Position numbers and translations under genes: made by a program
Part shown: one piece after another, positions 1 through 49,519 of the stretch
How positions within the stretch are numbered: position 1 is the stretch's first letter
Layout: each line of letters starts with the position of its first letter
Notes under the pieces: generated by a model
Database searches by the model: none
What the model saw: the letters and a program-made list of their open reading frames with translations, nothing else
Told to the model about the DNA's origin: nothing
DNA from: a virus
Strand: one strand, 5' to 3'
DNA length: 49,519 nucleotides
Virus record (IMG/VR): IMGVR_UViG_3300042564_003566
Coordinates: 1-49,519 of that record

Positions 1-2
1 AA

Positions 3-575
3 TTCAACACAGACACTAGCGAAAAACTTATCCGGTATCTTGTTCGACACCAGCACTGGAGTCCCCTTGAAATGGTCAGTGCTTGCATGGAAATTACGAC
101 AACAAGAGATATTGCGCGGCAAATCCTTCGCCACAGAAGTTTCAGCTTCCAAGAGTTTTCGCAACGTTATGCTGATCCAACAAAGGATCTTGAATTCGTA
201 TTCCGAGAAGCCCGACTGCAAGACCCCAAGAACAGACAGAACAGCATAGAAGTTGTACAAGACAATCCTGAAGCACGTCGACTGGCACAGGACTGGGAAC
301 GTGCTCAAACTAGAGTTAAACTTGCTGCCATTGAAGCCTACAACTGGGCCATTGACAATGGCATTGCCAAGGAACAGGCCCGTGCTGTGTTGCCCGAAGG
401 CATGATGTCAAGCCGATTGTACATGAACGGCACATTACGATCATGGATCCACTTTATTGAATTGCGATCAGCCAACGGCACACAAAAAGAACACCAGGAA
501 GTGGCCCGAGCCTGTGCAGAAGCCATTGCAGCAATCTTTCCAATGGCATCAACATTAGAGATCAACTGTGAATGA
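3..575 (+). CDS. thyX: Flavin-dependent thymidylate synthase ThyX (5' end outside window)
   Basis: ThyX makes dTMP from dUMP using methylene-tetrahydrofolate and FADH2, supplying DNA precursors during phage replication. The reading frame is open from the first complete codon at base 3, and the ThyX-like segment EKLIRYLVRHQHWSPLE lies upstream of the first ATG at 72. The gene therefore begins before the window, and 190 residues of an expected 210-250 are seen. The family signature RHRx7S is intact (RHRSFSFQEFSQR), and the C-terminal part has the usual LRSWIHFIELR followed by a Gln/Glu-rich helix. ThyX is common in marine phages, where it adds to or replaces the host enzyme. The stop overlaps the next start (ATGA), suggesting translational coupling. 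No sign of inactivation. Confidence 0.95.
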   Translation, partial: FNTDTSEKLIRYLVRHQHWSPLEMVSACMEITTTRDIARQILRHRSFSFQEFSQRYADPTKDLEFVFREARLQDPKNRQNSIEVVQDNPEARRLAQDWERAQTRVKLAAIEAYNWAIDNGIAKEQARAVLPEGMMSSRLYMNGTLRSWIHFIELRSANGTQKEHQEVARACAEAIAAIFPMASTLEINCE

Positions 576-1537
576 TCACAGTATACGTTGGCGATGTTGG
601 GGAATATCTTTCGATATTGTGTCACGCAGTTGATCCTGGTGCAAAGTTAATTACAGATAAAAATTTTGCTAATTTAGCGCCAGGTACCTACTACACCAGC
701 ATTGCAGATCTAAGCACTTTACTAAACTTTAGTTCAGTACTGAGACAAGCAAACAAAATTGTATATGCACCTCCAGATAAATGGTCTGACCAGCATAAAA
801 AAACAAGTAAGATGCAACACTGGACTGAAGATTATCTAAACGTATTTAGATTTAAATGCCAAGTTGAAAACTTTGAACCCAAAGTTCAAATTAATAAAGA
901 TGCGGTACTGCATTTAGTAGACCAAAGAAAAACTCAAAAAAAACAACTATGGGTTGCAGGATGTAGTATCAGTCACGGCATAGGTGTAACAGAACAAACA
1001 CGATATGGGCAATTGTTGGCCAATCAATTGAATATTGCAGCAAGTTTTTTAACCTGTAGTGGTTCATCAATTGTATGGGCTGCTGACCAAATTTTAAGAT
1101 CTGACATAAGGTCTGGTGATATTGTGGTATGGGGTGTTACCTCCTGGTCCAGGACTCCGTTTTTTATTGATAATGCTCTGTCTCACGTGATGGCAAACTC
1201 ATTAGAAAAACATTCAAAACATCATAATCTAGTAAACGCTGACACGCTTGCTAGTGATCATTTGTTTTATAAATCACTGATCAGTATTTTTCAAGTGATA
1301 ACTTTTTGTCAAAAGATCAATGCAAAACTAGTAATTGCATCTTTACTAGATGACTGTGTTTGCGAATATCTAAAGGATCAACCAAACTTTATCATGTTAT
1401 ACAAGTTATGGGGACGAAATTGGGATAAACTGTTTATTGATATGGGATCTGACGGGACACACCCAGGATACATCACACACCAATTTTATGCTGATCAAAT
1501 CTATCAAAAATTGCAAGGCCCACTTGCATGTTCCTGA
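572..1537 (+). CDS. SGNH/GDSL-type hydrolase-like protein with an N-terminal shared phage domain
   Basis: The C-terminal two thirds carries SGNH hydrolase hallmarks. Block I is GCSISHG (residues 130-136, nucleophile candidate Ser132) and block V is DGTHPG (Asp294, His297 as the rest of the triad). A CSGSS stretch could be the block II Gly region. Family members are esterases, acyltransferases or deacetylases acting on lipids or glycans, so acyl removal or addition on a surface sugar fits the neighbours, but this is inference. Residues about 25-75 resemble the N-terminus of the radical SAM protein two genes downstream (TYYTSIADL against YYHVSIADM), suggesting a shared accessory domain. The gene is visibly richer in A+T than thyX. 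Its start overlaps the thyX stop by 4 bases. Exact substrate unknown. Confidence 0.7.
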   Translation: MITVYVGDVGEYLSILCHAVDPGAKLITDKNFANLAPGTYYTSIADLSTLLNFSSVLRQANKIVYAPPDKWSDQHKKTSKMQHWTEDYLNVFRFKCQVENFEPKVQINKDAVLHLVDQRKTQKKQLWVAGCSISHGIGVTEQTRYGQLLANQLNIAASFLTCSGSSIVWAADQILRSDIRSGDIVVWGVTSWSRTPFFIDNALSHVMANSLEKHSKHHNLVNADTLASDHLFYKSLISIFQVITFCQKINAKLVIASLLDDCVCEYLKDQPNFIMLYKLWGRNWDKLFIDMGSDGTHPGYITHQFYADQIYQKLQGPLACS

Positions 1538-1552
1538 TTAATTTGCTATAAT
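1524..1552 (+). promoter_or_regulatory. Host sigma70-like promoter with extended -10, five bases before a start codon
   Basis: A perfect -10 box TATAAT lies at 1547-1552 with an extended -10 TGC at 1544-1546. A weak -35 (TTGCAT, 1524-1529) is at 17-base spacing. Only five bases separate the -10 from ATG 1558, so transcription would begin at or within a few bases of the start codon, giving a leaderless message. The same geometry occurs upstream of the gene starting at 28166. Confidence 0.5.
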
Positions 1553-1557
1553 GTTGC

Positions 1558-1878
1558 ATGTCAATCAATACTCTATACTCTGAATACAAACAATACCAAG
1601 ACCCGGAATACAAAATCATCGACAACAATGTTGTACGTTTTAGTGATATTTGTGTGCATGAGTTCACCATGGGCGATGTAGAAGATCCAGACTTGTATGC
1701 GGCGCAACCAATCTGGGAATGGCAAGAAAGCCAGGCAGGAAAGTTTGTGATGGCTCATGCTGTGGAAGCACCGTACTGGATTCGTCAGGTAGACCACAGC
1801 AGTTATGGACACCGGTATAAAATCATAGCCCGGCTCAGCGAGCCAAATCAAACATTTTTTAGGTTGAAATTTAAATAA
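1558..1878 (+). CDS. Small conserved phage protein of unknown function (106 aa)
   Basis: Not assignable to an enzyme family. The protein is short, acidic in the middle (GDVEDPDLY) and rich in Trp/Tyr, with a C-terminal half of alternating hydrophobic residues (YKIIARLSEP, FRLKF) that suggests a small beta-rich fold. No signal peptide or membrane segment is seen. Similar 100-residue proteins with an FTMGDVEDP-type segment are, as I recall, carried by marine T4-like phages, so it is probably a real gene. It has its own TATAAT box immediately upstream and sits between the SGNH hydrolase and a radical SAM gene. A role in the surrounding modification pathway cannot be shown. Confidence 0.7.
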   Translation: MSINTLYSEYKQYQDPEYKIIDNNVVRFSDICVHEFTMGDVEDPDLYAAQPIWEWQESQAGKFVMAHAVEAPYWIRQVDHSSYGHRYKIIARLSEPNQTFFRLKFK

Positions 1879-1881
1879 ATA
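1874..1881 (+). promoter_or_regulatory. Possible T4/cyanophage-type late promoter AATAAATA
   Basis: AATAAATA fits the NATAAATA variant of the T4 late box described for marine T4-like phages. It lies 33 bases before ATG 1915, which would give a leader of about 25 bases. The surroundings are A+T-rich, so chance occurrence is a real possibility. Confidence 0.3.
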
Positions 1882-1914
1882 TATTTGACACTTCCCCCAA
1901 TCCAATCCCCCAAT

Positions 1915-3420
1915 ATGTTTAATCAAAAAATCTTGTGCATAGGCAACGAGACTGAAGATACTGATCATCAAGTTTCTCAGTTGTCAAAAAATCAACAGAC
2001 TGTAAATCACGGACTTGTTACCGACGAGTCATTTGTTCCTGTTGATTTTGGATACTATCATGTCAGTATAGCTGACATGCCACCTGGTGCAATTGCACCT
2101 ATAGCATTGAATTTTGATCAGATCATAATGTTAGATCAAGCCAAAGAATCATATCCACACTGGAAATCATTTGTGGGAACATTTAGACTGATGTATGATC
2201 TAGAACAAACTGGGCACAATGTGGTTTATCGAGACAACGAGTGCAATAAAAATATCAGTTATTGGCACAACGTGCTGAGAGAAAACAAAAGTGTTTGCTT
2301 CTATCCATTTTTAGGACTGATTGACAATCTTGGAAGCACAGGGGTATGTCCCAAAAATTTTGACGCATTTACCCAAGTAAACAACATTGAAGATTGGCGT
2401 ACCAACAACAAATACAATGCCATGCGTGAAAAAATGTTGCGTGGAGAAGCAGTCACTGAATGGTGTCAAGATTGCTACCAACAAGAATCAGTTGGCCAAG
2501 AAAGCACAAGACAATTTGAAACTCTTGAATGGACCACTAGATTAGATTTTACCTCTGTAGATGACTTTAGCAAAATTGATGCCCCAGCATATTATGAAAT
2601 ACGTCCCAACAACAAATGCAACATCATGTGCCGTACTTGTGACAATGTGCGTAGTCATTTGATTGAAAAAGAATGGAAAACCATCAACATTCCACTGTGG
2701 CATTATCAACAAGCAAACATAACTTTTGAGCATGTGGACTTTGACACTGTAAAAAGAATTTATGTTGGAGGTGGAGAACCCACGGTGATGACAGAATTTT
2801 ATGATTTCTTGACCAAATGCATCGCACATGGACATACTGACTTTGAACTGGTAATTGGAACCAACGGTATGAAATTCAGTGACAAGATAATGAAACTATT
2901 CAGCAAGTTCACTGATGTTTGTTTTTCAGTAAGTTTTGATGGTTATAAAAAAGTAGGCGACTATATTCGTTGGGGCAGCGACTTCGACACTGTGACCAAG
3001 AATACTCATATGCTGTTGGATCATGGTCACAAAGTTGGACTGCAAACTGTTTTTTCTGTTTACAATGCTACTCGTATGCACGAAATTTTTGAATTTTATG
3101 ATCAAGAATTTCCTACTGCAAGCCTGCTGGTGCAATATGCTGGATTTGCTGATGACATGATGAATCCATACAACCATCCTTGCCCTGACTTGGTAATAGA
3201 CTCCATGAAAAGATGCACACAAACACAAGTGTACTATTCAAACGGAAGATCTTGCAAAACACAAGTGGATGCAATGTTGGATTGGTATACCAATCAATAT
3301 CAACTGGACGCAAACAAATTAAACAAGTTTTATGAATTTAACGATAAATTGGATAAATCACGTGGCAGTCTTTTGGCTGACTACATTCCTGAATTAGCAC
3401 AAGCTCGGAGCATGATATGA
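1915..3420 (+). CDS. Radical SAM enzyme with N-terminal accessory domain
   Basis: Radical SAM enzymes reductively cleave S-adenosylmethionine at a [4Fe-4S] cluster to start radical chemistry. The cluster motif Cx3Cx2C is intact at residues 235-242 (CNIMCRTC), followed by the SAM-binding GGGEPT segment. Upstream, VCFYPF and CQDCYQQE correspond to the N-terminal auxiliary-cluster region of the other radical SAM proteins here, but the usual CC pair is reduced to one Cys in GVCPKNF. Residues 34-83 resemble the N-terminal region of the SGNH-like protein at 572. I chose ATG 1915 (501 aa). A TTG at 1885 would add ten residues but sits inside the A+T-rich promoter-like stretch. The C-terminus ends in a DKSRGSLLADYIPEL tail shared in pattern with the paralogs. 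The stop overlaps the epimerase start (ATGA). The substrate is unknown. Confidence 0.85.
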   Translation: MFNQKILCIGNETEDTDHQVSQLSKNQQTVNHGLVTDESFVPVDFGYYHVSIADMPPGAIAPIALNFDQIIMLDQAKESYPHWKSFVGTFRLMYDLEQTGHNVVYRDNECNKNISYWHNVLRENKSVCFYPFLGLIDNLGSTGVCPKNFDAFTQVNNIEDWRTNNKYNAMREKMLRGEAVTEWCQDCYQQESVGQESTRQFETLEWTTRLDFTSVDDFSKIDAPAYYEIRPNNKCNIMCRTCDNVRSHLIEKEWKTINIPLWHYQQANITFEHVDFDTVKRIYVGGGEPTVMTEFYDFLTKCIAHGHTDFELVIGTNGMKFSDKIMKLFSKFTDVCFSVSFDGYKKVGDYIRWGSDFDTVTKNTHMLLDHGHKVGLQTVFSVYNATRMHEIFEFYDQEFPTASLLVQYAGFADDMMNPYNHPCPDLVIDSMKRCTQTQVYYSNGRSCKTQVDAMLDWYTNQYQLDANKLNKFYEFNDKLDKSRGSLLADYIPELAQARSMI

Positions 3421-4385
3421 CATTTTTAGTAACAGGCGGCCTAGGCCTCATTGGGCACAACATAGTACAACGACTACAAGCACGTGGTGAGAAAACTGTG
3501 ATCATGGACACCAAGACCACGTATGGTATTATCCCACAATCAGAAATAGACTACTTGATGGCCGAGCGTCTTGCCAAGATTGATAATCATCCTGTGTATA
3601 ACACAGACATCACAAACGCAGGTCCTGTAGACTATGTGATTGGCAAAGAGCAACCCAAAGTCATCGTTCACTGCGCAAGTTTCCCCCGACAGAAAGTGGT
3701 CAATGCCAACCCTGCGCTGGGTGCGGATGTCATGATGAAGGGGTTGATCAACTTGCTTGAGAGTGCCAAAAAACACAAAATTGAACGGTTTGTGTACATC
3801 AGTTCAAGCATGGTGTACGGAGACTTTGAAGATGATGTGTTGGAAGATGATACGTGCCGTCCGCAAGGGCAGTATGGAATAATGAAACTATGTGGAGAAG
3901 ACCTTGTCAAAGATTATGCTCGTCGTTGTAATTTTGAGTATGTTATTATTCGCCCCAGTGCTGTTTATGGGCCACTTGATGTTGAAGACCGAGTCGTTGC
4001 AAAATTCATGCTCACAGCAATGCGCGGCGGAGTGCTCCGAGTTAATGGAGCGAACGAAACACTAGACTTTACCTATGTGGATGATGCCGCCGATGGTATT
4101 GTTGCTGCCGCAACACGTATCATGTGCCGCAACATGACATTCAATATCACCAAGAGCCATTCAGTAAGTTTGTTGGAAGCTGCTGAAATGATTGTGAAGA
4201 TTGTGGGCAAGGGTACTATTGAGGTGCGTGACAAAGATGCAGACTTTCCCAGCCGCGGTGCGTTGAACATTGATCGTGCAAAGACCATCTTGAGTTTTGA
4301 TCCAAAAGTAGATGTAGAAGAAGGATTCCAAAAGTATTATGAGTGGCTTGACAATTCCGTTTACTGGAATCCGAAAACAGTATAA
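3417..4385 (+). CDS. NAD-dependent nucleotide-sugar epimerase/dehydratase (extended SDR)
   Basis: The N-terminal Rossmann motif TGGLGLIG (residues 6-13) binds NAD(P). The catalytic YxxxK is Tyr153/Lys157 (YGIMK), preceded by the Ser-rich ISSSMVYG segment that supplies the catalytic Ser/Thr. Length (322) and layout match UDP-glucose 4-epimerase-like and dTDP-glucose 4,6-dehydratase-like enzymes, which act on nucleotide sugars in the cytoplasm. Epimerase and dehydratase cannot be told apart with certainty here. It is followed at once by a DegT-type aminotransferase, a pairing typical of amino-sugar synthesis: a 4,6-dehydratase makes the keto sugar that the aminotransferase uses. It is coupled upstream to a radical SAM gene by ATGA and overlaps the next gene by 47 bases. 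Confidence 0.88.
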   Translation: MTFLVTGGLGLIGHNIVQRLQARGEKTVIMDTKTTYGIIPQSEIDYLMAERLAKIDNHPVYNTDITNAGPVDYVIGKEQPKVIVHCASFPRQKVVNANPALGADVMMKGLINLLESAKKHKIERFVYISSSMVYGDFEDDVLEDDTCRPQGQYGIMKLCGEDLVKDYARRCNFEYVIIRPSAVYGPLDVEDRVVAKFMLTAMRGGVLRVNGANETLDFTYVDDAADGIVAAATRIMCRNMTFNITKSHSVSLLEAAEMIVKIVGKGTIEVRDKDADFPSRGALNIDRAKTILSFDPKVDVEEGFQKYYEWLDNSVYWNPKTV

Positions 4386-5424
4386 CAATCTCCGCACTGA
4401 AATTCTGGATGCAACAGATATTGTGTTGCGTTCAGGGCAACTCATGAGCGGCAACTACACCTATGAGTTTGAAGATTGGCTGGCTAGACGCAATCATCAA
4501 CCCTATGCTGTGACCTGCCACTCGGGCACACAAGCCCTGGAGATCATTGCCGAATGGTATCGAACACAACTGGGTGTTCCTGATATTCCTACTGTGGCTG
4601 TGCCTACAATGACTTATCCTGCCACACTAAACGCATTTGTGCGAGCAGGTTGGAACATACACATAGTAGACACTGATCAGTATGGTGTGATGGACTTGGC
4701 CAAACTTGAGCACAACACAGACGTACAGGCCATTTGTGGCGTGGGCCTGTACGGGCAATCTGTTGCCAACATGACACAAACATTATGGGCACTGACTCAT
4801 CCCATCATAGAAGATGGGGCACAGCACTGGCTCAGCAATGACTGTCAACGTGTGGGTGACTGTGCCATCAGTTTTGATCCCACAAAAAATCTAGCCAACT
4901 ATGGCAATGGTGGTGCTGTGATCACTGCCAATGCTGGCTTGAAAGATTTTGCCCAGAATTGGATCAGCAATGGCAAGCACAGCCGACACGCAGAAATTGG
5001 TACCAACAGTAGAATGAGTGAAATAGACTGTGCGCAGATGTTGGTAAAGACTCGTTATATCGATCAGTGGCAACAACGCAGGCGAACCATTGCCAAACAC
5101 TGGATGGAGATGCTAAAGGGCAAGCCTTGGATCACTTGCTTGATTGATGATAGCAACTTTGACAAACACTGTTTTCACAAATTTGTGATTCATGTGGACA
5201 ATCGAGATATCTTGCAACGCAACCTTGCCTTGCGTGGTGTTGAGACCAAAGTACACTACCCAACACCCATGCACGAGTTACCAGCGTATCAACACTATCT
5301 GTGTCCAGACTTGCTCAGTGCCGGCAGCAGTCTGGCACGTAGATGTTTGAGCCTTCCTATCTATCCTGAACTAACAGACTTGGAAGTTGAATACATTATT
5401 GATCAGGTGTTAGACTGCGTTTGA
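4339..5424 (+). CDS. DegT/DnrJ/EryC1/StrS-family PLP aminotransferase
   Basis: These enzymes transfer an amino group to keto nucleotide sugars using PLP. Key sites are visible: Lys183 in SFDPTKNL (Schiff-base lysine), Asp159 in IIEDGAQ (binds the PLP pyridine nitrogen), the HSGTQAL cofactor phosphate site at residues 61-67, and the typical opening IPFTGIRKQYNNL. The ATG at 4339, inside the preceding gene, is supported because the family N-terminus starts there. Length (361) is normal. With the epimerase/dehydratase it likely produces an amino sugar, which a later guanidino- or carbamoyl-transfer step could decorate. The 3' end runs 29 bases into the convergent gene at 5396. Confidence 0.92.
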   Translation: MSGLTIPFTGIRKQYNNLRTEILDATDIVLRSGQLMSGNYTYEFEDWLARRNHQPYAVTCHSGTQALEIIAEWYRTQLGVPDIPTVAVPTMTYPATLNAFVRAGWNIHIVDTDQYGVMDLAKLEHNTDVQAICGVGLYGQSVANMTQTLWALTHPIIEDGAQHWLSNDCQRVGDCAISFDPTKNLANYGNGGAVITANAGLKDFAQNWISNGKHSRHAEIGTNSRMSEIDCAQMLVKTRYIDQWQQRRRTIAKHWMEMLKGKPWITCLIDDSNFDKHCFHKFVIHVDNRDILQRNLALRGVETKVHYPTPMHELPAYQHYLCPDLLSAGSSLARRCLSLPIYPELTDLEVEYIIDQVLDCV

Positions 5425-7402
5425 CAAACGCATAGGTGGCCAACCAAGACCACTCATAACTTTTCTTCAAGGCGTCAAAGTCGCCGCCAACTGAATCATA
5501 ATACTCTGCACCATCCTCTGCACCTTTGCGACTCCATTGCCCGTCTGTGGTATCAACAGTGAGCCAACGATTGAGTCTGTGCTCGCTTTCCACATCAGGC
5601 AAACTGGCCTTCAGTTTTAACACTTCACGGAATGCAGTGCGCCAGCACATCCAATCCGATTCATGGTACATGGCTGTGCCTGACACAATGGGCACAACTT
5701 CGTGTGGTTGGTCTAGTGTAAAGTCCAGACCTTGCCCTGTGTTCTCCAACACCAACCGTTTATTATATGCAATCACGGCCTGATGTCCATACACCAATCC
5801 GTTCACAGGATTGTGTGCGTGAAATATATAGTGCTTGGGTTGTTGCATGCGATCAGGTTGCCACGACCAGTCAAAATCCGCAGTTACTTCTAGTTTGGCA
5901 AACACAGCAAAGAACCAAGGTGTGCGACTGTGCCTGGCAGCCTCTTGATATGCTGCCACACGTCCGTTGATGCCCGACACATGATGTATTTGGTTCGCAG
6001 CAACACGGGTTGAATTTTTTGTCCATTGCAAATGTTCAAAATAAATGCCAGCATTTATTTCACCGTTGCTGATGAATACAATGTCCAACACTGAGTCTTG
6101 CAATATGCGCCGTGTTCGATCTATGTAGGGATAGTCATACAACTGTGTCTTTATGTGAGGCACAGCCGTACGTGGTACCACAACTGTGCCGGCACCGTCA
6201 CTGATGGGCATGATAGTTTTGGTCTCTTCGCGCCACAGTGGCACAGTGACCATGTTTCCGGGCACATAATTGTAGTTGGTAAATGTGGCCAAGGGTCCTG
6301 CCCAGTCAGTGTTCTTTACTGCATCAACATGACTGTCACCATCGTGAAGTATAACAGGCATGGGTCTACGTGGCACAGCGGTTTTGATAAAGTTTACATC
6401 ATACCATTCCAACAATGCTTTCTTTTCTGCTCTGGCAGCAAATGTGGGCACATGCATGAAGAAGGTGTCTCCAAACTTTTGGTCATTGCTGGCAAACACA
6501 TGCAACATGGTGGCTTGCCATTGTTCAGGATGCCATGAAAAGTCAAAATCCGTATAGTCACAGATACTGCTGCATATCCAAACAAACTCATGTTCGGTGC
6601 CTATGCTCTTGGCAATGCGTATTAGTGTATCTCTGTAGTTGTCAAAGTAGCGCACAGTCCGTGTGGTGTTGACGATTTTGCCTGCCGCACCACACAAGTG
6701 ATCTATTTCATATACAGCAGTGGCCACTCGATTGGTTATAGCACGTATTTGATCCACATACTTGATGTCTGTGGCACCTGCTACAGTGTATACTGGCCCG
6801 CCGGTGCGTTGATGCTGTGTGCCAAACTGGTATATGTACGGAGGATCAAAGGGATTTGGATGCCACGACTGGTCCACCGGCTCAACACCTAGCGGAACCG
6901 TCCACGATTTTTTGGTAGGCTTTGCTACAGCATGTTGAGCTGTTTCTAGTTTGATTGAATCAGCACCCAAATTATACACAGGTCCACCTGCTGATTGCCA
7001 TTGTGTGCCGAAATGATGTTGGTAGTGATCGCTGGGTAAGGAGTGCCAAGAGAAATCAAAACTGTCTGCATCTATGTTTGACGGTATGCGCCATCCATCA
7101 CGACTGCTCAGTCTTGCGATTGTACGATCTGTATGGTAGTTTGTGTGTTCATAGCCCTCACGTGGCACAAGGTATGTGCCCGAATCTGGTTGCCATTGAC
7201 TGGCCCATGCATGCCGCTGATCGGCTTGCCAAGGAGGGGGTTCAAAAAGCCAGTCCCAGTCTTGGTAATCTGCTAAGTAATGCACAATCCAGAAAAATCG
7301 TGTGCGACTCAACTTCTGCGCATGCTGGAATGAATCCACCGATCTCTCGTGTGGGAACAAATTTGGCTTATACCCATCTGAAAAATAAAATACGTCAAAC
7401 AT
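5396..7402 (-). CDS. Repeat-containing glycosyltransferase-like protein (668 aa)
   Basis: No standard enzyme motif is intact. The protein is built from repeats of a module of the form hydrophobic strand, then (D/F)DxSWxP, then a gap, then H/Q-x-F...GxVY. Copies lie near residues 32-80, 113-145, 178-206, 269-318 and 492-545. Two longer units also share the opening FDVFYFSDG / LDIVFISNG. The last copy (NGLVYGHQAV) and the following Trp-rich segment (CWRTAFREVLKL) match the layout of the transferase at 25068 (NGLMYGNGG, AWRAGFREGVKM). That protein has a DGDN metal site, whereas the corresponding strand here (WFFAVFAKLEVTADF) lacks a DxD. It may be a multi-domain transferase or a catalytically dead, glycan-binding relative. 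Its start codon overlaps the divergent gene at 7401. Confidence 0.65.
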   Translation of the reverse strand: MFDVFYFSDGYKPNLFPHERSVDSFQHAQKLSRTRFFWIVHYLADYQDWDWLFEPPPWQADQRHAWASQWQPDSGTYLVPREGYEHTNYHTDRTIARLSSRDGWRIPSNIDADSFDFSWHSLPSDHYQHHFGTQWQSAGGPVYNLGADSIKLETAQHAVAKPTKKSWTVPLGVEPVDQSWHPNPFDPPYIYQFGTQHQRTGGPVYTVAGATDIKYVDQIRAITNRVATAVYEIDHLCGAAGKIVNTTRTVRYFDNYRDTLIRIAKSIGTEHEFVWICSSICDYTDFDFSWHPEQWQATMLHVFASNDQKFGDTFFMHVPTFAARAEKKALLEWYDVNFIKTAVPRRPMPVILHDGDSHVDAVKNTDWAGPLATFTNYNYVPGNMVTVPLWREETKTIMPISDGAGTVVVPRTAVPHIKTQLYDYPYIDRTRRILQDSVLDIVFISNGEINAGIYFEHLQWTKNSTRVAANQIHHVSGINGRVAAYQEAARHSRTPWFFAVFAKLEVTADFDWSWQPDRMQQPKHYIFHAHNPVNGLVYGHQAVIAYNKRLVLENTGQGLDFTLDQPHEVVPIVSGTAMYHESDWMCWRTAFREVLKLKASLPDVESEHRLNRWLTVDTTDGQWSRKGAEDGAEYYDSVGGDFDALKKSYEWSWLATYAFVKRSLTPDQ
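5768..7309 (-). repeat. Five protein-level repeats of a (D/F)DxSWxP...GxVY module
   Basis: Degenerate copies at residues about 32-80, 113-145, 178-206, 269-318 and 492-545 of the 668-residue protein. They share an aromatic strand, an acidic-Trp-Pro turn and a Gly-x-Val-Tyr end. DNA-level identity is low, so the duplications are old. Confidence 0.55.
7363..7391 (+). promoter_or_regulatory. Candidate sigma70-like promoter for the 7401 gene
   Basis: TTGGCT at 7363-7368 and TAAAAT at 7386-7391 are spaced by 17 bases and lie nine bases before ATG 7401. Both sit inside the first codons of the divergent gene. The match is moderate (4/6 and 5/6). Confidence 0.35.
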
Positions 7403-8588
7403 GCTTAGAATAGATGAAATTTATGATAACACAATCTGGCCTTGGATTAAAAAATATCATCCTGGTGTAAGATTATGGTGGTGTGAACCATTTGGCAGAA
7501 CTGATCCAGCTAGCTTAATTAATTATGGCAGCGATAATGCAATTGAACACAATTATACACTATTATGGGACCAAGAGCCTATTCATTTGAACATACACAT
7601 ACCTACATTTAAACAAGTAGTTAGTAACAATCAAAACTTGCACCGAGCAGTAGATCGGCGCAACCATCTAAATCAATTGGCCATTGACAGTGGATATAAC
7701 AAACCACTAAATATCAATCGACAAGTAGGCGCAATTATTACTAGTGAACGCGATAGTGACGCAGTTGATGCAGTATGCAACCAATTTGGATGGAAACATT
7801 ATTACTATTTTTTCCATGGTTGGGCAGCATTGGATTGGTATCGCGGATACGATAAGACTTTTTTAATCCAGCCTTGGACTGAAAGAACTATTAATCAAAC
7901 ATTTTTGGCTCCGAATCGCATTGTGGCAGGAGAGCGTGAACACAGATTGGAAATGCTGTATTGGATATTCCGACTGGGCATGACTGACAATCACATATCA
8001 TGCCCCAGTATATGTCCTGCAGAGAATATTCCAATACTGGATGCTGTGAAATCACTTAACACAAGGTATCCTGATATTGAAACAGTGTTTGCACGCCAGC
8101 CGCTGCCATTAAATTTCAAAGACGAAACTGGTCATCCCATGCAATCTTGCTGGTTAGATTTATTTGATCAGTCTGCTGAAAGTTTGTTATATTTGGTTAC
8201 TGAGACCGTGGCCACAGGACGTAGACATCATTTGACTGAGAAAACATTCAAACCCATTGCCATGGGCATGCCTTTTATTATTGTAGGCACACAAGGTAGT
8301 TTGAAGTATCTGCGCAGTTATGGATTCCGAACATTTGGTGACTTGTGGGATGAAAGTTATGATGACGAACCAGATGATTCACGGCGCATAGAAAAAATTG
8401 CACAGGTATTGAAACAGTTAGATGGCCTGGAAGAACATCGTCAAGACATATTTGAAAGTGCATGGGAAATCATAGAGCACAACTGGAATCATTTTTATGG
8501 CGGTGGCTTTGAACAAATATTGTGGCAAGAACTAAAGGACATGTTGAATGACATTGAATTTGATAGCGGACCGAATAGTCAACGGTAA
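7401..8588 (+). CDS. Glycosyltransferase-like protein, TEKxFKP family (copy 1)
   Basis: The C-terminal half has the block ETVATGRRHHLTEKTFKP (near residues 270-286), then a hydrophobic strand (MPFIIVG), SLKYLRSYGFRTF and DESYD. This resembles the nucleotide-sugar-binding end of exostosin/fucosyltransferase-like GT-B proteins, where a Glu/Lys pair follows a Thr/Ser. The donor and acceptor cannot be read from sequence. Two further copies of this block lie at 8548 and 21525 in this window. The start ATG is shared with the divergent gene on the other strand (CATG at 7400-7403), so its promoter must lie inside that gene. The 3' end overlaps the next gene by 41 bases. Confidence 0.65.
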   Translation: MLRIDEIYDNTIWPWIKKYHPGVRLWWCEPFGRTDPASLINYGSDNAIEHNYTLLWDQEPIHLNIHIPTFKQVVSNNQNLHRAVDRRNHLNQLAIDSGYNKPLNINRQVGAIITSERDSDAVDAVCNQFGWKHYYYFFHGWAALDWYRGYDKTFLIQPWTERTINQTFLAPNRIVAGEREHRLEMLYWIFRLGMTDNHISCPSICPAENIPILDAVKSLNTRYPDIETVFARQPLPLNFKDETGHPMQSCWLDLFDQSAESLLYLVTETVATGRRHHLTEKTFKPIAMGMPFIIVGTQGSLKYLRSYGFRTFGDLWDESYDDEPDDSRRIEKIAQVLKQLDGLEEHRQDIFESAWEIIEHNWNHFYGGGFEQILWQELKDMLNDIEFDSGPNSQR

Positions 8589-9705
8589 AATATACCCTGC
8601 TCTAGCCCAGACGCTAGATCAAGATTTTGATCGACACTATCCGTACACTGTGCCTTTGCGTCTACAAGAGTATTGCGTTGAACATGGTGTTGAACTAAAC
8701 ATCACGGACATTGATTCTGAATGGCCGGCTGAGGTATTGTACCCAGTGGGATTGGGTTTCTTCGACTTTAGCATTGACTACTTTGAACTAATGCCTGAAC
8801 GCATACGTACCGGATTGTTCTTTGATGATGTGCGTGTGCTGTTTTACTATCACGAAGGTGATAACCCTTTGCGTATTAAAATCAGACTGGACGAACTATG
8901 CGCCAAGCACAATTTGCGCAAGAACTGTTATGTGTTTGTGAGTGGCAATACTGCTGCCAAACAGTTAAAAAACTTTGTGTACTTTACAGACTTTGAACTT
9001 TGGTACTATCAACGCAACCGAGCAAACCTTGCACTAAAGATACATCACAATCCAAGAGAACGTGAGTTTACTGTGCTCAACAGACTGCACAAATCATGGC
9101 GTGCCTTGGCCATGGCTGATTTAAAGCACAACGGAATACTAGATAATTCATACTGGAGTTATTGCGAGTCAGGTGAGTTTGTGGATGTAGACTGTGCTAT
9201 TGAGATTGATGATATATCAGGATTACGCACTAGAACTGAAAAGTTTTTACAATCAGCTCCATATATCAGCGACGAGTTAGATTTTGACCAGCGCAATGAT
9301 CACAAAACTCTAGTACCCAAGTATCATGCCAACAGTTATTGCAACATTGTAATGGAAACACATTTTGATATTGAATCTAGTGGTGCATTTTTAACCGAAA
9401 AAACATTCAAACCTATCAAGCATGGACAAATGTTTTTTGTGGCAGGACCTGCTGGCAGTTTGCAAGTGTTGCGGGATCTGGGATATTGTGTGTTTGATTC
9501 GGTGTTGGACAACAGTTATGATCTTGAGCCCAATGCCACACAGCGTTGGATGGCATTGACTCGATCAATCTTTTTTACTCAACCAGATTTGCCACAACTG
9601 TTTGAACTGTGTCGTGCAGATATAGAACATAACCAACAGTTATTTCTTGCCAGCAAGAAGGACCGTTTAAATACCCTAATCAAGGAAATCAATGAATCCC
9701 ATTAA
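8548..9705 (+). CDS. Glycosyltransferase-like protein, TEKxFKP family (copy 2)
   Basis: Paralog of the preceding gene: ETHFDIESSGAFLTEKTFKP near residue 270-289, then a MFFVAGPAGSLQVLRDLGY strand-helix unit and NSYDLEP. The N-terminal half differs more, as expected if it binds a different acceptor. The start at 8548 lies inside the upstream gene. It is favoured by the purine-rich AAGGA about nine bases ahead and by the natural beginning of a strand (MTLNLIADRIVNGK). Adjacent duplicated transferases suggest successive sugar additions. The end overlaps the amidinotransferase start by 14 bases, and an AAGGA ribosome-binding site for that gene lies in this gene's last codons. Confidence 0.65.
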   Translation: MTLNLIADRIVNGKIYPALAQTLDQDFDRHYPYTVPLRLQEYCVEHGVELNITDIDSEWPAEVLYPVGLGFFDFSIDYFELMPERIRTGLFFDDVRVLFYYHEGDNPLRIKIRLDELCAKHNLRKNCYVFVSGNTAAKQLKNFVYFTDFELWYYQRNRANLALKIHHNPREREFTVLNRLHKSWRALAMADLKHNGILDNSYWSYCESGEFVDVDCAIEIDDISGLRTRTEKFLQSAPYISDELDFDQRNDHKTLVPKYHANSYCNIVMETHFDIESSGAFLTEKTFKPIKHGQMFFVAGPAGSLQVLRDLGYCVFDSVLDNSYDLEPNATQRWMALTRSIFFTQPDLPQLFELCRADIEHNQQLFLASKKDRLNTLIKEINESH

Positions 9706-10732
9706 CTCATATACCAGTTGGCAACCACTAGAAGAAGTTATTGTGGGTCGTGCATATACACCAGACTATTTTGACTTTATCGAAAATGCTCAAGTGCGAA
9801 ATCAACTGCAACAGATATTATATGAAACTGAGGAAGATTTATCTAATTTGCAAAAAACCATTGAGACTTATGGTGCGCGAGTACAAAGACCCAACCTTCC
9901 CAACAAACACCAATTTCAACAAAATCAAATAAGTGGAGAAGGTGCACCACTACCGCCACTCACACCAAGAGACTGGCAGATCACACTAGGTAATAAGTTG
10001 TTGCGTGTACTAGCTATGCAAGAGTTAGATGGATTATGTGCTGAGTACGAAGCAGTACAACCTAATTCAGTTATCAACCCACATGGACCCACAGGGTGGG
10101 ACGAGAATTGTATTTTAAATGGTGCCAGTGCCAGTTGCATTGTGCGTGTGGGTCGTGATGTGTTCTTTGACAATAGCGGTTTTTTACGTCCAGATCAAAC
10201 TCGCTGGATTGTGGACAATGTGCTAGGGCCCGAATATAGAATACACGAAGCAATCACAGATGGACACGGCGATGCTGTGTTTGCCATACTCAAGCCAGGA
10301 GTGTTGCTGAGTAGCAAGCATGACGTAAATTTAAACTTGGCTGCAGACTTTCCAGGATGGGACGTTTGCAAAATATGGGATAGTAGTATCTGGGCTGCTA
10401 TGGAAGTTGGCAAGTTCAAGTATGAGTCTAGCCCAGGTGCGTGGTATGTGCAAGGACAAACACCCACACCTGAGTTTACAGACTTTGTGAACACTTATCT
10501 AACCAAGTGGATTGGATTTGTTGCTGAAACTGTTTTTGATGTCAACTGCCTGGTGTTGGATGAGTCTCACGTTATATTCAGTGCATACAACCGAGAAGTG
10601 TTTGACTATTGCCGTAAGCACCGGATAGAACCCATCATCTCAGAACTTCGTCACAGTTACTTTTGGGATGGTGGTATCAGTTGTTGCACTCAAGACATTC
10701 GACGTCGCGGTGGCCTGGAGACTTATCTCTAA
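9692..10732 (+). CDS. Amidinotransferase (glycine/inosamine amidinotransferase-like, guanidino-modifying family)
   Basis: The enzyme moves an amidino group from arginine to an amine acceptor, or acts on a related guanidino substrate, through a covalent Cys-amidino intermediate. Seen: EEVIVGRAYTPDYF at the N-terminus; HxDxxF with following PGVLLS (His192, Asp194), as around the active-site His of arginine:glycine amidinotransferase; and the C-terminal catalytic Cys in WDGGISCC (probably Cys331). Length 346 fits the family. StrB-type relatives act on aminocyclitols and AGAT acts on glycine. With an aminotransferase and carbamoyltransferase nearby, guanidinylation of an amino sugar or amino acid is plausible. 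A hydrolase activity (arginine or dimethylarginine deiminase-like) is the alternative. A clear AGGA site precedes ATG 9692. The stop overlaps the opposing gene's stop. Confidence 0.85.
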   Translation: MNPINSYTSWQPLEEVIVGRAYTPDYFDFIENAQVRNQLQQILYETEEDLSNLQKTIETYGARVQRPNLPNKHQFQQNQISGEGAPLPPLTPRDWQITLGNKLLRVLAMQELDGLCAEYEAVQPNSVINPHGPTGWDENCILNGASASCIVRVGRDVFFDNSGFLRPDQTRWIVDNVLGPEYRIHEAITDGHGDAVFAILKPGVLLSSKHDVNLNLAADFPGWDVCKIWDSSIWAAMEVGKFKYESSPGAWYVQGQTPTPEFTDFVNTYLTKWIGFVAETVFDVNCLVLDESHVIFSAYNREVFDYCRKHRIEPIISELRHSYFWDGGISCCTQDIRRRGGLETYL

Positions 10733-11514
10733 GGATGTCCAGCTAGATAAAATCTATTGGCAGTATCGTCGGCGCCTAACACAGGGGTCATCGGCAACTC
10801 GCCCAGGTGACGAGGCCAGGCCAATATACTCATCAATGCTGTACCTCCAAATACATTGTCTGTGTTGTTGGCAAAATTTGCAGGATTATAATTGTTGACT
10901 TGGGCCCAATAAAATCTATATCTATCTTCGCTCAACAACAAGTATATGTCTCTAAGGTCCTGTGATTCATGCGCTTCATAGTATACCACAGGGCAATATT
11001 GTTGTATGATTTGCTCACAACCTTGCAACACCTGTAGTTCATGTCCTTCCGCATCAATCTTGATAAAGTCTGGTGGGTCCAGTCCAGCAGTATCTAAATC
11101 AATGGCAGTAACCGGAATTCCTGTGGTGTGGGCAACAACACTAACAGCACCAAAATTGCTTGTCTGATCAGGATCATAATCTGAAATGTAACAGGTTGTC
11201 TTGCGGTCACTCACTGCGTACTGTCCTAAAAACACATTGTCAAATTCTTCAGTGTTTTTTTCTAACAACGCATAGTTACCCGGATGTGGTTCAAACGCAT
11301 ACACACGTTTGGCCCGTGTGGCAAATGCTGTGGTATGGTATCCTATGTTGGCTCCCACATCATATACCACAGCACTATCAGTTAAAAAACTCAGGATAAA
11401 ATCAATTTCGCATTGACTGTACTCTCCGTAACGAGCAAGGCTGGCACCAATCATTAGATCATTACTGTGGTACCAAAATTCATTGCAATATCGAGTTTTT
11501 GTAGATTTGATCAT
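10729..11514 (-). CDS. FkbM-family SAM-dependent methyltransferase
   Basis: The SAM-binding motif I is VYDVGANIGYH (residues 50-60), motif II is AFEPHPGN (73-80), and the FkbM hallmark FIKIDAEGHE follows. The family O-methylates hydroxyls of sugars, polyketides and similar products. Here the likely acceptor is a glycan made by the neighbouring enzymes (inference). The protein is full length at 261 residues. The start ATG overlaps the stop of the carbamoyltransferase (ATGA), and this is the last gene of the long minus-strand run. Its TAG stop is interlocked with the TAA stop of the convergent amidinotransferase (10729-10732), leaving no room for a terminator between them. Confidence 0.9.
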   Translation of the reverse strand: MIKSTKTRYCNEFWYHSNDLMIGASLARYGEYSQCEIDFILSFLTDSAVVYDVGANIGYHTTAFATRAKRVYAFEPHPGNYALLEKNTEEFDNVFLGQYAVSDRKTTCYISDYDPDQTSNFGAVSVVAHTTGIPVTAIDLDTAGLDPPDFIKIDAEGHELQVLQGCEQIIQQYCPVVYYEAHESQDLRDIYLLLSEDRYRFYWAQVNNYNPANFANNTDNVFGGTALMSILAWPRHLGELPMTPVLGADDTANRFYLAGHP

Positions 11515-12998
11515 GAGTATACTGTTACACCATATAGCATTTCAAAACGGTCAGCGTCTGCACGATCATTGACCATGGGCTCGCCACGTATGTTCAAACT
11601 GGTGTTCAGCAACATGGGACAACCTGTTTTGGCGTACCATGCTTCCAACAACTGTCTTATTCCTGATCCATCCGCTGCCACCGTTTGTACTCTACTGGTG
11701 CCATCAACATGACATATGGCAGGGTAAACGTCAGGTTGGCGACAATGAGCCACTGACTGCATATAACTGTGAGTATGCCAGCCTGGCTTGATGTCAAAGT
11801 ATTGATCAGCCAGTTCAGCTAATATGACTGGCGCAAAGGGTCTAAACTTTTGTCTGCGCTTGATTGCATTTACTTGATCTTTTATGCTGGGCATACGTGG
11901 GTCAGCCAGTAGGCTACGATTTCCTAGTGCTCTGGGTCCGAATTCGGCGCGACCGCTAGCCACACCAACAATGCCATCACGCAAGAGACCACCAACGGCA
12001 GCATCAACAGGATACCTACCAGGTATGTCATGGCCCAAAAAAGCATTAGTCCAATTAATGCGCTTATTGTAAACAAGGGCTGCGGCGCCAAGGCTACTGC
12101 CAGCATCACCAGGACAAGGCATAATCCATATATCATCAAAAAATCTCCTTAATTTTCTATTGGCCAAACAGTTGAGTGCAACACCACCTTGATACACAAG
12201 ATTGGTGCTCCACCCAAAGTCTCTGGCCCGACGCATGACGTTGCCGATCAAGCGTTCCAACAATCGCTGCGCGGCAGCAGCAATATCCACATTATCCAGT
12301 CCACCCATGAAAGTGTCACTAACTCCGGCATGTAAGTTTTGTTTGAACTGTGCAGTACCGGGATCACTGATCAACACTGCTTCCATGAGATCATGATAAT
12401 GATCATCACCATATGCTGCCATGCCCATGGTGATGTATTCTTCGTCTAGTGGGTGTAGGCCCACACGCTTAGTAATTGCACTGTAAAACAGACCCAGGCT
12501 GTGAGGATATCGTTGTGCCCACAGTCGCTTGTACTGTGCTCGTCCTTTTCTGTCATATTCTGCTCCCCAGATTGTGATTGTGTCCCACTCGCCTATGGCA
12601 TCAATTACCACCACTGTGGCACGGTCATATGGACTTGTTTGAAATCCGCTGGCTGCATGGCTCAAATGATGACTGTGACAACTGTGCGATGCTGTTGGAA
12701 AAAATCCTTTGAGTTGTTGCTTGAGGATTTGTTTTGTGGTCAACTTGTTCCACTCTATGCCCTGACCGCTGTACCACTGGCGTAGTTGTTTTTTCCAGGG
12801 TGTTTCGTAGTAGGCCACATGATCAATGCCGCCGACATTGCATACGTCCCATATCAAGTCTTTGTGGATGTCTGCATCATTTTTCTTTTTACTATACCGC
12901 TCACTATGGCCAGCAAACACGATGTCGCCTTGTGAGTTGATCACTGAGGCAGCAGCATCATGATAGCCAGCTGATATTCCCAAGATATTAATTTCCAA
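11511..12998 (-). CDS. NodU/CmcH-family carbamoyltransferase
   Basis: Enzymes of this family use carbamoyl phosphate and ATP to O-carbamoylate hydroxyls of sugars, nodulation factors or antibiotics. Conserved sites seen: ISAGYHDAA (8-16), HHLSHAASG (110-118, metal/substrate His residues), DAIGEWDT, GGVALNCLAN (271-280), GPRALGNRS (354-362) and the C-terminal LLNTSLNIRGEP. At 495 residues it is somewhat shorter than the usual 550-600. The start is unusual. The TTG at 12998 is only one base after a strong AAGGAG (13000-13005). An ATT codon at 12990-12992 sits at ideal 7-base spacing and gives the usual family opening (M)NILGIS. ATT also overlaps the upstream TAA stop by one base. No ATG is available. 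Confidence 0.92.
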   Translation of the reverse strand: MEINILGISAGYHDAAASVINSQGDIVFAGHSERYSKKKNDADIHKDLIWDVCNVGGIDHVAYYETPWKKQLRQWYSGQGIEWNKLTTKQILKQQLKGFFPTASHSCHSHHLSHAASGFQTSPYDRATVVVIDAIGEWDTITIWGAEYDRKGRAQYKRLWAQRYPHSLGLFYSAITKRVGLHPLDEEYITMGMAAYGDDHYHDLMEAVLISDPGTAQFKQNLHAGVSDTFMGGLDNVDIAAAAQRLLERLIGNVMRRARDFGWSTNLVYQGGVALNCLANRKLRRFFDDIWIMPCPGDAGSSLGAAALVYNKRINWTNAFLGHDIPGRYPVDAAVGGLLRDGIVGVASGRAEFGPRALGNRSLLADPRMPSIKDQVNAIKRRQKFRPFAPVILAELADQYFDIKPGWHTHSYMQSVAHCRQPDVYPAICHVDGTSRVQTVAADGSGIRQLLEAWYAKTGCPMLLNTSLNIRGEPMVNDRADADRFEMLYGVTVYS

Positions 12999-13332
12999 AC
13001 TCCTTGAAAGTTATTTCATATCCTACTACAATACCAGCACGGTTACTATTGACTTCGTAACCTGGAGCAACCCACCAATTACCTTTTTTTGCTCTAACAA
13101 AAGGCGCCAATGGTGTAGCACTATATCCGGTCACAGCACCAAGTTCTACAGTGGCAAAATCAAACTTGAATTCTCGTCCGGCATAAACACTGGGTCGGTA
13201 GTCAGAATTATAGTATGCACCTGTGATATAAGAAGTTTCTGACGTGTATCTTACATGAGGGTGTATGTTATTGTAATCACCTGAGAATCCCAGATGAGTT
13301 GACAACGCCAACATTAATGCCCAGCTATTCAT
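12988..13332 (-). CDS. Small beta-rich conserved phage protein, possibly exported (114 aa)
   Basis: The protein opens with a short hydrophobic stretch (SWALMLALSTHLGFSG), which could be a weak signal peptide or the first strand. It continues with alternating polar/hydrophobic segments rich in Tyr and Gly (ITGAYYNSDYRPSVYAGREF, ELGAVTGYSATPLAPFVRA, GIVVGYEITF). This pattern fits an antiparallel barrel such as a small outer-membrane-type protein. I recall similar short proteins in marine phages but cannot name a function. No Cys-based motifs. It lies between a 33-residue ORF and the carbamoyltransferase with overlapping stop/start codons on both sides. A host-envelope role fits the glycan-modifying neighbours but is speculation. 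Confidence 0.65.
   Translation of the reverse strand: MNSWALMLALSTHLGFSGDYNNIHPHVRYTSETSYITGAYYNSDYRPSVYAGREFKFDFATVELGAVTGYSATPLAPFVRAKKGNWWVAPGYEVNSNRAGIVVGYEITFKEFGN
13000..13005 (-). promoter_or_regulatory. Strong ribosome-binding site AAGGAG that questions the annotated start
   Basis: AAGGAG lies at 1-base spacing from TTG 12998 and 7-base spacing from ATT 12992. Spacing favours the rare ATT initiation codon for the carbamoyltransferase. Confidence 0.5.
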
Positions 13333-13430
13333 TTGTAGATAAACGGATCTCGTTTGCGAAGTTCTTTCAACTTCTTACGATAACGAATTTCTAAAGTAAT
13401 TCTGTCCCAAAGTTTACGTATCCATTTCAT
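13329..13430 (-). CDS. 33-residue basic peptide, short conserved phage ORF
   Basis: This ORF fills the only gap in the minus-strand run. Its ATG (13428-13430) overlaps the upstream stop as ATGA and its TGA overlaps the next ATG. A GGAG site lies six bases ahead. The peptide is highly basic and helical (MKWIRKLWDRITLEIRY..., ending DPFIYK). Similar tiny ORFs ending in DPFIY are, as I remember, widespread in T4-like marine phages, which supports expression. Function unknown: nucleic-acid or protein binding is possible from the charge. It lacks Cys or a leader/core layout, so a radical SAM precursor peptide is unlikely though not excluded. Confidence 0.7.
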   Translation of the reverse strand: MKWIRKLWDRITLEIRYRKKLKELRKRDPFIYK

Positions 13431-14491
13431 CTCAGTCTCCTTATTTGCTGTTCAGCATAGTCTTGATCACTCCAACAATACTCATATGTAGCTTCAGCAT
13501 CACTTGTGCGTATTTTATACACATCAAGATGACCTGCAAGTTGTTGCCAGATTTGATTGTAATCTAGGGTACCAAATGATTTTGTTAAGTTAACCTGTGC
13601 TACTCGGGGATGACCAATAGTAAGACTAGAATCTTCAGGATCAAACCCATTGGCCACAAGCCATGTACGAAAGTCTGCTAATTTTTTTATTTGCCACTTA
13701 TAAGCACCTGGGTCTCTAGCCCATTCTATGTCAAAATCTCCAGCGGCTTCTGTTTGATTGCGTAAACTGGTTGTAACCAACTCTTCTACATTGCGACCTT
13801 CGTCATTAAACACTTCCCAATGTGCTTTGCCTACTGCTTTGTTTACGCCCACATATACTCCGCCCATTTGTCGGTTGATTGTGTCTATGCCAAACAGTTC
13901 ATAATCTTCTGAATCTAATGCGAAACGTGGTGCATTGAGCCAACACATGAGTTGACTGGGTCGGCGCCATTCAGGTGCTTGCATGACCTTGCGCATGCTC
14001 AACACAAGACTTTCGTATTCGTGACACAGCAAGTTAAGTTGTCGTATGTGCCAGCGTGTGCCAGCATCGGCCTTGACCCAGTAAGGACTCATATGCCCAG
14101 AGTGTCCTTGAAGATCTTCAAAATACCGGTGCAGCCAATTCATACGCTCATGATCAACATCCAAGTTGTCTTGTATGGTGCCTTCCACGGTGAACTGATC
14201 GTCAATGGTGTAACCCAACCCGGCTGAGTTGATTGCGTCAATGCTGGCATTGATTTGACCTACAATATATTCAGCATTGCGTACACTTTCTGTCCAGCCC
14301 AGCCAGCAGTAGTTTTTTTCTAAATGCAAGTTGTTACGGATAATGTCGTTTAATGCCGACAGCCATTTGCGACTGAGACTGTTGTCTGTGACATCAATGT
14401 ACAGCGTGAGTGTGTCCGCGCCACGCAGGTCTATTTCAATTCTATCAAGCAATGTTGTTCCACCATTCCAGCACTGCGGGACGATCAGCAA
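13427..14491 (-). CDS. Conserved phage protein of unknown function (about 354 aa)
   Basis: I do not recognise a fold. The N-terminus has a strand-rich start (TLTLYIDVTDN), then SLSRKWLSALNDIIRNNLHLEKNYCWLGW, an acidic central part with DHERMNWLHRYFEDLQG, and a C-terminal aspartate- and Trp-rich region. No catalytic signature, signal peptide or membrane segment is evident. Similar proteins with LSRKWLxALN near the N-terminus are, as I recall, found beside radical SAM genes in marine phages, so it may be a partner or substrate carrier of the upstream enzyme (inference). ATG 14491 lies inside the upstream radical SAM gene (47-base overlap). A TTG overlapping the upstream stop would shorten the protein by 13 residues and is equally possible. 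Confidence 0.7.
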   Translation of the reverse strand: MLIVPQCWNGGTTLLDRIEIDLRGADTLTLYIDVTDNSLSRKWLSALNDIIRNNLHLEKNYCWLGWTESVRNAEYIVGQINASIDAINSAGLGYTIDDQFTVEGTIQDNLDVDHERMNWLHRYFEDLQGHSGHMSPYWVKADAGTRWHIRQLNLLCHEYESLVLSMRKVMQAPEWRRPSQLMCWLNAPRFALDSEDYELFGIDTINRQMGGVYVGVNKAVGKAHWEVFNDEGRNVEELVTTSLRNQTEAAGDFDIEWARDPGAYKWQIKKLADFRTWLVANGFDPEDSSLTIGHPRVAQVNLTKSFGTLDYNQIWQQLAGHLDVYKIRTSDAEATYEYCWSDQDYAEQQIRRLR

Positions 14492-15722
14492 GTATTTCAG
14501 CCATTGTAATCTTCTGTGTGCGTATGCTTTCTAATTGTAACACACGAGCTTTGCCCCGAACAAGTCCTTTGGCATACTCGTTGGGCCATTGTTCAGAAAA
14601 TGTGGGTCTGATTTTCAGTTGTAACAATATGTCACGCAACGCACCATCTACTTGAGGCACAAGTTCGTCTACCCATGTATCCAACAATGCTCTAGGCAGG
14701 GCCAAGGGACTCATCACAATGTCTGGTGAGAATGCAAATATCACTTTAGCCAGGACGTCAACTCCGAATCGCTGTGCAAGTTGTCTAATGCGTGTAACTT
14801 CGAACATTCCGGGCAGAGTGAGCGTAAAGTCAATTCGTACTTGACGTCTGTTACGTTGGATCTCAACTGCTTGACCAAAATGCTCAAGCCAGCGATCATA
14901 TTCAAGGCCTGTTCTAATGTATTCGCCAATTGTGCCTGTGCCGTCGAGACTGGCACATATCTGCCAGTCGCGCAGCCTGCTGAGAATATCGCGATATAAA
15001 TTAACACCTCGATAATCCACTCTGGATAGATTTGTATTGTATCTAGCATACACTTTGGATCCGTCGCCTAATTCAACTATGCGTTTCATGTAACGCCAAT
15101 GTTGTTCGTACATCAGTGGTTCGCCACCCACCCAGTATACTTCTTCAACACAATGCTGTTCCACAGCATCAGCAAATTCCTGCTCAATCTGACTGTCTTG
15201 AAATGCAGAAATTTCTTGCCGCACGTCAGATCGCATCCAAGTATTCTTGGGATTGGTCCAGTCAACCATGTTGTGTTGTTTCTGTTCTGTTTCCCAACTA
15301 CTACTCAGCATGTCACCGCATGTGCGACATTTGAAATTGCACAAGTTACTGAATCTATAATCCCAACTCACGGGTTGCATTGTGGTGCGCCCAGAGGTGT
15401 CAGTGGTTTCCCAGATGTCAGGGTACTTATGTTTAAACAACTGCCAAAAATATGTGCGGTAAACATCAGTGTTCAATAACTTGTCATTGCACACTTCACA
15501 CTCAGGCAAGGTTTCTCCTGTCATCATTCTACTGCGCACACTCATCATGTGCGGTGAATTCCAATGTTGCTCCAAGGTAATAGGAATGTATTGACCAGAG
15601 CCTGCAGCCGTGTCTATATACTGTTTAAAATTTTGCGCAGGTTCTCTTGACGCACAACACATGCGCCTTTCTGTTTGTGGACTCAAGTAAGTATGCACCC
15701 AAGGCGCCATGCACAGGCTCAT
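14445..15722 (-). CDS. Radical SAM enzyme with N-terminal auxiliary-cluster cysteines (class A)
   Basis: The SAM cluster motif CNFKCRTC is at residues 128-135, followed by WVGGEPLM, the glycine-rich SAM contact. Before the core, CMAPWVH (Cys4), MCC (22-23) and CEVC (75-78) form a SPASM/twitch-like cysteine set, so the auxiliary [4Fe-4S] region precedes the TIM-barrel core instead of following it. Full length at 425 residues. The C-terminus has a basic linker (LESIRTQK) followed by MAEIL and a Trp-rich end, a weaker version of the tail shared by its paralogs. Start coupled to the upstream gene by ATGA. Substrate unknown. Sugar and peptide substrates are both known for radical SAM enzymes with extra clusters. 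Confidence 0.9.
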   Translation of the reverse strand: MSLCMAPWVHTYLSPQTERRMCCASREPAQNFKQYIDTAAGSGQYIPITLEQHWNSPHMMSVRSRMMTGETLPECEVCNDKLLNTDVYRTYFWQLFKHKYPDIWETTDTSGRTTMQPVSWDYRFSNLCNFKCRTCGDMLSSSWETEQKQHNMVDWTNPKNTWMRSDVRQEISAFQDSQIEQEFADAVEQHCVEEVYWVGGEPLMYEQHWRYMKRIVELGDGSKVYARYNTNLSRVDYRGVNLYRDILSRLRDWQICASLDGTGTIGEYIRTGLEYDRWLEHFGQAVEIQRNRRQVRIDFTLTLPGMFEVTRIRQLAQRFGVDVLAKVIFAFSPDIVMSPLALPRALLDTWVDELVPQVDGALRDILLQLKIRPTFSEQWPNEYAKGLVRGKARVLQLESIRTQKITMAEILADRPAVLEWWNNIA

Positions 15723-16924
15723 GGGTAGTCAATTAAGTCAGCAAATTCAGGCTCAACTGAGCGTAAGTTTTGATTGCGTTTACGGTCTAAATCTGCAACT
15801 TTCATGCGTAACATAAATCCATCTGTGCTCGCACCAGTGTTCATAAAGTCTGTGATGCGATCAAACTCCGCACGATACTCGGGTGGCACATGTGCTGAAC
15901 GCAAGTGTTCTGTAATGACCGCCTTGGCTGTGTCCGGCAGTGTGGCAATACTGAAGTACCATGCATCGTGCATCATGTTCCAGTAAACAAAGTCAAAATC
16001 TTGCAACACAATCCAATGTGCTAGTTCGTCGATGTAGCGCACATTGAACACATTTACTGTACTACAACACTGCAACTGCAAGTTGGGCATTTGAGTTTTT
16101 AGATACTGAAAACTTGTGATATTGTCTAGTACCATGGCCCAGTCTGCATTGGTGCGTTGATACTCAAATCTTTTACCTACGTCATCGATGCTAAATGCAA
16201 TTTCTACAGTTTTGAAATGGCGCCAAATTGCTTGACCACGTTTGGGATATTGTGTGCCATTGGTGTTGTAATGTATTTCCACCTGATGTGCAATACCACG
16301 GTCAATGATGCCTTGCAACATGTCAAAGTGCTCGTCAATCATGAACGGTTCGCCACCAGTGAATTCAATGTAGCGAATGTCAGTTAGCACACTATCAATC
16401 TGTTGCCAGAACTGAGCATTTTCTCTAGGCCAGGCGCCGGCACGTAACATTTGATATGCATGACTTGACTTTTGTTGTTCACGTGGTAGTTGATTGATTT
16501 CTTCTGTGGCAAATTGACTCGAACTCCAGGAGCCACAAATGCGGCATTTTAAATTGCAAATGTTGCCCAGTTTCAAGTCCAAAAACATCAGCGGTTTGGC
16601 CTCTGCTGTCCATTCTGTGTCCGCAATACTGTGCTTGAGTCTGTCCAGGGCGTGCATGCGCTTGCTAGTACGCCCGCCGCGCTCTTCATTCCAACACTTG
16701 CGACAAGTTTGTGGGCGGTGGCCAGCAAGAAACTGTTCACGTAGTCGTTGCATGTGACGGCTGTTTTGTATGTCCGAAAAGTTGGCTGTACTTAACTCAA
16801 ACTTGTTTCCGTTGTTGTCTAAGATTTCATCATCTGCAAGGCAACACGGACGCACTGTGCCTACAGGACTGGCTTCAATGCTGATCCAAGGTAATACACA
16901 GAATTTATCGTGTGGTATGTTCAT
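15719..16924 (-). CDS. Radical SAM enzyme with N-terminal auxiliary-cluster cysteines (class A)
   Basis: Auxiliary cysteines come first: CVLPWISIEASPVGTVRPCC (Cys9, Cys27, Cys28) and CRKC (74-77). The radical SAM motif CNLKCRIC follows at 123-130 and then FTGGEPFM. The N-terminal block reads like a SPASM module (P-W, Gly-x-x-x-P-C-C, a helix with R-x-x-x-L-x-G, C-x-x-C) moved to the front. The 401-residue length and the C-terminal DRKRNQNLRSVEPEF tail match the paralogs. Overlaps its upstream neighbour by ATGA. Closest in layout to the copies at 14445, 18525 and 24006. Substrate unknown. Confidence 0.9.
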   Translation of the reverse strand: MNIPHDKFCVLPWISIEASPVGTVRPCCLADDEILDNNGNKFELSTANFSDIQNSRHMQRLREQFLAGHRPQTCRKCWNEERGGRTSKRMHALDRLKHSIADTEWTAEAKPLMFLDLKLGNICNLKCRICGSWSSSQFATEEINQLPREQQKSSHAYQMLRAGAWPRENAQFWQQIDSVLTDIRYIEFTGGEPFMIDEHFDMLQGIIDRGIAHQVEIHYNTNGTQYPKRGQAIWRHFKTVEIAFSIDDVGKRFEYQRTNADWAMVLDNITSFQYLKTQMPNLQLQCCSTVNVFNVRYIDELAHWIVLQDFDFVYWNMMHDAWYFSIATLPDTAKAVITEHLRSAHVPPEYRAEFDRITDFMNTGASTDGFMLRMKVADLDRKRNQNLRSVEPEFADLIDYP

Positions 16925-18528
16925 GTGTCTAAGTAAGAAAATAATGTACGCCAGTTAGTCGATCTACGTCTATCTAGCTCGTCAAGATATATATGTAACT
17001 TTTTTATTGCATTTATATCATTTGTAGTGTGCTGTTTCAATAAACTTATCAGTCCCTGCATACGCGGAATTGCTTCTTGTTGATCCACTGTGTCCGTTGG
17101 CATCGCTGCCAAAATGCGCTCAGCATCATCTTTCCAGAGATCCCATGCAAAAATCTTAGGGTGTTGAAAAGATTCATTGGGAGAAACGAATTGAAAATAA
17201 TGTCCAATATGTTTATTCAGACTATAATATTTAATTTTTTCAATCAATTCTGGCATGGTCTTTATAGTCATTGATGTCACTGTTTGATTTACATTTAAAC
17301 GCAACCATGAACCTTGCTCGCTTGCCCAGGCAAACCGTTGTTCAAACTTTTCTAAATTTAATCCACTGCGAACATATTGTTGTTCAGGACCCCAACAATC
17401 AATACTGGCAGTTAAATCAAAACATCGTATATGTCCGCGACTTTGTAAATCTTTGATCCGACCAATGTATAGATCCCAGTATCTGTCTGGAACATTAAGA
17501 TTACTGAACACACATAATTCCAACTTAGGGTTGGGCCTATTTTCCAACACAGTTAGCACAGAATTCATTAATTCGTGTTGAATAAATGTTTCACCCCCCA
17601 ACAAATGTAACCTTACTAGGTTTTGTACATTTTTGTCTATCCAGGAAATAAATCGATCAAAATATTCCTGTGTTGCCGCAGTGGGGATAGTTACAACGGG
17701 GATTGAGACGCCGCCAAATCTAAAATCTCCAAATTTTTTGTTTTCTTGTTCAATTTTACTTGATAAGTCTCCTGAACAATAGATGCATGCTAGATTGCAA
17801 GTATTCTGGGCAAAAATTTCTATTATGCGGGGATTTACTCGTATAGCGGTAGGATCAGTTTCCAATTCAACGGGAGTAAGTCCTCGTATGCCCAGGTTAT
17901 GTTGACGATCGCTCCACCCTCCGGAATCTTCTATATCTCTGCAGTACTCGCACCCACCTTTGGGCCATTGGCCATTTAACATAAGTGTTCTATCAGCAAG
18001 TTTTTTTGGAGTATTGTGAAAATCGTCAAAATTTTCCAAGTTAAATGCCGTAGAATTAACTCTGTGACAACTGGCCGTGGACAATTTATTTAAAAATATT
18101 GTGCTCCAGGTCCATTTGCTTTGACATGCAGTAGCAGTGTCAATTGGAAATTTAATTCCCTGACTCAGATGTTGATTTGTAAATGTATCAATTTCTTTTT
18201 GAGTTGATATATTTGTTGTTTTTATTCCTTTTATATATTCGTGGTAGTCAGGCCAGTTTGGCCCAGCATTTAATTTGTAATCTGCAGGAGTCACATATAA
18301 ATTTAATTGTTCAACAGGGGAATCTTGATACCACTCATAAACAGTATTTGTTTGATTATATAATAGTTGGCTGTCAATTATTAATTGATTAATTTCTTGC
18401 TGTACTGATTGGTTGACTACATAATTTTCCAATAAAAAATCATCATATGTTGGCCAATCAGAACCTGATGCATTGGTGTAATCTTTGGCAGTGATATGTA
18501 ATTTAGGATTTATTTGTTTTGCGTTCAT
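16921..18528 (-). CDS. Radical SAM enzyme (class B) with tandem N-terminal WPxY repeats
   Basis: The radical SAM motif CNLACIYC is at 244-251, followed by LGGETFI in the SAM-contact position. The class B auxiliary set precedes it: CQSKW (135), SCHR (154) and CEYC (193-196), with the HNTPKK...R helix between. Unique to this paralog are two copies of a 43-residue unit at residues about 10-52 and 76-118, each with DY, Gly-x-x-WPxY and a terminal Gln-x-Glu-Ile helix. They could dock a partner or substrate. The gene is visibly more A+T-rich and Asn/Lys/Ile-rich than flanking genes, suggesting separate origin. It ends with LDRRRSTNWRTLF, the shared tail. ATGA-coupled on both sides. Confidence 0.88.
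   Translation of the reverse strand: MNAKQINPKLHITAKDYTNASGSDWPTYDDFLLENYVVNQSVQQEINQLIIDSQLLYNQTNTVYEWYQDSPVEQLNLYVTPADYKLNAGPNWPDYHEYIKGIKTTNISTQKEIDTFTNQHLSQGIKFPIDTATACQSKWTWSTIFLNKLSTASCHRVNSTAFNLENFDDFHNTPKKLADRTLMLNGQWPKGGCEYCRDIEDSGGWSDRQHNLGIRGLTPVELETDPTAIRVNPRIIEIFAQNTCNLACIYCSGDLSSKIEQENKKFGDFRFGGVSIPVVTIPTAATQEYFDRFISWIDKNVQNLVRLHLLGGETFIQHELMNSVLTVLENRPNPKLELCVFSNLNVPDRYWDLYIGRIKDLQSRGHIRCFDLTASIDCWGPEQQYVRSGLNLEKFEQRFAWASEQGSWLRLNVNQTVTSMTIKTMPELIEKIKYYSLNKHIGHYFQFVSPNESFQHPKIFAWDLWKDDAERILAAMPTDTVDQQEAIPRMQGLISLLKQHTTNDINAIKKLHIYLDELDRRRSTNWRTLFSYLDT
18175..18501 (-). repeat. Tandem 43-residue WPxY repeat within a radical SAM protein
   Basis: Residues 10-52 and 76-118 share (L)xxTxxDY, GxxWPxYxx(F/Y) and QxEI at matching distances. 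Protein-level duplication. The DNA copies have diverged. Confidence 0.6.
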
Positions 18529-20198
18529 TTCAATGCTGCCAATTCTGGAATAATTTTTAGTATATTTTCTTTTCTAATGTCGTCTAACTCGTGTGTCTTG
18601 CGCCAAAAAGTATCTATTAAGTGAGTGTTGTCTGTGGCCATCATAAAGGTGATAGCTGATTCAAATCCTTGTGTGGCTCGTTGCAGTGGATCTTGATCAC
18701 GTAGCCACATGATGTGATCGGAGTAAATTGTGCTTAACTCTTGTTTGTATTCTACAGGTGCAATATCTATTCTGTAATGTAGTGGATCTTGTAGTATGTT
18801 TATATTCAAATCTTGCGCACGAATCAATCCACGTTCTACCCAGTCTCTATGAAAATCTGGCAGGTGCCATGCATTCATTATGCTCAGCGTAGGGCTGATG
18901 TAAAAATCCACTTCTGGGCATATCTGCAACATTTCTTGGCGATTGCGTTCCACCACTGCCCAGTCTGTGCCTTTGCGAATATATTCTGCACGTGAACCTG
19001 AGTCATCGAGACTGGCACCCACTGCTACACTGTCAAAGTGCCGCCAATATTCAAACACACTTTTACCCTTGAGTTCAGTGTGTGTGAAGTTTGTGTTGTA
19101 GATCAATCGCACATCAAAACGTTTTCTACGTACTAGTTCTTCCAAGATGTTGTAGTGTTCTTCCATCAACAAAGGTTCGCCACCAGCAAAATAAATTTGC
19201 TCTACGTAGTCCAAATGCGGTTCTAACTGTTCCCACATGTCTGTTTCAGTGCTTCCTGCATAGTTTAACACTGTGTTACGATCCTTCCAATCACCGCCAG
19301 CTAATTTAGCTTGGTCCTGATACCACTGACTACTAAAGATATGACCACAACTGCGACATTTTAAATTACACAAGTTTGAAAAACGGATATCCCAGTATGT
19401 CATTTCAAACGGATTAGTTTCAAGTTTTTTAATTTGATGCCCGTGATGCTTGTTGGCCGACTTGCGTCCGCTAAAGAATCCATTGGCTTCTTGTTCGTAG
19501 CAACGACCACAGGTGGCATTTGGTGTTTCGTTTAACATATCCTCACGCAGTTGTTGCATGGGTGTATCAGTCCATATTTCTTCTAATGTGTTTTTACGAC
19601 AGTTGCCCACTTGTCCCGCACCCATTTCAGCATGACAACAAGGATATGCTTCGCCTGTGGGGTAGGCATGCAGATGTATCCAAGGGTATATGCAAAATGT
19701 TTTTGACTTAGTTAATAAAAATCGTTCATGATCTGTTAATGATTTTAAATCTATTTTAACAGGATCAGATGATCCATAACGATAAATTTTATTTTTAAAA
19801 GATGTACTATCGATTACATTCTTTTTAAATTTTCCGTCTGATTGAATCACAGTAATAAAATTCTGATCCTTATTAAGAATTTTTGCAAACTCATTATGGA
19901 TATTAAGATTAGTGGTTACAAGTACAACGAAAAAGTTTGATATATCTACAAAATTAAGAATTTCTTGTAAATTTTCTACAATGATGCCAGGTGACTGATC
20001 AGGATCAATATAAAAATCTTGCTGATGAGAAAACACTATACGTTGATTGTGTGCATAAGGGTCTTGGTGTAACTTCTTGCAAGCATGTTCTAACCAATTA
20101 CGACTCAAAGTAAAATCTTCAGTCCATTCAGTTAAATCTACTACTGCTAAAACATCAAACTCAGCTTTCAGTTGTTCTATGTGCTGTTCTATATTCAT
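18525..20198 (-). CDS. Radical SAM enzyme (class A) with about 165 extra N-terminal residues
   Basis: Auxiliary cysteines: CIYPW (169), YPCC (187-188) and CGRC (230-233), in a region that reads as a complete SPASM-like unit (GEAYPCC, GNCRKNTLEEIW, QLREDMLN). The core motif CNLKCRSC is at 277-284, followed by FAGGEPLL. Residues 1-165 are absent from most paralogs and are Asn/Lys/Ile-rich, with hydrophobic strands (FFVVLVTTNLNI). They look like a separate alpha/beta domain joined to the enzyme. Overall 557 residues. The tail DDIRKENILKIIPEL is the common C-terminal motif. Overlaps neighbours by 4 bases at each end. Confidence 0.9.
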   Translation of the reverse strand: MNIEQHIEQLKAEFDVLAVVDLTEWTEDFTLSRNWLEHACKKLHQDPYAHNQRIVFSHQQDFYIDPDQSPGIIVENLQEILNFVDISNFFVVLVTTNLNIHNEFAKILNKDQNFITVIQSDGKFKKNVIDSTSFKNKIYRYGSSDPVKIDLKSLTDHERFLLTKSKTFCIYPWIHLHAYPTGEAYPCCHAEMGAGQVGNCRKNTLEEIWTDTPMQQLREDMLNETPNATCGRCYEQEANGFFSGRKSANKHHGHQIKKLETNPFEMTYWDIRFSNLCNLKCRSCGHIFSSQWYQDQAKLAGGDWKDRNTVLNYAGSTETDMWEQLEPHLDYVEQIYFAGGEPLLMEEHYNILEELVRRKRFDVRLIYNTNFTHTELKGKSVFEYWRHFDSVAVGASLDDSGSRAEYIRKGTDWAVVERNRQEMLQICPEVDFYISPTLSIMNAWHLPDFHRDWVERGLIRAQDLNINILQDPLHYRIDIAPVEYKQELSTIYSDHIMWLRDQDPLQRATQGFESAITFMMATDNTHLIDTFWRKTHELDDIRKENILKIIPELAALK

Positions 20199-21532
20199 AA
20201 ATTATTATACCATTCGCTTATTTTAGAAAAGCACTTGTCAAAACTTTTGCCACGACGTTGATCGTATTGTGTGTAAAACTGTTTAAAGTCATTCAACAGT
20301 TTTGGCATTTCAAATGCTTCCGAGTGTGGAGTTTCAACAACATCTAAGTAATCAATTAGTCGTTGCACATGATTGACTTCATGTTCGTGCAAACAAGGAT
20401 TTTCACGATTGTGGAACAACCATGCTTCCAACTGCAAACGATAACCAGTACGTATATGGTCAGGTAATACCAAAGCACTCTGGAAACTAGGAAAGCGCAA
20501 GATGTTCAATGTAAAGTTCAGTTGATCACGCCCGTAACGTTGTTTTAAATTCAACATCAAGTTGAGGTGGTCCACAAGACTGTCCAGGCACAAGGCATTG
20601 ATGGTACACATCACATGCACTGCACTGACAAATCGACCTTCCAACAAAAACAATACATTGTTCAGCCATTGATCATAGTTCAGGCCATCTCTAATATACT
20701 CTGCTTGAGCAAATGTGGCTTCCATAGAGGTATATAGATCCACCTTGGGCAATGCAGCGATCGCCACTGCAAAGTCTTTCATCTTGTCCAAGTCAATGCC
20801 AAGATTTGAATTGATTGCTAACCGGGTGTTGCTACGTCCTTGATTGTTTTTAAACCATTCAATCAGTTGCCAGGTGTAGCCTGACATCAGCGGCTCACCG
20901 CCAGTTATTCGGAGTTCTTGCAGGGTGCGGTGGAGGTCTCGTTCCCACCAGTCAAAGAAGGCTTCCACATACGGATTAGTCTCACCGAATTTATAAAGTT
21001 GACTATTATCATGAGTGTGAGTAAAATGGTTCCTGCCATCGCTAACAAGTCCGATGTAGGGCCCATGTTTCCGGATGTCATTGACCCAAGTGGAACTAAA
21101 AGCAGGATTGCAATAAGAACAAGCAAATTGACAAGTGCGATCAAAACTAATTTCGAGAGTTCTAAGATTGACATCGTCTTGGACGGGAGTGTTAACAGCT
21201 TCATGCAAGGCCTCTATGGGATAAATTTTACTTTTGTACACACGGTCACTCACAGCGTCAGTGTGCATGTCTTCGATCTTCCAGCAGTATTCGCATCCAG
21301 CAGGGCGTTCACCAGCCAACATCTTGCGCCGGTCCGCTTTCTTCTCATCAGTATTGTGCAGCAGCCTAGAGTTGTTATTGACTTTATCAGCGTCAATCAA
21401 ATGGGCTGGCGGGTGATGGCAACTTGTGGTCTGCCCACTTCCTAACCAAATGGTAGCATTGTACCATTTCGCCGCACAAAAACTTGAGGACACAGGGTCC
21501 AACACTTGTTGTTTAAATTCTAAATCATTCAT
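20195..21532 (-). CDS. Radical SAM enzyme (class B)
   Basis: Core motif CQFACSYC at 134-141, then RITGGEPLM. N-terminal class B cysteines: FCAAKW (19), SCHHPP (38) and CEYC (80-83), with LLHNTDEKK and RKMLAGERP between. The CHxPP motif replaces the CC pair of class A. This is shared with the paralog at 22612. The C-terminus has DQRRGKSFDKCFSKI, the common basic tail. A SPASM-type auxiliary cluster is likely but the ligand set differs. Start overlaps the upstream transferase stop by 8 bases. Length 445. Substrate unknown. Confidence 0.88.
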   Translation of the reverse strand: MNDLEFKQQVLDPVSSSFCAAKWYNATIWLGSGQTTSCHHPPAHLIDADKVNNNSRLLHNTDEKKADRRKMLAGERPAGCEYCWKIEDMHTDAVSDRVYKSKIYPIEALHEAVNTPVQDDVNLRTLEISFDRTCQFACSYCNPAFSSTWVNDIRKHGPYIGLVSDGRNHFTHTHDNSQLYKFGETNPYVEAFFDWWERDLHRTLQELRITGGEPLMSGYTWQLIEWFKNNQGRSNTRLAINSNLGIDLDKMKDFAVAIAALPKVDLYTSMEATFAQAEYIRDGLNYDQWLNNVLFLLEGRFVSAVHVMCTINALCLDSLVDHLNLMLNLKQRYGRDQLNFTLNILRFPSFQSALVLPDHIRTGYRLQLEAWLFHNRENPCLHEHEVNHVQRLIDYLDVVETPHSEAFEMPKLLNDFKQFYTQYDQRRGKSFDKCFSKISEWYNNL

Positions 21533-22628
21533 TTATGTATTGGGTCAGTCTTTCAGGAAGTTCTGCACGTTCGCGAGCATTGTGTTCGCGAAGTTGTTGA
21601 TAGTTGTATTTACAAACGGATTCAGCGGCTTCCAAGAAACTGGCAGCACCATTATAACATATATCTGCCACAACGTCAACTATTCTGTCAGCACGATCTT
21701 TTGGATCATCAATCTGATCAAATGTTTCGTCAATCAAGTGCCTGAATGTTTGAAATCCTGCTGAATGTAAATCTCTATAGTATCCTCGGTTGGCTGCTAC
21801 CACAAACGGGTGACACATAATCATGGGTTTCCATATCTTCTCTGTACGGAATGTATAAGGGTAGTCAAATATGGTTTCTGTGACTACACTGAAGTACGTG
21901 TCAATGTAGGCGGCAGGGTTGACTTCGGCATCGCCCCAAGTGTTATCAAACAAATGATGTTTTACGAATCCTGCAGGCACTGTGTCCATGTTAGACAATG
22001 CACGATTAATTTCATAATGTTTAGGTAATAGTCGCACAGGTTCTGAGTTACCAGTTTGTAGTTGACTGGTCCAGGGCATTTCCACTCGATCATTGAGATT
22101 GGTCCACAGTGCTCGATCCAACAACTTGCGATCACGCATGACATCTATTAGATACTTGCGATGTGGGCGTAGTCGACCGTTGAGAAACAAAAAGTCATAA
22201 GGTTTGTTTTGTTTGTGATACACTTGTGGGTGCGATTCGTGCGCACGTAGATTTTCTAGGTACTCCACAATGTTGGAGAAGTAGCAGTCTGTCTTACAGT
22301 AACGCAAGCCGGGCTCCATGTCTCCGGATGTTAATAATAAAATTTCACCTCGGCAAACTTGTTCTTTGATGCGCAGGCGTGCGAGTTGCAACAGTATGGT
22401 TTCGCTGCCTTCTGCAGGATTTGAAAACACAATGCGCCCAGGATAATGCCTTGCCCATTCTGTTATTTCTGTCCAGTGGTTTTTTAATGTCACACGCCCA
22501 ACAATATACACATTGTTGGGATCAAGTACAATGTCAGAGTATTGCCAGAAGCTCTCATCTGCATACGGCTTGAGCAAGTCCCACACTTCGGCCCACTCAT
22601 CCACAATGATTTTACGATTGCCTAGCAT
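21525..22628 (-). CDS. Glycosyltransferase-like protein, TEKxxKP family (copy 3)
   Basis: Shares the C-terminal signature of the proteins at 7401 and 8548: SVVTETIFDYPYTFRTEKIWKP, then a hydrophobic strand (HPFVVAAN), YRDLHSAGFQTF and DETFD. The middle carries YDFLFLNGRLRPHRKYLIDVM, a segment seen in exostosin-like transferases. I place the start at ATG 22628, because GGAGG lies about 11 bases upstream and homologous strands begin there. An upstream ATG at 22709 would add 27 residues wholly inside the preceding radical SAM gene. This gives 367 residues. It is the only transferase of this type inside the radical SAM run, which ties those enzymes to glycan chemistry. Confidence 0.68.
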   Translation of the reverse strand: MLGNRKIIVDEWAEVWDLLKPYADESFWQYSDIVLDPNNVYIVGRVTLKNHWTEITEWARHYPGRIVFSNPAEGSETILLQLARLRIKEQVCRGEILLLTSGDMEPGLRYCKTDCYFSNIVEYLENLRAHESHPQVYHKQNKPYDFLFLNGRLRPHRKYLIDVMRDRKLLDRALWTNLNDRVEMPWTSQLQTGNSEPVRLLPKHYEINRALSNMDTVPAGFVKHHLFDNTWGDAEVNPAAYIDTYFSVVTETIFDYPYTFRTEKIWKPMIMCHPFVVAANRGYYRDLHSAGFQTFRHLIDETFDQIDDPKDRADRIVDVVADICYNGAASFLEAAESVCKYNYQQLREHNARERAELPERLTQYINE

Positions 22629-24009
22629 GGTATGCACACTCCTCCCACCATGCCCGCATCTCAGGAAATGTCGCCAAAAAGTTTGTGTCACGACGCTGAT
22701 CGTGTTCATTAAAGAAACGATAGAAGTCTGCTTTGGCTTGTGAGTGATCAGTTAACTGTGCTGATCGCATCCAGGCGATGTCACGATCCAGTCTGTGCAG
22801 TTCATAGTCCTTGAATCCTTTGAATGGTTCTTCTTCTGTTTCAATCTGTCTCACCATCCATGCCCACAACCATTCCAGTTTCTCTGCATAACTCTCAGGC
22901 AGTATCTGCAGGCTTTGCCACGCAGGTTCACGTAGCACGGGGGTATCGAACCACACACGTTGATAGTCCGTGCTGTATACTTTGCGCAAGCCCAGGATGC
23001 CAGCAAACAGTTTGTCCAGACTGGTCACACTGAGATTGTTCATTGTGATGATAAATGTCAAACTTGAGTAGTTGGGAACTTCTGTAAGAAACTGATTTAC
23101 TCGGTCCCACAATAAATCAAAGTCCAGGCCATGTCGCATATATTCTGCTTGAGCTCCCCACCCATCCAGGCTCACATACTGCATGAAGTGTTCAATGCGG
23201 CCATCACATATTTGTTTTACATACCCCAGGTACTTTTGCCATGACTTCTCATCTACTGAGAAGTTGCTTGTGACATTCAAATGTAGTTTAGGGCTAGGGT
23301 TCGCCAACACATAATCAAACACCCTATATGTGTTTTTGTCCATAAGTGGCTCACCACCGGTCATGCGGAAATGTTCTAAGTGAGGGTACAAGTCTGGCCA
23401 CCACTGCCAGAAGGCATCAACATAAGGGTTTGATTCTCGAACGGGAATAGCACGGCGACTGCCAGCAAAATGCTCAGGAGCATTATGAGGCACCAGGGTA
23501 GGATATGCTCCCAGTCGAGCGACTTCATCTGCCCATGAGCTACTAAACTGAGGGCTGCAATAACTACACCGCAGATTGCAAGCGTGATTAAAATTAACTT
23601 CAACATAACTGGGAATGACATTTTCCGCTCCTGTGCTGTTCTTTATTGATTCAAAATCCACTGCTGCCCAAGGCTCACCTGAGCGATAGTGTCGATCACT
23701 TAACTTGCCCTGGTCTTCCATGTTCCAGCAGTAAGAGCATTCTGTGGGCTTCTCACCTGCCAACATCATTCGGCGCTGTTGTTTTTTATAATTAGTATTG
23801 TGCAATGCTGACACATCTATTGCAATCTCTGCAGGATTGATTGGATGCAGTGGTGGATGGTAGCATGAGTTATTCATGCCTGTGGTCAAATGCAAGCTGA
23901 CCTGTTTCCACTTGGCCAAGCACAGTGCAGGACCTAGTTGATCGTGCATTTGTTCAGCAGAACTAAGAAACTTGCTCTTGTTGTTTACTGACTCGTTGCC
24001 CTTGTTCAT
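22612..24009 (-). CDS. Radical SAM enzyme (class B)
   Basis: Core motif CNLRCSYC at 144-151 followed by RMTGGEPLM. Auxiliary region before it: LCLAKW (30), SCYHPP (49), ALHNTNYKK and CSYC (91-94), the same class B order as at 20195. The VxLDGWGAQAEYMRHG segment lies where the other class B enzymes have an EYIR/YVRxGL motif. C-terminal tail DQRRDTNFLATFPEM. 465 residues, start coupled by ATGA to the upstream gene. The pair with 20195 separated by a transferase suggests duplication with intervening insertion. Confidence 0.9.
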   Translation of the reverse strand: MNKGNESVNNKSKFLSSAEQMHDQLGPALCLAKWKQVSLHLTTGMNNSCYHPPLHPINPAEIAIDVSALHNTNYKKQQRRMMLAGEKPTECSYCWNMEDQGKLSDRHYRSGEPWAAVDFESIKNSTGAENVIPSYVEVNFNHACNLRCSYCSPQFSSSWADEVARLGAYPTLVPHNAPEHFAGSRRAIPVRESNPYVDAFWQWWPDLYPHLEHFRMTGGEPLMDKNTYRVFDYVLANPSPKLHLNVTSNFSVDEKSWQKYLGYVKQICDGRIEHFMQYVSLDGWGAQAEYMRHGLDFDLLWDRVNQFLTEVPNYSSLTFIITMNNLSVTSLDKLFAGILGLRKVYSTDYQRVWFDTPVLREPAWQSLQILPESYAEKLEWLWAWMVRQIETEEEPFKGFKDYELHRLDRDIAWMRSAQLTDHSQAKADFYRFFNEHDQRRDTNFLATFPEMRAWWEECAYHARQS

Positions 24010-25061
24010 ATTAACTTCAATGCAGATTTTTTAAAAGGAAGAAAATCAAACAAACTTTCTCCTCTTATTTTGTCTAGTAATAGAGTTTGCATAACTGTGT
24101 CTCTGAACAAATATTGATTAACATTGTCATTTATTTGTGACCTCATATAATTGCATTTGTTTTCATCGTGATATATTTTTTCAATACTATCAACACACGC
24201 AATGGCTAAACTTTTAAGGTCATCAGGTATGGCTGATAACGTCAAACACTCAGGGTAATATAAGTCAGTTAAATTAACTGAAATTTTTTGATCTTTAAAA
24301 AATACCAGTAATTCTTCCAAGAACCATAAATTTAAAATACTCACAGTTGTACCAATATTTAATTTTACATTGTGAGGTTTTAACTCATTGATATTTTTAA
24401 TTACTGTGTCCCATGATCCACCTGACCGTATATGATTAAATTTTTCACCAACCGCATCAATACTGGCTGTAATTTGCACTGATTTAAAATTTTTCCAAAT
24501 ATCTAAAATGTTTTTGTCTTTAAATTTTAGTACTGACATATTCGAATTATACTGCAACTCAATGTTCTTGCTTAGACCTTGCAATACCAACTCTTCTAAT
24601 AGATCCCAATGTTCAAGGTTGATCAACGGTTCGCCGCCTGTGTAGTAAATGTGTTTTACACTTTCGTTAACAATAATTTTTTTATAATCAGTCAAAGGAA
24701 AATGTCTAATTGGATTAATTTCTCCAACTTCTTTAGCCCAAAGATTGCTATTATAAGGCCCGCATGACCTACATTTAAAATTACACAAATTTGTGTTTCT
24801 TATATCAACAAACTGAAATCCTAGATTGTCTTTCTTTCTACGATTAAATGATTGCCGATAACTTGGCAGTTTGTTTGCTTCTGCATCAACACAAACTTTG
24901 CACTCAATAGGAGGTTCAAATGTTTTTAAATCTTTAAATGGTTGGTTGTGAATCTCAGTGATATCTTTTCTATATGTGTGGGTTATTAGACAACATGGTG
25001 CTATCTTTCCATTTTCATAAAAAGTAACACCATGATCGATTGCTGCACATTGCCAAGTCAT
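24006..25061 (-). CDS. Radical SAM enzyme (class A, shortest copy)
   Basis: At 351 residues the most compact paralog. Auxiliary cysteines QCAAIDH (Cys5), APCC (23-24) and CKVC (54-57) precede the core CNFKCRSC at 93-100 and YTGGEPLI. The gene is conspicuously A+T-rich and encodes many Lys, Asn and Ile residues compared with neighbours on both sides, so it may have come from a different phage or host. C-terminal tail LDKIRGESLFDFLPF. A six-base gap to the upstream transferase is one of few small gaps in the run. Substrate unknown. Confidence 0.9.
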   Translation of the reverse strand: MTWQCAAIDHGVTFYENGKIAPCCLITHTYRKDITEIHNQPFKDLKTFEPPIECKVCVDAEANKLPSYRQSFNRRKKDNLGFQFVDIRNTNLCNFKCRSCGPYNSNLWAKEVGEINPIRHFPLTDYKKIIVNESVKHIYYTGGEPLINLEHWDLLEELVLQGLSKNIELQYNSNMSVLKFKDKNILDIWKNFKSVQITASIDAVGEKFNHIRSGGSWDTVIKNINELKPHNVKLNIGTTVSILNLWFLEELLVFFKDQKISVNLTDLYYPECLTLSAIPDDLKSLAIACVDSIEKIYHDENKCNYMRSQINDNVNQYLFRDTVMQTLLLDKIRGESLFDFLPFKKSALKLI

Positions 25062-25067
25062 ACAATA

Positions 25068-25994
25068 TCACCAGCCTTCTTGCTGTCTAATCACATCAAT
25101 CTCTCGTGTCATGACGCCACGATTGTGCCAGTTGCTACGATAGTGTTGTTTGAAGAATCGACTTTGTTCGCCTTCAAAGATGGCCATGGGCAAGTCTAGT
25201 TGACCGTGCAATTCATCTGCCACACGTCCGCTCAGTAATCTTGGTTCTGCATCTTTTACTGTGTCCCATATCTCATACAAGGCATCGAAGTCCTGAACTT
25301 TACGATGATCCCAGTTTGTGAGCATGGTCATATATGTGCCTTGTCTAGCACCGGCCATGGCCCACTGTCCATTGTTAACGTCAGCACCAATGTTGTGCCA
25401 TATGGTCAAGTGATCTAGATTACGTTTGTGTACCTGTTGTTGAAATTCTTCCACCGTGGGCCGGGCACCTTTGTTCAGGCACATTTTTACACCTTCACGG
25501 AATCCGGCCCGCCATGCCTGAAACGCCGACCCATTGGGATATGTGGTTGAGTAGCAGTCATGCATGGCCCAGTACATGGGATCAAAACAAAACTCTACTT
25601 CAGTTTCTGTACGTCCGTCTGTGGCTTCATGAGTGCGCATGTTGAACACAAACTCTTTTGTCCATGAACTCAGGCCACCATTGCCATACATGAGTCCATT
25701 GATGTGATTTCTGGCCCGCCAACGAAACACTGCCTGTTCCCAGTCAGCGGTATCAAACGTCAGTGTTTGATTGAAGAAGGCTGCATCAGGAATATTGTCA
25801 CCGTCGATGAGTATGAAACGTTCAGTGGTGCTGGCTGTGGCAGCTGCCTTGTGTGCGGCATCTGAGCCTTTGATGCCATCCACTCGAGTGGCCCAAGGCA
25901 CCATGTTCTTGATCTGGACCCAAAACTCTTCTTTTTCGGGCTCGTCGTAACTCAAGTATACACAGTCCAAGTCTGCAATGTCAATTTGATTCAT
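25068..25994 (-). CDS. Glycosyltransferase-like protein with DGDN metal site
   Basis: FILIDGDNIPD (residues 60-70) is a typical GT-A strand ending in a DxD-type metal site that binds a nucleotide sugar. WRARNHINGLMYGNGGLSSW (92-111) follows, a motif I associate with phage transferase-like proteins. Later AWRAGFREGVKM matches the 668-residue protein at 5396. I start at ATG 25994, with GGAG upstream; the longer reading to 26036 would lie within the preceding gene. 308 residues. The donor is unknown. It likely adds a sugar to the same glycoconjugate as the two GT8-like enzymes upstream. Confidence 0.68.
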   Translation of the reverse strand: MNQIDIADLDCVYLSYDEPEKEEFWVQIKNMVPWATRVDGIKGSDAAHKAAATASTTERFILIDGDNIPDAAFFNQTLTFDTADWEQAVFRWRARNHINGLMYGNGGLSSWTKEFVFNMRTHEATDGRTETEVEFCFDPMYWAMHDCYSTTYPNGSAFQAWRAGFREGVKMCLNKGARPTVEEFQQQVHKRNLDHLTIWHNIGADVNNGQWAMAGARQGTYMTMLTNWDHRKVQDFDALYEIWDTVKDAEPRLLSGRVADELHGQLDLPMAIFEGEQSRFFKQHYRSNWHNRGVMTREIDVIRQQEGW

Positions 25995-26316
25995 ATGTTT
26001 GTTTGCTCCAGCGGGTATGAGGTTGGTCCTCGGCAACGATTACAGCGACATTGTCAGGATGACAAGGGGATCCAGAGTTGCCAGGGACCAGTTTAAACGT
26101 TGTCTGCCAAGAGATTTCTACCAACTTACCATTGCGTACACGCACATTGGAGGCATTACGGTGGTATTCTTCCTGGCTGATTTCAATGTATGTACCAGGC
26201 TCGTCTGCCATGCTGTAGAATAGTGGATTGCCTTGGTCATCATGGTACAATCTAAAGAATGGCTGCTGGGGCTCTGGAGCTGCCTGAAATAATTGTTGTA
26301 GTTGTTCAGGTGTCAT
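25981..26316 (-). CDS. Small conserved phage protein of unknown function (111 aa)
   Basis: Starts at ATG 26316, which overlaps the upstream stop as ATGA. A longer reading from 26400 would sit inside the transferase and is not favoured. The sequence (MTPEQLQQLF, FFRLYHDDQGNPLFYS, EPGTYIEIS, VRVRNGKLVEIS) suggests a compact beta-rich fold. No enzyme motifs. It resembles short conserved proteins that I recall from pelagiphage-like genomes. Placed between two transferases, it might be an adaptor, but nothing in the sequence proves this. Confidence 0.65.
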   Translation of the reverse strand: MTPEQLQQLFQAAPEPQQPFFRLYHDDQGNPLFYSMADEPGTYIEISQEEYHRNASNVRVRNGKLVEISWQTTFKLVPGNSGSPCHPDNVAVIVAEDQPHTRWSKQTYESN

Positions 26317-27080
26317 GCTCTCCATTCCTTTACGTTGTAATGAAATGCGCCTGTTTGCGCCACTGTTTGTATACGCAGTCGGCAGTCTTGATATTCCCAA
26401 ACCAGTTCCTTGGTCCAGGCTTCTGTTGCTGTTCCTGCTGTGTGTCGTTTCATATGCACAATCTTTGGGTACGTGCTGAATGGCATTGTGACCCGTTCTC
26501 GACCCATGATTTCTGCGGCCATAGCATATACTAGATCAGTTGACGGCGTTTCATCTGGAAACTTTATGAGTTTCTTAAACTCTGCCCAGTTGGCAAATAT
26601 GTTGCTGACCCATGAAAAAAACTCTTTAGCAGTTGTACTGCGCCGCCAGTATGTGACAGCATTGTACACATCGGGCAAGTTGTTGGCATCAAACACTCGG
26701 CGATAGTTTCTTGCTGTGCTCACACGGTCTTGCCAATCTCTACAGCCAGTGGATATTACAACATCTCTATGTCTAAACTGTGTCCACCAATGATCAATGG
26801 GACTCACAATCAACATGTCTGCTTCTAGTTTTATGGTTTCACGAAATGGCGTGAGTCTGAACAGTTGTGCATCGTTGGCAAATGGATTGACATTGGGTGT
26901 AATCTGTCTGTGATGATCATACATGGGATCAGTGTCGAGGCTGTCTGTGACCAGGCAAATACGTGCTGACGGATCCCAATAGCGTATGGTCTTGGCCAAG
27001 GTTCTAGCACAGTCCTGGTAATCCACTGTGTCGCTGTTGACTGCAACAATCACATAACCTTGTTCATCTATCGGCTGCAA
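26313..27080 (-). CDS. GT8-like glycosyltransferase
   Basis: The N-terminal strand GYVIVAVNSD opens a Rossmann-like GT-A fold. ETIKLEADMLIVSPIDHWW carries the metal-site region, with EADM where the typical DxD would be, so metal binding may be altered. YPKIVHMKRH near the C-terminus resembles the conserved IVHFxG-type end of GT8 proteins. Length 255. Overlaps the upstream gene by 17 bases and the downstream by 4. Likely adds a sugar to a glycan in the cytoplasm; donor and acceptor unknown. Confidence 0.72.
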   Translation of the reverse strand: MQPIDEQGYVIVAVNSDTVDYQDCARTLAKTIRYWDPSARICLVTDSLDTDPMYDHHRQITPNVNPFANDAQLFRLTPFRETIKLEADMLIVSPIDHWWTQFRHRDVVISTGCRDWQDRVSTARNYRRVFDANNLPDVYNAVTYWRRSTTAKEFFSWVSNIFANWAEFKKLIKFPDETPSTDLVYAMAAEIMGRERVTMPFSTYPKIVHMKRHTAGTATEAWTKELVWEYQDCRLRIQTVAQTGAFHYNVKEWRA

Positions 27081-27885
27081 CGATGGCTCCTAAATGTTTC
27101 TTGCACATGGCGTGAAAGTCTAATCCAGCCCAACTCAGGGTTTTGAGTCTACCTTCAGTATTGGTGTATTCAATTTCATAATGATCTTGTTCCACACACT
27201 TCAACCCATGATCTGGCATGACGTTGAGCATGGGGAAGAATATCTCATGCACTGATTGTTCAGCCCCTGCTACCAGTCCCAAGGCAATGCTCAGTGCATA
27301 GTCATTGCGATAATTGCTTTGATGGATGCCGTACAAATCTCGGTAATGCTGCCAGTTGGCTCGTATCATTTGCATACTATCAAATATGTATTGGCTGATG
27401 TTGCCACGACGGAACATCATCACAGTGGCCCACCACATGGGCATATTATACGCACCAAATGTTTCAAGGTTGGTCATACTGCTGGGATCAAATCCATCCT
27501 TGAAAGCCGCAAACTGTTGTGGTAGTGTTAGTACTTCCAATAATCGATCACTGGCCACAACATAGTCAGCATCCAGTACCAGGGTTTGATCAAACGGTGA
27601 CAGTTCATAAGCCGTGATGCGTCCAGCATTGTGCCAAGTTACTGTGGCACCGTAATCAGCAAAGTGTCGTGATCCGCCAGTGTCTGGTGCTGTGACAATG
27701 ACGTGTTCAAATTTGTGCTGTGCGGCGGCCGCAGGATCATCAGTTACCACTGCCACAGGCAAGTTCAAGTGGCGGCGAATGTTTTGAGCACTCCATGCTG
27801 CCATGGTAATATAGTCCGTTGCCTCATTGTTGAAAGCAAAGATCAGCACACCTTGGGTTAGCGTTTTTTGTTTAACTCGTCCCAT
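27064..27885 (-). CDS. GT8-like glycosyltransferase with intact DAD site
   Basis: VLIFAFNNEATDY opens the GT-A domain and FDQTLVLDADYVV gives a clear DxD (Asp-Ala-Asp) for manganese and nucleotide-sugar binding. A later NYRNDYALSIAL segment matches the acceptor-side helix of GT8 family proteins. I place the start at ATG 27885, with GGA seven bases ahead. An ATG at 27918 would add 11 residues overlapping the upstream gene further. 273 residues. It is a paralog of the next gene downstream, forming an adjacent pair. Confidence 0.78.
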   Translation of the reverse strand: MGRVKQKTLTQGVLIFAFNNEATDYITMAAWSAQNIRRHLNLPVAVVTDDPAAAAQHKFEHVIVTAPDTGGSRHFADYGATVTWHNAGRITAYELSPFDQTLVLDADYVVASDRLLEVLTLPQQFAAFKDGFDPSSMTNLETFGAYNMPMWWATVMMFRRGNISQYIFDSMQMIRANWQHYRDLYGIHQSNYRNDYALSIALGLVAGAEQSVHEIFFPMLNVMPDHGLKCVEQDHYEIEYTNTEGRLKTLSWAGLDFHAMCKKHLGAIVAADR

Positions 27886-28166
27886 TCCAATTTCCATGCG
27901 TTCATTTGTTCTTGCCAACGTTCATGTGCTAGAGCAAACAAGTCTGTCACAACAATTTGCACCGGAGTTTCATACAAATCTAGTATCACAACATCCTTGT
28001 CTTGTGCGCAGGCCAACAGCACAGTCAACAAGTCTGGACCTGCCCGCCACATCCCACCCCCATAGGCAAACACCATTCGTGCTTCATACTTCTCTTTTAG
28101 CACCCGTCGAGCGGCTGCGTGATCAAATCTTGCTCGTGCGTGAGCAACCAAGGCATCAGTATTCAT
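27858..28166 (-). CDS. Conserved phage protein of unknown function, first gene of the accessory run
   Basis: 102 residues, mostly helical with a central strand pair (KDVVILDLYETPVQIV) and the segments ARFDHAAARRVLKEKYEAR and RWQEQMNAWKLEWDEL. I recall this combination from many T4-like marine phages, without known function. No motifs for catalysis. It is the promoter-proximal gene: TATAAT lies five bases before its ATG, so the message may be leaderless. It is followed by overlapping transferase genes. Confidence 0.75.
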   Translation of the reverse strand: MNTDALVAHARARFDHAAARRVLKEKYEARMVFAYGGGMWRAGPDLLTVLLACAQDKDVVILDLYETPVQIVVTDLFALAHERWQEQMNAWKLEWDELNKKR

Positions 28167-28171
28167 AATGC

Positions 28172-28200
28172 ATTATACAGAAAAAACAGGAAAAAGTAAA
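28172..28200 (-). promoter_or_regulatory. Host sigma70-like promoter driving the accessory run
   Basis: TATAAT (28172-28177 on the minus strand) with TTTACT at 17-base spacing (28195-28200). Five bases separate the -10 from ATG 28166, the same arrangement as at 1547. The -35 overlaps the stem of the terminator that ends the late module. Confidence 0.6.
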
Positions 28201-28219
28201 GGGGCAACAGCCCCTTTTT
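28198..28219. terminator. Rho-independent terminator between late module and accessory run
   Basis: An eight-base perfect stem AAAGGGGC / GCCCCTTT with a four-base loop (28198-28217) ends in a T-run on the plus strand, and on the minus strand is followed by ACTTTTT. It lies directly after the stop of the 28222 gene, so it likely ends late minus-strand transcription, and it could act in both directions. Confidence 0.8.
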
Positions 28220-28221
28220 GG

Positions 28222-29172
28222 TTAGACTGTGGTAGCTGCCACAGTGGGTGTGCCCCAGGAGTTGGTTAGATATGTTGTTTCGGGCGGGTAGTAGGTGACA
28301 ATGGTACAAGGTGCTGTACCGGGGGTGGCACCCACTGCGGCAGTACCACCAGAAATTGGGTCACCATCCGAAGCTGACCAAAGTGTGGTGATCACCAGTG
28401 TAGTTGAAGCGGCGCCTTTGGCAATACTGTGCTGAATAAAATTGCTGGTATACGGTGCTGTATCAGCAAACTGTTTGTACACAATGGTGGCAGCGGCACC
28501 GGCTACAAGATCATCCCAACCAGTGGCAGTACTCAGTGTGGTTGGCGTGCCTGTGCCACCAATCTTTGTGGTGCCAGTATAGGCCACGCCAGCAATGGTA
28601 TGGCTAGTGGCCAGGCCAGAAATATATATGTCACCACAAAGGGTTGTGGCTAGGTCATTCCATTCTGGATCACCTAAGTCACCAGTTGCAGTTTTGCTGA
28701 CATCAATTTTGACTGTGCCGCCTGCGTTAAAAAAGTTTGTGGCGGATGCGGCATTGGCAAAGGTCACTGTGTTGGTAAATGTAATGGTCCAGGTTGCACC
28801 TGATGTGGCAGCAGTTTTGCTGTTGGTACCAGTCCATCCTGTATATTGTGCGCCTTGAGCATAGGCATTGTAACGATTGGTAAAGCAACTGGTGATATCA
28901 GTGTTGACTGCACTCAAGATACTAATGGTATCACCAACAGTTGGAGCTGCTCTTGCAGTGATTGTGGTAGGCTGATGAGCTGCCATATTGGTAACGGTAT
29001 TCACCAAACTGGCCCACTGTGTGGCTGATACTGTCCCAGCAGTGCTAACAGTGGACAATGCTGTTTGTCCGTATGCTGTGTTCCATGTGGCATTAATGTT
29101 GGCGCCAACGTTGGTGCTTACAAAACCATTATAATCTGCTGCTTGAATTAATCCACCTGATGAATATGTCAT
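28222..29172 (-). CDS. Phage structural protein, fibre-like (316 aa)
   Basis: Low-complexity, Thr/Ala/Gly-rich and short of charged residues. It opens with YSSGGLIQAADYNGFV, a style common at the start of phage tail-fibre or head-decoration-like proteins. Repeated Thr-rich strands (TITFTNTVTFANAAS) suggest a trimeric beta structure. No enzyme motifs or signal peptide. AGGA eight bases ahead of ATG supports the start. It is the last gene of the late module and is followed by the terminator. Virion assignment is by context and composition. Confidence 0.65.
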   Translation of the reverse strand: MTYSSGGLIQAADYNGFVSTNVGANINATWNTAYGQTALSTVSTAGTVSATQWASLVNTVTNMAAHQPTTITARAAPTVGDTISILSAVNTDITSCFTNRYNAYAQGAQYTGWTGTNSKTAATSGATWTITFTNTVTFANAASATNFFNAGGTVKIDVSKTATGDLGDPEWNDLATTLCGDIYISGLATSHTIAGVAYTGTTKIGGTGTPTTLSTATGWDDLVAGAAATIVYKQFADTAPYTSNFIQHSIAKGAASTTLVITTLWSASDGDPISGGTAAVGATPGTAPCTIVTYYPPETTYLTNSWGTPTVAATTV

Positions 29173-29184
29173 TTTTGTTTCCTA

Positions 29185-30972
29185 TTACTTTATTGTCACA
29201 ATCGCTTCGATTGTTCCTAATCCCGTTAGGTGTTTATTTTCCAGTGAGCGACCAATTACATTAAATGCTGTGGCCTCGCCTGGCTGTGCTGCTCTAGCAA
29301 CACCTTCACCGGCACTCACAAGTCTGTCACCTTTGCGAATTATACCCACACATTTTACAGGAACTCGACCGGTCATTGCAACCGCTGGATGAGTATCATC
29401 TTCACCGGCTCCGCCGTTCATTGTGTAGGCTGGTCTTGTACTTATCACGCCAAATACATTTTCACTTAAATCTTGCGTACTTCTGGTGATTTCTTTGACA
29501 CCGCCCAGTTCTACCACAGTGCCCGGTTCTAGTAGTTCATCTGCAGCAAACCGTTCTGCAACGTCGGCGTAAAGTGCTGTGGTTGCTGTGGCAAACACAC
29601 GGTTGAAATAATTACTACTTGATCCAATATTACCAATAGCATTGGTACCAATTTTTTCAATGCCAGCAACGCTGACGTTGCCAACAAAGTATGCAGTACC
29701 AGTTGATAGTACTAACACATTGCCAGTTCCACCCACATCAAAATTAATGTTGCCGCCTGCAATACCAATGTTGCCTTCTGTGCTACCATTTACAAACTTG
29801 GTAACACTGACCCCCAAACTCAAGCCGGTCAGCTGTGATCCATTGCCAAGAATAAACGAGCCTGCAATGTTGGCCTGACTGGTGATGTTACCAGTGGCAC
29901 TTACTTGTCCAGCAGTGCGCAAGTTACCTGCCTGTACATTGGCTGTGGCGCTGATTGTATCAGCCTGCACCAATGCCAAGGTATTGATATTTCCACCAAT
30001 TATGTTGCCAATTGCACTTACTTGACCAGCAGTGGTCAAATTACCGCCTGAGCTGTTGCCAGTTACTGTTAATGTTGTACCCACAGTGGCAGCATTGCTA
30101 ATGGCAAATGTACCACTGGCTCCCAGTGCTGAGGCCACATTGTATGTTGTACCGCTCACATTGGCCTGAATGATTAAATTACCACCAGAAATTGCACTCT
30201 TGATGTTGGCATCTGTAGAAGTAGTGTTTACGTTAAACACGTTGGCCACACCAACAAACAAACCAGTATTGTTTTGAACACGCAAGATACCAGTTGTAGA
30301 AGTGGCTGTGTCGGTGCGCATGAACTGACTGCTGTCCAAACTGTCCAACAACTGTGAGTTAGTTGCTGATCCTGCAAATACAGCACCAGACACGCTTGCA
30401 CTCAATGTAACACCTGGGAAAATAGTTGGGAACGCAACTAGTAAGGCAGCTTCAGGGATAAAACTTGCACCATCATAAACAATGGCCACACGCACGTTGT
30501 TCACATACAAACTAGTAATGTATCGTGTGGCGCCGGTGTTATTGAGAATTGTTTCAGGAATAGCACCAGACTGTCCTTGAGCACTGGAATAACCAGGCCC
30601 TACCACTAAGAAACTTGCACCAGTGTAGACTTTTAACTGTTGGTTTGTGGTGTCATACCACAAATCACCAGTGACATTGCTGGCTGGTGCGCTGGCAGAA
30701 GCAGTGGCTGACCCAATGTTTTTAAATAAAGTGCCAGTGTACACTTTTAACAGTGTATTGGTTTTGTCCCACCATAACTGCCCAGTCAACGGAGCGGCTG
30801 GTGCTGTGGTATTTGATCCGCTTTCCAACAAGTGGATAAAGTTTTCATCTAAAAACTCGCCGTAACCAGCGTAGTTTTTACCCACCAAGATCATTGAACT
30901 TGATGTGTTGATGGTACCATCAGCAATGGTAGCAAAAACTGTGCCGTCTGTTAGATTGATTGTATATGCCAT
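29185..30972 (-). CDS. Tail fibre protein with C-terminal peptidase_G2/IMC-like region
   Basis: The N-terminus has paired QLWWDKTNTLLKVYTG and DLWYDTTNQQLKVYTG units, typical of phage fibre shafts. The middle is a long Gly/Ala/Asn/Thr repeat (GNITTAG / AGQVSATGNI-type). The C-terminal third has ALYADVAERFAADELLEPGTVVELGG, DDTHPAVAMTGRVPVKCVG and RKGDRLVSAGEG. This resembles the intramolecular chaperone-type, self-cleaving end (peptidase_G2-like) of many T4-like marine fibres. Such ends help trimerise the fibre and are then cut off. The gene has a late promoter in front (30994) and an AGGA site. 595 residues. Probably host-recognition or fibre-shaft function. Confidence 0.8.
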   Translation of the reverse strand: MAYTINLTDGTVFATIADGTINTSSSMILVGKNYAGYGEFLDENFIHLLESGSNTTAPAAPLTGQLWWDKTNTLLKVYTGTLFKNIGSATASASAPASNVTGDLWYDTTNQQLKVYTGASFLVVGPGYSSAQGQSGAIPETILNNTGATRYITSLYVNNVRVAIVYDGASFIPEAALLVAFPTIFPGVTLSASVSGAVFAGSATNSQLLDSLDSSQFMRTDTATSTTGILRVQNNTGLFVGVANVFNVNTTSTDANIKSAISGGNLIIQANVSGTTYNVASALGASGTFAISNAATVGTTLTVTGNSSGGNLTTAGQVSAIGNIIGGNINTLALVQADTISATANVQAGNLRTAGQVSATGNITSQANIAGSFILGNGSQLTGLSLGVSVTKFVNGSTEGNIGIAGGNINFDVGGTGNVLVLSTGTAYFVGNVSVAGIEKIGTNAIGNIGSSSNYFNRVFATATTALYADVAERFAADELLEPGTVVELGGVKEITRSTQDLSENVFGVISTRPAYTMNGGAGEDDTHPAVAMTGRVPVKCVGIIRKGDRLVSAGEGVARAAQPGEATAFNVIGRSLENKHLTGLGTIEAIVTIK

Positions 30973-30993
30973 GTCAAAGGTTCCTAGTTGCTA

Positions 30994-31001
30994 TATTTAT
31001 A
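30994..31001 (-). promoter_or_regulatory. T4-type late promoter TATAAATA
   Basis: Exact consensus TATAAATA on the minus strand, 21 bases before the ATG of the tail-fibre gene. It overlaps the last codons of the 202-residue gene. This is where gp55-like late sigma plus sliding-clamp transcription would start. Confidence 0.7.
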
Positions 31002-31605
31002 CAGCATTTATGTTACTCAGCGTCTGTATACGCAGGGTGTAATCAATTTGAATCTGACGATTCAAACTCTTTTGTACAGGATGGAAAATTACATGTGTGA
31101 TCAAGCGTAGATTATCTACAGATCCGTTCCATGTTTTTAACCCAAGTTCGTCAAACACAAATTCACCACTGAAATTGGTTGAATTGTCAAATGCCTGTTG
31201 TTCAGGCGGTTCGCCGTAGTCCAACAAACAAGTCACAAGAATATCACTGTACACATTGCCCGAAGTGTGTAACGGGGTCATTTTGTTGTTTTCAGGGTCA
31301 GTGTCAGCTGCTGAATTGTCGTTGACCACTTTAGAATAAGTTTGATTGTACAAGTCAGCATTTTGCCCTGTGGTGTTTGGGGGCAAATAGGTGATAACTC
31401 CTGTGGGATCAACTGAACTACCGCCGTTGCCAAAGGCCATTTCATAGATATATCCAACGTTGCGATTGCTCAGTGTTTGAGCCATGGCCAAACTGATATT
31501 CTCATAATGAATTGCGTTTTTCTTGTCTACCAAAATTTCGCCAGTGTTGGGGTCATGTATCTTGACAAATCCTTCAATTTTGCACAGTCCGGGTTGAATA
31601 ATCAT
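30997..31605 (-). CDS. Conserved phage structural protein (202 aa)
   Basis: Opens with KIEGFVKIHDPNTGEILVDKKNAIHYENIS, a segment I associate with a conserved T4-like marine phage protein of the tail/fibre region. EMAFGNGG and VFDELGLKTWNG follow. The protein is rich in strands with no catalytic motifs. ATG 31605 has GGAGG seven bases ahead. Its stop is followed by the fibre gene with a late promoter between. A neck, baseplate or fibre-attachment part is probable from location; the exact role is not known. Confidence 0.72.
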   Translation of the reverse strand: MIIQPGLCKIEGFVKIHDPNTGEILVDKKNAIHYENISLAMAQTLSNRNVGYIYEMAFGNGGSSVDPTGVITYLPPNTTGQNADLYNQTYSKVVNDNSAADTDPENNKMTPLHTSGNVYSDILVTCLLDYGEPPEQQAFDNSTNFSGEFVFDELGLKTWNGSVDNLRLITHVIFHPVQKSLNRQIQIDYTLRIQTLSNINAV

Positions 31606-31751
31606 GCCCTGCCCTCCACATAGGTTTTTTGAGTTTTTGGATCAAAAATTCTCATGTGCGCTTGCACACTTATTGTGCCGGTTTCATTTGGGCGGCGAGG
31701 AGCAGGCTGTTGAGTCTGCTGTTTGTTCTGATCTTGTGGTGTATTTGCCAT
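31602..31751 (-). CDS. 49-residue Gln/Pro-rich phage ORF
   Basis: Lies in the 165-base space between the giant gene and the 202-residue gene, and overlaps the latter by ATGA. It begins MANTPQDQNKQQ, is rich in Gln and Pro up to residue 21, and ends AHMRIFDPKTQKTYVEGRA, which mirrors the KIHDPNTGEILVDK opening of the next protein. An alternative ATG at 31757 adds two residues. A GATAAATA box lies immediately upstream. Real coding is supported by the overlap and by fit to the space. Function unknown. Confidence 0.6.
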   Translation of the reverse strand: MANTPQDQNKQQTQQPAPRRPNETGTISVQAHMRIFDPKTQKTYVEGRA

Positions 31752-31758
31752 GGTCATT

Positions 31759-31766
31759 TATTTATC
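31759..31766 (-). promoter_or_regulatory. Possible late promoter GATAAATA
   Basis: Matches the NATAAATA variant. It is seven bases ahead of ATG 31751, so transcripts would start at about the start codon of the small ORF, or the site may be chance. Confidence 0.35.
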
Positions 31767-31770
31767 CGTG

Positions 31771-34700
31771 TTATCTGTCACACAAAAACCTTGCAGCTAC
31801 AGTATCAGTTTCTTGCAGTGCAATACCATTGCTGGGCGTGCCAACACCAGGCTCGTACCAAGTTTTTCCGCGTCGTTGCAAGATAGTTACTTCGCTGCCA
31901 GCTGCTGGCGCAGAGTAAGTGTTATCAACAATAAACTCAATAGCCAATGGGTCAAATAGCGAAACAATATAACGATATTGACTATCAGCTGTGGTGTTGC
32001 TGTAGTTGTATTGGCGTGTGCCGCCTACGTATACTTCAATGCTTTCAACATACACAGTGCTTGAATCACCAAAATCAGCAATGTCAATATTGGGTGCATA
32101 GAACACTGCTGTGGTGCCATCGCCCATGCTGGTGTCTTTGACCACGTAGTCTTGATACTGAACATTCAACAAGTTACCGCGTCCAAAGTCGTACACATCT
32201 GTACCCACCAAGTGATTGGCTGCTGCTGTACCAGCTGTGCCGCGTTGTAATCCAGAAACTGTGTTTAAGGCAGTGTTCCGATAACGATACATGATTCGTT
32301 CGCCATTGATAGATACCACACCAAATACACCTGCTGGCAAATTGGGCTCAGTCAACGCTGCTGCATTTTCCACATAAATTATGTCAGCAGTGCTACTCAG
32401 CGCTTGCGCCAATGTTGTTGTTGTAGAAGTAGTTATTCTATATGTGGCTTGTACTCCGCGCATGTCTTGGAAAATACGAAAGGCTGTTGCTTCCGGCACA
32501 ATTGAATTTGTAAATTCAGTTACAATTAATGTTTGGTTGTTATTAATCACTCCCTGCGCTAATATTAAATATTGTCCTTGAATAGTATAGTCACTGCCTT
32601 CAAACAGTCTGTAACCATCTAATGTGACCCATAATCTGCTGGCATCAATGTTAGTGCGCAGCAAATCAAAATCGTTGACTGGTACAGATGTTCCTAGTTC
32701 AAACGAGAACTCGCCAGGAAGTGGTTGTCCAGGATCGTTTAGAGTTGGACTGTCATAGTCTGTTGTGTCATATTCTTGATAAATGGTACCACTAGTTGAG
32801 ACTGGTCCAGTAAATGTCAATGTCAATGCATTTTGTTGGCTGGTGTCATTCCATGTAACCACGCTGAGTACATCGTTTTGATTCAAAGTAGATACAATTT
32901 GCAACAATGCACTAAATGATGCTGCTGATGGGTCATAGGCAAACAAGCAATCAGCCAAAGTTGATACTGCAATCAAAATTACGTCTCCACTTTGCGGATT
33001 GTTTTCAAACACAACTTGTCGTCCAGGAACATTGCTGCCGTCCCAGTTTGTGACACTGTAAGTACCATCTTCGGCGCCAAATGATTGTTTTTGCAACACA
33101 CCATTCACATACACTTGTATGTCATTGACCGCATCAATACTGCTCTGCAAGAAACTGGTGCCCATGCGTTGTGGTAGTCCAAAACTAGATGTGGTGCCAT
33201 CACCAATCCATTCTATACAACTTGGGCCAAGTATTCTATATCCATTGACCATGACAATCATGTTGGCTGGATTAGTTCCAACTGGTGGGTTCTCTAAAGT
33301 CACTGCCCCATTGGTAATAATTGTTTGATCTACAATAAATGTTTCAATTTCTGGAGTGCTCCAGTTCTGATAATTTGTAGGAACAAATTTTGCTGTTAAT
33401 TCACCAATCCAAGTAGCTTCATCATTGATTAATGCAACTTCAGTTGTGCCATTTTCAGTGATAGTAATAGCATTCATAGAGTCATCAATTATGCTTAGAA
33501 TTGTGTAATTTGTTTCAGTCAATACACCACCTAGGCTATAACCTGAGAATGTAACTGTTTGTCCCACAGACAAATTAGATGTTGATCCCAGTAACACAAT
33601 GGCATTGCCCAAGGCTTGAGTATCAGCAACTACAATACTAGCGGCATTTCCTAGAACTACAACTGCTATTCCATCAGTTGCTAAAACGCTGGCAGTAATG
33701 GCCAGTCTAGTATATGTGGTGGGATTAAACGGCAACCAGTAATTGGTATCGGTCAATGTGATACCTGCAGGTACTGTTTGTACTGCTCTATAATAATTTC
33801 CTTTGGGGGACCCAGTCATTGATCCTGTTGCAGTAGACAACACAAATGGAGTTGTTGCGCCGGCAATCTCGCTGATGTAAAATTGTGTACTGTTTACTAT
33901 ATTTTGCACATAGTATGTTTGACCAGCAACAATGCCGCCAAATGTAGTACCTGAAAACACAATAGGTTGTCCCACTGTCATTGCACTGGTGTTGTTGCAA
34001 GTAACTATGTTAGCACCGCTAACAGTGCTGGTAACTGTAATTTGGGTGTCATTAAAGATAATATCCAAGGCTTGATATGTGTTATTCAAGTTCCATGCTT
34101 GACTGATTGTGTAAGGACGCAACTGAGGTATTGCCACTATTTTGCCGTTTATAAACACATATGCTTCTACAATTTCGGCATAATTTACTGGTAGAATTAT
34201 AATGTTGTTATCTGCTACAACTGTGGCACCATCATAATTTCCTCGGAACAACTGGCTACCACCACCCACTTCATAAACATCAATAACAACAATGTCAAAT
34301 GCAGATACACTGTTAACGTTAATAATGGTTACATATTGTTCGTTCCAGTTTACAGTATAATCAATATCTTCAGTTAGTACTTGTCCAGTGGTTAAATTAG
34401 AAACAACTATGTTGAATGGGTGTTCTACAACGTCGGCCCAACTGTAATCAAATGTAATCCCTGGCTCAAAAGTATAACGAATTGTACCAATTTGGAAACC
34501 GTGCCCGTCAAAAGTCCAGTCAGATCCTGGGCGTGTGTAGATACGCATGTCCATGGTGTCATATTCAGCACCATTGATCAATTCTTCAGGTGCATGTCCT
34601 TCGTAAGGACCAACAAACTCACCACCGTCAACATTGATGTCTGACGGGCGGGTGCCAAGATAAATGTCTGCAAATTCACTTTGATAATTGGCATCTAGTG

Positions 34701-37700
34701 TTTGTGTACCGGTGAAATATTCGCCCCAAACTTGAACTCCTGGATAATCTACTCCATCTACCAGCAGTGGTAATTCTAGCCCGTACTCATTGACACCGGG
34801 CACATACAATCCCATGGTACGGTCAACCCCAGTTAATCCTGTGGCCTGTGTGCTGCCTGGATATGTGTATGTGGCTGGGTTAACCAATTGCCAATTTTCT
34901 AAATCAAATGTTGGGCCGACCACTGATGAGCTACCGTCAGCATTGAGTGCAGACCACACACGGTCGTCGTAACGAACCAAGGTACCGTTTTCGTAAGTGC
35001 CCTCACTACTCCAGGTCTGGATTGTGGTTTGATATTGGAATCGATCATATCGAATCACTGTACGGAATTGACGTATCAACCCGTTGGTCATACGAGGATA
35101 TGCCACAGCACCCAGCCCATTGCCGCCGACAAACGCAACAGTAGGAGTTGAGCGGTATCCAGCACCGTTAGCAGTGACATTTACTCCAATTACTTGTCCT
35201 GCCCCATTTAATACTGCTGTGGCCTGTGCTGCAACAGTTGGAGCAGGATCGTTAGGGTTGGGAGTTATTTCAACCACAGGTGGCTCAGTATATCCTGATC
35301 CAGTTTCAATTAACTCAATAGAATCGAGACTTAACAAATAATTATTGAACCATTGACTGTATGGCCAGGAGCTCCACACTGTGGAACTAGCCGGTAAATC
35401 ACTTAAATTGTTAGTTTCAGAATTAAAAGAAGTACTGTGATCATATGGCAATAATATTGGGCTAGTGAACCCAGGCACTTGCAAACTAGTATTATAATAC
35501 GCCGGCAAGTCAAAGTCAGTCATGTCTCCAAACCATTGATCAAAACCATTGTATCTCAAGTTAAACTCGCGAATTTGCACATGATAAGGTTTAACTTCTT
35601 GAATATAATCCAACACAAATTCCTGGTTGTCTCGACTATAGTTTTGAAATTCAGTCAAGCTGCGAATTCTGTGTTCTACATCAATTAGAGAAGTCTTGAT
35701 CAGCCATTCAGGTGCAGCAAATTCACTTAGTACAAAATTGAACATCAATGTTAATTGACGATTACGCTCAATTGCCAAATTGTCAATAAACAATTCTTCA
35801 TTGATAGCTTGTATAATCTTTCTTGTTTCAATTACTGGTTCTTGATCATAATACTGTGCGTCAAAAACTTCAACGTCAAAACCAAATCGTCCCAGTGCAT
35901 AATCCCATAATTGTGCAGAAAATTCAATTGTGCCGTTTTGCAGACCCACACGATCAAACCCTGTGGCGCCTCGCAGATAAATTTCAAAATTACCCTGGCT
36001 GTTGGCAATGACTTTGACACTGCTGCCTACAGGAACATCCAATGTATTGAGTCCAGCGACATTTGAAACTTCTGCAATAATTTTGCTACTGCTGTTATAT
36101 CCTGGCAGATACCAATTGATATAGTTCCAATATTGCGTGGTATTGTAGTTCTGAACTTGAATTAGCTGCAATAATCTCACTGTACCATCAATGGTGATTC
36201 TTTCTTCAACAGTGTAAATGGTCCATAATCCTCGATTGCTGGAGTCGCTGACCACTAGATAATTGTATCCCAACGGAACTGTGTTGAGATTTTGGAATCC
36301 TAATATTTCTAAATTGGCTACACGTTTGTTCCATTTTCCAGATCCTGCATTTGGTTCAGGCTCGCTGCTGTTTAACAATACAAATTGTCTGCTTTCAGCT
36401 ATAGGATACAATGCCAACACCGAGTTAGCTCTTGTCAGGTAATTTTTCAATGCTGCAAATCTGTCCACAAACATGCTTTGACGTGGTCGGAATTGTACCC
36501 CATAGCGTTCTGCTGGACCAAGATTGATGTCTGGCACTAAGTTGCCATTTGTGTCAACTCCACAAAAACTGTCCTGCATTTTGCGGTACAAATTACTGCT
36601 GATGAATGCATCTTCACGGTCTTGCGCAACTAATTCGTATTCAACGTGAACATTGTCGTTAGTTAACTCTTTATCAAATTCAATGCTGATGATTGTATCT
36701 TGTGCATTGATGTAATCACCAGCATTGTACAGTGCAATAGTACTAGAGTTGATAGGTGCAAGATAGGTAATGCCCGATGCTTTGGGATTTTCAATATAGT
36801 TAGAAACTGTGCTTACTGGTAGGGTTTTTCCATGTTGTGTGGCTGTGGCAGTTATTCCACGAACCCAGAAATAATATTCAGTATTAAAAATACCTTGTGG
36901 ACTGAGCACAGTGTTTACCACATAACTGTTGATGTCTAATGGTGTTCCTTCACCAACATAAGATGCAGGAACTGTGGTACTAACAATCCACTGATAAACA
37001 TCTACACTGCTGCCAGGGAATGTTTGCCCCCAACGTCGACTTGCATACACAATGTCATCTTGATTGGGGTCAATGAATCTCACCGTACTGGTATCCCACC
37101 ATGCTTGCCCAACTTGTGTTCGTCCCCATGTTGTGCCACGAATGCCAACAGGACCAACATTGTAACTGGCAGGATCTACTGCACCAATATAGTCTAAATT
37201 TTGACGGGCAGCACCAAGAATCTTGCCTTGTAATGGATCAAAGAAATCATAATATTGTGTAGTAGCTGATGTAATTCTATCATATGAATACACTGAGTTC
37301 AACAGTCTAATATCCACAACTGGTTTTTGCTCTCGCAACACTGTCCATGCTGGAGTCCGAGAGTTGTTGGTACTAACAAACACACGACCGTAGTTGGCCA
37401 ACATGGTACTGTCTTCCAGTTCATTACCTGGTGCGCCAGTGAATAGTACTCCGTCGGTGTAGTCCACTGCGGCGCCGTATTGATCTTGTGTTTGCACGTC
37501 TGGATTGTCAATTTGCTGACCAAACACAAACTTGTCAGGATTGGCTACTGATGAGCTGGAACTTGGCAGTAGATCATATGTATAAACTGATCCACTTTGT
37601 AATACTTGGTCAAAGAAATCTGTGGCGCCTTCGTCAAAGTCTGTGGTGTTTAAATCAAACACTGTGATTAGATATAGTGTGCCACGTGGAGCACCGACTA

Positions 37701-40700
37701 CCAAATTCACAGCACTGTCATCAATACTGACACTGGTGCCAAAACCAGCAAAATCCACAGGGTATGGACTTACAATGGTCTGTGTAAACACAAAAGTTTC
37801 AATCCCAAGATCGGCAAATGCTGTGCCTACTGAGCCTGGAGCCACTTGCAGTTTGTCGCCAACCGGTGCTGCGGCAGAGTTTTTTACAGCAATGGTCAAA
37901 TATCCTGCAGCATCAACTGTTGCTTGTACATTGGGCACATCTACATTGATTTGTGCAGCCAGGCCACGTACTTGTGCGCTGGCAGTAATTGTGGTTGTTG
38001 TTATTGTTTTCCAGTATGAAGTATTGGTCAGTGCTGTGCTTGCAGGTACTGACTGCAAACTCAAGTAAATGGTAGTCACACCGCTGCTGGCAGTTTGATA
38101 GGTCACTGTATTTGCAGCATATCCAGTTGAGTTGTTCCAGGCGTTGGGTACCACAACATCTTGATTGTTGACTCGCAATGTGTTGCCTCCGGTCAGGACA
38201 GAGTTGGCCACTGTGTTGGTAATGATACCAAATGCACGACTTTGATTGACGCTGCGTTCAACTGCACCGGCTTTGAATTGTTGCACACTGCTGTTGGGCA
38301 CACCCACATACAAACTGCAATTGTAGCTGCAAAGATCAGTGTCGTAGCCGTAGTTGCTGAATTCTGCCTCAGTGTCTTGAGCTATTTCTTGTACCAGACT
38401 GAACCCATTGGTTTCAATTTCAATAATATCACCCACTTGCAGATCAGCAAGAATGGTAATGGTGTTGCCACTCACTGTGAAAGTGTTTGTTTGATTGGGG
38501 GCGGCTGCTTGCTCGTTGACCAAGAATGTGTTATTGACCAACACGCTGACTGGTGCAGACACTGAACCTAGCACTGTGAATGTCACACTTGATGCATCAG
38601 TGCCGTAGATAAAACGTTGAACATCTCGGTCATACACATACACGGTACCTGCTTCAACTTTGCCATTGACTGTGTTGTTGGGTGCGCCGATCAGCACTTG
38701 TCGACCGTCTGTGCTGGTGCTGACACTGTAGCCAAAGTCATCGCCTGCTGCACTGCCAGCATTGGTGATTGTACCAGCATACTGGAAGTATCCTTCAGCA
38801 CGTACAAGAATACTTGAACCAACTGCTGGAGAATTCAAAAATATCAAGTCATTATCCAAGGCACTGTCGTTGCTGAAGATGTAGTCAATTTCAGGACGTT
38901 GTAACACGTCATCAACCAGTACTGAAAAACTATACAAGTTGTCCACAGCGTAAAAGTATTCATTCAGTGAGAATGACACTGTCAATGGCGGTGGTGTGTA
39001 GCTTGGTGTACCGTTGATCGCTGTGATGATTCCACTGTTTTCTGTAATGGTAAACGTTATGTCATTGGCTGGGCTTGCGCCGCCATCAAAACTTGCTGCT
39101 GGAATTGTTATAGAATTGCCAGCAGTGTATCCTGTGCCGCCATTTTCAACGCTGACTGTGACTGTGCCTCTCACACGAGTCACAACAAAAGTTGCATTTG
39201 ATCCGGTGCCGCCGGTGCCTGCTACTCCATAATACACTTGATAGTCCAGCAGTTTACGACTGGTTCTAATAATTTCAACTGCATCGCCAACAGCAGGCGC
39301 TGTAGCAAATACTACCGCAGTAAATGAGTTTATCACAGTGTAATTGGTGCCAAGCACTTGTTCATCGCCGGCTACGCTCACAGTTAATTGAGTATCAGCA
39401 TCAATTTTGATTGTGTTGCCAATAAAATAATTTGTAGTTGCTCCGTCGCCTAGTGTTTGCAAGCGCTGAAGTTCCCAATCAACACGACCGTATGCATACA
39501 CTGCATTGGCACCGGGCGCACCAACATACAGCCAACGTTCGTCTAAGCTCACAACAACACTTTGGCCGAACTCTTCTGCGGCAACCAGTGATCCTGGTGT
39601 GGTCAACAACTGCCATTGTCCGTAAGGAATATTTCCTGGTGCGGCCAATTGTGGGTCTCGATAGATGACCACAGCGTATCCATTGTTGAGCCCACCATTG
39701 GCTCCTAAACTGCCAGGTGCTCCGGCTGCTGCCCAGGTTTGATTGCCAAAGTCCACACTGGTACCATATCCACGAGCAGCACTTTCGCCATCATACAATC
39801 CACCGCTTTTGTCTGTGACTGCCAGACTCAGCACAGCATCTTTGGGTGCTAGGGCCGATATTGGTGCATACACATTGCTGTCGCTCTTGACATACACATA
39901 AACACCGCCACGTTTGGGCAATGGAGTTAGTGAGTATGGCGTCCAGTAGGCAGTGTTATAGATACTGATGCCTTGTGGTACAGGAGCAGGTGCATAGAAA
40001 AATTCTGTTTGGAACGGATCTGGCACATACACAATTGAAAATTCAACATACTCATTGGCAATGGCCCATTCGGTTGCGCCTACTGGGAATCGATATCTTG
40101 GACTGCCAACTAGTGCAGCAAAACGACTTTGCGCTTGTGTCACACTGCTGCCATATTGTTCACCTTCGTCAACTTCATCAGGTGCAAGGCTCAGCAATTC
40201 AGTGAATACTTCATTTTTTTGCAACACAGTCCACAAATCACTGCCGTTGTTGTCTACCCAAACCTTGGCACCCGGTTCAATAGTGTTGGCATAAGGCAAA
40301 TTTAAAATATCGCTGGCTTGTGATACCCGTTGAGTTTCTAAAGTAAATCCAAGACCTGTACCATTGACCACTGTACGATCGCCTGTAAAGCTAAAAGCAA
40401 TGGTAACTGTGTCAAGGCTCACTACATCAAGTACTGTGTATACTCCGTTAACTTCTGGGTCAAAAAATCTTATCACCAACTTGTCGTTTACAGAAAGGCC
40501 ATGTTGCTTAGAAAATATAACCAAGCTGGTACCATCTAGATTGTCACACACATGCGCAATTACTCCAGGAACAGATTCAGCTCGATAAATTGCCCAATCG
40601 TATGCATTTACTTTTGCTACCCAAACAGTCGTACCAACACCAATGTTGTCAATGTTTGCTGCTAAACTATCAGTGTTGTCAATATCAAAAACTGTGATAT

Positions 40701-43700
40701 CAGCATCATTAAGATTTACGTAACCTGCTGTGGGTAAAGCAATGTCTGTAGGCAATGTGGTAGTGACTGGCAATATATTTGGAGAAGTAATGTTGTAACT
40801 TTCTTTCCAAATGTTAGACACTAAAATAGCTTGATCGGCTTGACTAGATTCCTGTGGATTAATAATTTGTACTAGCCCAGGATTAGAGTCAAGCAATGCT
40901 CGATCTAAGCGCAACTGGAAGAAGCTACGATTAGCATTGGCTCCGTATACAGCACGTTGTACTGCCCAGTTTTCATAAATGCTGTAGTCTGCAGATTCTT
41001 TACCAAGGTTGGCCTGAGCAAACAGTTCAGCACTGAGTATGGTGCCTTTTGAGCCCAGGAACTGTCTATACACATTTAATTGACTTACATCGTCAAGATT
41101 CAGTGACGTCATGTACTGCCGTGGTCGGAATCCAATTAATCCATAACTCAACAGGTCATTATCGCCTTCAAGATTTGCCGTGTTGATATTGTAACTGTTT
41201 TGTAACTGATTGGCTTTGTTGGCCAAGTTAGGCAGCAGTCCCAATTCAATCTGTGTGTAATCACTGGTCAACCAGTTGTTGGCATTAAACACTGCCGTGG
41301 GCTGTACAATGCTGCCAGCAGACCAGTAGGCACCTTTATACCGAACAATTTCGCCTTTGGTATAAGTGGTGTAGGAATTCCATTCTTGGATGTTGTCTTG
41401 ATTGAGAATAAACCCTTGAGCATCAACAGAACCATTCCACTCAGTTGTAGTCATTGCAATCAAGTTCAAACGACTTTGACGAGCACCTGTTACAGGTTGA
41501 TAGATCAAATCACCAAACACGCTGGCATTGTTCAACACAATCATGTGTTCGTAAGATGTATATTTTAAATCAATATAACTCAGTATTTGATCAGTTGCAG
41601 GTTCTACTGTGAATGTGTTGTCCAATCTAGTAATAATAAGATTGCGTGTGGGCAATTCTTTGCGGTTTTGATCCAATAATATATTGTCAGCAGTTTGTGC
41701 AGAAATACTATCTATCACAGCTTGTTCACGAGAGATGCTGAGTCTAAATGCCAAAGGATTTAAATTGATTAGTGCATTGTCATCCCAACCTTGTTGACTC
41801 CAGTACAAGAACTCAGTGACCATTTGCGGCCAGTTCAACTCATAACCATTGACTTGATTATCAAAAATCAGTCCTTGTCTCTCTAGATATTGTCCATAAC
41901 TCAACAAAAAATCACTCACGGCAGTTTCACTGGCAAAAATAAAACCATAAGGAATTTGTGTAACAGTATCTGTGTAAAACGTAGGAACTTGCACAGTTAT
42001 GCCACCTGCACTGTAAGTTTGTAAACGTCCAGAATACAGACTTTGAATTACGTTAAAATATGGCTGTGATGTGCTGTAGCCAAACACTGCATACCCGCCA
42101 GCAACTTTTTGTATCACCACTGATGAATAACTGGCACGATCAAACGGTTGATTTTTATACAACACTAAGTCGTAACTTTCATCGGGAATCAAGAAAGTGG
42201 TATTGGTTGAGTTAGGACTAGATTTTTCGGTATAAATCTTAATATATTGTTTGTCTGAAAAACTGGCCATTCTATAACACAATCTAACATCCAACGCACC
42301 AAGATCAGCAGTAAGATCAGTAGTACTATTCAATCCGCTTTGTCGATTAAAATCTACTATCCAGTCAATATAGCTGGCTTTACTGGTGCCGTTGCCGTAG
42401 ATTTCTAAATCATTGGCATCGAGTCTATAACGATTGTTGTAGAGATATTGATTTAAATCTGTGTCAAATTTGTACAAATCTCTATCAGCAAACAATGCAA
42501 AAAATTTGGCCGGACGGGTTAACGCCAACAGTCTCATGACAGCAAATGGATATGCGCTGGAATTCCACCATGATGCTTCAACAGGGCCGCCGTCTCCGAG
42601 ACTCCAACTCTTGCGGAATGTGGTATCGTTGTAAGTGCCAACTACTGAATCAAATGGACTGAGTAATTCGCCTTCTGTGCCTGTGGGAATGACTGAAGTT
42701 AATCCAGGTCTTGCATATTCTGGAAGATAATATGGTGCAACCGGGTCTGCAACATATCCTGCTTCTAAGTCGTCCCACAACACCAAGTTGTCTTGTGTAT
42801 ATGGGCCTGGACCGTAGTTGTCTTGCCACCATATGGGCTCAATTGCAAGTCCCAACATTTCCCAAGGTGTCTCTTGAGGTTGTTGAGTGTCATAATAGTA
42901 GCGATAGATACCACGCCAGGCTCCCAGTAATGGGTCGTTATCTAACTTGCTTTGACTGCCACTGTAATTCCACGAAAACTCATTGGTTACTGAGTAATTT
43001 TGTGTTTTGTAATCCAGTTTGTTCCAAGCAACATAACTCAAAAAGTCAGTGCTCAAAATATTGTTAATGTTCTGTAAACTATACCCAGTGTCTCTGAACT
43101 GACCTGGAAGAACTTCGGCAATGCTGATTGGTACAGGATTTCCATCCAATTTCAAGTTGTTGAATATTCTGGTTTCAAATTCCAACAACACATCATCCCG
43201 AATATCGCCAAATGTTCTAGTGATGCTGCCGTCATGTCCCACAATTACTGTTTGTGTACCTGAACTGGTTTTTTGTGTAATAATCTCTGGACGGTATGCA
43301 GGATATAATCCTAATTTAGTAGGTGTGTTTGGGACAAAACTGCCATAGGTAGAAGAATATTCATTTATTGTCAGGGTATCGCCCAACGACAATGTTGCCA
43401 ATACAACAATTCGAGGACCATCTGTGGCCACTGTGTAATCAAGATCTCTGGTGAGTATCACATCGTTCAAATATACATTCATACCTTGATAATTGGCTGA
43501 TGTGTAGTTGTACACATTAACAATATCAAATGTGTCATTGGTAGTATTTGATATAGTGTATGTTGTGGTCTGATACACTGCACCAGCAGGTATCATGTCG
43601 CTCCAATAAAACGGCTGTGATTCTACTCGACCTAAAGTAATTTCAGCCAATGCAGTATCTAATATTTCACCAGTAGTTTGATACTGGACAACTTGTTGAA

Positions 43701-46700
43701 TTGCAGTATTCAACAGTTGACCTTTGAATTTCAAATATTCGTTGCTGTTAAATTGCAAACTTGAAAATATATTGTATGCTTCACTGCGTAAAAAGTACCC
43801 AGCCAAGGTCAGTGGTGCGCTTTGCTGTAGTATGGTTAGTCCATATGGCACCAGATTTCCCAAATCTCTAGTGTTATTTGCCCCGTTGATTGGACCAGAA
43901 AGTGTTGATAAATTTTCACAAATAGTTTCGTATTGGGTACGAATTGTACCTAGTGTAAAACTAGGGCTGTTAGTGTTCAATGGATTATTTTGTAAATTTA
44001 TTGGTACTTGAAAAAATCCAATTTTGCTAATTTGATCACTTAGTATTAGTACTTCAATTACATCAGTTGGCAAGTAAGTGTCAGACAACGTGATTGTTGT
44101 ACTGTTGGTGCTTACACTATAAGTGTATTGGCTTGGTTGAATAAATTTTGATCCTACATAGATTTTGATTGCGGGAAGCACTGAGGTAGTACCAACTGCA
44201 ACATCTAATTTTAATGTTTGCCCAGTGTAGTTAAATTTAAATTGTTGGTATTGCTGACTGGTTGCAGCGGCGGTTTGCCAACCGATGAGTTTGCCAAATG
44301 TGGTACGGTCTATGTATTCTCTGGCCACACCAGAACTGATATCTGATGTGATTGACACATTGTCTTCTACATACAAAAACGTATCTTTGTACAAGTTGTT
44401 CTCAAACACAATGTCGCCAACGTTGTTGATGTTCAAATACTGTAATGGAAATTGTAAAATAGGGTCCAGTATGCCGGTGTCGCCTACAGCATAACTAAAC
44501 AATTTGCTGCCTGTAAATGTGCTGGATGGATACTTGACTCGATCGCCAAAACTGATGCTGGCTAAGTCATAAACATTGAACAGTGGTGCTTGTTGTACTC
44601 CAGTTTTTTGTTGTGCTTCAGTCCATTCTACACCATTATACCAAAATGACACACCCTTTTGTGTGGTTCCTTCAAGACTTACCACACACTGATCAATCAA
44701 TACCACACCATCATCAGCTACCACTAAATGTATAATGGGCTGTGCAATCAGTGGCGGCACACTGTCTGGAGTAATGAACTGTACAATATATACTTTGTTT
44801 CGTACTTCAGGATCTGAGTCAGCAGCAAAAATTACTCGTGAGCCATCAGTAAACGTATAGCCATCAACACTGTATCCAGTACTTCCTTCAATGTTGCTCA
44901 ATGCATCAGTTTCTGAAAAGTCAATAATGTCAACTGGTTGCTTACCTTCAGTTCCCATGTTGTACAAGCGAATGCCAGATCTAAAATTAATAATAGGTCT
45001 TTTGGCTCGAAAATTATTGTCTAAAGAAATTTCAGTATTATTGTATCTAGCAGTAGCTTGTATTACATCAATGTGAAACCAGCGATTACTACGAGTCCAT
45101 GCATTCAAATCTTTGCTGGCACGATCAATTGTAAGATAATCTACTTCACCAGGTTCTGACGCAATGGTGCTGTCACGAGCATCAACTACGTAAGTTTCGG
45201 GGGTGATGAAATTTCTCACTGGCAACAGTTCAATTGCAGTGCCTACACCAGAAATATAGAACTCATTGTTGGCAAATGCTATTGCAGTAAATCCCACCAC
45301 TGTGGCAGTGCTCAATTCAAACGTTGCACCATCAGCAACTGTGGCTATTGAAAATTGAATACCATTGGCTGCAATAGTTTTGATGTAATAAGTTTGTCCA
45401 GCAACAATGCCGCCAGCTGTGGTGCCTAAAAATACAATTTCTTCGCCTTCATACAATCCAGCAGTAGAACTGCAAGTAATATAGTTACTACCGGCAATTG
45501 TAGCGGTACAAGTAAATGTAGTTGTGCCTGATCCATATGAAACTGGTAACACATCACCAGTGAATCTTACTTTGAGTCCGTTGGTAAATGTTACTCCATT
45601 GGGACTGACATAATTTTTTTGTCCAATGATTTGATCAACAAAAATTGTATTAGCATCTGACTGGTCAATTAGACGAATTTTACCAAAAATTTCTGGGTCT
45701 GTACCGTCTTGATAATACAAATCATTAAGTACCGCTGTCAACAAAGGTATGCGTTGGAAATATCCTGTGGAGTTTTTATACCAACTGGTACTGCTATATG
45801 TATTGCCGTAACTGATGGTAAACTTTTGATTTAGTCCAACATCAGCAATTTTTGCCAGGCTAATATATTCCACACCATTGCGATCTACTATGCTGATTTG
45901 CCAAACTTGATATCGATCTGTCAGTGGCACCTCGGTAGACTGATCAAAGTTGATAGAATCATAACTGCCAACTTGTCCATTTTGCCCGATCGTTGCTACA
46001 ACCAGTGTAAGATCATTGGCAGGAGTTGCGCCGCCTAATTGATCTCCTGTTATTTTTAAAATGTTACCAACTGCATATCCATTCCCATTTGTTACCACTT
46101 GTATTTGTGTTTTGGTATCATATGAGTTGCTGCCTGGAAATAAATTTACATTAAGTACAGCGCCTGTGCCTGTGCCTGTCACTGACGTTACAGAAACAGA
46201 ATTGTAGTTCCCATATACACTTATAGTTCCACCTGGCAGGGCCCAGTTAACTGGTAGTTGATCTAAATACTCATTTGTTGCTGGAGTGTTGGTAACGCTT
46301 ATTGAGGTTGATGTTGAATTTGTAACAATAAAGTCACCGTTGTATATGCTAGGCGTTACCCCAGCAATACGTACTCGATCTCCAACCAACGGTGGGTATA
46401 ATTCAGACGCAAAACTAAAAGTAGTAACGCCTGTTATATCTGTTGTGATTCCAACAATTCCCACTGGTGTTCGCCGACTGCCTGTGGGGGATAAAAATCC
46501 TAATTGAAACAACGGGTCATATAATGTAGTTTCGATCCAACCACCATCTTCAGCATCTGTGATGGGATTTGTAAACACCAGTGTACGAGCATCAAGATAT
46601 GTGGTTCCGTCGATGCCGCCATAGGTGGTAATAAACTGTTCTAATGGTTGGTTGTTGATTTGATCAAATTGTAAATCAGTCAACAGATCAATTGGGCCTA

Positions 46701-47781
46701 CATCAGGAAGATCATAATAGAATTGTTGTGCTGTTTTTTGTGGTACGTTAAAAGAAACAACACCAAGATCTTCGCCATTGTTGGTAACACCATATACATC
46801 ACGGCTGCTAATGTTGGGGGTAGTAGGTATTACTCCATCAACGCCTGGGGCTGTTTGAATCCAAAATCCTGGTCCAGTGCCGGGTGTGCCATCTACAATG
46901 TTGATAGTTCCGCGCAGGTTGGTCTGATTTTCGCTAACATAGTACAAGGTGTCAGGAGCGTCTTGCGGCACAGTAAACGTTACAAGACCAAAACTACTAC
47001 CGTTGCGCAACACGCCTGAATTGTATGCATCGCCAGTGCCAAGACTCAAGGCAGTTTTGATCCAGAAGGGATAAACACCATTGAGTGTGATATTAAACAC
47101 ATAGGTATTGCCACGTGCCAAGGTCAGTGTTGGATTGGCCTGAAAATCAATCAAGTACGAGGAGGTTCCGTTGTTGGTCACCCGATAGTTCACCGTTTCT
47201 TTGGCGTTCTGTGCTACTTGAAATGTGTAACTACCCCCACGCACTAGATCAATTGTGGGATTATTTCCGTTGAGGCCCGAGAATGTATAAACACCATTTT
47301 CTCTTGTTACTACAAAGTTATCAGCAGTGGGTACACCAAGAGATTCTACATCCACAGTTTCTGGGCCACTAGGCAACCAAAAATACTGGCTGAAGTTAAT
47401 AAAACTATCATAATCAACAAATGGATCCCAGGTATAATACTCACTGTTGTACAGTTGATCTGGTCTGTTTTGATTACCGCCCTGAAAACCAATGGCATCA
47501 TTCATGCCTGGATAAGTTATAACATTTTTAATATCTTGAGTATCAGGCTTGAGGCTGACAATTCCAGCCTCAAGTTGATAATCTTGTCTAGTTACGCTTG
47601 GTTCTACAACATAACTGTCGTTGGGGTTGACACCAGGTCCTACTGTGCGTCCAATAAAACCTTGTGTTTTTTTAAACTTGGGCTCTTGAATCATTTGATC
47701 AAGAGTGGCTGCCAAGAATTGTTTGTTTACTGGTGTTTGAAATATCTGCGGGAGAAAATCAACTGATCTAGTTCGTGCCAT
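31771..47781 (-). CDS. Giant phage tail/baseplate structural protein (5336 aa) with FG-GAP propeller-like repeats
   Basis: One uninterrupted frame of 16 kb, about a third of the window. The N-terminus (ARTRSVDFLPQIFQT, then LDQMIQEPKFKKTQGFIGR) looks like a conserved opening of giant proteins in marine myophages, as I recall. Cupredoxin-like strands (YVFNITLNGVYPFWIKT) lie at about 215-300. UBA_E1_FCCH-like barrels are near 750-835, 4575-4660 and 4714-4780. A conserved W-rich block (PWEMLGLAIEPIWWQDNYGPGPYT) is near residue 1640. Seven FG-GAP-type motifs run from residue 2543 to 3455. GxGYT-type glycine units lie near 575, 2880 and 4150-4210. The C-terminus is typical tail-protein sequence (INGERIMYRYR, GLQRGTAGT). 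GGAG lies eight bases ahead and the start overlaps the upstream stop (TAATG). Likely a long fibre, tape-like or baseplate-spanning virion protein. No protease or lysin motif was seen. Confidence 0.85.
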   Translation of the reverse strand: MARTRSVDFLPQIFQTPVNKQFLAATLDQMIQEPKFKKTQGFIGRTVGPGVNPNDSYVVEPSVTRQDYQLEAGIVSLKPDTQDIKNVITYPGMNDAIGFQGGNQNRPDQLYNSEYYTWDPFVDYDSFINFSQYFWLPSGPETVDVESLGVPTADNFVVTRENGVYTFSGLNGNNPTIDLVRGGSYTFQVAQNAKETVNYRVTNNGTSSYLIDFQANPTLTLARGNTYVFNITLNGVYPFWIKTALSLGTGDAYNSGVLRNGSSFGLVTFTVPQDAPDTLYYVSENQTNLRGTINIVDGTPGTGPGFWIQTAPGVDGVIPTTPNISSRDVYGVTNNGEDLGVVSFNVPQKTAQQFYYDLPDVGPIDLLTDLQFDQINNQPLEQFITTYGGIDGTTYLDARTLVFTNPITDAEDGGWIETTLYDPLFQLGFLSPTGSRRTPVGIVGITTDITGVTTFSFASELYPPLVGDRVRIAGVTPSIYNGDFIVTNSTSTSISVTNTPATNEYLDQLPVNWALPGGTISVYGNYNSVSVTSVTGTGTGAVLNVNLFPGSNSYDTKTQIQVVTNGNGYAVGNILKITGDQLGGATPANDLTLVVATIGQNGQVGSYDSINFDQSTEVPLTDRYQVWQISIVDRNGVEYISLAKIADVGLNQKFTISYGNTYSSTSWYKNSTGYFQRIPLLTAVLNDLYYQDGTDPEIFGKIRLIDQSDANTIFVDQIIGQKNYVSPNGVTFTNGLKVRFTGDVLPVSYGSGTTTFTCTATIAGSNYITCSSTAGLYEGEEIVFLGTTAGGIVAGQTYYIKTIAANGIQFSIATVADGATFELSTATVVGFTAIAFANNEFYISGVGTAIELLPVRNFITPETYVVDARDSTIASEPGEVDYLTIDRASKDLNAWTRSNRWFHIDVIQATARYNNTEISLDNNFRAKRPIINFRSGIRLYNMGTEGKQPVDIIDFSETDALSNIEGSTGYSVDGYTFTDGSRVIFAADSDPEVRNKVYIVQFITPDSVPPLIAQPIIHLVVADDGVVLIDQCVVSLEGTTQKGVSFWYNGVEWTEAQQKTGVQQAPLFNVYDLASISFGDRVKYPSSTFTGSKLFSYAVGDTGILDPILQFPLQYLNINNVGDIVFENNLYKDTFLYVEDNVSITSDISSGVAREYIDRTTFGKLIGWQTAAATSQQYQQFKFNYTGQTLKLDVAVGTTSVLPAIKIYVGSKFIQPSQYTYSVSTNSTTITLSDTYLPTDVIEVLILSDQISKIGFFQVPINLQNNPLNTNSPSFTLGTIRTQYETICENLSTLSGPINGANNTRDLGNLVPYGLTILQQSAPLTLAGYFLRSEAYNIFSSLQFNSNEYLKFKGQLLNTAIQQVVQYQTTGEILDTALAEITLGRVESQPFYWSDMIPAGAVYQTTTYTISNTTNDTFDIVNVYNYTSANYQGMNVYLNDVILTRDLDYTVATDGPRIVVLATLSLGDTLTINEYSSTYGSFVPNTPTKLGLYPAYRPEIITQKTSSGTQTVIVGHDGSITRTFGDIRDDVLLEFETRIFNNLKLDGNPVPISIAEVLPGQFRDTGYSLQNINNILSTDFLSYVAWNKLDYKTQNYSVTNEFSWNYSGSQSKLDNDPLLGAWRGIYRYYYDTQQPQETPWEMLGLAIEPIWWQDNYGPGPYTQDNLVLWDDLEAGYVADPVAPYYLPEYARPGLTSVIPTGTEGELLSPFDSVVGTYNDTTFRKSWSLGDGGPVEASWWNSSAYPFAVMRLLALTRPAKFFALFADRDLYKFDTDLNQYLYNNRYRLDANDLEIYGNGTSKASYIDWIVDFNRQSGLNSTTDLTADLGALDVRLCYRMASFSDKQYIKIYTEKSSPNSTNTTFLIPDESYDLVLYKNQPFDRASYSSVVIQKVAGGYAVFGYSTSQPYFNVIQSLYSGRLQTYSAGGITVQVPTFYTDTVTQIPYGFIFASETAVSDFLLSYGQYLERQGLIFDNQVNGYELNWPQMVTEFLYWSQQGWDDNALINLNPLAFRLSISREQAVIDSISAQTADNILLDQNRKELPTRNLIITRLDNTFTVEPATDQILSYIDLKYTSYEHMIVLNNASVFGDLIYQPVTGARQSRLNLIAMTTTEWNGSVDAQGFILNQDNIQEWNSYTTYTKGEIVRYKGAYWSAGSIVQPTAVFNANNWLTSDYTQIELGLLPNLANKANQLQNSYNINTANLEGDNDLLSYGLIGFRPRQYMTSLNLDDVSQLNVYRQFLGSKGTILSAELFAQANLGKESADYSIYENWAVQRAVYGANANRSFFQLRLDRALLDSNPGLVQIINPQESSQADQAILVSNIWKESYNITSPNILPVTTTLPTDIALPTAGYVNLNDADITVFDIDNTDSLAANIDNIGVGTTVWVAKVNAYDWAIYRAESVPGVIAHVCDNLDGTSLVIFSKQHGLSVNDKLVIRFFDPEVNGVYTVLDVVSLDTVTIAFSFTGDRTVVNGTGLGFTLETQRVSQASDILNLPYANTIEPGAKVWVDNNGSDLWTVLQKNEVFTELLSLAPDEVDEGEQYGSSVTQAQSRFAALVGSPRYRFPVGATEWAIANEYVEFSIVYVPDPFQTEFFYAPAPVPQGISIYNTAYWTPYSLTPLPKRGGVYVYVKSDSNVYAPISALAPKDAVLSLAVTDKSGGLYDGESAARGYGTSVDFGNQTWAAAGAPGSLGANGGLNNGYAVVIYRDPQLAAPGNIPYGQWQLLTTPGSLVAAEEFGQSVVVSLDERWLYVGAPGANAVYAYGRVDWELQRLQTLGDGATTNYFIGNTIKIDADTQLTVSVAGDEQVLGTNYTVINSFTAVVFATAPAVGDAVEIIRTSRKLLDYQVYYGVAGTGGTGSNATFVVTRVRGTVTVSVENGGTGYTAGNSITIPAASFDGGASPANDITFTITENSGIITAINGTPSYTPPPLTVSFSLNEYFYAVDNLYSFSVLVDDVLQRPEIDYIFSNDSALDNDLIFLNSPAVGSSILVRAEGYFQYAGTITNAGSAAGDDFGYSVSTSTDGRQVLIGAPNNTVNGKVEAGTVYVYDRDVQRFIYGTDASSVTFTVLGSVSAPVSVLVNNTFLVNEQAAAPNQTNTFTVSGNTITILADLQVGDIIEIETNGFSLVQEIAQDTEAEFSNYGYDTDLCSYNCSLYVGVPNSSVQQFKAGAVERSVNQSRAFGIITNTVANSVLTGGNTLRVNNQDVVVPNAWNNSTGYAANTVTYQTASSGVTTIYLSLQSVPASTALTNTSYWKTITTTTITASAQVRGLAAQINVDVPNVQATVDAAGYLTIAVKNSAAAPVGDKLQVAPGSVGTAFADLGIETFVFTQTIVSPYPVDFAGFGTSVSIDDSAVNLVVGAPRGTLYLITVFDLNTTDFDEGATDFFDQVLQSGSVYTYDLLPSSSSSVANPDKFVFGQQIDNPDVQTQDQYGAAVDYTDGVLFTGAPGNELEDSTMLANYGRVFVSTNNSRTPAWTVLREQKPVVDIRLLNSVYSYDRITSATTQYYDFFDPLQGKILGAARQNLDYIGAVDPASYNVGPVGIRGTTWGRTQVGQAWWDTSTVRFIDPNQDDIVYASRRWGQTFPGSSVDVYQWIVSTTVPASYVGEGTPLDINSYVVNTVLSPQGIFNTEYYFWVRGITATATQHGKTLPVSTVSNYIENPKASGITYLAPINSSTIALYNAGDYINAQDTIISIEFDKELTNDNVHVEYELVAQDREDAFISSNLYRKMQDSFCGVDTNGNLVPDINLGPAERYGVQFRPRQSMFVDRFAALKNYLTRANSVLALYPIAESRQFVLLNSSEPEPNAGSGKWNKRVANLEILGFQNLNTVPLGYNYLVVSDSSNRGLWTIYTVEERITIDGTVRLLQLIQVQNYNTTQYWNYINWYLPGYNSSSKIIAEVSNVAGLNTLDVPVGSSVKVIANSQGNFEIYLRGATGFDRVGLQNGTIEFSAQLWDYALGRFGFDVEVFDAQYYDQEPVIETRKIIQAINEELFIDNLAIERNRQLTLMFNFVLSEFAAPEWLIKTSLIDVEHRIRSLTEFQNYSRDNQEFVLDYIQEVKPYHVQIREFNLRYNGFDQWFGDMTDFDLPAYYNTSLQVPGFTSPILLPYDHSTSFNSETNNLSDLPASSTVWSSWPYSQWFNNYLLSLDSIELIETGSGYTEPPVVEITPNPNDPAPTVAAQATAVLNGAGQVIGVNVTANGAGYRSTPTVAFVGGNGLGAVAYPRMTNGLIRQFRTVIRYDRFQYQTTIQTWSSEGTYENGTLVRYDDRVWSALNADGSSSVVGPTFDLENWQLVNPATYTYPGSTQATGLTGVDRTMGLYVPGVNEYGLELPLLVDGVDYPGVQVWGEYFTGTQTLDANYQSEFADIYLGTRPSDINVDGGEFVGPYEGHAPEELINGAEYDTMDMRIYTRPGSDWTFDGHGFQIGTIRYTFEPGITFDYSWADVVEHPFNIVVSNLTTGQVLTEDIDYTVNWNEQYVTIINVNSVSAFDIVVIDVYEVGGGSQLFRGNYDGATVVADNNIIILPVNYAEIVEAYVFINGKIVAIPQLRPYTISQAWNLNNTYQALDIIFNDTQITVTSTVSGANIVTCNNTSAMTVGQPIVFSGTTFGGIVAGQTYYVQNIVNSTQFYISEIAGATTPFVLSTATGSMTGSPKGNYYRAVQTVPAGITLTDTNYWLPFNPTTYTRLAITASVLATDGIAVVVLGNAASIVVADTQALGNAIVLLGSTSNLSVGQTVTFSGYSLGGVLTETNYTILSIIDDSMNAITITENGTTEVALINDEATWIGELTAKFVPTNYQNWSTPEIETFIVDQTIITNGAVTLENPPVGTNPANMIVMVNGYRILGPSCIEWIGDGTTSSFGLPQRMGTSFLQSSIDAVNDIQVYVNGVLQKQSFGAEDGTYSVTNWDGSNVPGRQVVFENNPQSGDVILIAVSTLADCLFAYDPSAASFSALLQIVSTLNQNDVLSVVTWNDTSQQNALTLTFTGPVSTSGTIYQEYDTTDYDSPTLNDPGQPLPGEFSFELGTSVPVNDFDLLRTNIDASRLWVTLDGYRLFEGSDYTIQGQYLILAQGVINNNQTLIVTEFTNSIVPEATAFRIFQDMRGVQATYRITTSTTTTLAQALSSTADIIYVENAAALTEPNLPAGVFGVVSINGERIMYRYRNTALNTVSGLQRGTAGTAAANHLVGTDVYDFGRGNLLNVQYQDYVVKDTSMGDGTTAVFYAPNIDIADFGDSSTVYVESIEVYVGGTRQYNYSNTTADSQYRYIVSLFDPLAIEFIVDNTYSAPAAGSEVTILQRRGKTWYEPGVGTPSNGIALQETDTVAARFLCDR
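33440..34060 (-). repeat. Two adjacent FCCH-like beta-barrel repeats in the giant protein
   Basis: Residues about 4575-4660 and 4714-4780 share GQ(P/T)(I/V)xFSGxxxGG and a following TYY/NYT strand. A third copy is at about residues 750-835 (45280-45530). This pattern is often detected in phage proteins as the UBA_E1_FCCH barrel fold. Confidence 0.55.
37420..40160 (-). repeat. Seven FG-GAP-type motifs, candidate seven-bladed beta-propeller
   Basis: Motifs of the form (F/Y)GxSV ... VG(A/S)P begin at residues 2543, 2672, 2738, 3016, 3144, 3347 and 3435. Examples are YGTSVDFG...AGAPG, FGQSVVVS...VGAPG and FGYSVSTS...IGAPN. The fifth (YGYDTDL...VGVPN) and seventh are degenerate. Blades are separated by inserts of very unequal length. 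Confidence 0.65.
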
Positions 47782-49519
47782 TAAATTACTCCGCTACCTG
47801 GGGCAGTACGCAAATTAGTACTGGTCAATGCTTCAATCACATCAATATTATCGATGATTGCACCATTGGCAAAAATTTCATTGGGCTGACTGCGTATCTC
47901 GTACAAGTCGCCAAAACTCTTTTGTTGGTCTAACGGCACCAACACCACCGAGCTAATAATTGTACCCAACTGCCTGTGTAAATATGCTGCCAGTTCTGAG
48001 AAGTAAAATGTATCACCAAAATTCCATTTGTCAATTGAAAAATAATTGTTCATCTCTGCCAGCACTGAACTCTTAATTTCACTGGTACTAGCTGTAGAAT
48101 TTTGCGCACGAATCACCTTGATTGTGGCACGTAGCTCTGCTGCGGCCTTGGGACCAAACAAGGGTTTGAACATCACAGAGTTGACCACGATGTTGTCTGA
48201 GATCATTTTGTAATCTTGCAATGCTTGATATTCAGTTGTTAGCTGATCAATTGTGGGCAAGGAAGGTTCAATTACAGTTCCTGTGGTGTCGCGCAGCCAA
48301 TTTTGATAAGCAGTATAATAACTCAGTGTCACTACATACAGGTCAATAATGTTGGTGGTGCCTGGGTCAATTCTGTTTGTGAGTGGGCTATTGTGGCGGT
48401 ACTGGAAGTACAAACTTTGTCTGCCAGTTCGAGCAATCCAGCCGCTGACACTGACAACCGTGCGTACTCCTGTGACTGAAATGCTGAGCTGATAGAATGC
48501 ATTCTCGTCATAAGCATAAAACACCTGCCCCGGAGTCCATTCAGTTTTGGCCAGTTCAATTTCATCCAGTGTGCCATAATCATAAATGACTCTACCTTGT
48601 TCCACCAGCAAGTAACGTTGCAAGTTGTCAAAGTCCACTGTTTGTTGTAAGAACACATAAGGTCCAGCAGTGGTAGCAGGTCCTACGATTTCGTCAAAGA
48701 AGTCTGGATTGTCTGGCACCCCGTCATTGTCACTATCTCTATAACTTACCAGGACTTGGAAGTCGTCTACATAGCCGTCGCTTTCCACAGGTTGTCCAAT
48801 TATGGTGGTATAGATATCACCAGGCAGGGGTTCTGTTGAGTTGGGCTGTGTGTTCACTGCCAACACATTGACAAAGTCTTTGATGATTGTACCTGTACGG
48901 CTGTCATACACCAGTTGATCATCATAGAAGAAGAAACGTGTTTGCAACACTGATCCAAAGTTGTAGGCCAGGCCACGAAATGTAATGGTGTAGTTTTGAT
49001 TTTGTACAACAAACTGTATTAGCCAACTAGAATCAAGATTAGTGCCTGATGTGTTACCAGCATATTGTTGACTCCACGCAGCAGGATTACTTTGTGAATA
49101 CGCATCAAGATTGGTACTGGTTATGAGATACCAAGTATAAGGTGTGCCAGTTATATCACCGTTGCTATCATATCCCAATCCAAAATTGCGATACAACAGA
49201 ATTTGCTCAGTCATTTGCTGTTCAATGGTATTGGGGAGATCAGTAACAAACAATGGAATAATAGTATCTACCAAGGCACCAGTGGGCACAAAGTTGTTGA
49301 TAGTCACAGGACCCGAACCGCTGGAAAGATTCCCAACACCGTTGTTGTACCCATCCCCCACAATGGCCTGGGGACTGGCCCAGATTTCCATGCGTTCGTC
49401 TGCTCGCATAGGTGTGCCTTGAACCAGTCGGTTGTTGCGATCAAAATAATAGCCTGTGGGCGGTACAAATTTGATCAAGCTGCCTACAATAGCATACTGA
49501 AACATTGTGGTGGTGGTAT
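47781..49519 (-). CDS. Baseplate-like structural protein of a contractile tail (start outside window)
   Basis: The frame stays open upstream of the first ATG (49505) to the window edge, and the sequence there looks internal, so the N-terminus probably lies beyond. The C-terminal 180 residues carry RIDPGTTNIIDLYVVTLSYYTAY, MISDNIVVNSVMFKPLFG, then SSVLAEMNNYFSIDKWNFGDTFYFSELAAYLHRQLGT. This is the layout of baseplate wedge-type proteins in large myophages (gp6/J-like), as I recall. The DSDNDGVPD stretch at about residue 255 could bind calcium. The stop overlaps the giant gene start. Assembly-level role inferred, not proven. Confidence 0.7.
   Translation of the reverse strand, partial: TTTTMFQYAIVGSLIKFVPPTGYYFDRNNRLVQGTPMRADERMEIWASPQAIVGDGYNNGVGNLSSGSGPVTINNFVPTGALVDTIIPLFVTDLPNTIEQQMTEQILLYRNFGLGYDSNGDITGTPYTWYLITSTNLDAYSQSNPAAWSQQYAGNTSGTNLDSSWLIQFVVQNQNYTITFRGLAYNFGSVLQTRFFFYDDQLVYDSRTGTIIKDFVNVLAVNTQPNSTEPLPGDIYTTIIGQPVESDGYVDDFQVLVSYRDSDNDGVPDNPDFFDEIVGPATTAGPYVFLQQTVDFDNLQRYLLVEQGRVIYDYGTLDEIELAKTEWTPGQVFYAYDENAFYQLSISVTGVRTVVSVSGWIARTGRQSLYFQYRHNSPLTNRIDPGTTNIIDLYVVTLSYYTAYQNWLRDTTGTVIEPSLPTIDQLTTEYQALQDYKMISDNIVVNSVMFKPLFGPKAAAELRATIKVIRAQNSTASTSEIKSSVLAEMNNYFSIDKWNFGDTFYFSELAAYLHRQLGTIISSVVLVPLDQQKSFGDLYEIRSQPNEIFANGAIIDNIDVIEALTSTNLRTAPGSGVI

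Follow-up and report, generated by a model that had tools for sequence, protein, structure and literature searches.

Radical SAM Enzymes of the Window

Why would a virus encode eight paralogous radical SAM enzymes mixed with sugar-modifying genes, and do these enzymes act together? The question is raised by a stretch of viral DNA of 49,519 nucleotides (IMG/VR record IMGVR_UViG_3300042564_003566; hereafter, the window), for which an earlier note had claimed eight such proteins and suggested an undescribed joint pathway.

According to our analysis, the eight proteins (R1-R8; Table 1) are indeed present. Each contains a CX3CX2C motif with GGE 49 to 77 residues further on, and each was matched by PF04055, both in a six-frame search (three over the cut-off) and by hmmscan (E ≤0.007, two over the cut-off); R8 scored 53.8 bits with Radical_SAM. 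Motifs and PF04055 thus place all eight in the radical SAM superfamily, with the fold modelled for R5 alone. The profile search against radical SAM subfamilies recommended earlier assigned all of them to a single one, NF033640, in which an N-terminal twitch precedes the radical SAM domain (191 to 389 bits; curated cut-off, 170 bits). They are divergent paralogs, with 20-32% identity in the pairs aligned by BLAST at E 1e-3 (a few pairs gave no alignment at this limit), and the nearest paralog of R6 is R7 (32%). Sixteen columns, including seven cysteines and the GGE, are invariant across all eight. Four N-terminal cysteines, candidates for binding an auxiliary cluster, are invariant in R1-R8 and are kept in all non-redundant core orthologs covering those columns. 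R3 has a SPASM match in its N-terminal part, and R5 is extended at its N terminus by a further domain, roughly 140-160 aa long, which is absent from most orthologs (residue 40 is covered in 27 of 128). The R1 ORF contains an in-frame ATG at 1915.

The genes R2 to R8 form a run on the minus strand (14445-25061), previously described as seven genes in a single ATGA-linked series. This description is correct for five junctions (R3/R2, R4/R3, R5/R4, R6/R5 and R8/R7), but a gene without radical SAM motifs (21525-22709) separates R6 from R7, and at the two junctions flanking it the genes overlap by 8 bases and by up to 98 bases.

Table 1. Features of the window; genes other than R1-R8 are named in the text by their first coordinate.
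Feature	Position	Strand	Evidence and occurrence
R1, accessory radical SAM enzyme, 511 aa, beside sugar genes	1885..3420	+	NF033640 224 bits
NAD-dependent sugar epimerase/dehydratase	3417..4385	+	PF01370 140 bits
DegT/DnrJ/EryC1/StrS aminotransferase	4339..5424	+	PF01041 185 bits
Protein sharing a domain with 25068	5396..7402	-	sequence comparison within window
21525-family protein	7401..8588	+	sequence comparison within window
21525-family protein	8548..9705	+	sequence comparison within window
Amidinotransferase, Arg:Gly/inosamine-phosphate kind	9692..10732	+	profile matches E ≤1e-27; 64/105 loci
FkbM-type methyltransferase	10729..11514	-	PF05050 72 bits
Carbamoyltransferase, Carbam_trans N + C domains	11511..12998	-	PF02543 126, PF16861 163 bits; 106/116 loci
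PagP-like small protein	12988..13332	-	phrog_3600 E 3e-8
Conserved protein adjoining R2	13427..14491	-	118/121 loci
R2, core radical SAM enzyme, 425 aa	14445..15722	-	NF033640 266 bits; 129/131 loci
R3, core radical SAM enzyme, 401 aa	15719..16924	-	NF033640 335 bits; 138/140 loci
R4, accessory radical SAM enzyme, 535 aa	16921..18528	-	NF033640 191 bits; 19/129 loci
R5, core radical SAM enzyme, 557 aa	18525..20198	-	NF033640 389 bits; locus-search anchor
R6, core radical SAM enzyme, 445 aa	20195..21532	-	NF033640 286 bits; 140/140 loci
Conserved protein between R7 and R6, 7401/8548 family	21525..22709	-	104/137 loci
R7, core radical SAM enzyme, 465 aa	22612..24009	-	NF033640 322 bits; 135/136 testable loci
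R8, accessory N-terminal-twitch radical SAM enzyme, 351 aa	24006..25061	-	NF033640 237 bits; 7/134 testable loci
Predicted GT-A-like protein, directly upstream of R8/R7	25068..26036	-	model; 129/134 loci
GT8-like protein (weak evidence)	26313..27080	-	joint profile with 27064 vs glycogenin E 0.002
GT8-like protein (weak evidence)	27064..27918	-	joint profile with 26313 vs glycogenin E 0.002
Ser/Thr/Gly-rich protein	28222-29172	-	role inferred from position and composition
Tail-fibre-like protein	29185-30972	-	PHROG structural and tail-fibre matches
Protein with jumbo-phage homologs, some annotated structural	30997..31605	-	homologs in 60 phage records
Giant virion structural protein, 5336 aa	within 31771..49505	-	PHROG match; N-terminal 1334 aa scanned
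Baseplate wedge protein	47781-49505	-	PHROG match

Conservation of a Five-Enzyme Module

Of 122 testable viral loci, 106 have the genes R7, R6, R5, R3 and R2 in exactly this order, and 11 further loci contain all five in order together with an extra copy. An independent scan anchored on R2 recovered R6-R5 upstream of R2 in each of the 72 loci with enough DNA, including all 29 whose R2 protein was absent from the earlier ORF set. These five enzymes are the core, whereas R8, R4 and R1 are accessory, occasional extras; R1 was the best match of an ORF in one of 81 loci, most loci not reaching the R1 region. The claim of a joint set is therefore upheld for five members rather than eight. The Fe-S cysteines are unchanged in each core ortholog group (111 to 128 non-redundant orthologs each; 120/120 for R7), and pN/pS ranges from 0.085 to 0.26 among the pairs listed for R2, R3, R6 and R7. 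Of the two findings named beforehand as fatal to a joint system, neither is indicated by the sequences: instead of unrelated, randomly spread copies we see one subfamily co-inherited in a fixed order, and the cluster cysteines, as read from sequence, have been kept in all eight proteins and in the five core ortholog groups.

Genes inserted between the core genes (41 representatives) encode an epimerase, a GHMP kinase, a UDP-sugar dehydrogenase and at least two methyltransferases, along with another five radical SAM proteins and a SAM synthetase; the representative of the largest inserted group (32 of 129 ORFs) had no Pfam match. The module is co-oriented in one run with tail/baseplate genes, and baseplate and structural genes are present in the window (PHROG matches). 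No promoter evidence for the run was found.

At least 593 stretches in IMG/VR encode relatives of R2. NF033640 matches (E ≤0.001) numbered 5 to 19 per record in all 40 IMG/VR records of a subset picked, mainly by length, from 80 found. A T4-type portal protein (PF07230) was detected in 30 of 40 cassette-bearing records, likewise picked mainly by length. Of 40 phage records, 21 encode an A-type Fe-S carrier, as do 17 of the 18 records longer than 200 kb. When R2, R3 and R5-R8 were compared by tblastn with 50,697 GenBank phage records (E ≤1e-5), R5, R8 and R2 each matched two records, R3 matched three, and R7 and R6 matched none. Two of the GenBank phages, Vibrio phages K566 and K567, show 21-24% identity to R5, R8, R2 and R3 and gave no match to R6 or R7; K566 has six PF04055 and six NF033640 matches, two of the latter above the cut-off, and a gene annotated PagP nearby. 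The expectation that phages carry none or one such enzyme thus fits the GenBank phage records (0-3 matched per query), but not the large uncultured aquatic phages.

Neighboring Genes

Sugar-handling genes belong to the conserved neighborhood of the module. Profile matches of the amidinotransferase include AGAT, HsvA, SxtG and StrB1-type chains. The model of the 25068 protein (pLDDT 85) had 2p6w as its best Foldseek match (E 5.5e-4) and was aligned by VIA-align with B4GALNT1 (Z 9.0, rmsd 3.1, 138 residues); the GT-A match is middling, and sugar nucleotidyltransferases reached Z 8.4. Its DGDN motif is conserved, and the DxD-like residues D78, D80 and N81 are invariant in 24 sequences. Among the members of the 26313/27064 group, one of 30 matches PF03407 at E 0.005.

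The 21525 protein, whose C-terminal domain is common to 7401 and 8548, appears glycosyltransferase-like by eye; searches of PDB sequences returned nothing significant for it, no Pfam family exceeded its cut-off, and an ATG at 22628 agrees better with its orthologs than the start of the listed frame. The 13427 protein had no Pfam, NCBIfam, PHROGs or PDB sequence match at the limits used, and sequence and profile searches confirmed no fold or family for 21525, 7401, 8548 or 13427. On the structural side, the 30997 protein has a PHROG match of unknown function and shares 57% identity with a protein of Sinorhizobium phage Phosso; its homolog in CBB is named a structural protein.

Fold and Twitch Domain Comparisons

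The R5 model (pLDDT 91) was similarly close to BlsE (Z 12.8, rmsd 3.5, 222 residues), SuiB (Z 12.6, rmsd 4.0, 208 residues), DesII (Z 12.4, rmsd 3.9, 232 residues) and anSME (Z 12.4, rmsd 3.6, 222 residues). The predicted fold ties sugar enzymes with peptide maturases and does not separate the two. The N-terminal domain profile (residues 25-96) matched residues 183-257 of BtrN, the 2-deoxy-scyllo-inosamine dehydrogenase (E 3.9e-7), a region located after the barrel in BtrN and before the barrel here.

Several more specific family assignments found no support. A BtrN-type sugar dehydrogenase requires a C-terminal twitch, and the matching region is N-terminal in our proteins. With the curated models for RiPP peptide maturases, R1 reaches 46.5 of 450 bits, and the listed matches (the best 25 for R8) are far under the cut-offs. 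For viperin (NF038283), no score exceeded 28.7 bits, the cut-off being 180.

Bacterial Kin and Published Context

In Bacteriovoracaceae UBA6144 (Bdellovibrionota; L085/L232), kin of R6, R2, R3, R5 and R7 lie in one chromosomal run, flanked by genes read as obg/L21/rsfS and lgt. These copies are sister to phage R6, R2 and R3 (support 100) and R5 (84) and are among the nearest to R7, but their order differs from that of the phage module, and no glycosyltransferase was recognized nearby. Other Bdellovibrionota chromosomes carry R6-R2-R3-R6 (L247), R2-R3 (L248, L250) or a lone R2 (L251), in surroundings that read by eye as housekeeping, with no glycosyltransferase seen nearby. Among 131 ORFs neighboring bacterial kin, six were GT2 and three GDSL. 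In one locus (L249), a carbamoyltransferase homolog and genes that by eye resemble those of an ABC polysaccharide exporter are both found no more than about 10 kb from an R6-like gene. Four of 18 bacterial genomes, all chosen for having an NF033640 match, had 20 to 33 of them.

No account of the five-enzyme module was found in the literature searched, and in this respect the word "undescribed" was justified. However, a T4-like phage rich in radical SAM genes had already been printed in 2017: TARA_ERS488813_N000010, with 12 of them (PMC5332604). By its description, it resembles the records studied here in being T4-like and aquatic and in combining many radical SAM genes with an A-type Fe-S carrier; the parts of that article available to us give the gene count within Fe-S metabolism, without order, subfamily or pathway. 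Radical SAM gene cassettes were also described in 2020 in the host-recognition region of pelagimyophages (PMC7029224), where, as here, they occur with glycosyltransferases near the tail fibers of T4-like phages; in the portions consulted they are termed variable, and no subfamily is given. Enrichment of radical SAM together with glycosyltransferases was seen in phage contigs from the Tasman Sea (PMC7150976, 2020, as far as the available text goes). As for NF033640 (N_Twi_rSAM, twitch domain-containing), its N-terminal cysteine domain precedes the radical SAM core as in R1-R8; the name gives no function, whereas the phage case is a fixed module of five paralogs.

A Proposed Tailoring Pathway and Its Alternatives

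Based on these results, we propose that the run is a conserved multi-step radical tailoring pathway of large T4-like phages, most likely acting on a glycan, and give this reading about an even chance (probability of roughly 0.5). Each core enzyme would cleave SAM and abstract hydrogen at a different position of one common acceptor, with the N-terminal auxiliary cluster possibly serving electron transfer or substrate binding. The acceptor may be a glycan built by the neighboring glycosyltransferase-like proteins and further altered by carbamoyl, amidino, amino and methyl transfer, its pattern being varied by R8, R4 and R1. Late in infection, it might be put on the virion (tail or fiber) or the host envelope, where it could change adsorption or block other phages. 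The single subfamily, fixed order, kept cysteines and pN/pS values argue for this proposal, as do the predicted GT-A-like fold of the 25068 protein, the Pfam-supported neighbors, the amidinotransferase, the inserted genes, the BtrN-like twitch, the Fe-S carrier and the GT2/GDSL and L249 neighbors in bacteria. Against it stand the Bdellovibrionota copies located among housekeeping genes, the tied folds, the middling 25068 match, the family-less neighbors and the absent promoter evidence.

A further point against glycan tailoring comes from two cultured relatives, Sinorhizobium phage Phosso and Agrobacterium phage Atu_ph07, which share the upstream structural genes of the window. At the corresponding position, they carry four radical SAM genes that do not belong to NF033640 (≤24 bits), adjoining a protein of about 300 aa with a precursor-like Cys-His repeat tail that ends in CHTSCHASCHSSRSRR or CHSSCHASCHNSRSRR; no glycosyltransferase is annotated at the locus. 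This array makes the main rival the possibility that the cassette's radical SAM enzymes act on a virion protein or peptide much as RiPP maturases do, the sugar genes being a neighboring, separate function. The cassette does sit in a tail/fiber locus, many peptide maturase models do match at scores under their cut-offs (most clearly with R1 and R8), and SuiB, CteB, SkfB and anSME rank among the best folds for the R5 model. However, no NCBIfam peptide-maturase model was matched over its cut-off, and the gene overlaps leave no room for a precursor within the radical SAM run. A scan for Cys-rich or repeated tails (ORFs of at least 35 aa, 147 viral loci and the window), which other precursor types would escape, recognized no conserved cassette gene among 42 hits: two were the Phosso and Atu_ph07 proteins, one was an ORF of 45 aa within the window's giant gene, and the other 39, in other viral loci, lay opposite the cassette strand (30) or on it (9). 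The 28222 orthologs listed in that scan have 0 to 3 cysteines. We consider peptide modification possible, though unlikely.

A wider suggestion, made tentatively, is that jumbo-phage tail loci recurrently hold radical SAM arrays, assembled at least twice from different superfamily branches, that modify virion proteins or glycans and so change adsorption or stability.

Amidinotransferases, carbamoyltransferases, DegT aminotransferases and BtrN-like twitch domains are gene kinds of aminoglycoside pathways. Their presence here, with an amidinotransferase of the StrB1 kind, could point to a small diffusible compound, an aminoglycoside-like or guanidino-sugar metabolite acting on the host or on competitors. 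We regard this as improbable, as the glycosyltransferase-like genes and the tail locus indicate a polymer or surface, 41 of the 105 testable loci yielded no amidinotransferase, and a Pfam scan of 30 window ORFs matched no exporter or resistance family. Still less probable is that the genes are loosely assembled auxiliary metabolic genes for Fe-S metabolism aiding the host, the reading given to the 12 radical SAM genes by Nishimura and co-workers in the available part of their article (PMC5332604). It agrees with the Fe-S carrier gene in many records, but that carrier can equally be read as supplying the radical SAM enzymes, and five specific paralogs of one subfamily are co-inherited in fixed order. 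Finally, counter-defense by viperin-like makers of chain terminators or by DNA modifiers, suggested by weak viperin matches, is very improbable given scores of at most 29 bits for NF038283 (cut-off 180), the tail locus and the sugar genes.

Significance

Were the five co-inherited radical SAM enzymes to share one substrate, they would form a radical pathway of unusual density for a virus. The product, once shown, would give a function to NF033640 and would reveal how large aquatic phages alter their own particles or the cell surface. With laboratory-type hosts named in their records, Phosso and Atu_ph07 make the wider question testable; if the array reading holds, it would mean a new layer of radical chemistry on the phage particle.

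Eight radical SAM proteins in one gene run

The window comprises 49,519 bases with a GC content of 43% and is the complete sequence of one IMG/VR virus record. Most likely it is only part of a larger phage: baseplate and giant structural genes lie at its right end, and the cassette also occurs in records of up to 350 kb. All eight radical SAM proteins (R1–R8) claimed in the earlier note were recovered: each has the CX3CX2C and GGE motifs, each matches Radical_SAM, and in the suggested profile search against radical SAM subfamilies all eight exceeded the curated cut-off (170 bits) of one NCBIfam subfamily, NF033640, whose model is entitled twitch domain-containing radical SAM protein. They are divergent paralogs, with 20–32% identity in the pairs that BLAST aligns and 16 columns invariant across all eight. 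The minus-strand run described for seven of them stands, but it is not a single ATGA-linked series, as gene 21525 interrupts it between R6 and R7 and the ATGA junctions number five. Outside the run, the N-terminal part of the protein encoded from 572 resembles by eye the extra N-terminal part of R1, with no BLAST hit at 1e-3. These and other features are located in the table.

Coordinates of features in the window and in compared loci
Record	Positions	Strand	Feature
Window	72–575		ThyX-type thymidylate synthase (PF02511), left edge of the tail/sugar region
Window	572–1537		Protein with SGNH-hydrolase-like C-terminal end (by eye)
Window	1885–3420		R1
Window	12800–32000		Stretch scanned for promoter-like and terminator-like sites
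Window	12988–13332		PagP-like protein
Window	14445–25061	minus	Radical SAM run
Window	16921–18528		R4, starting with two copies of a DY..A.G..WP.Y-like motif (by eye)
L180	16175–17278		Phage S-adenosylmethionine synthetase
L207	16800–17636		Commonest inserted gene, SGNH hydrolase-like by eye
L232	13928–14890		Small-nucleotidyltransferase-like by eye
L249	1173–2102		Small-nucleotidyltransferase-like by eye
L253 (Phosso)	22306–23226		Protein with Cys-His-Ser repeat tail
L255 (Atu_ph07)	23062–23952		Protein with Cys-His-Ser repeat tail

A fixed module across viral loci

The observations go beyond the multi-enzyme set originally proposed, as five of the eight enzymes (R7, R6, R5, R3 and R2) form a module of constant make-up that is widespread and has a counterpart in bacteria. 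An IMG/VR scan with R5 yielded 257 stretches encoding relatives, of which the best 80 were used, and a further scan, queried with an alignment of three enzymes, added more distant relatives as the best 80 of a longer list. The usual gene order, found in most loci, is 27064, 26313, 25068, R7, 21525, R6, R5, R3, R2, 13427 and a carbamoyltransferase gene, beyond which an amidinotransferase gene and its neighbours often follow on the opposite strand. With near-duplicate records left in, as in all gene-order and presence counts including the R2-anchored ones, the exact R7-R6-R5-R3-R2 order was found in 106 of the 122 loci with sufficient flanking DNA at either end; 11 loci had the five and an extra copy, and 5 lacked one. 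When only loci whose DNA extends far enough are counted, R7 was present in 135/136, R6 in 140/140, R3 in 138/140 and R2 in 129/131, with the R5 anchor in 145 of 147 viral loci. Among the neighbours, 25068 was present in 129/134, 13427 in 118/121, the carbamoyltransferase in 106/116, 21525 in 104/137 and the amidinotransferase in 64/105, and the accessory enzymes R4 and R8 in 19/129 and 7/134, respectively.

Since these loci had been found or confirmed through R5 and so give no independent evidence on R5 itself, IMG/VR was also scanned with R2 (at least 593 stretches; the best 80 used, 79 of these read, 72 with 6.2 kb upstream). R6 followed by R5 lay upstream of R2 in all 72 loci with enough DNA, including all 29 whose R2 protein was new relative to the earlier ORFs. 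Within the 7 kb covered upstream, R7 was missing from 18 of the 72, and an R3 above 38% identity from 9. The core enzymes are thus co-inherited in a fixed order and position as a joint set rather than as scattered single enzymes, which supports the earlier idea of a joint pathway. No description of the module was among the papers listed in a literature search of open-access journals.

Other genes occur inside individual cassettes. One record has an S-adenosylmethionine synthetase gene within its radical SAM cassette, and the L207 gene, a representative with no Pfam match, accounts together with 31 relatives for 32 of the 129 ORFs inserted among the core genes.

Enzyme integrity and probable Fe-S supply

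After reduction at 95% identity, the ortholog sets comprised 111 (R2), 117 (R3), 128 (R5), 124 (R6) and 120 (R7) sequences, reaching down to 39–52% identity to the window proteins. The Cys residues of the CX3CX2C motif and of the N-terminal cluster motif were unchanged in all core orthologs covering them. The pN/pS ratios of the reported pairs were 0.085–0.26 for R2, R3, R6 and R7, no R5 pair falling within the identity range used. One further Cys, invariant in each of R2–R7 in a first set, was considered as a sign of radical epimerases; in the wider set, which excluded R4, it was lost in 1/111 R2, 1/117 R3, 9/128 R5, 5/124 R6 and 2/120 R7 sequences, and is kept only as a lead. In the predicted R5 model it comes after the helix preceding strand 431–434.

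The phages also seem to supply Fe-S clusters, since an A-type carrier (PF01521) is encoded in 17 of 18 records above 200 kb and in 4 of 22 shorter ones, making 21 of the 40 records, which had been selected chiefly by length. As a rough comparison, a 2017 survey (PMC5332604), which covered viral genomes of every kind, reports a gene of this type in 14 of 1,352.

Bacterial relatives

In a tree of 98 proteins (quick method, midpoint root), which included other phage copies as previously suggested, phage R2, R5, R6 and R7 each formed one group (SH-aLRT 96, 95, 92 and 99), as did phage R3 (97) except for one distant row with 22% identity. A chromosomal run in Bacteriovoracaceae UBA6144 (L085/L232) encodes the sister proteins of phage R6, R2 and R3, with support 100, and of phage R5, with support 84, while the proteins nearest to phage R7 are, equally, one from this run and one from genome G059. 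The run is bacterial, because it lies between genes that read by eye as obg/L21/rsfS and lgt, the families of which were also matched. R2-like proteins (E ≤1e-60) were found in 10 of 240 genomes of the same phylum, and all six genomes whose R2-like match exceeds 500 bits belong to the 12 whose R6-like match exceeds 540 bits (at most 7 candidates scored per genome). This co-occurrence and the L085 run indicate that R2 and R6 also travel together outside phages, as do all five enzymes in L085.

Evidence tying the bacterial module to glycans is mixed, because GT2 and GDSL genes are neighbours in one set (34 Radical_SAM, 6 GT2 and 3 GDSL among 131 ORFs of 13 loci, anchors counted), whereas the other set, six Bdellovibrionota stretches with 53 ORFs, gave 7 Radical_SAM and otherwise families of 1–2 members, many of them housekeeping, among 25 of 48 families listed. 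Between 20 and 33 NF033640 matches were found in 4 of 18 bacterial genomes searched; G072 and G073 (L227–L230) have 33 and 22, many of them clustered, over about 30 kb in G072, where the cluster includes an amidinotransferase homolog (32%). The L232 and L249 genes in the table both neighbour R6-like genes and may represent a common partner.

Neighbouring genes

The protein 25068, which adjoins the run in nearly all loci, has a predicted GT-A-like core (pLDDT 85) with DGDN aspartates invariant in 24/24 sequences. Its best Foldseek match was the PBCV-1 capsid glycosyltransferase (E 5.5e-4) and its best VIA-align match B4GALNT1 (Z 9.0, rmsd 3.1, 138 residues), though nucleotidyltransferases came within 1 Z of it. 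Clear Pfam membership was seen for the carbamoyltransferase, the DegT aminotransferase, the epimerase and the FkbM enzyme; the amidinotransferase profile matches Arg:Gly amidinotransferase, HsvA, SxtG and inosamine-phosphate amidinotransferase, and 26313/27064 match glycogenin weakly (E 0.002). Pfam and PDB sequence comparison confirmed no family for 21525 and its two kin. The candidate late-promoter motif TATAAATA is present a single time in the window against 1.76 expected, and the scanned stretch contains 39 promoter-like sites against 41 expected and 23 terminator-like sites against 17, evidence neither way.

Cultured phages and the substrate

Among 40 records picked mainly because they are long, 30 encode a T4-type portal, and the protein 30997 shares 57% identity with its homolog in Sinorhizobium phage Phosso, 54% with that in Agrobacterium phage Atu_ph07, and 43–45% with those in CBB/GAP32 and the Salmonella jumbo phages listed. 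None of these phages was matched by the core enzymes in a tblastn search of 50,697 phage records with R2, R3, R5, R6, R7, R8 and 25068; the matches were confined to Vibrio phages K566/K567 and, for R3, a single marine record, at 21–26% identity. K566 also has a PagP-annotated gene near its radical SAM genes, as the window has a PagP-like one.

Past the 30997 homolog and a fibre gene, Phosso instead encodes four other radical SAM proteins (290, 284 and 283 annotated, 287 recognized by motif and PF04055), and Atu_ph07 the same set, annotated as hypothetical; in contrast to R1–R8 these lie outside NF033640 (at most 24 bits). Among them is a protein of about 300 aa (Phosso 289, Atu_ph07 952) that ends in CHTSCHASCHSSRSRR in one phage and CHSSCHASCHNSRSRR in the other and looks like a peptide-maturation (RiPP-type) substrate. 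The Cys-His-Ser repeat tail is conserved in both phages. A common partner shared with Phosso 285 / Atu_ph07 948 was sought in 13427 and rejected (hhalign E 0.049, probability 1%; three other comparisons 0.39–0.51).

The fold of R5 does not decide the substrate, as sugar and peptide enzymes rank together among the Foldseek and VIA-align matches listed. The R5 model (pLDDT 91) aligned with BlsE (Z 12.8, rmsd 3.5, 222 residues) and SuiB (12.6, 4.0, 208), tied with DesII (12.4, 3.9, 232), anSME (12.4, 3.6, 222) and others. Its core profile matched an unnamed radical SAM protein (8vpo), viperin, SkfB and archaeal tetraether synthase, and its N-terminal domain profile matched BtrN 183–257 (E 3.9e-7).

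That the enzymes modify a virion protein or peptide, in the manner of RiPP maturases, appears rather doubtful. The strongest reason for keeping it open is that Phosso and Atu_ph07 have another radical SAM array at the same locus with a tailed putative substrate; a tail scan recognized no such tail in the window cassette. The small protein 25981, tried as a peptide precursor, has a Cys and a Trp close to its end that are invariant in the alignment, and showed no leader/core pattern.

A glycan substrate is the best explanation, with a probability of about 0.5. On this reading, the radical SAM enzymes would carry out their chemistry on one common substrate with a glycan as the acceptor, the pathway would act late in infection, and its product may have a role at a surface.
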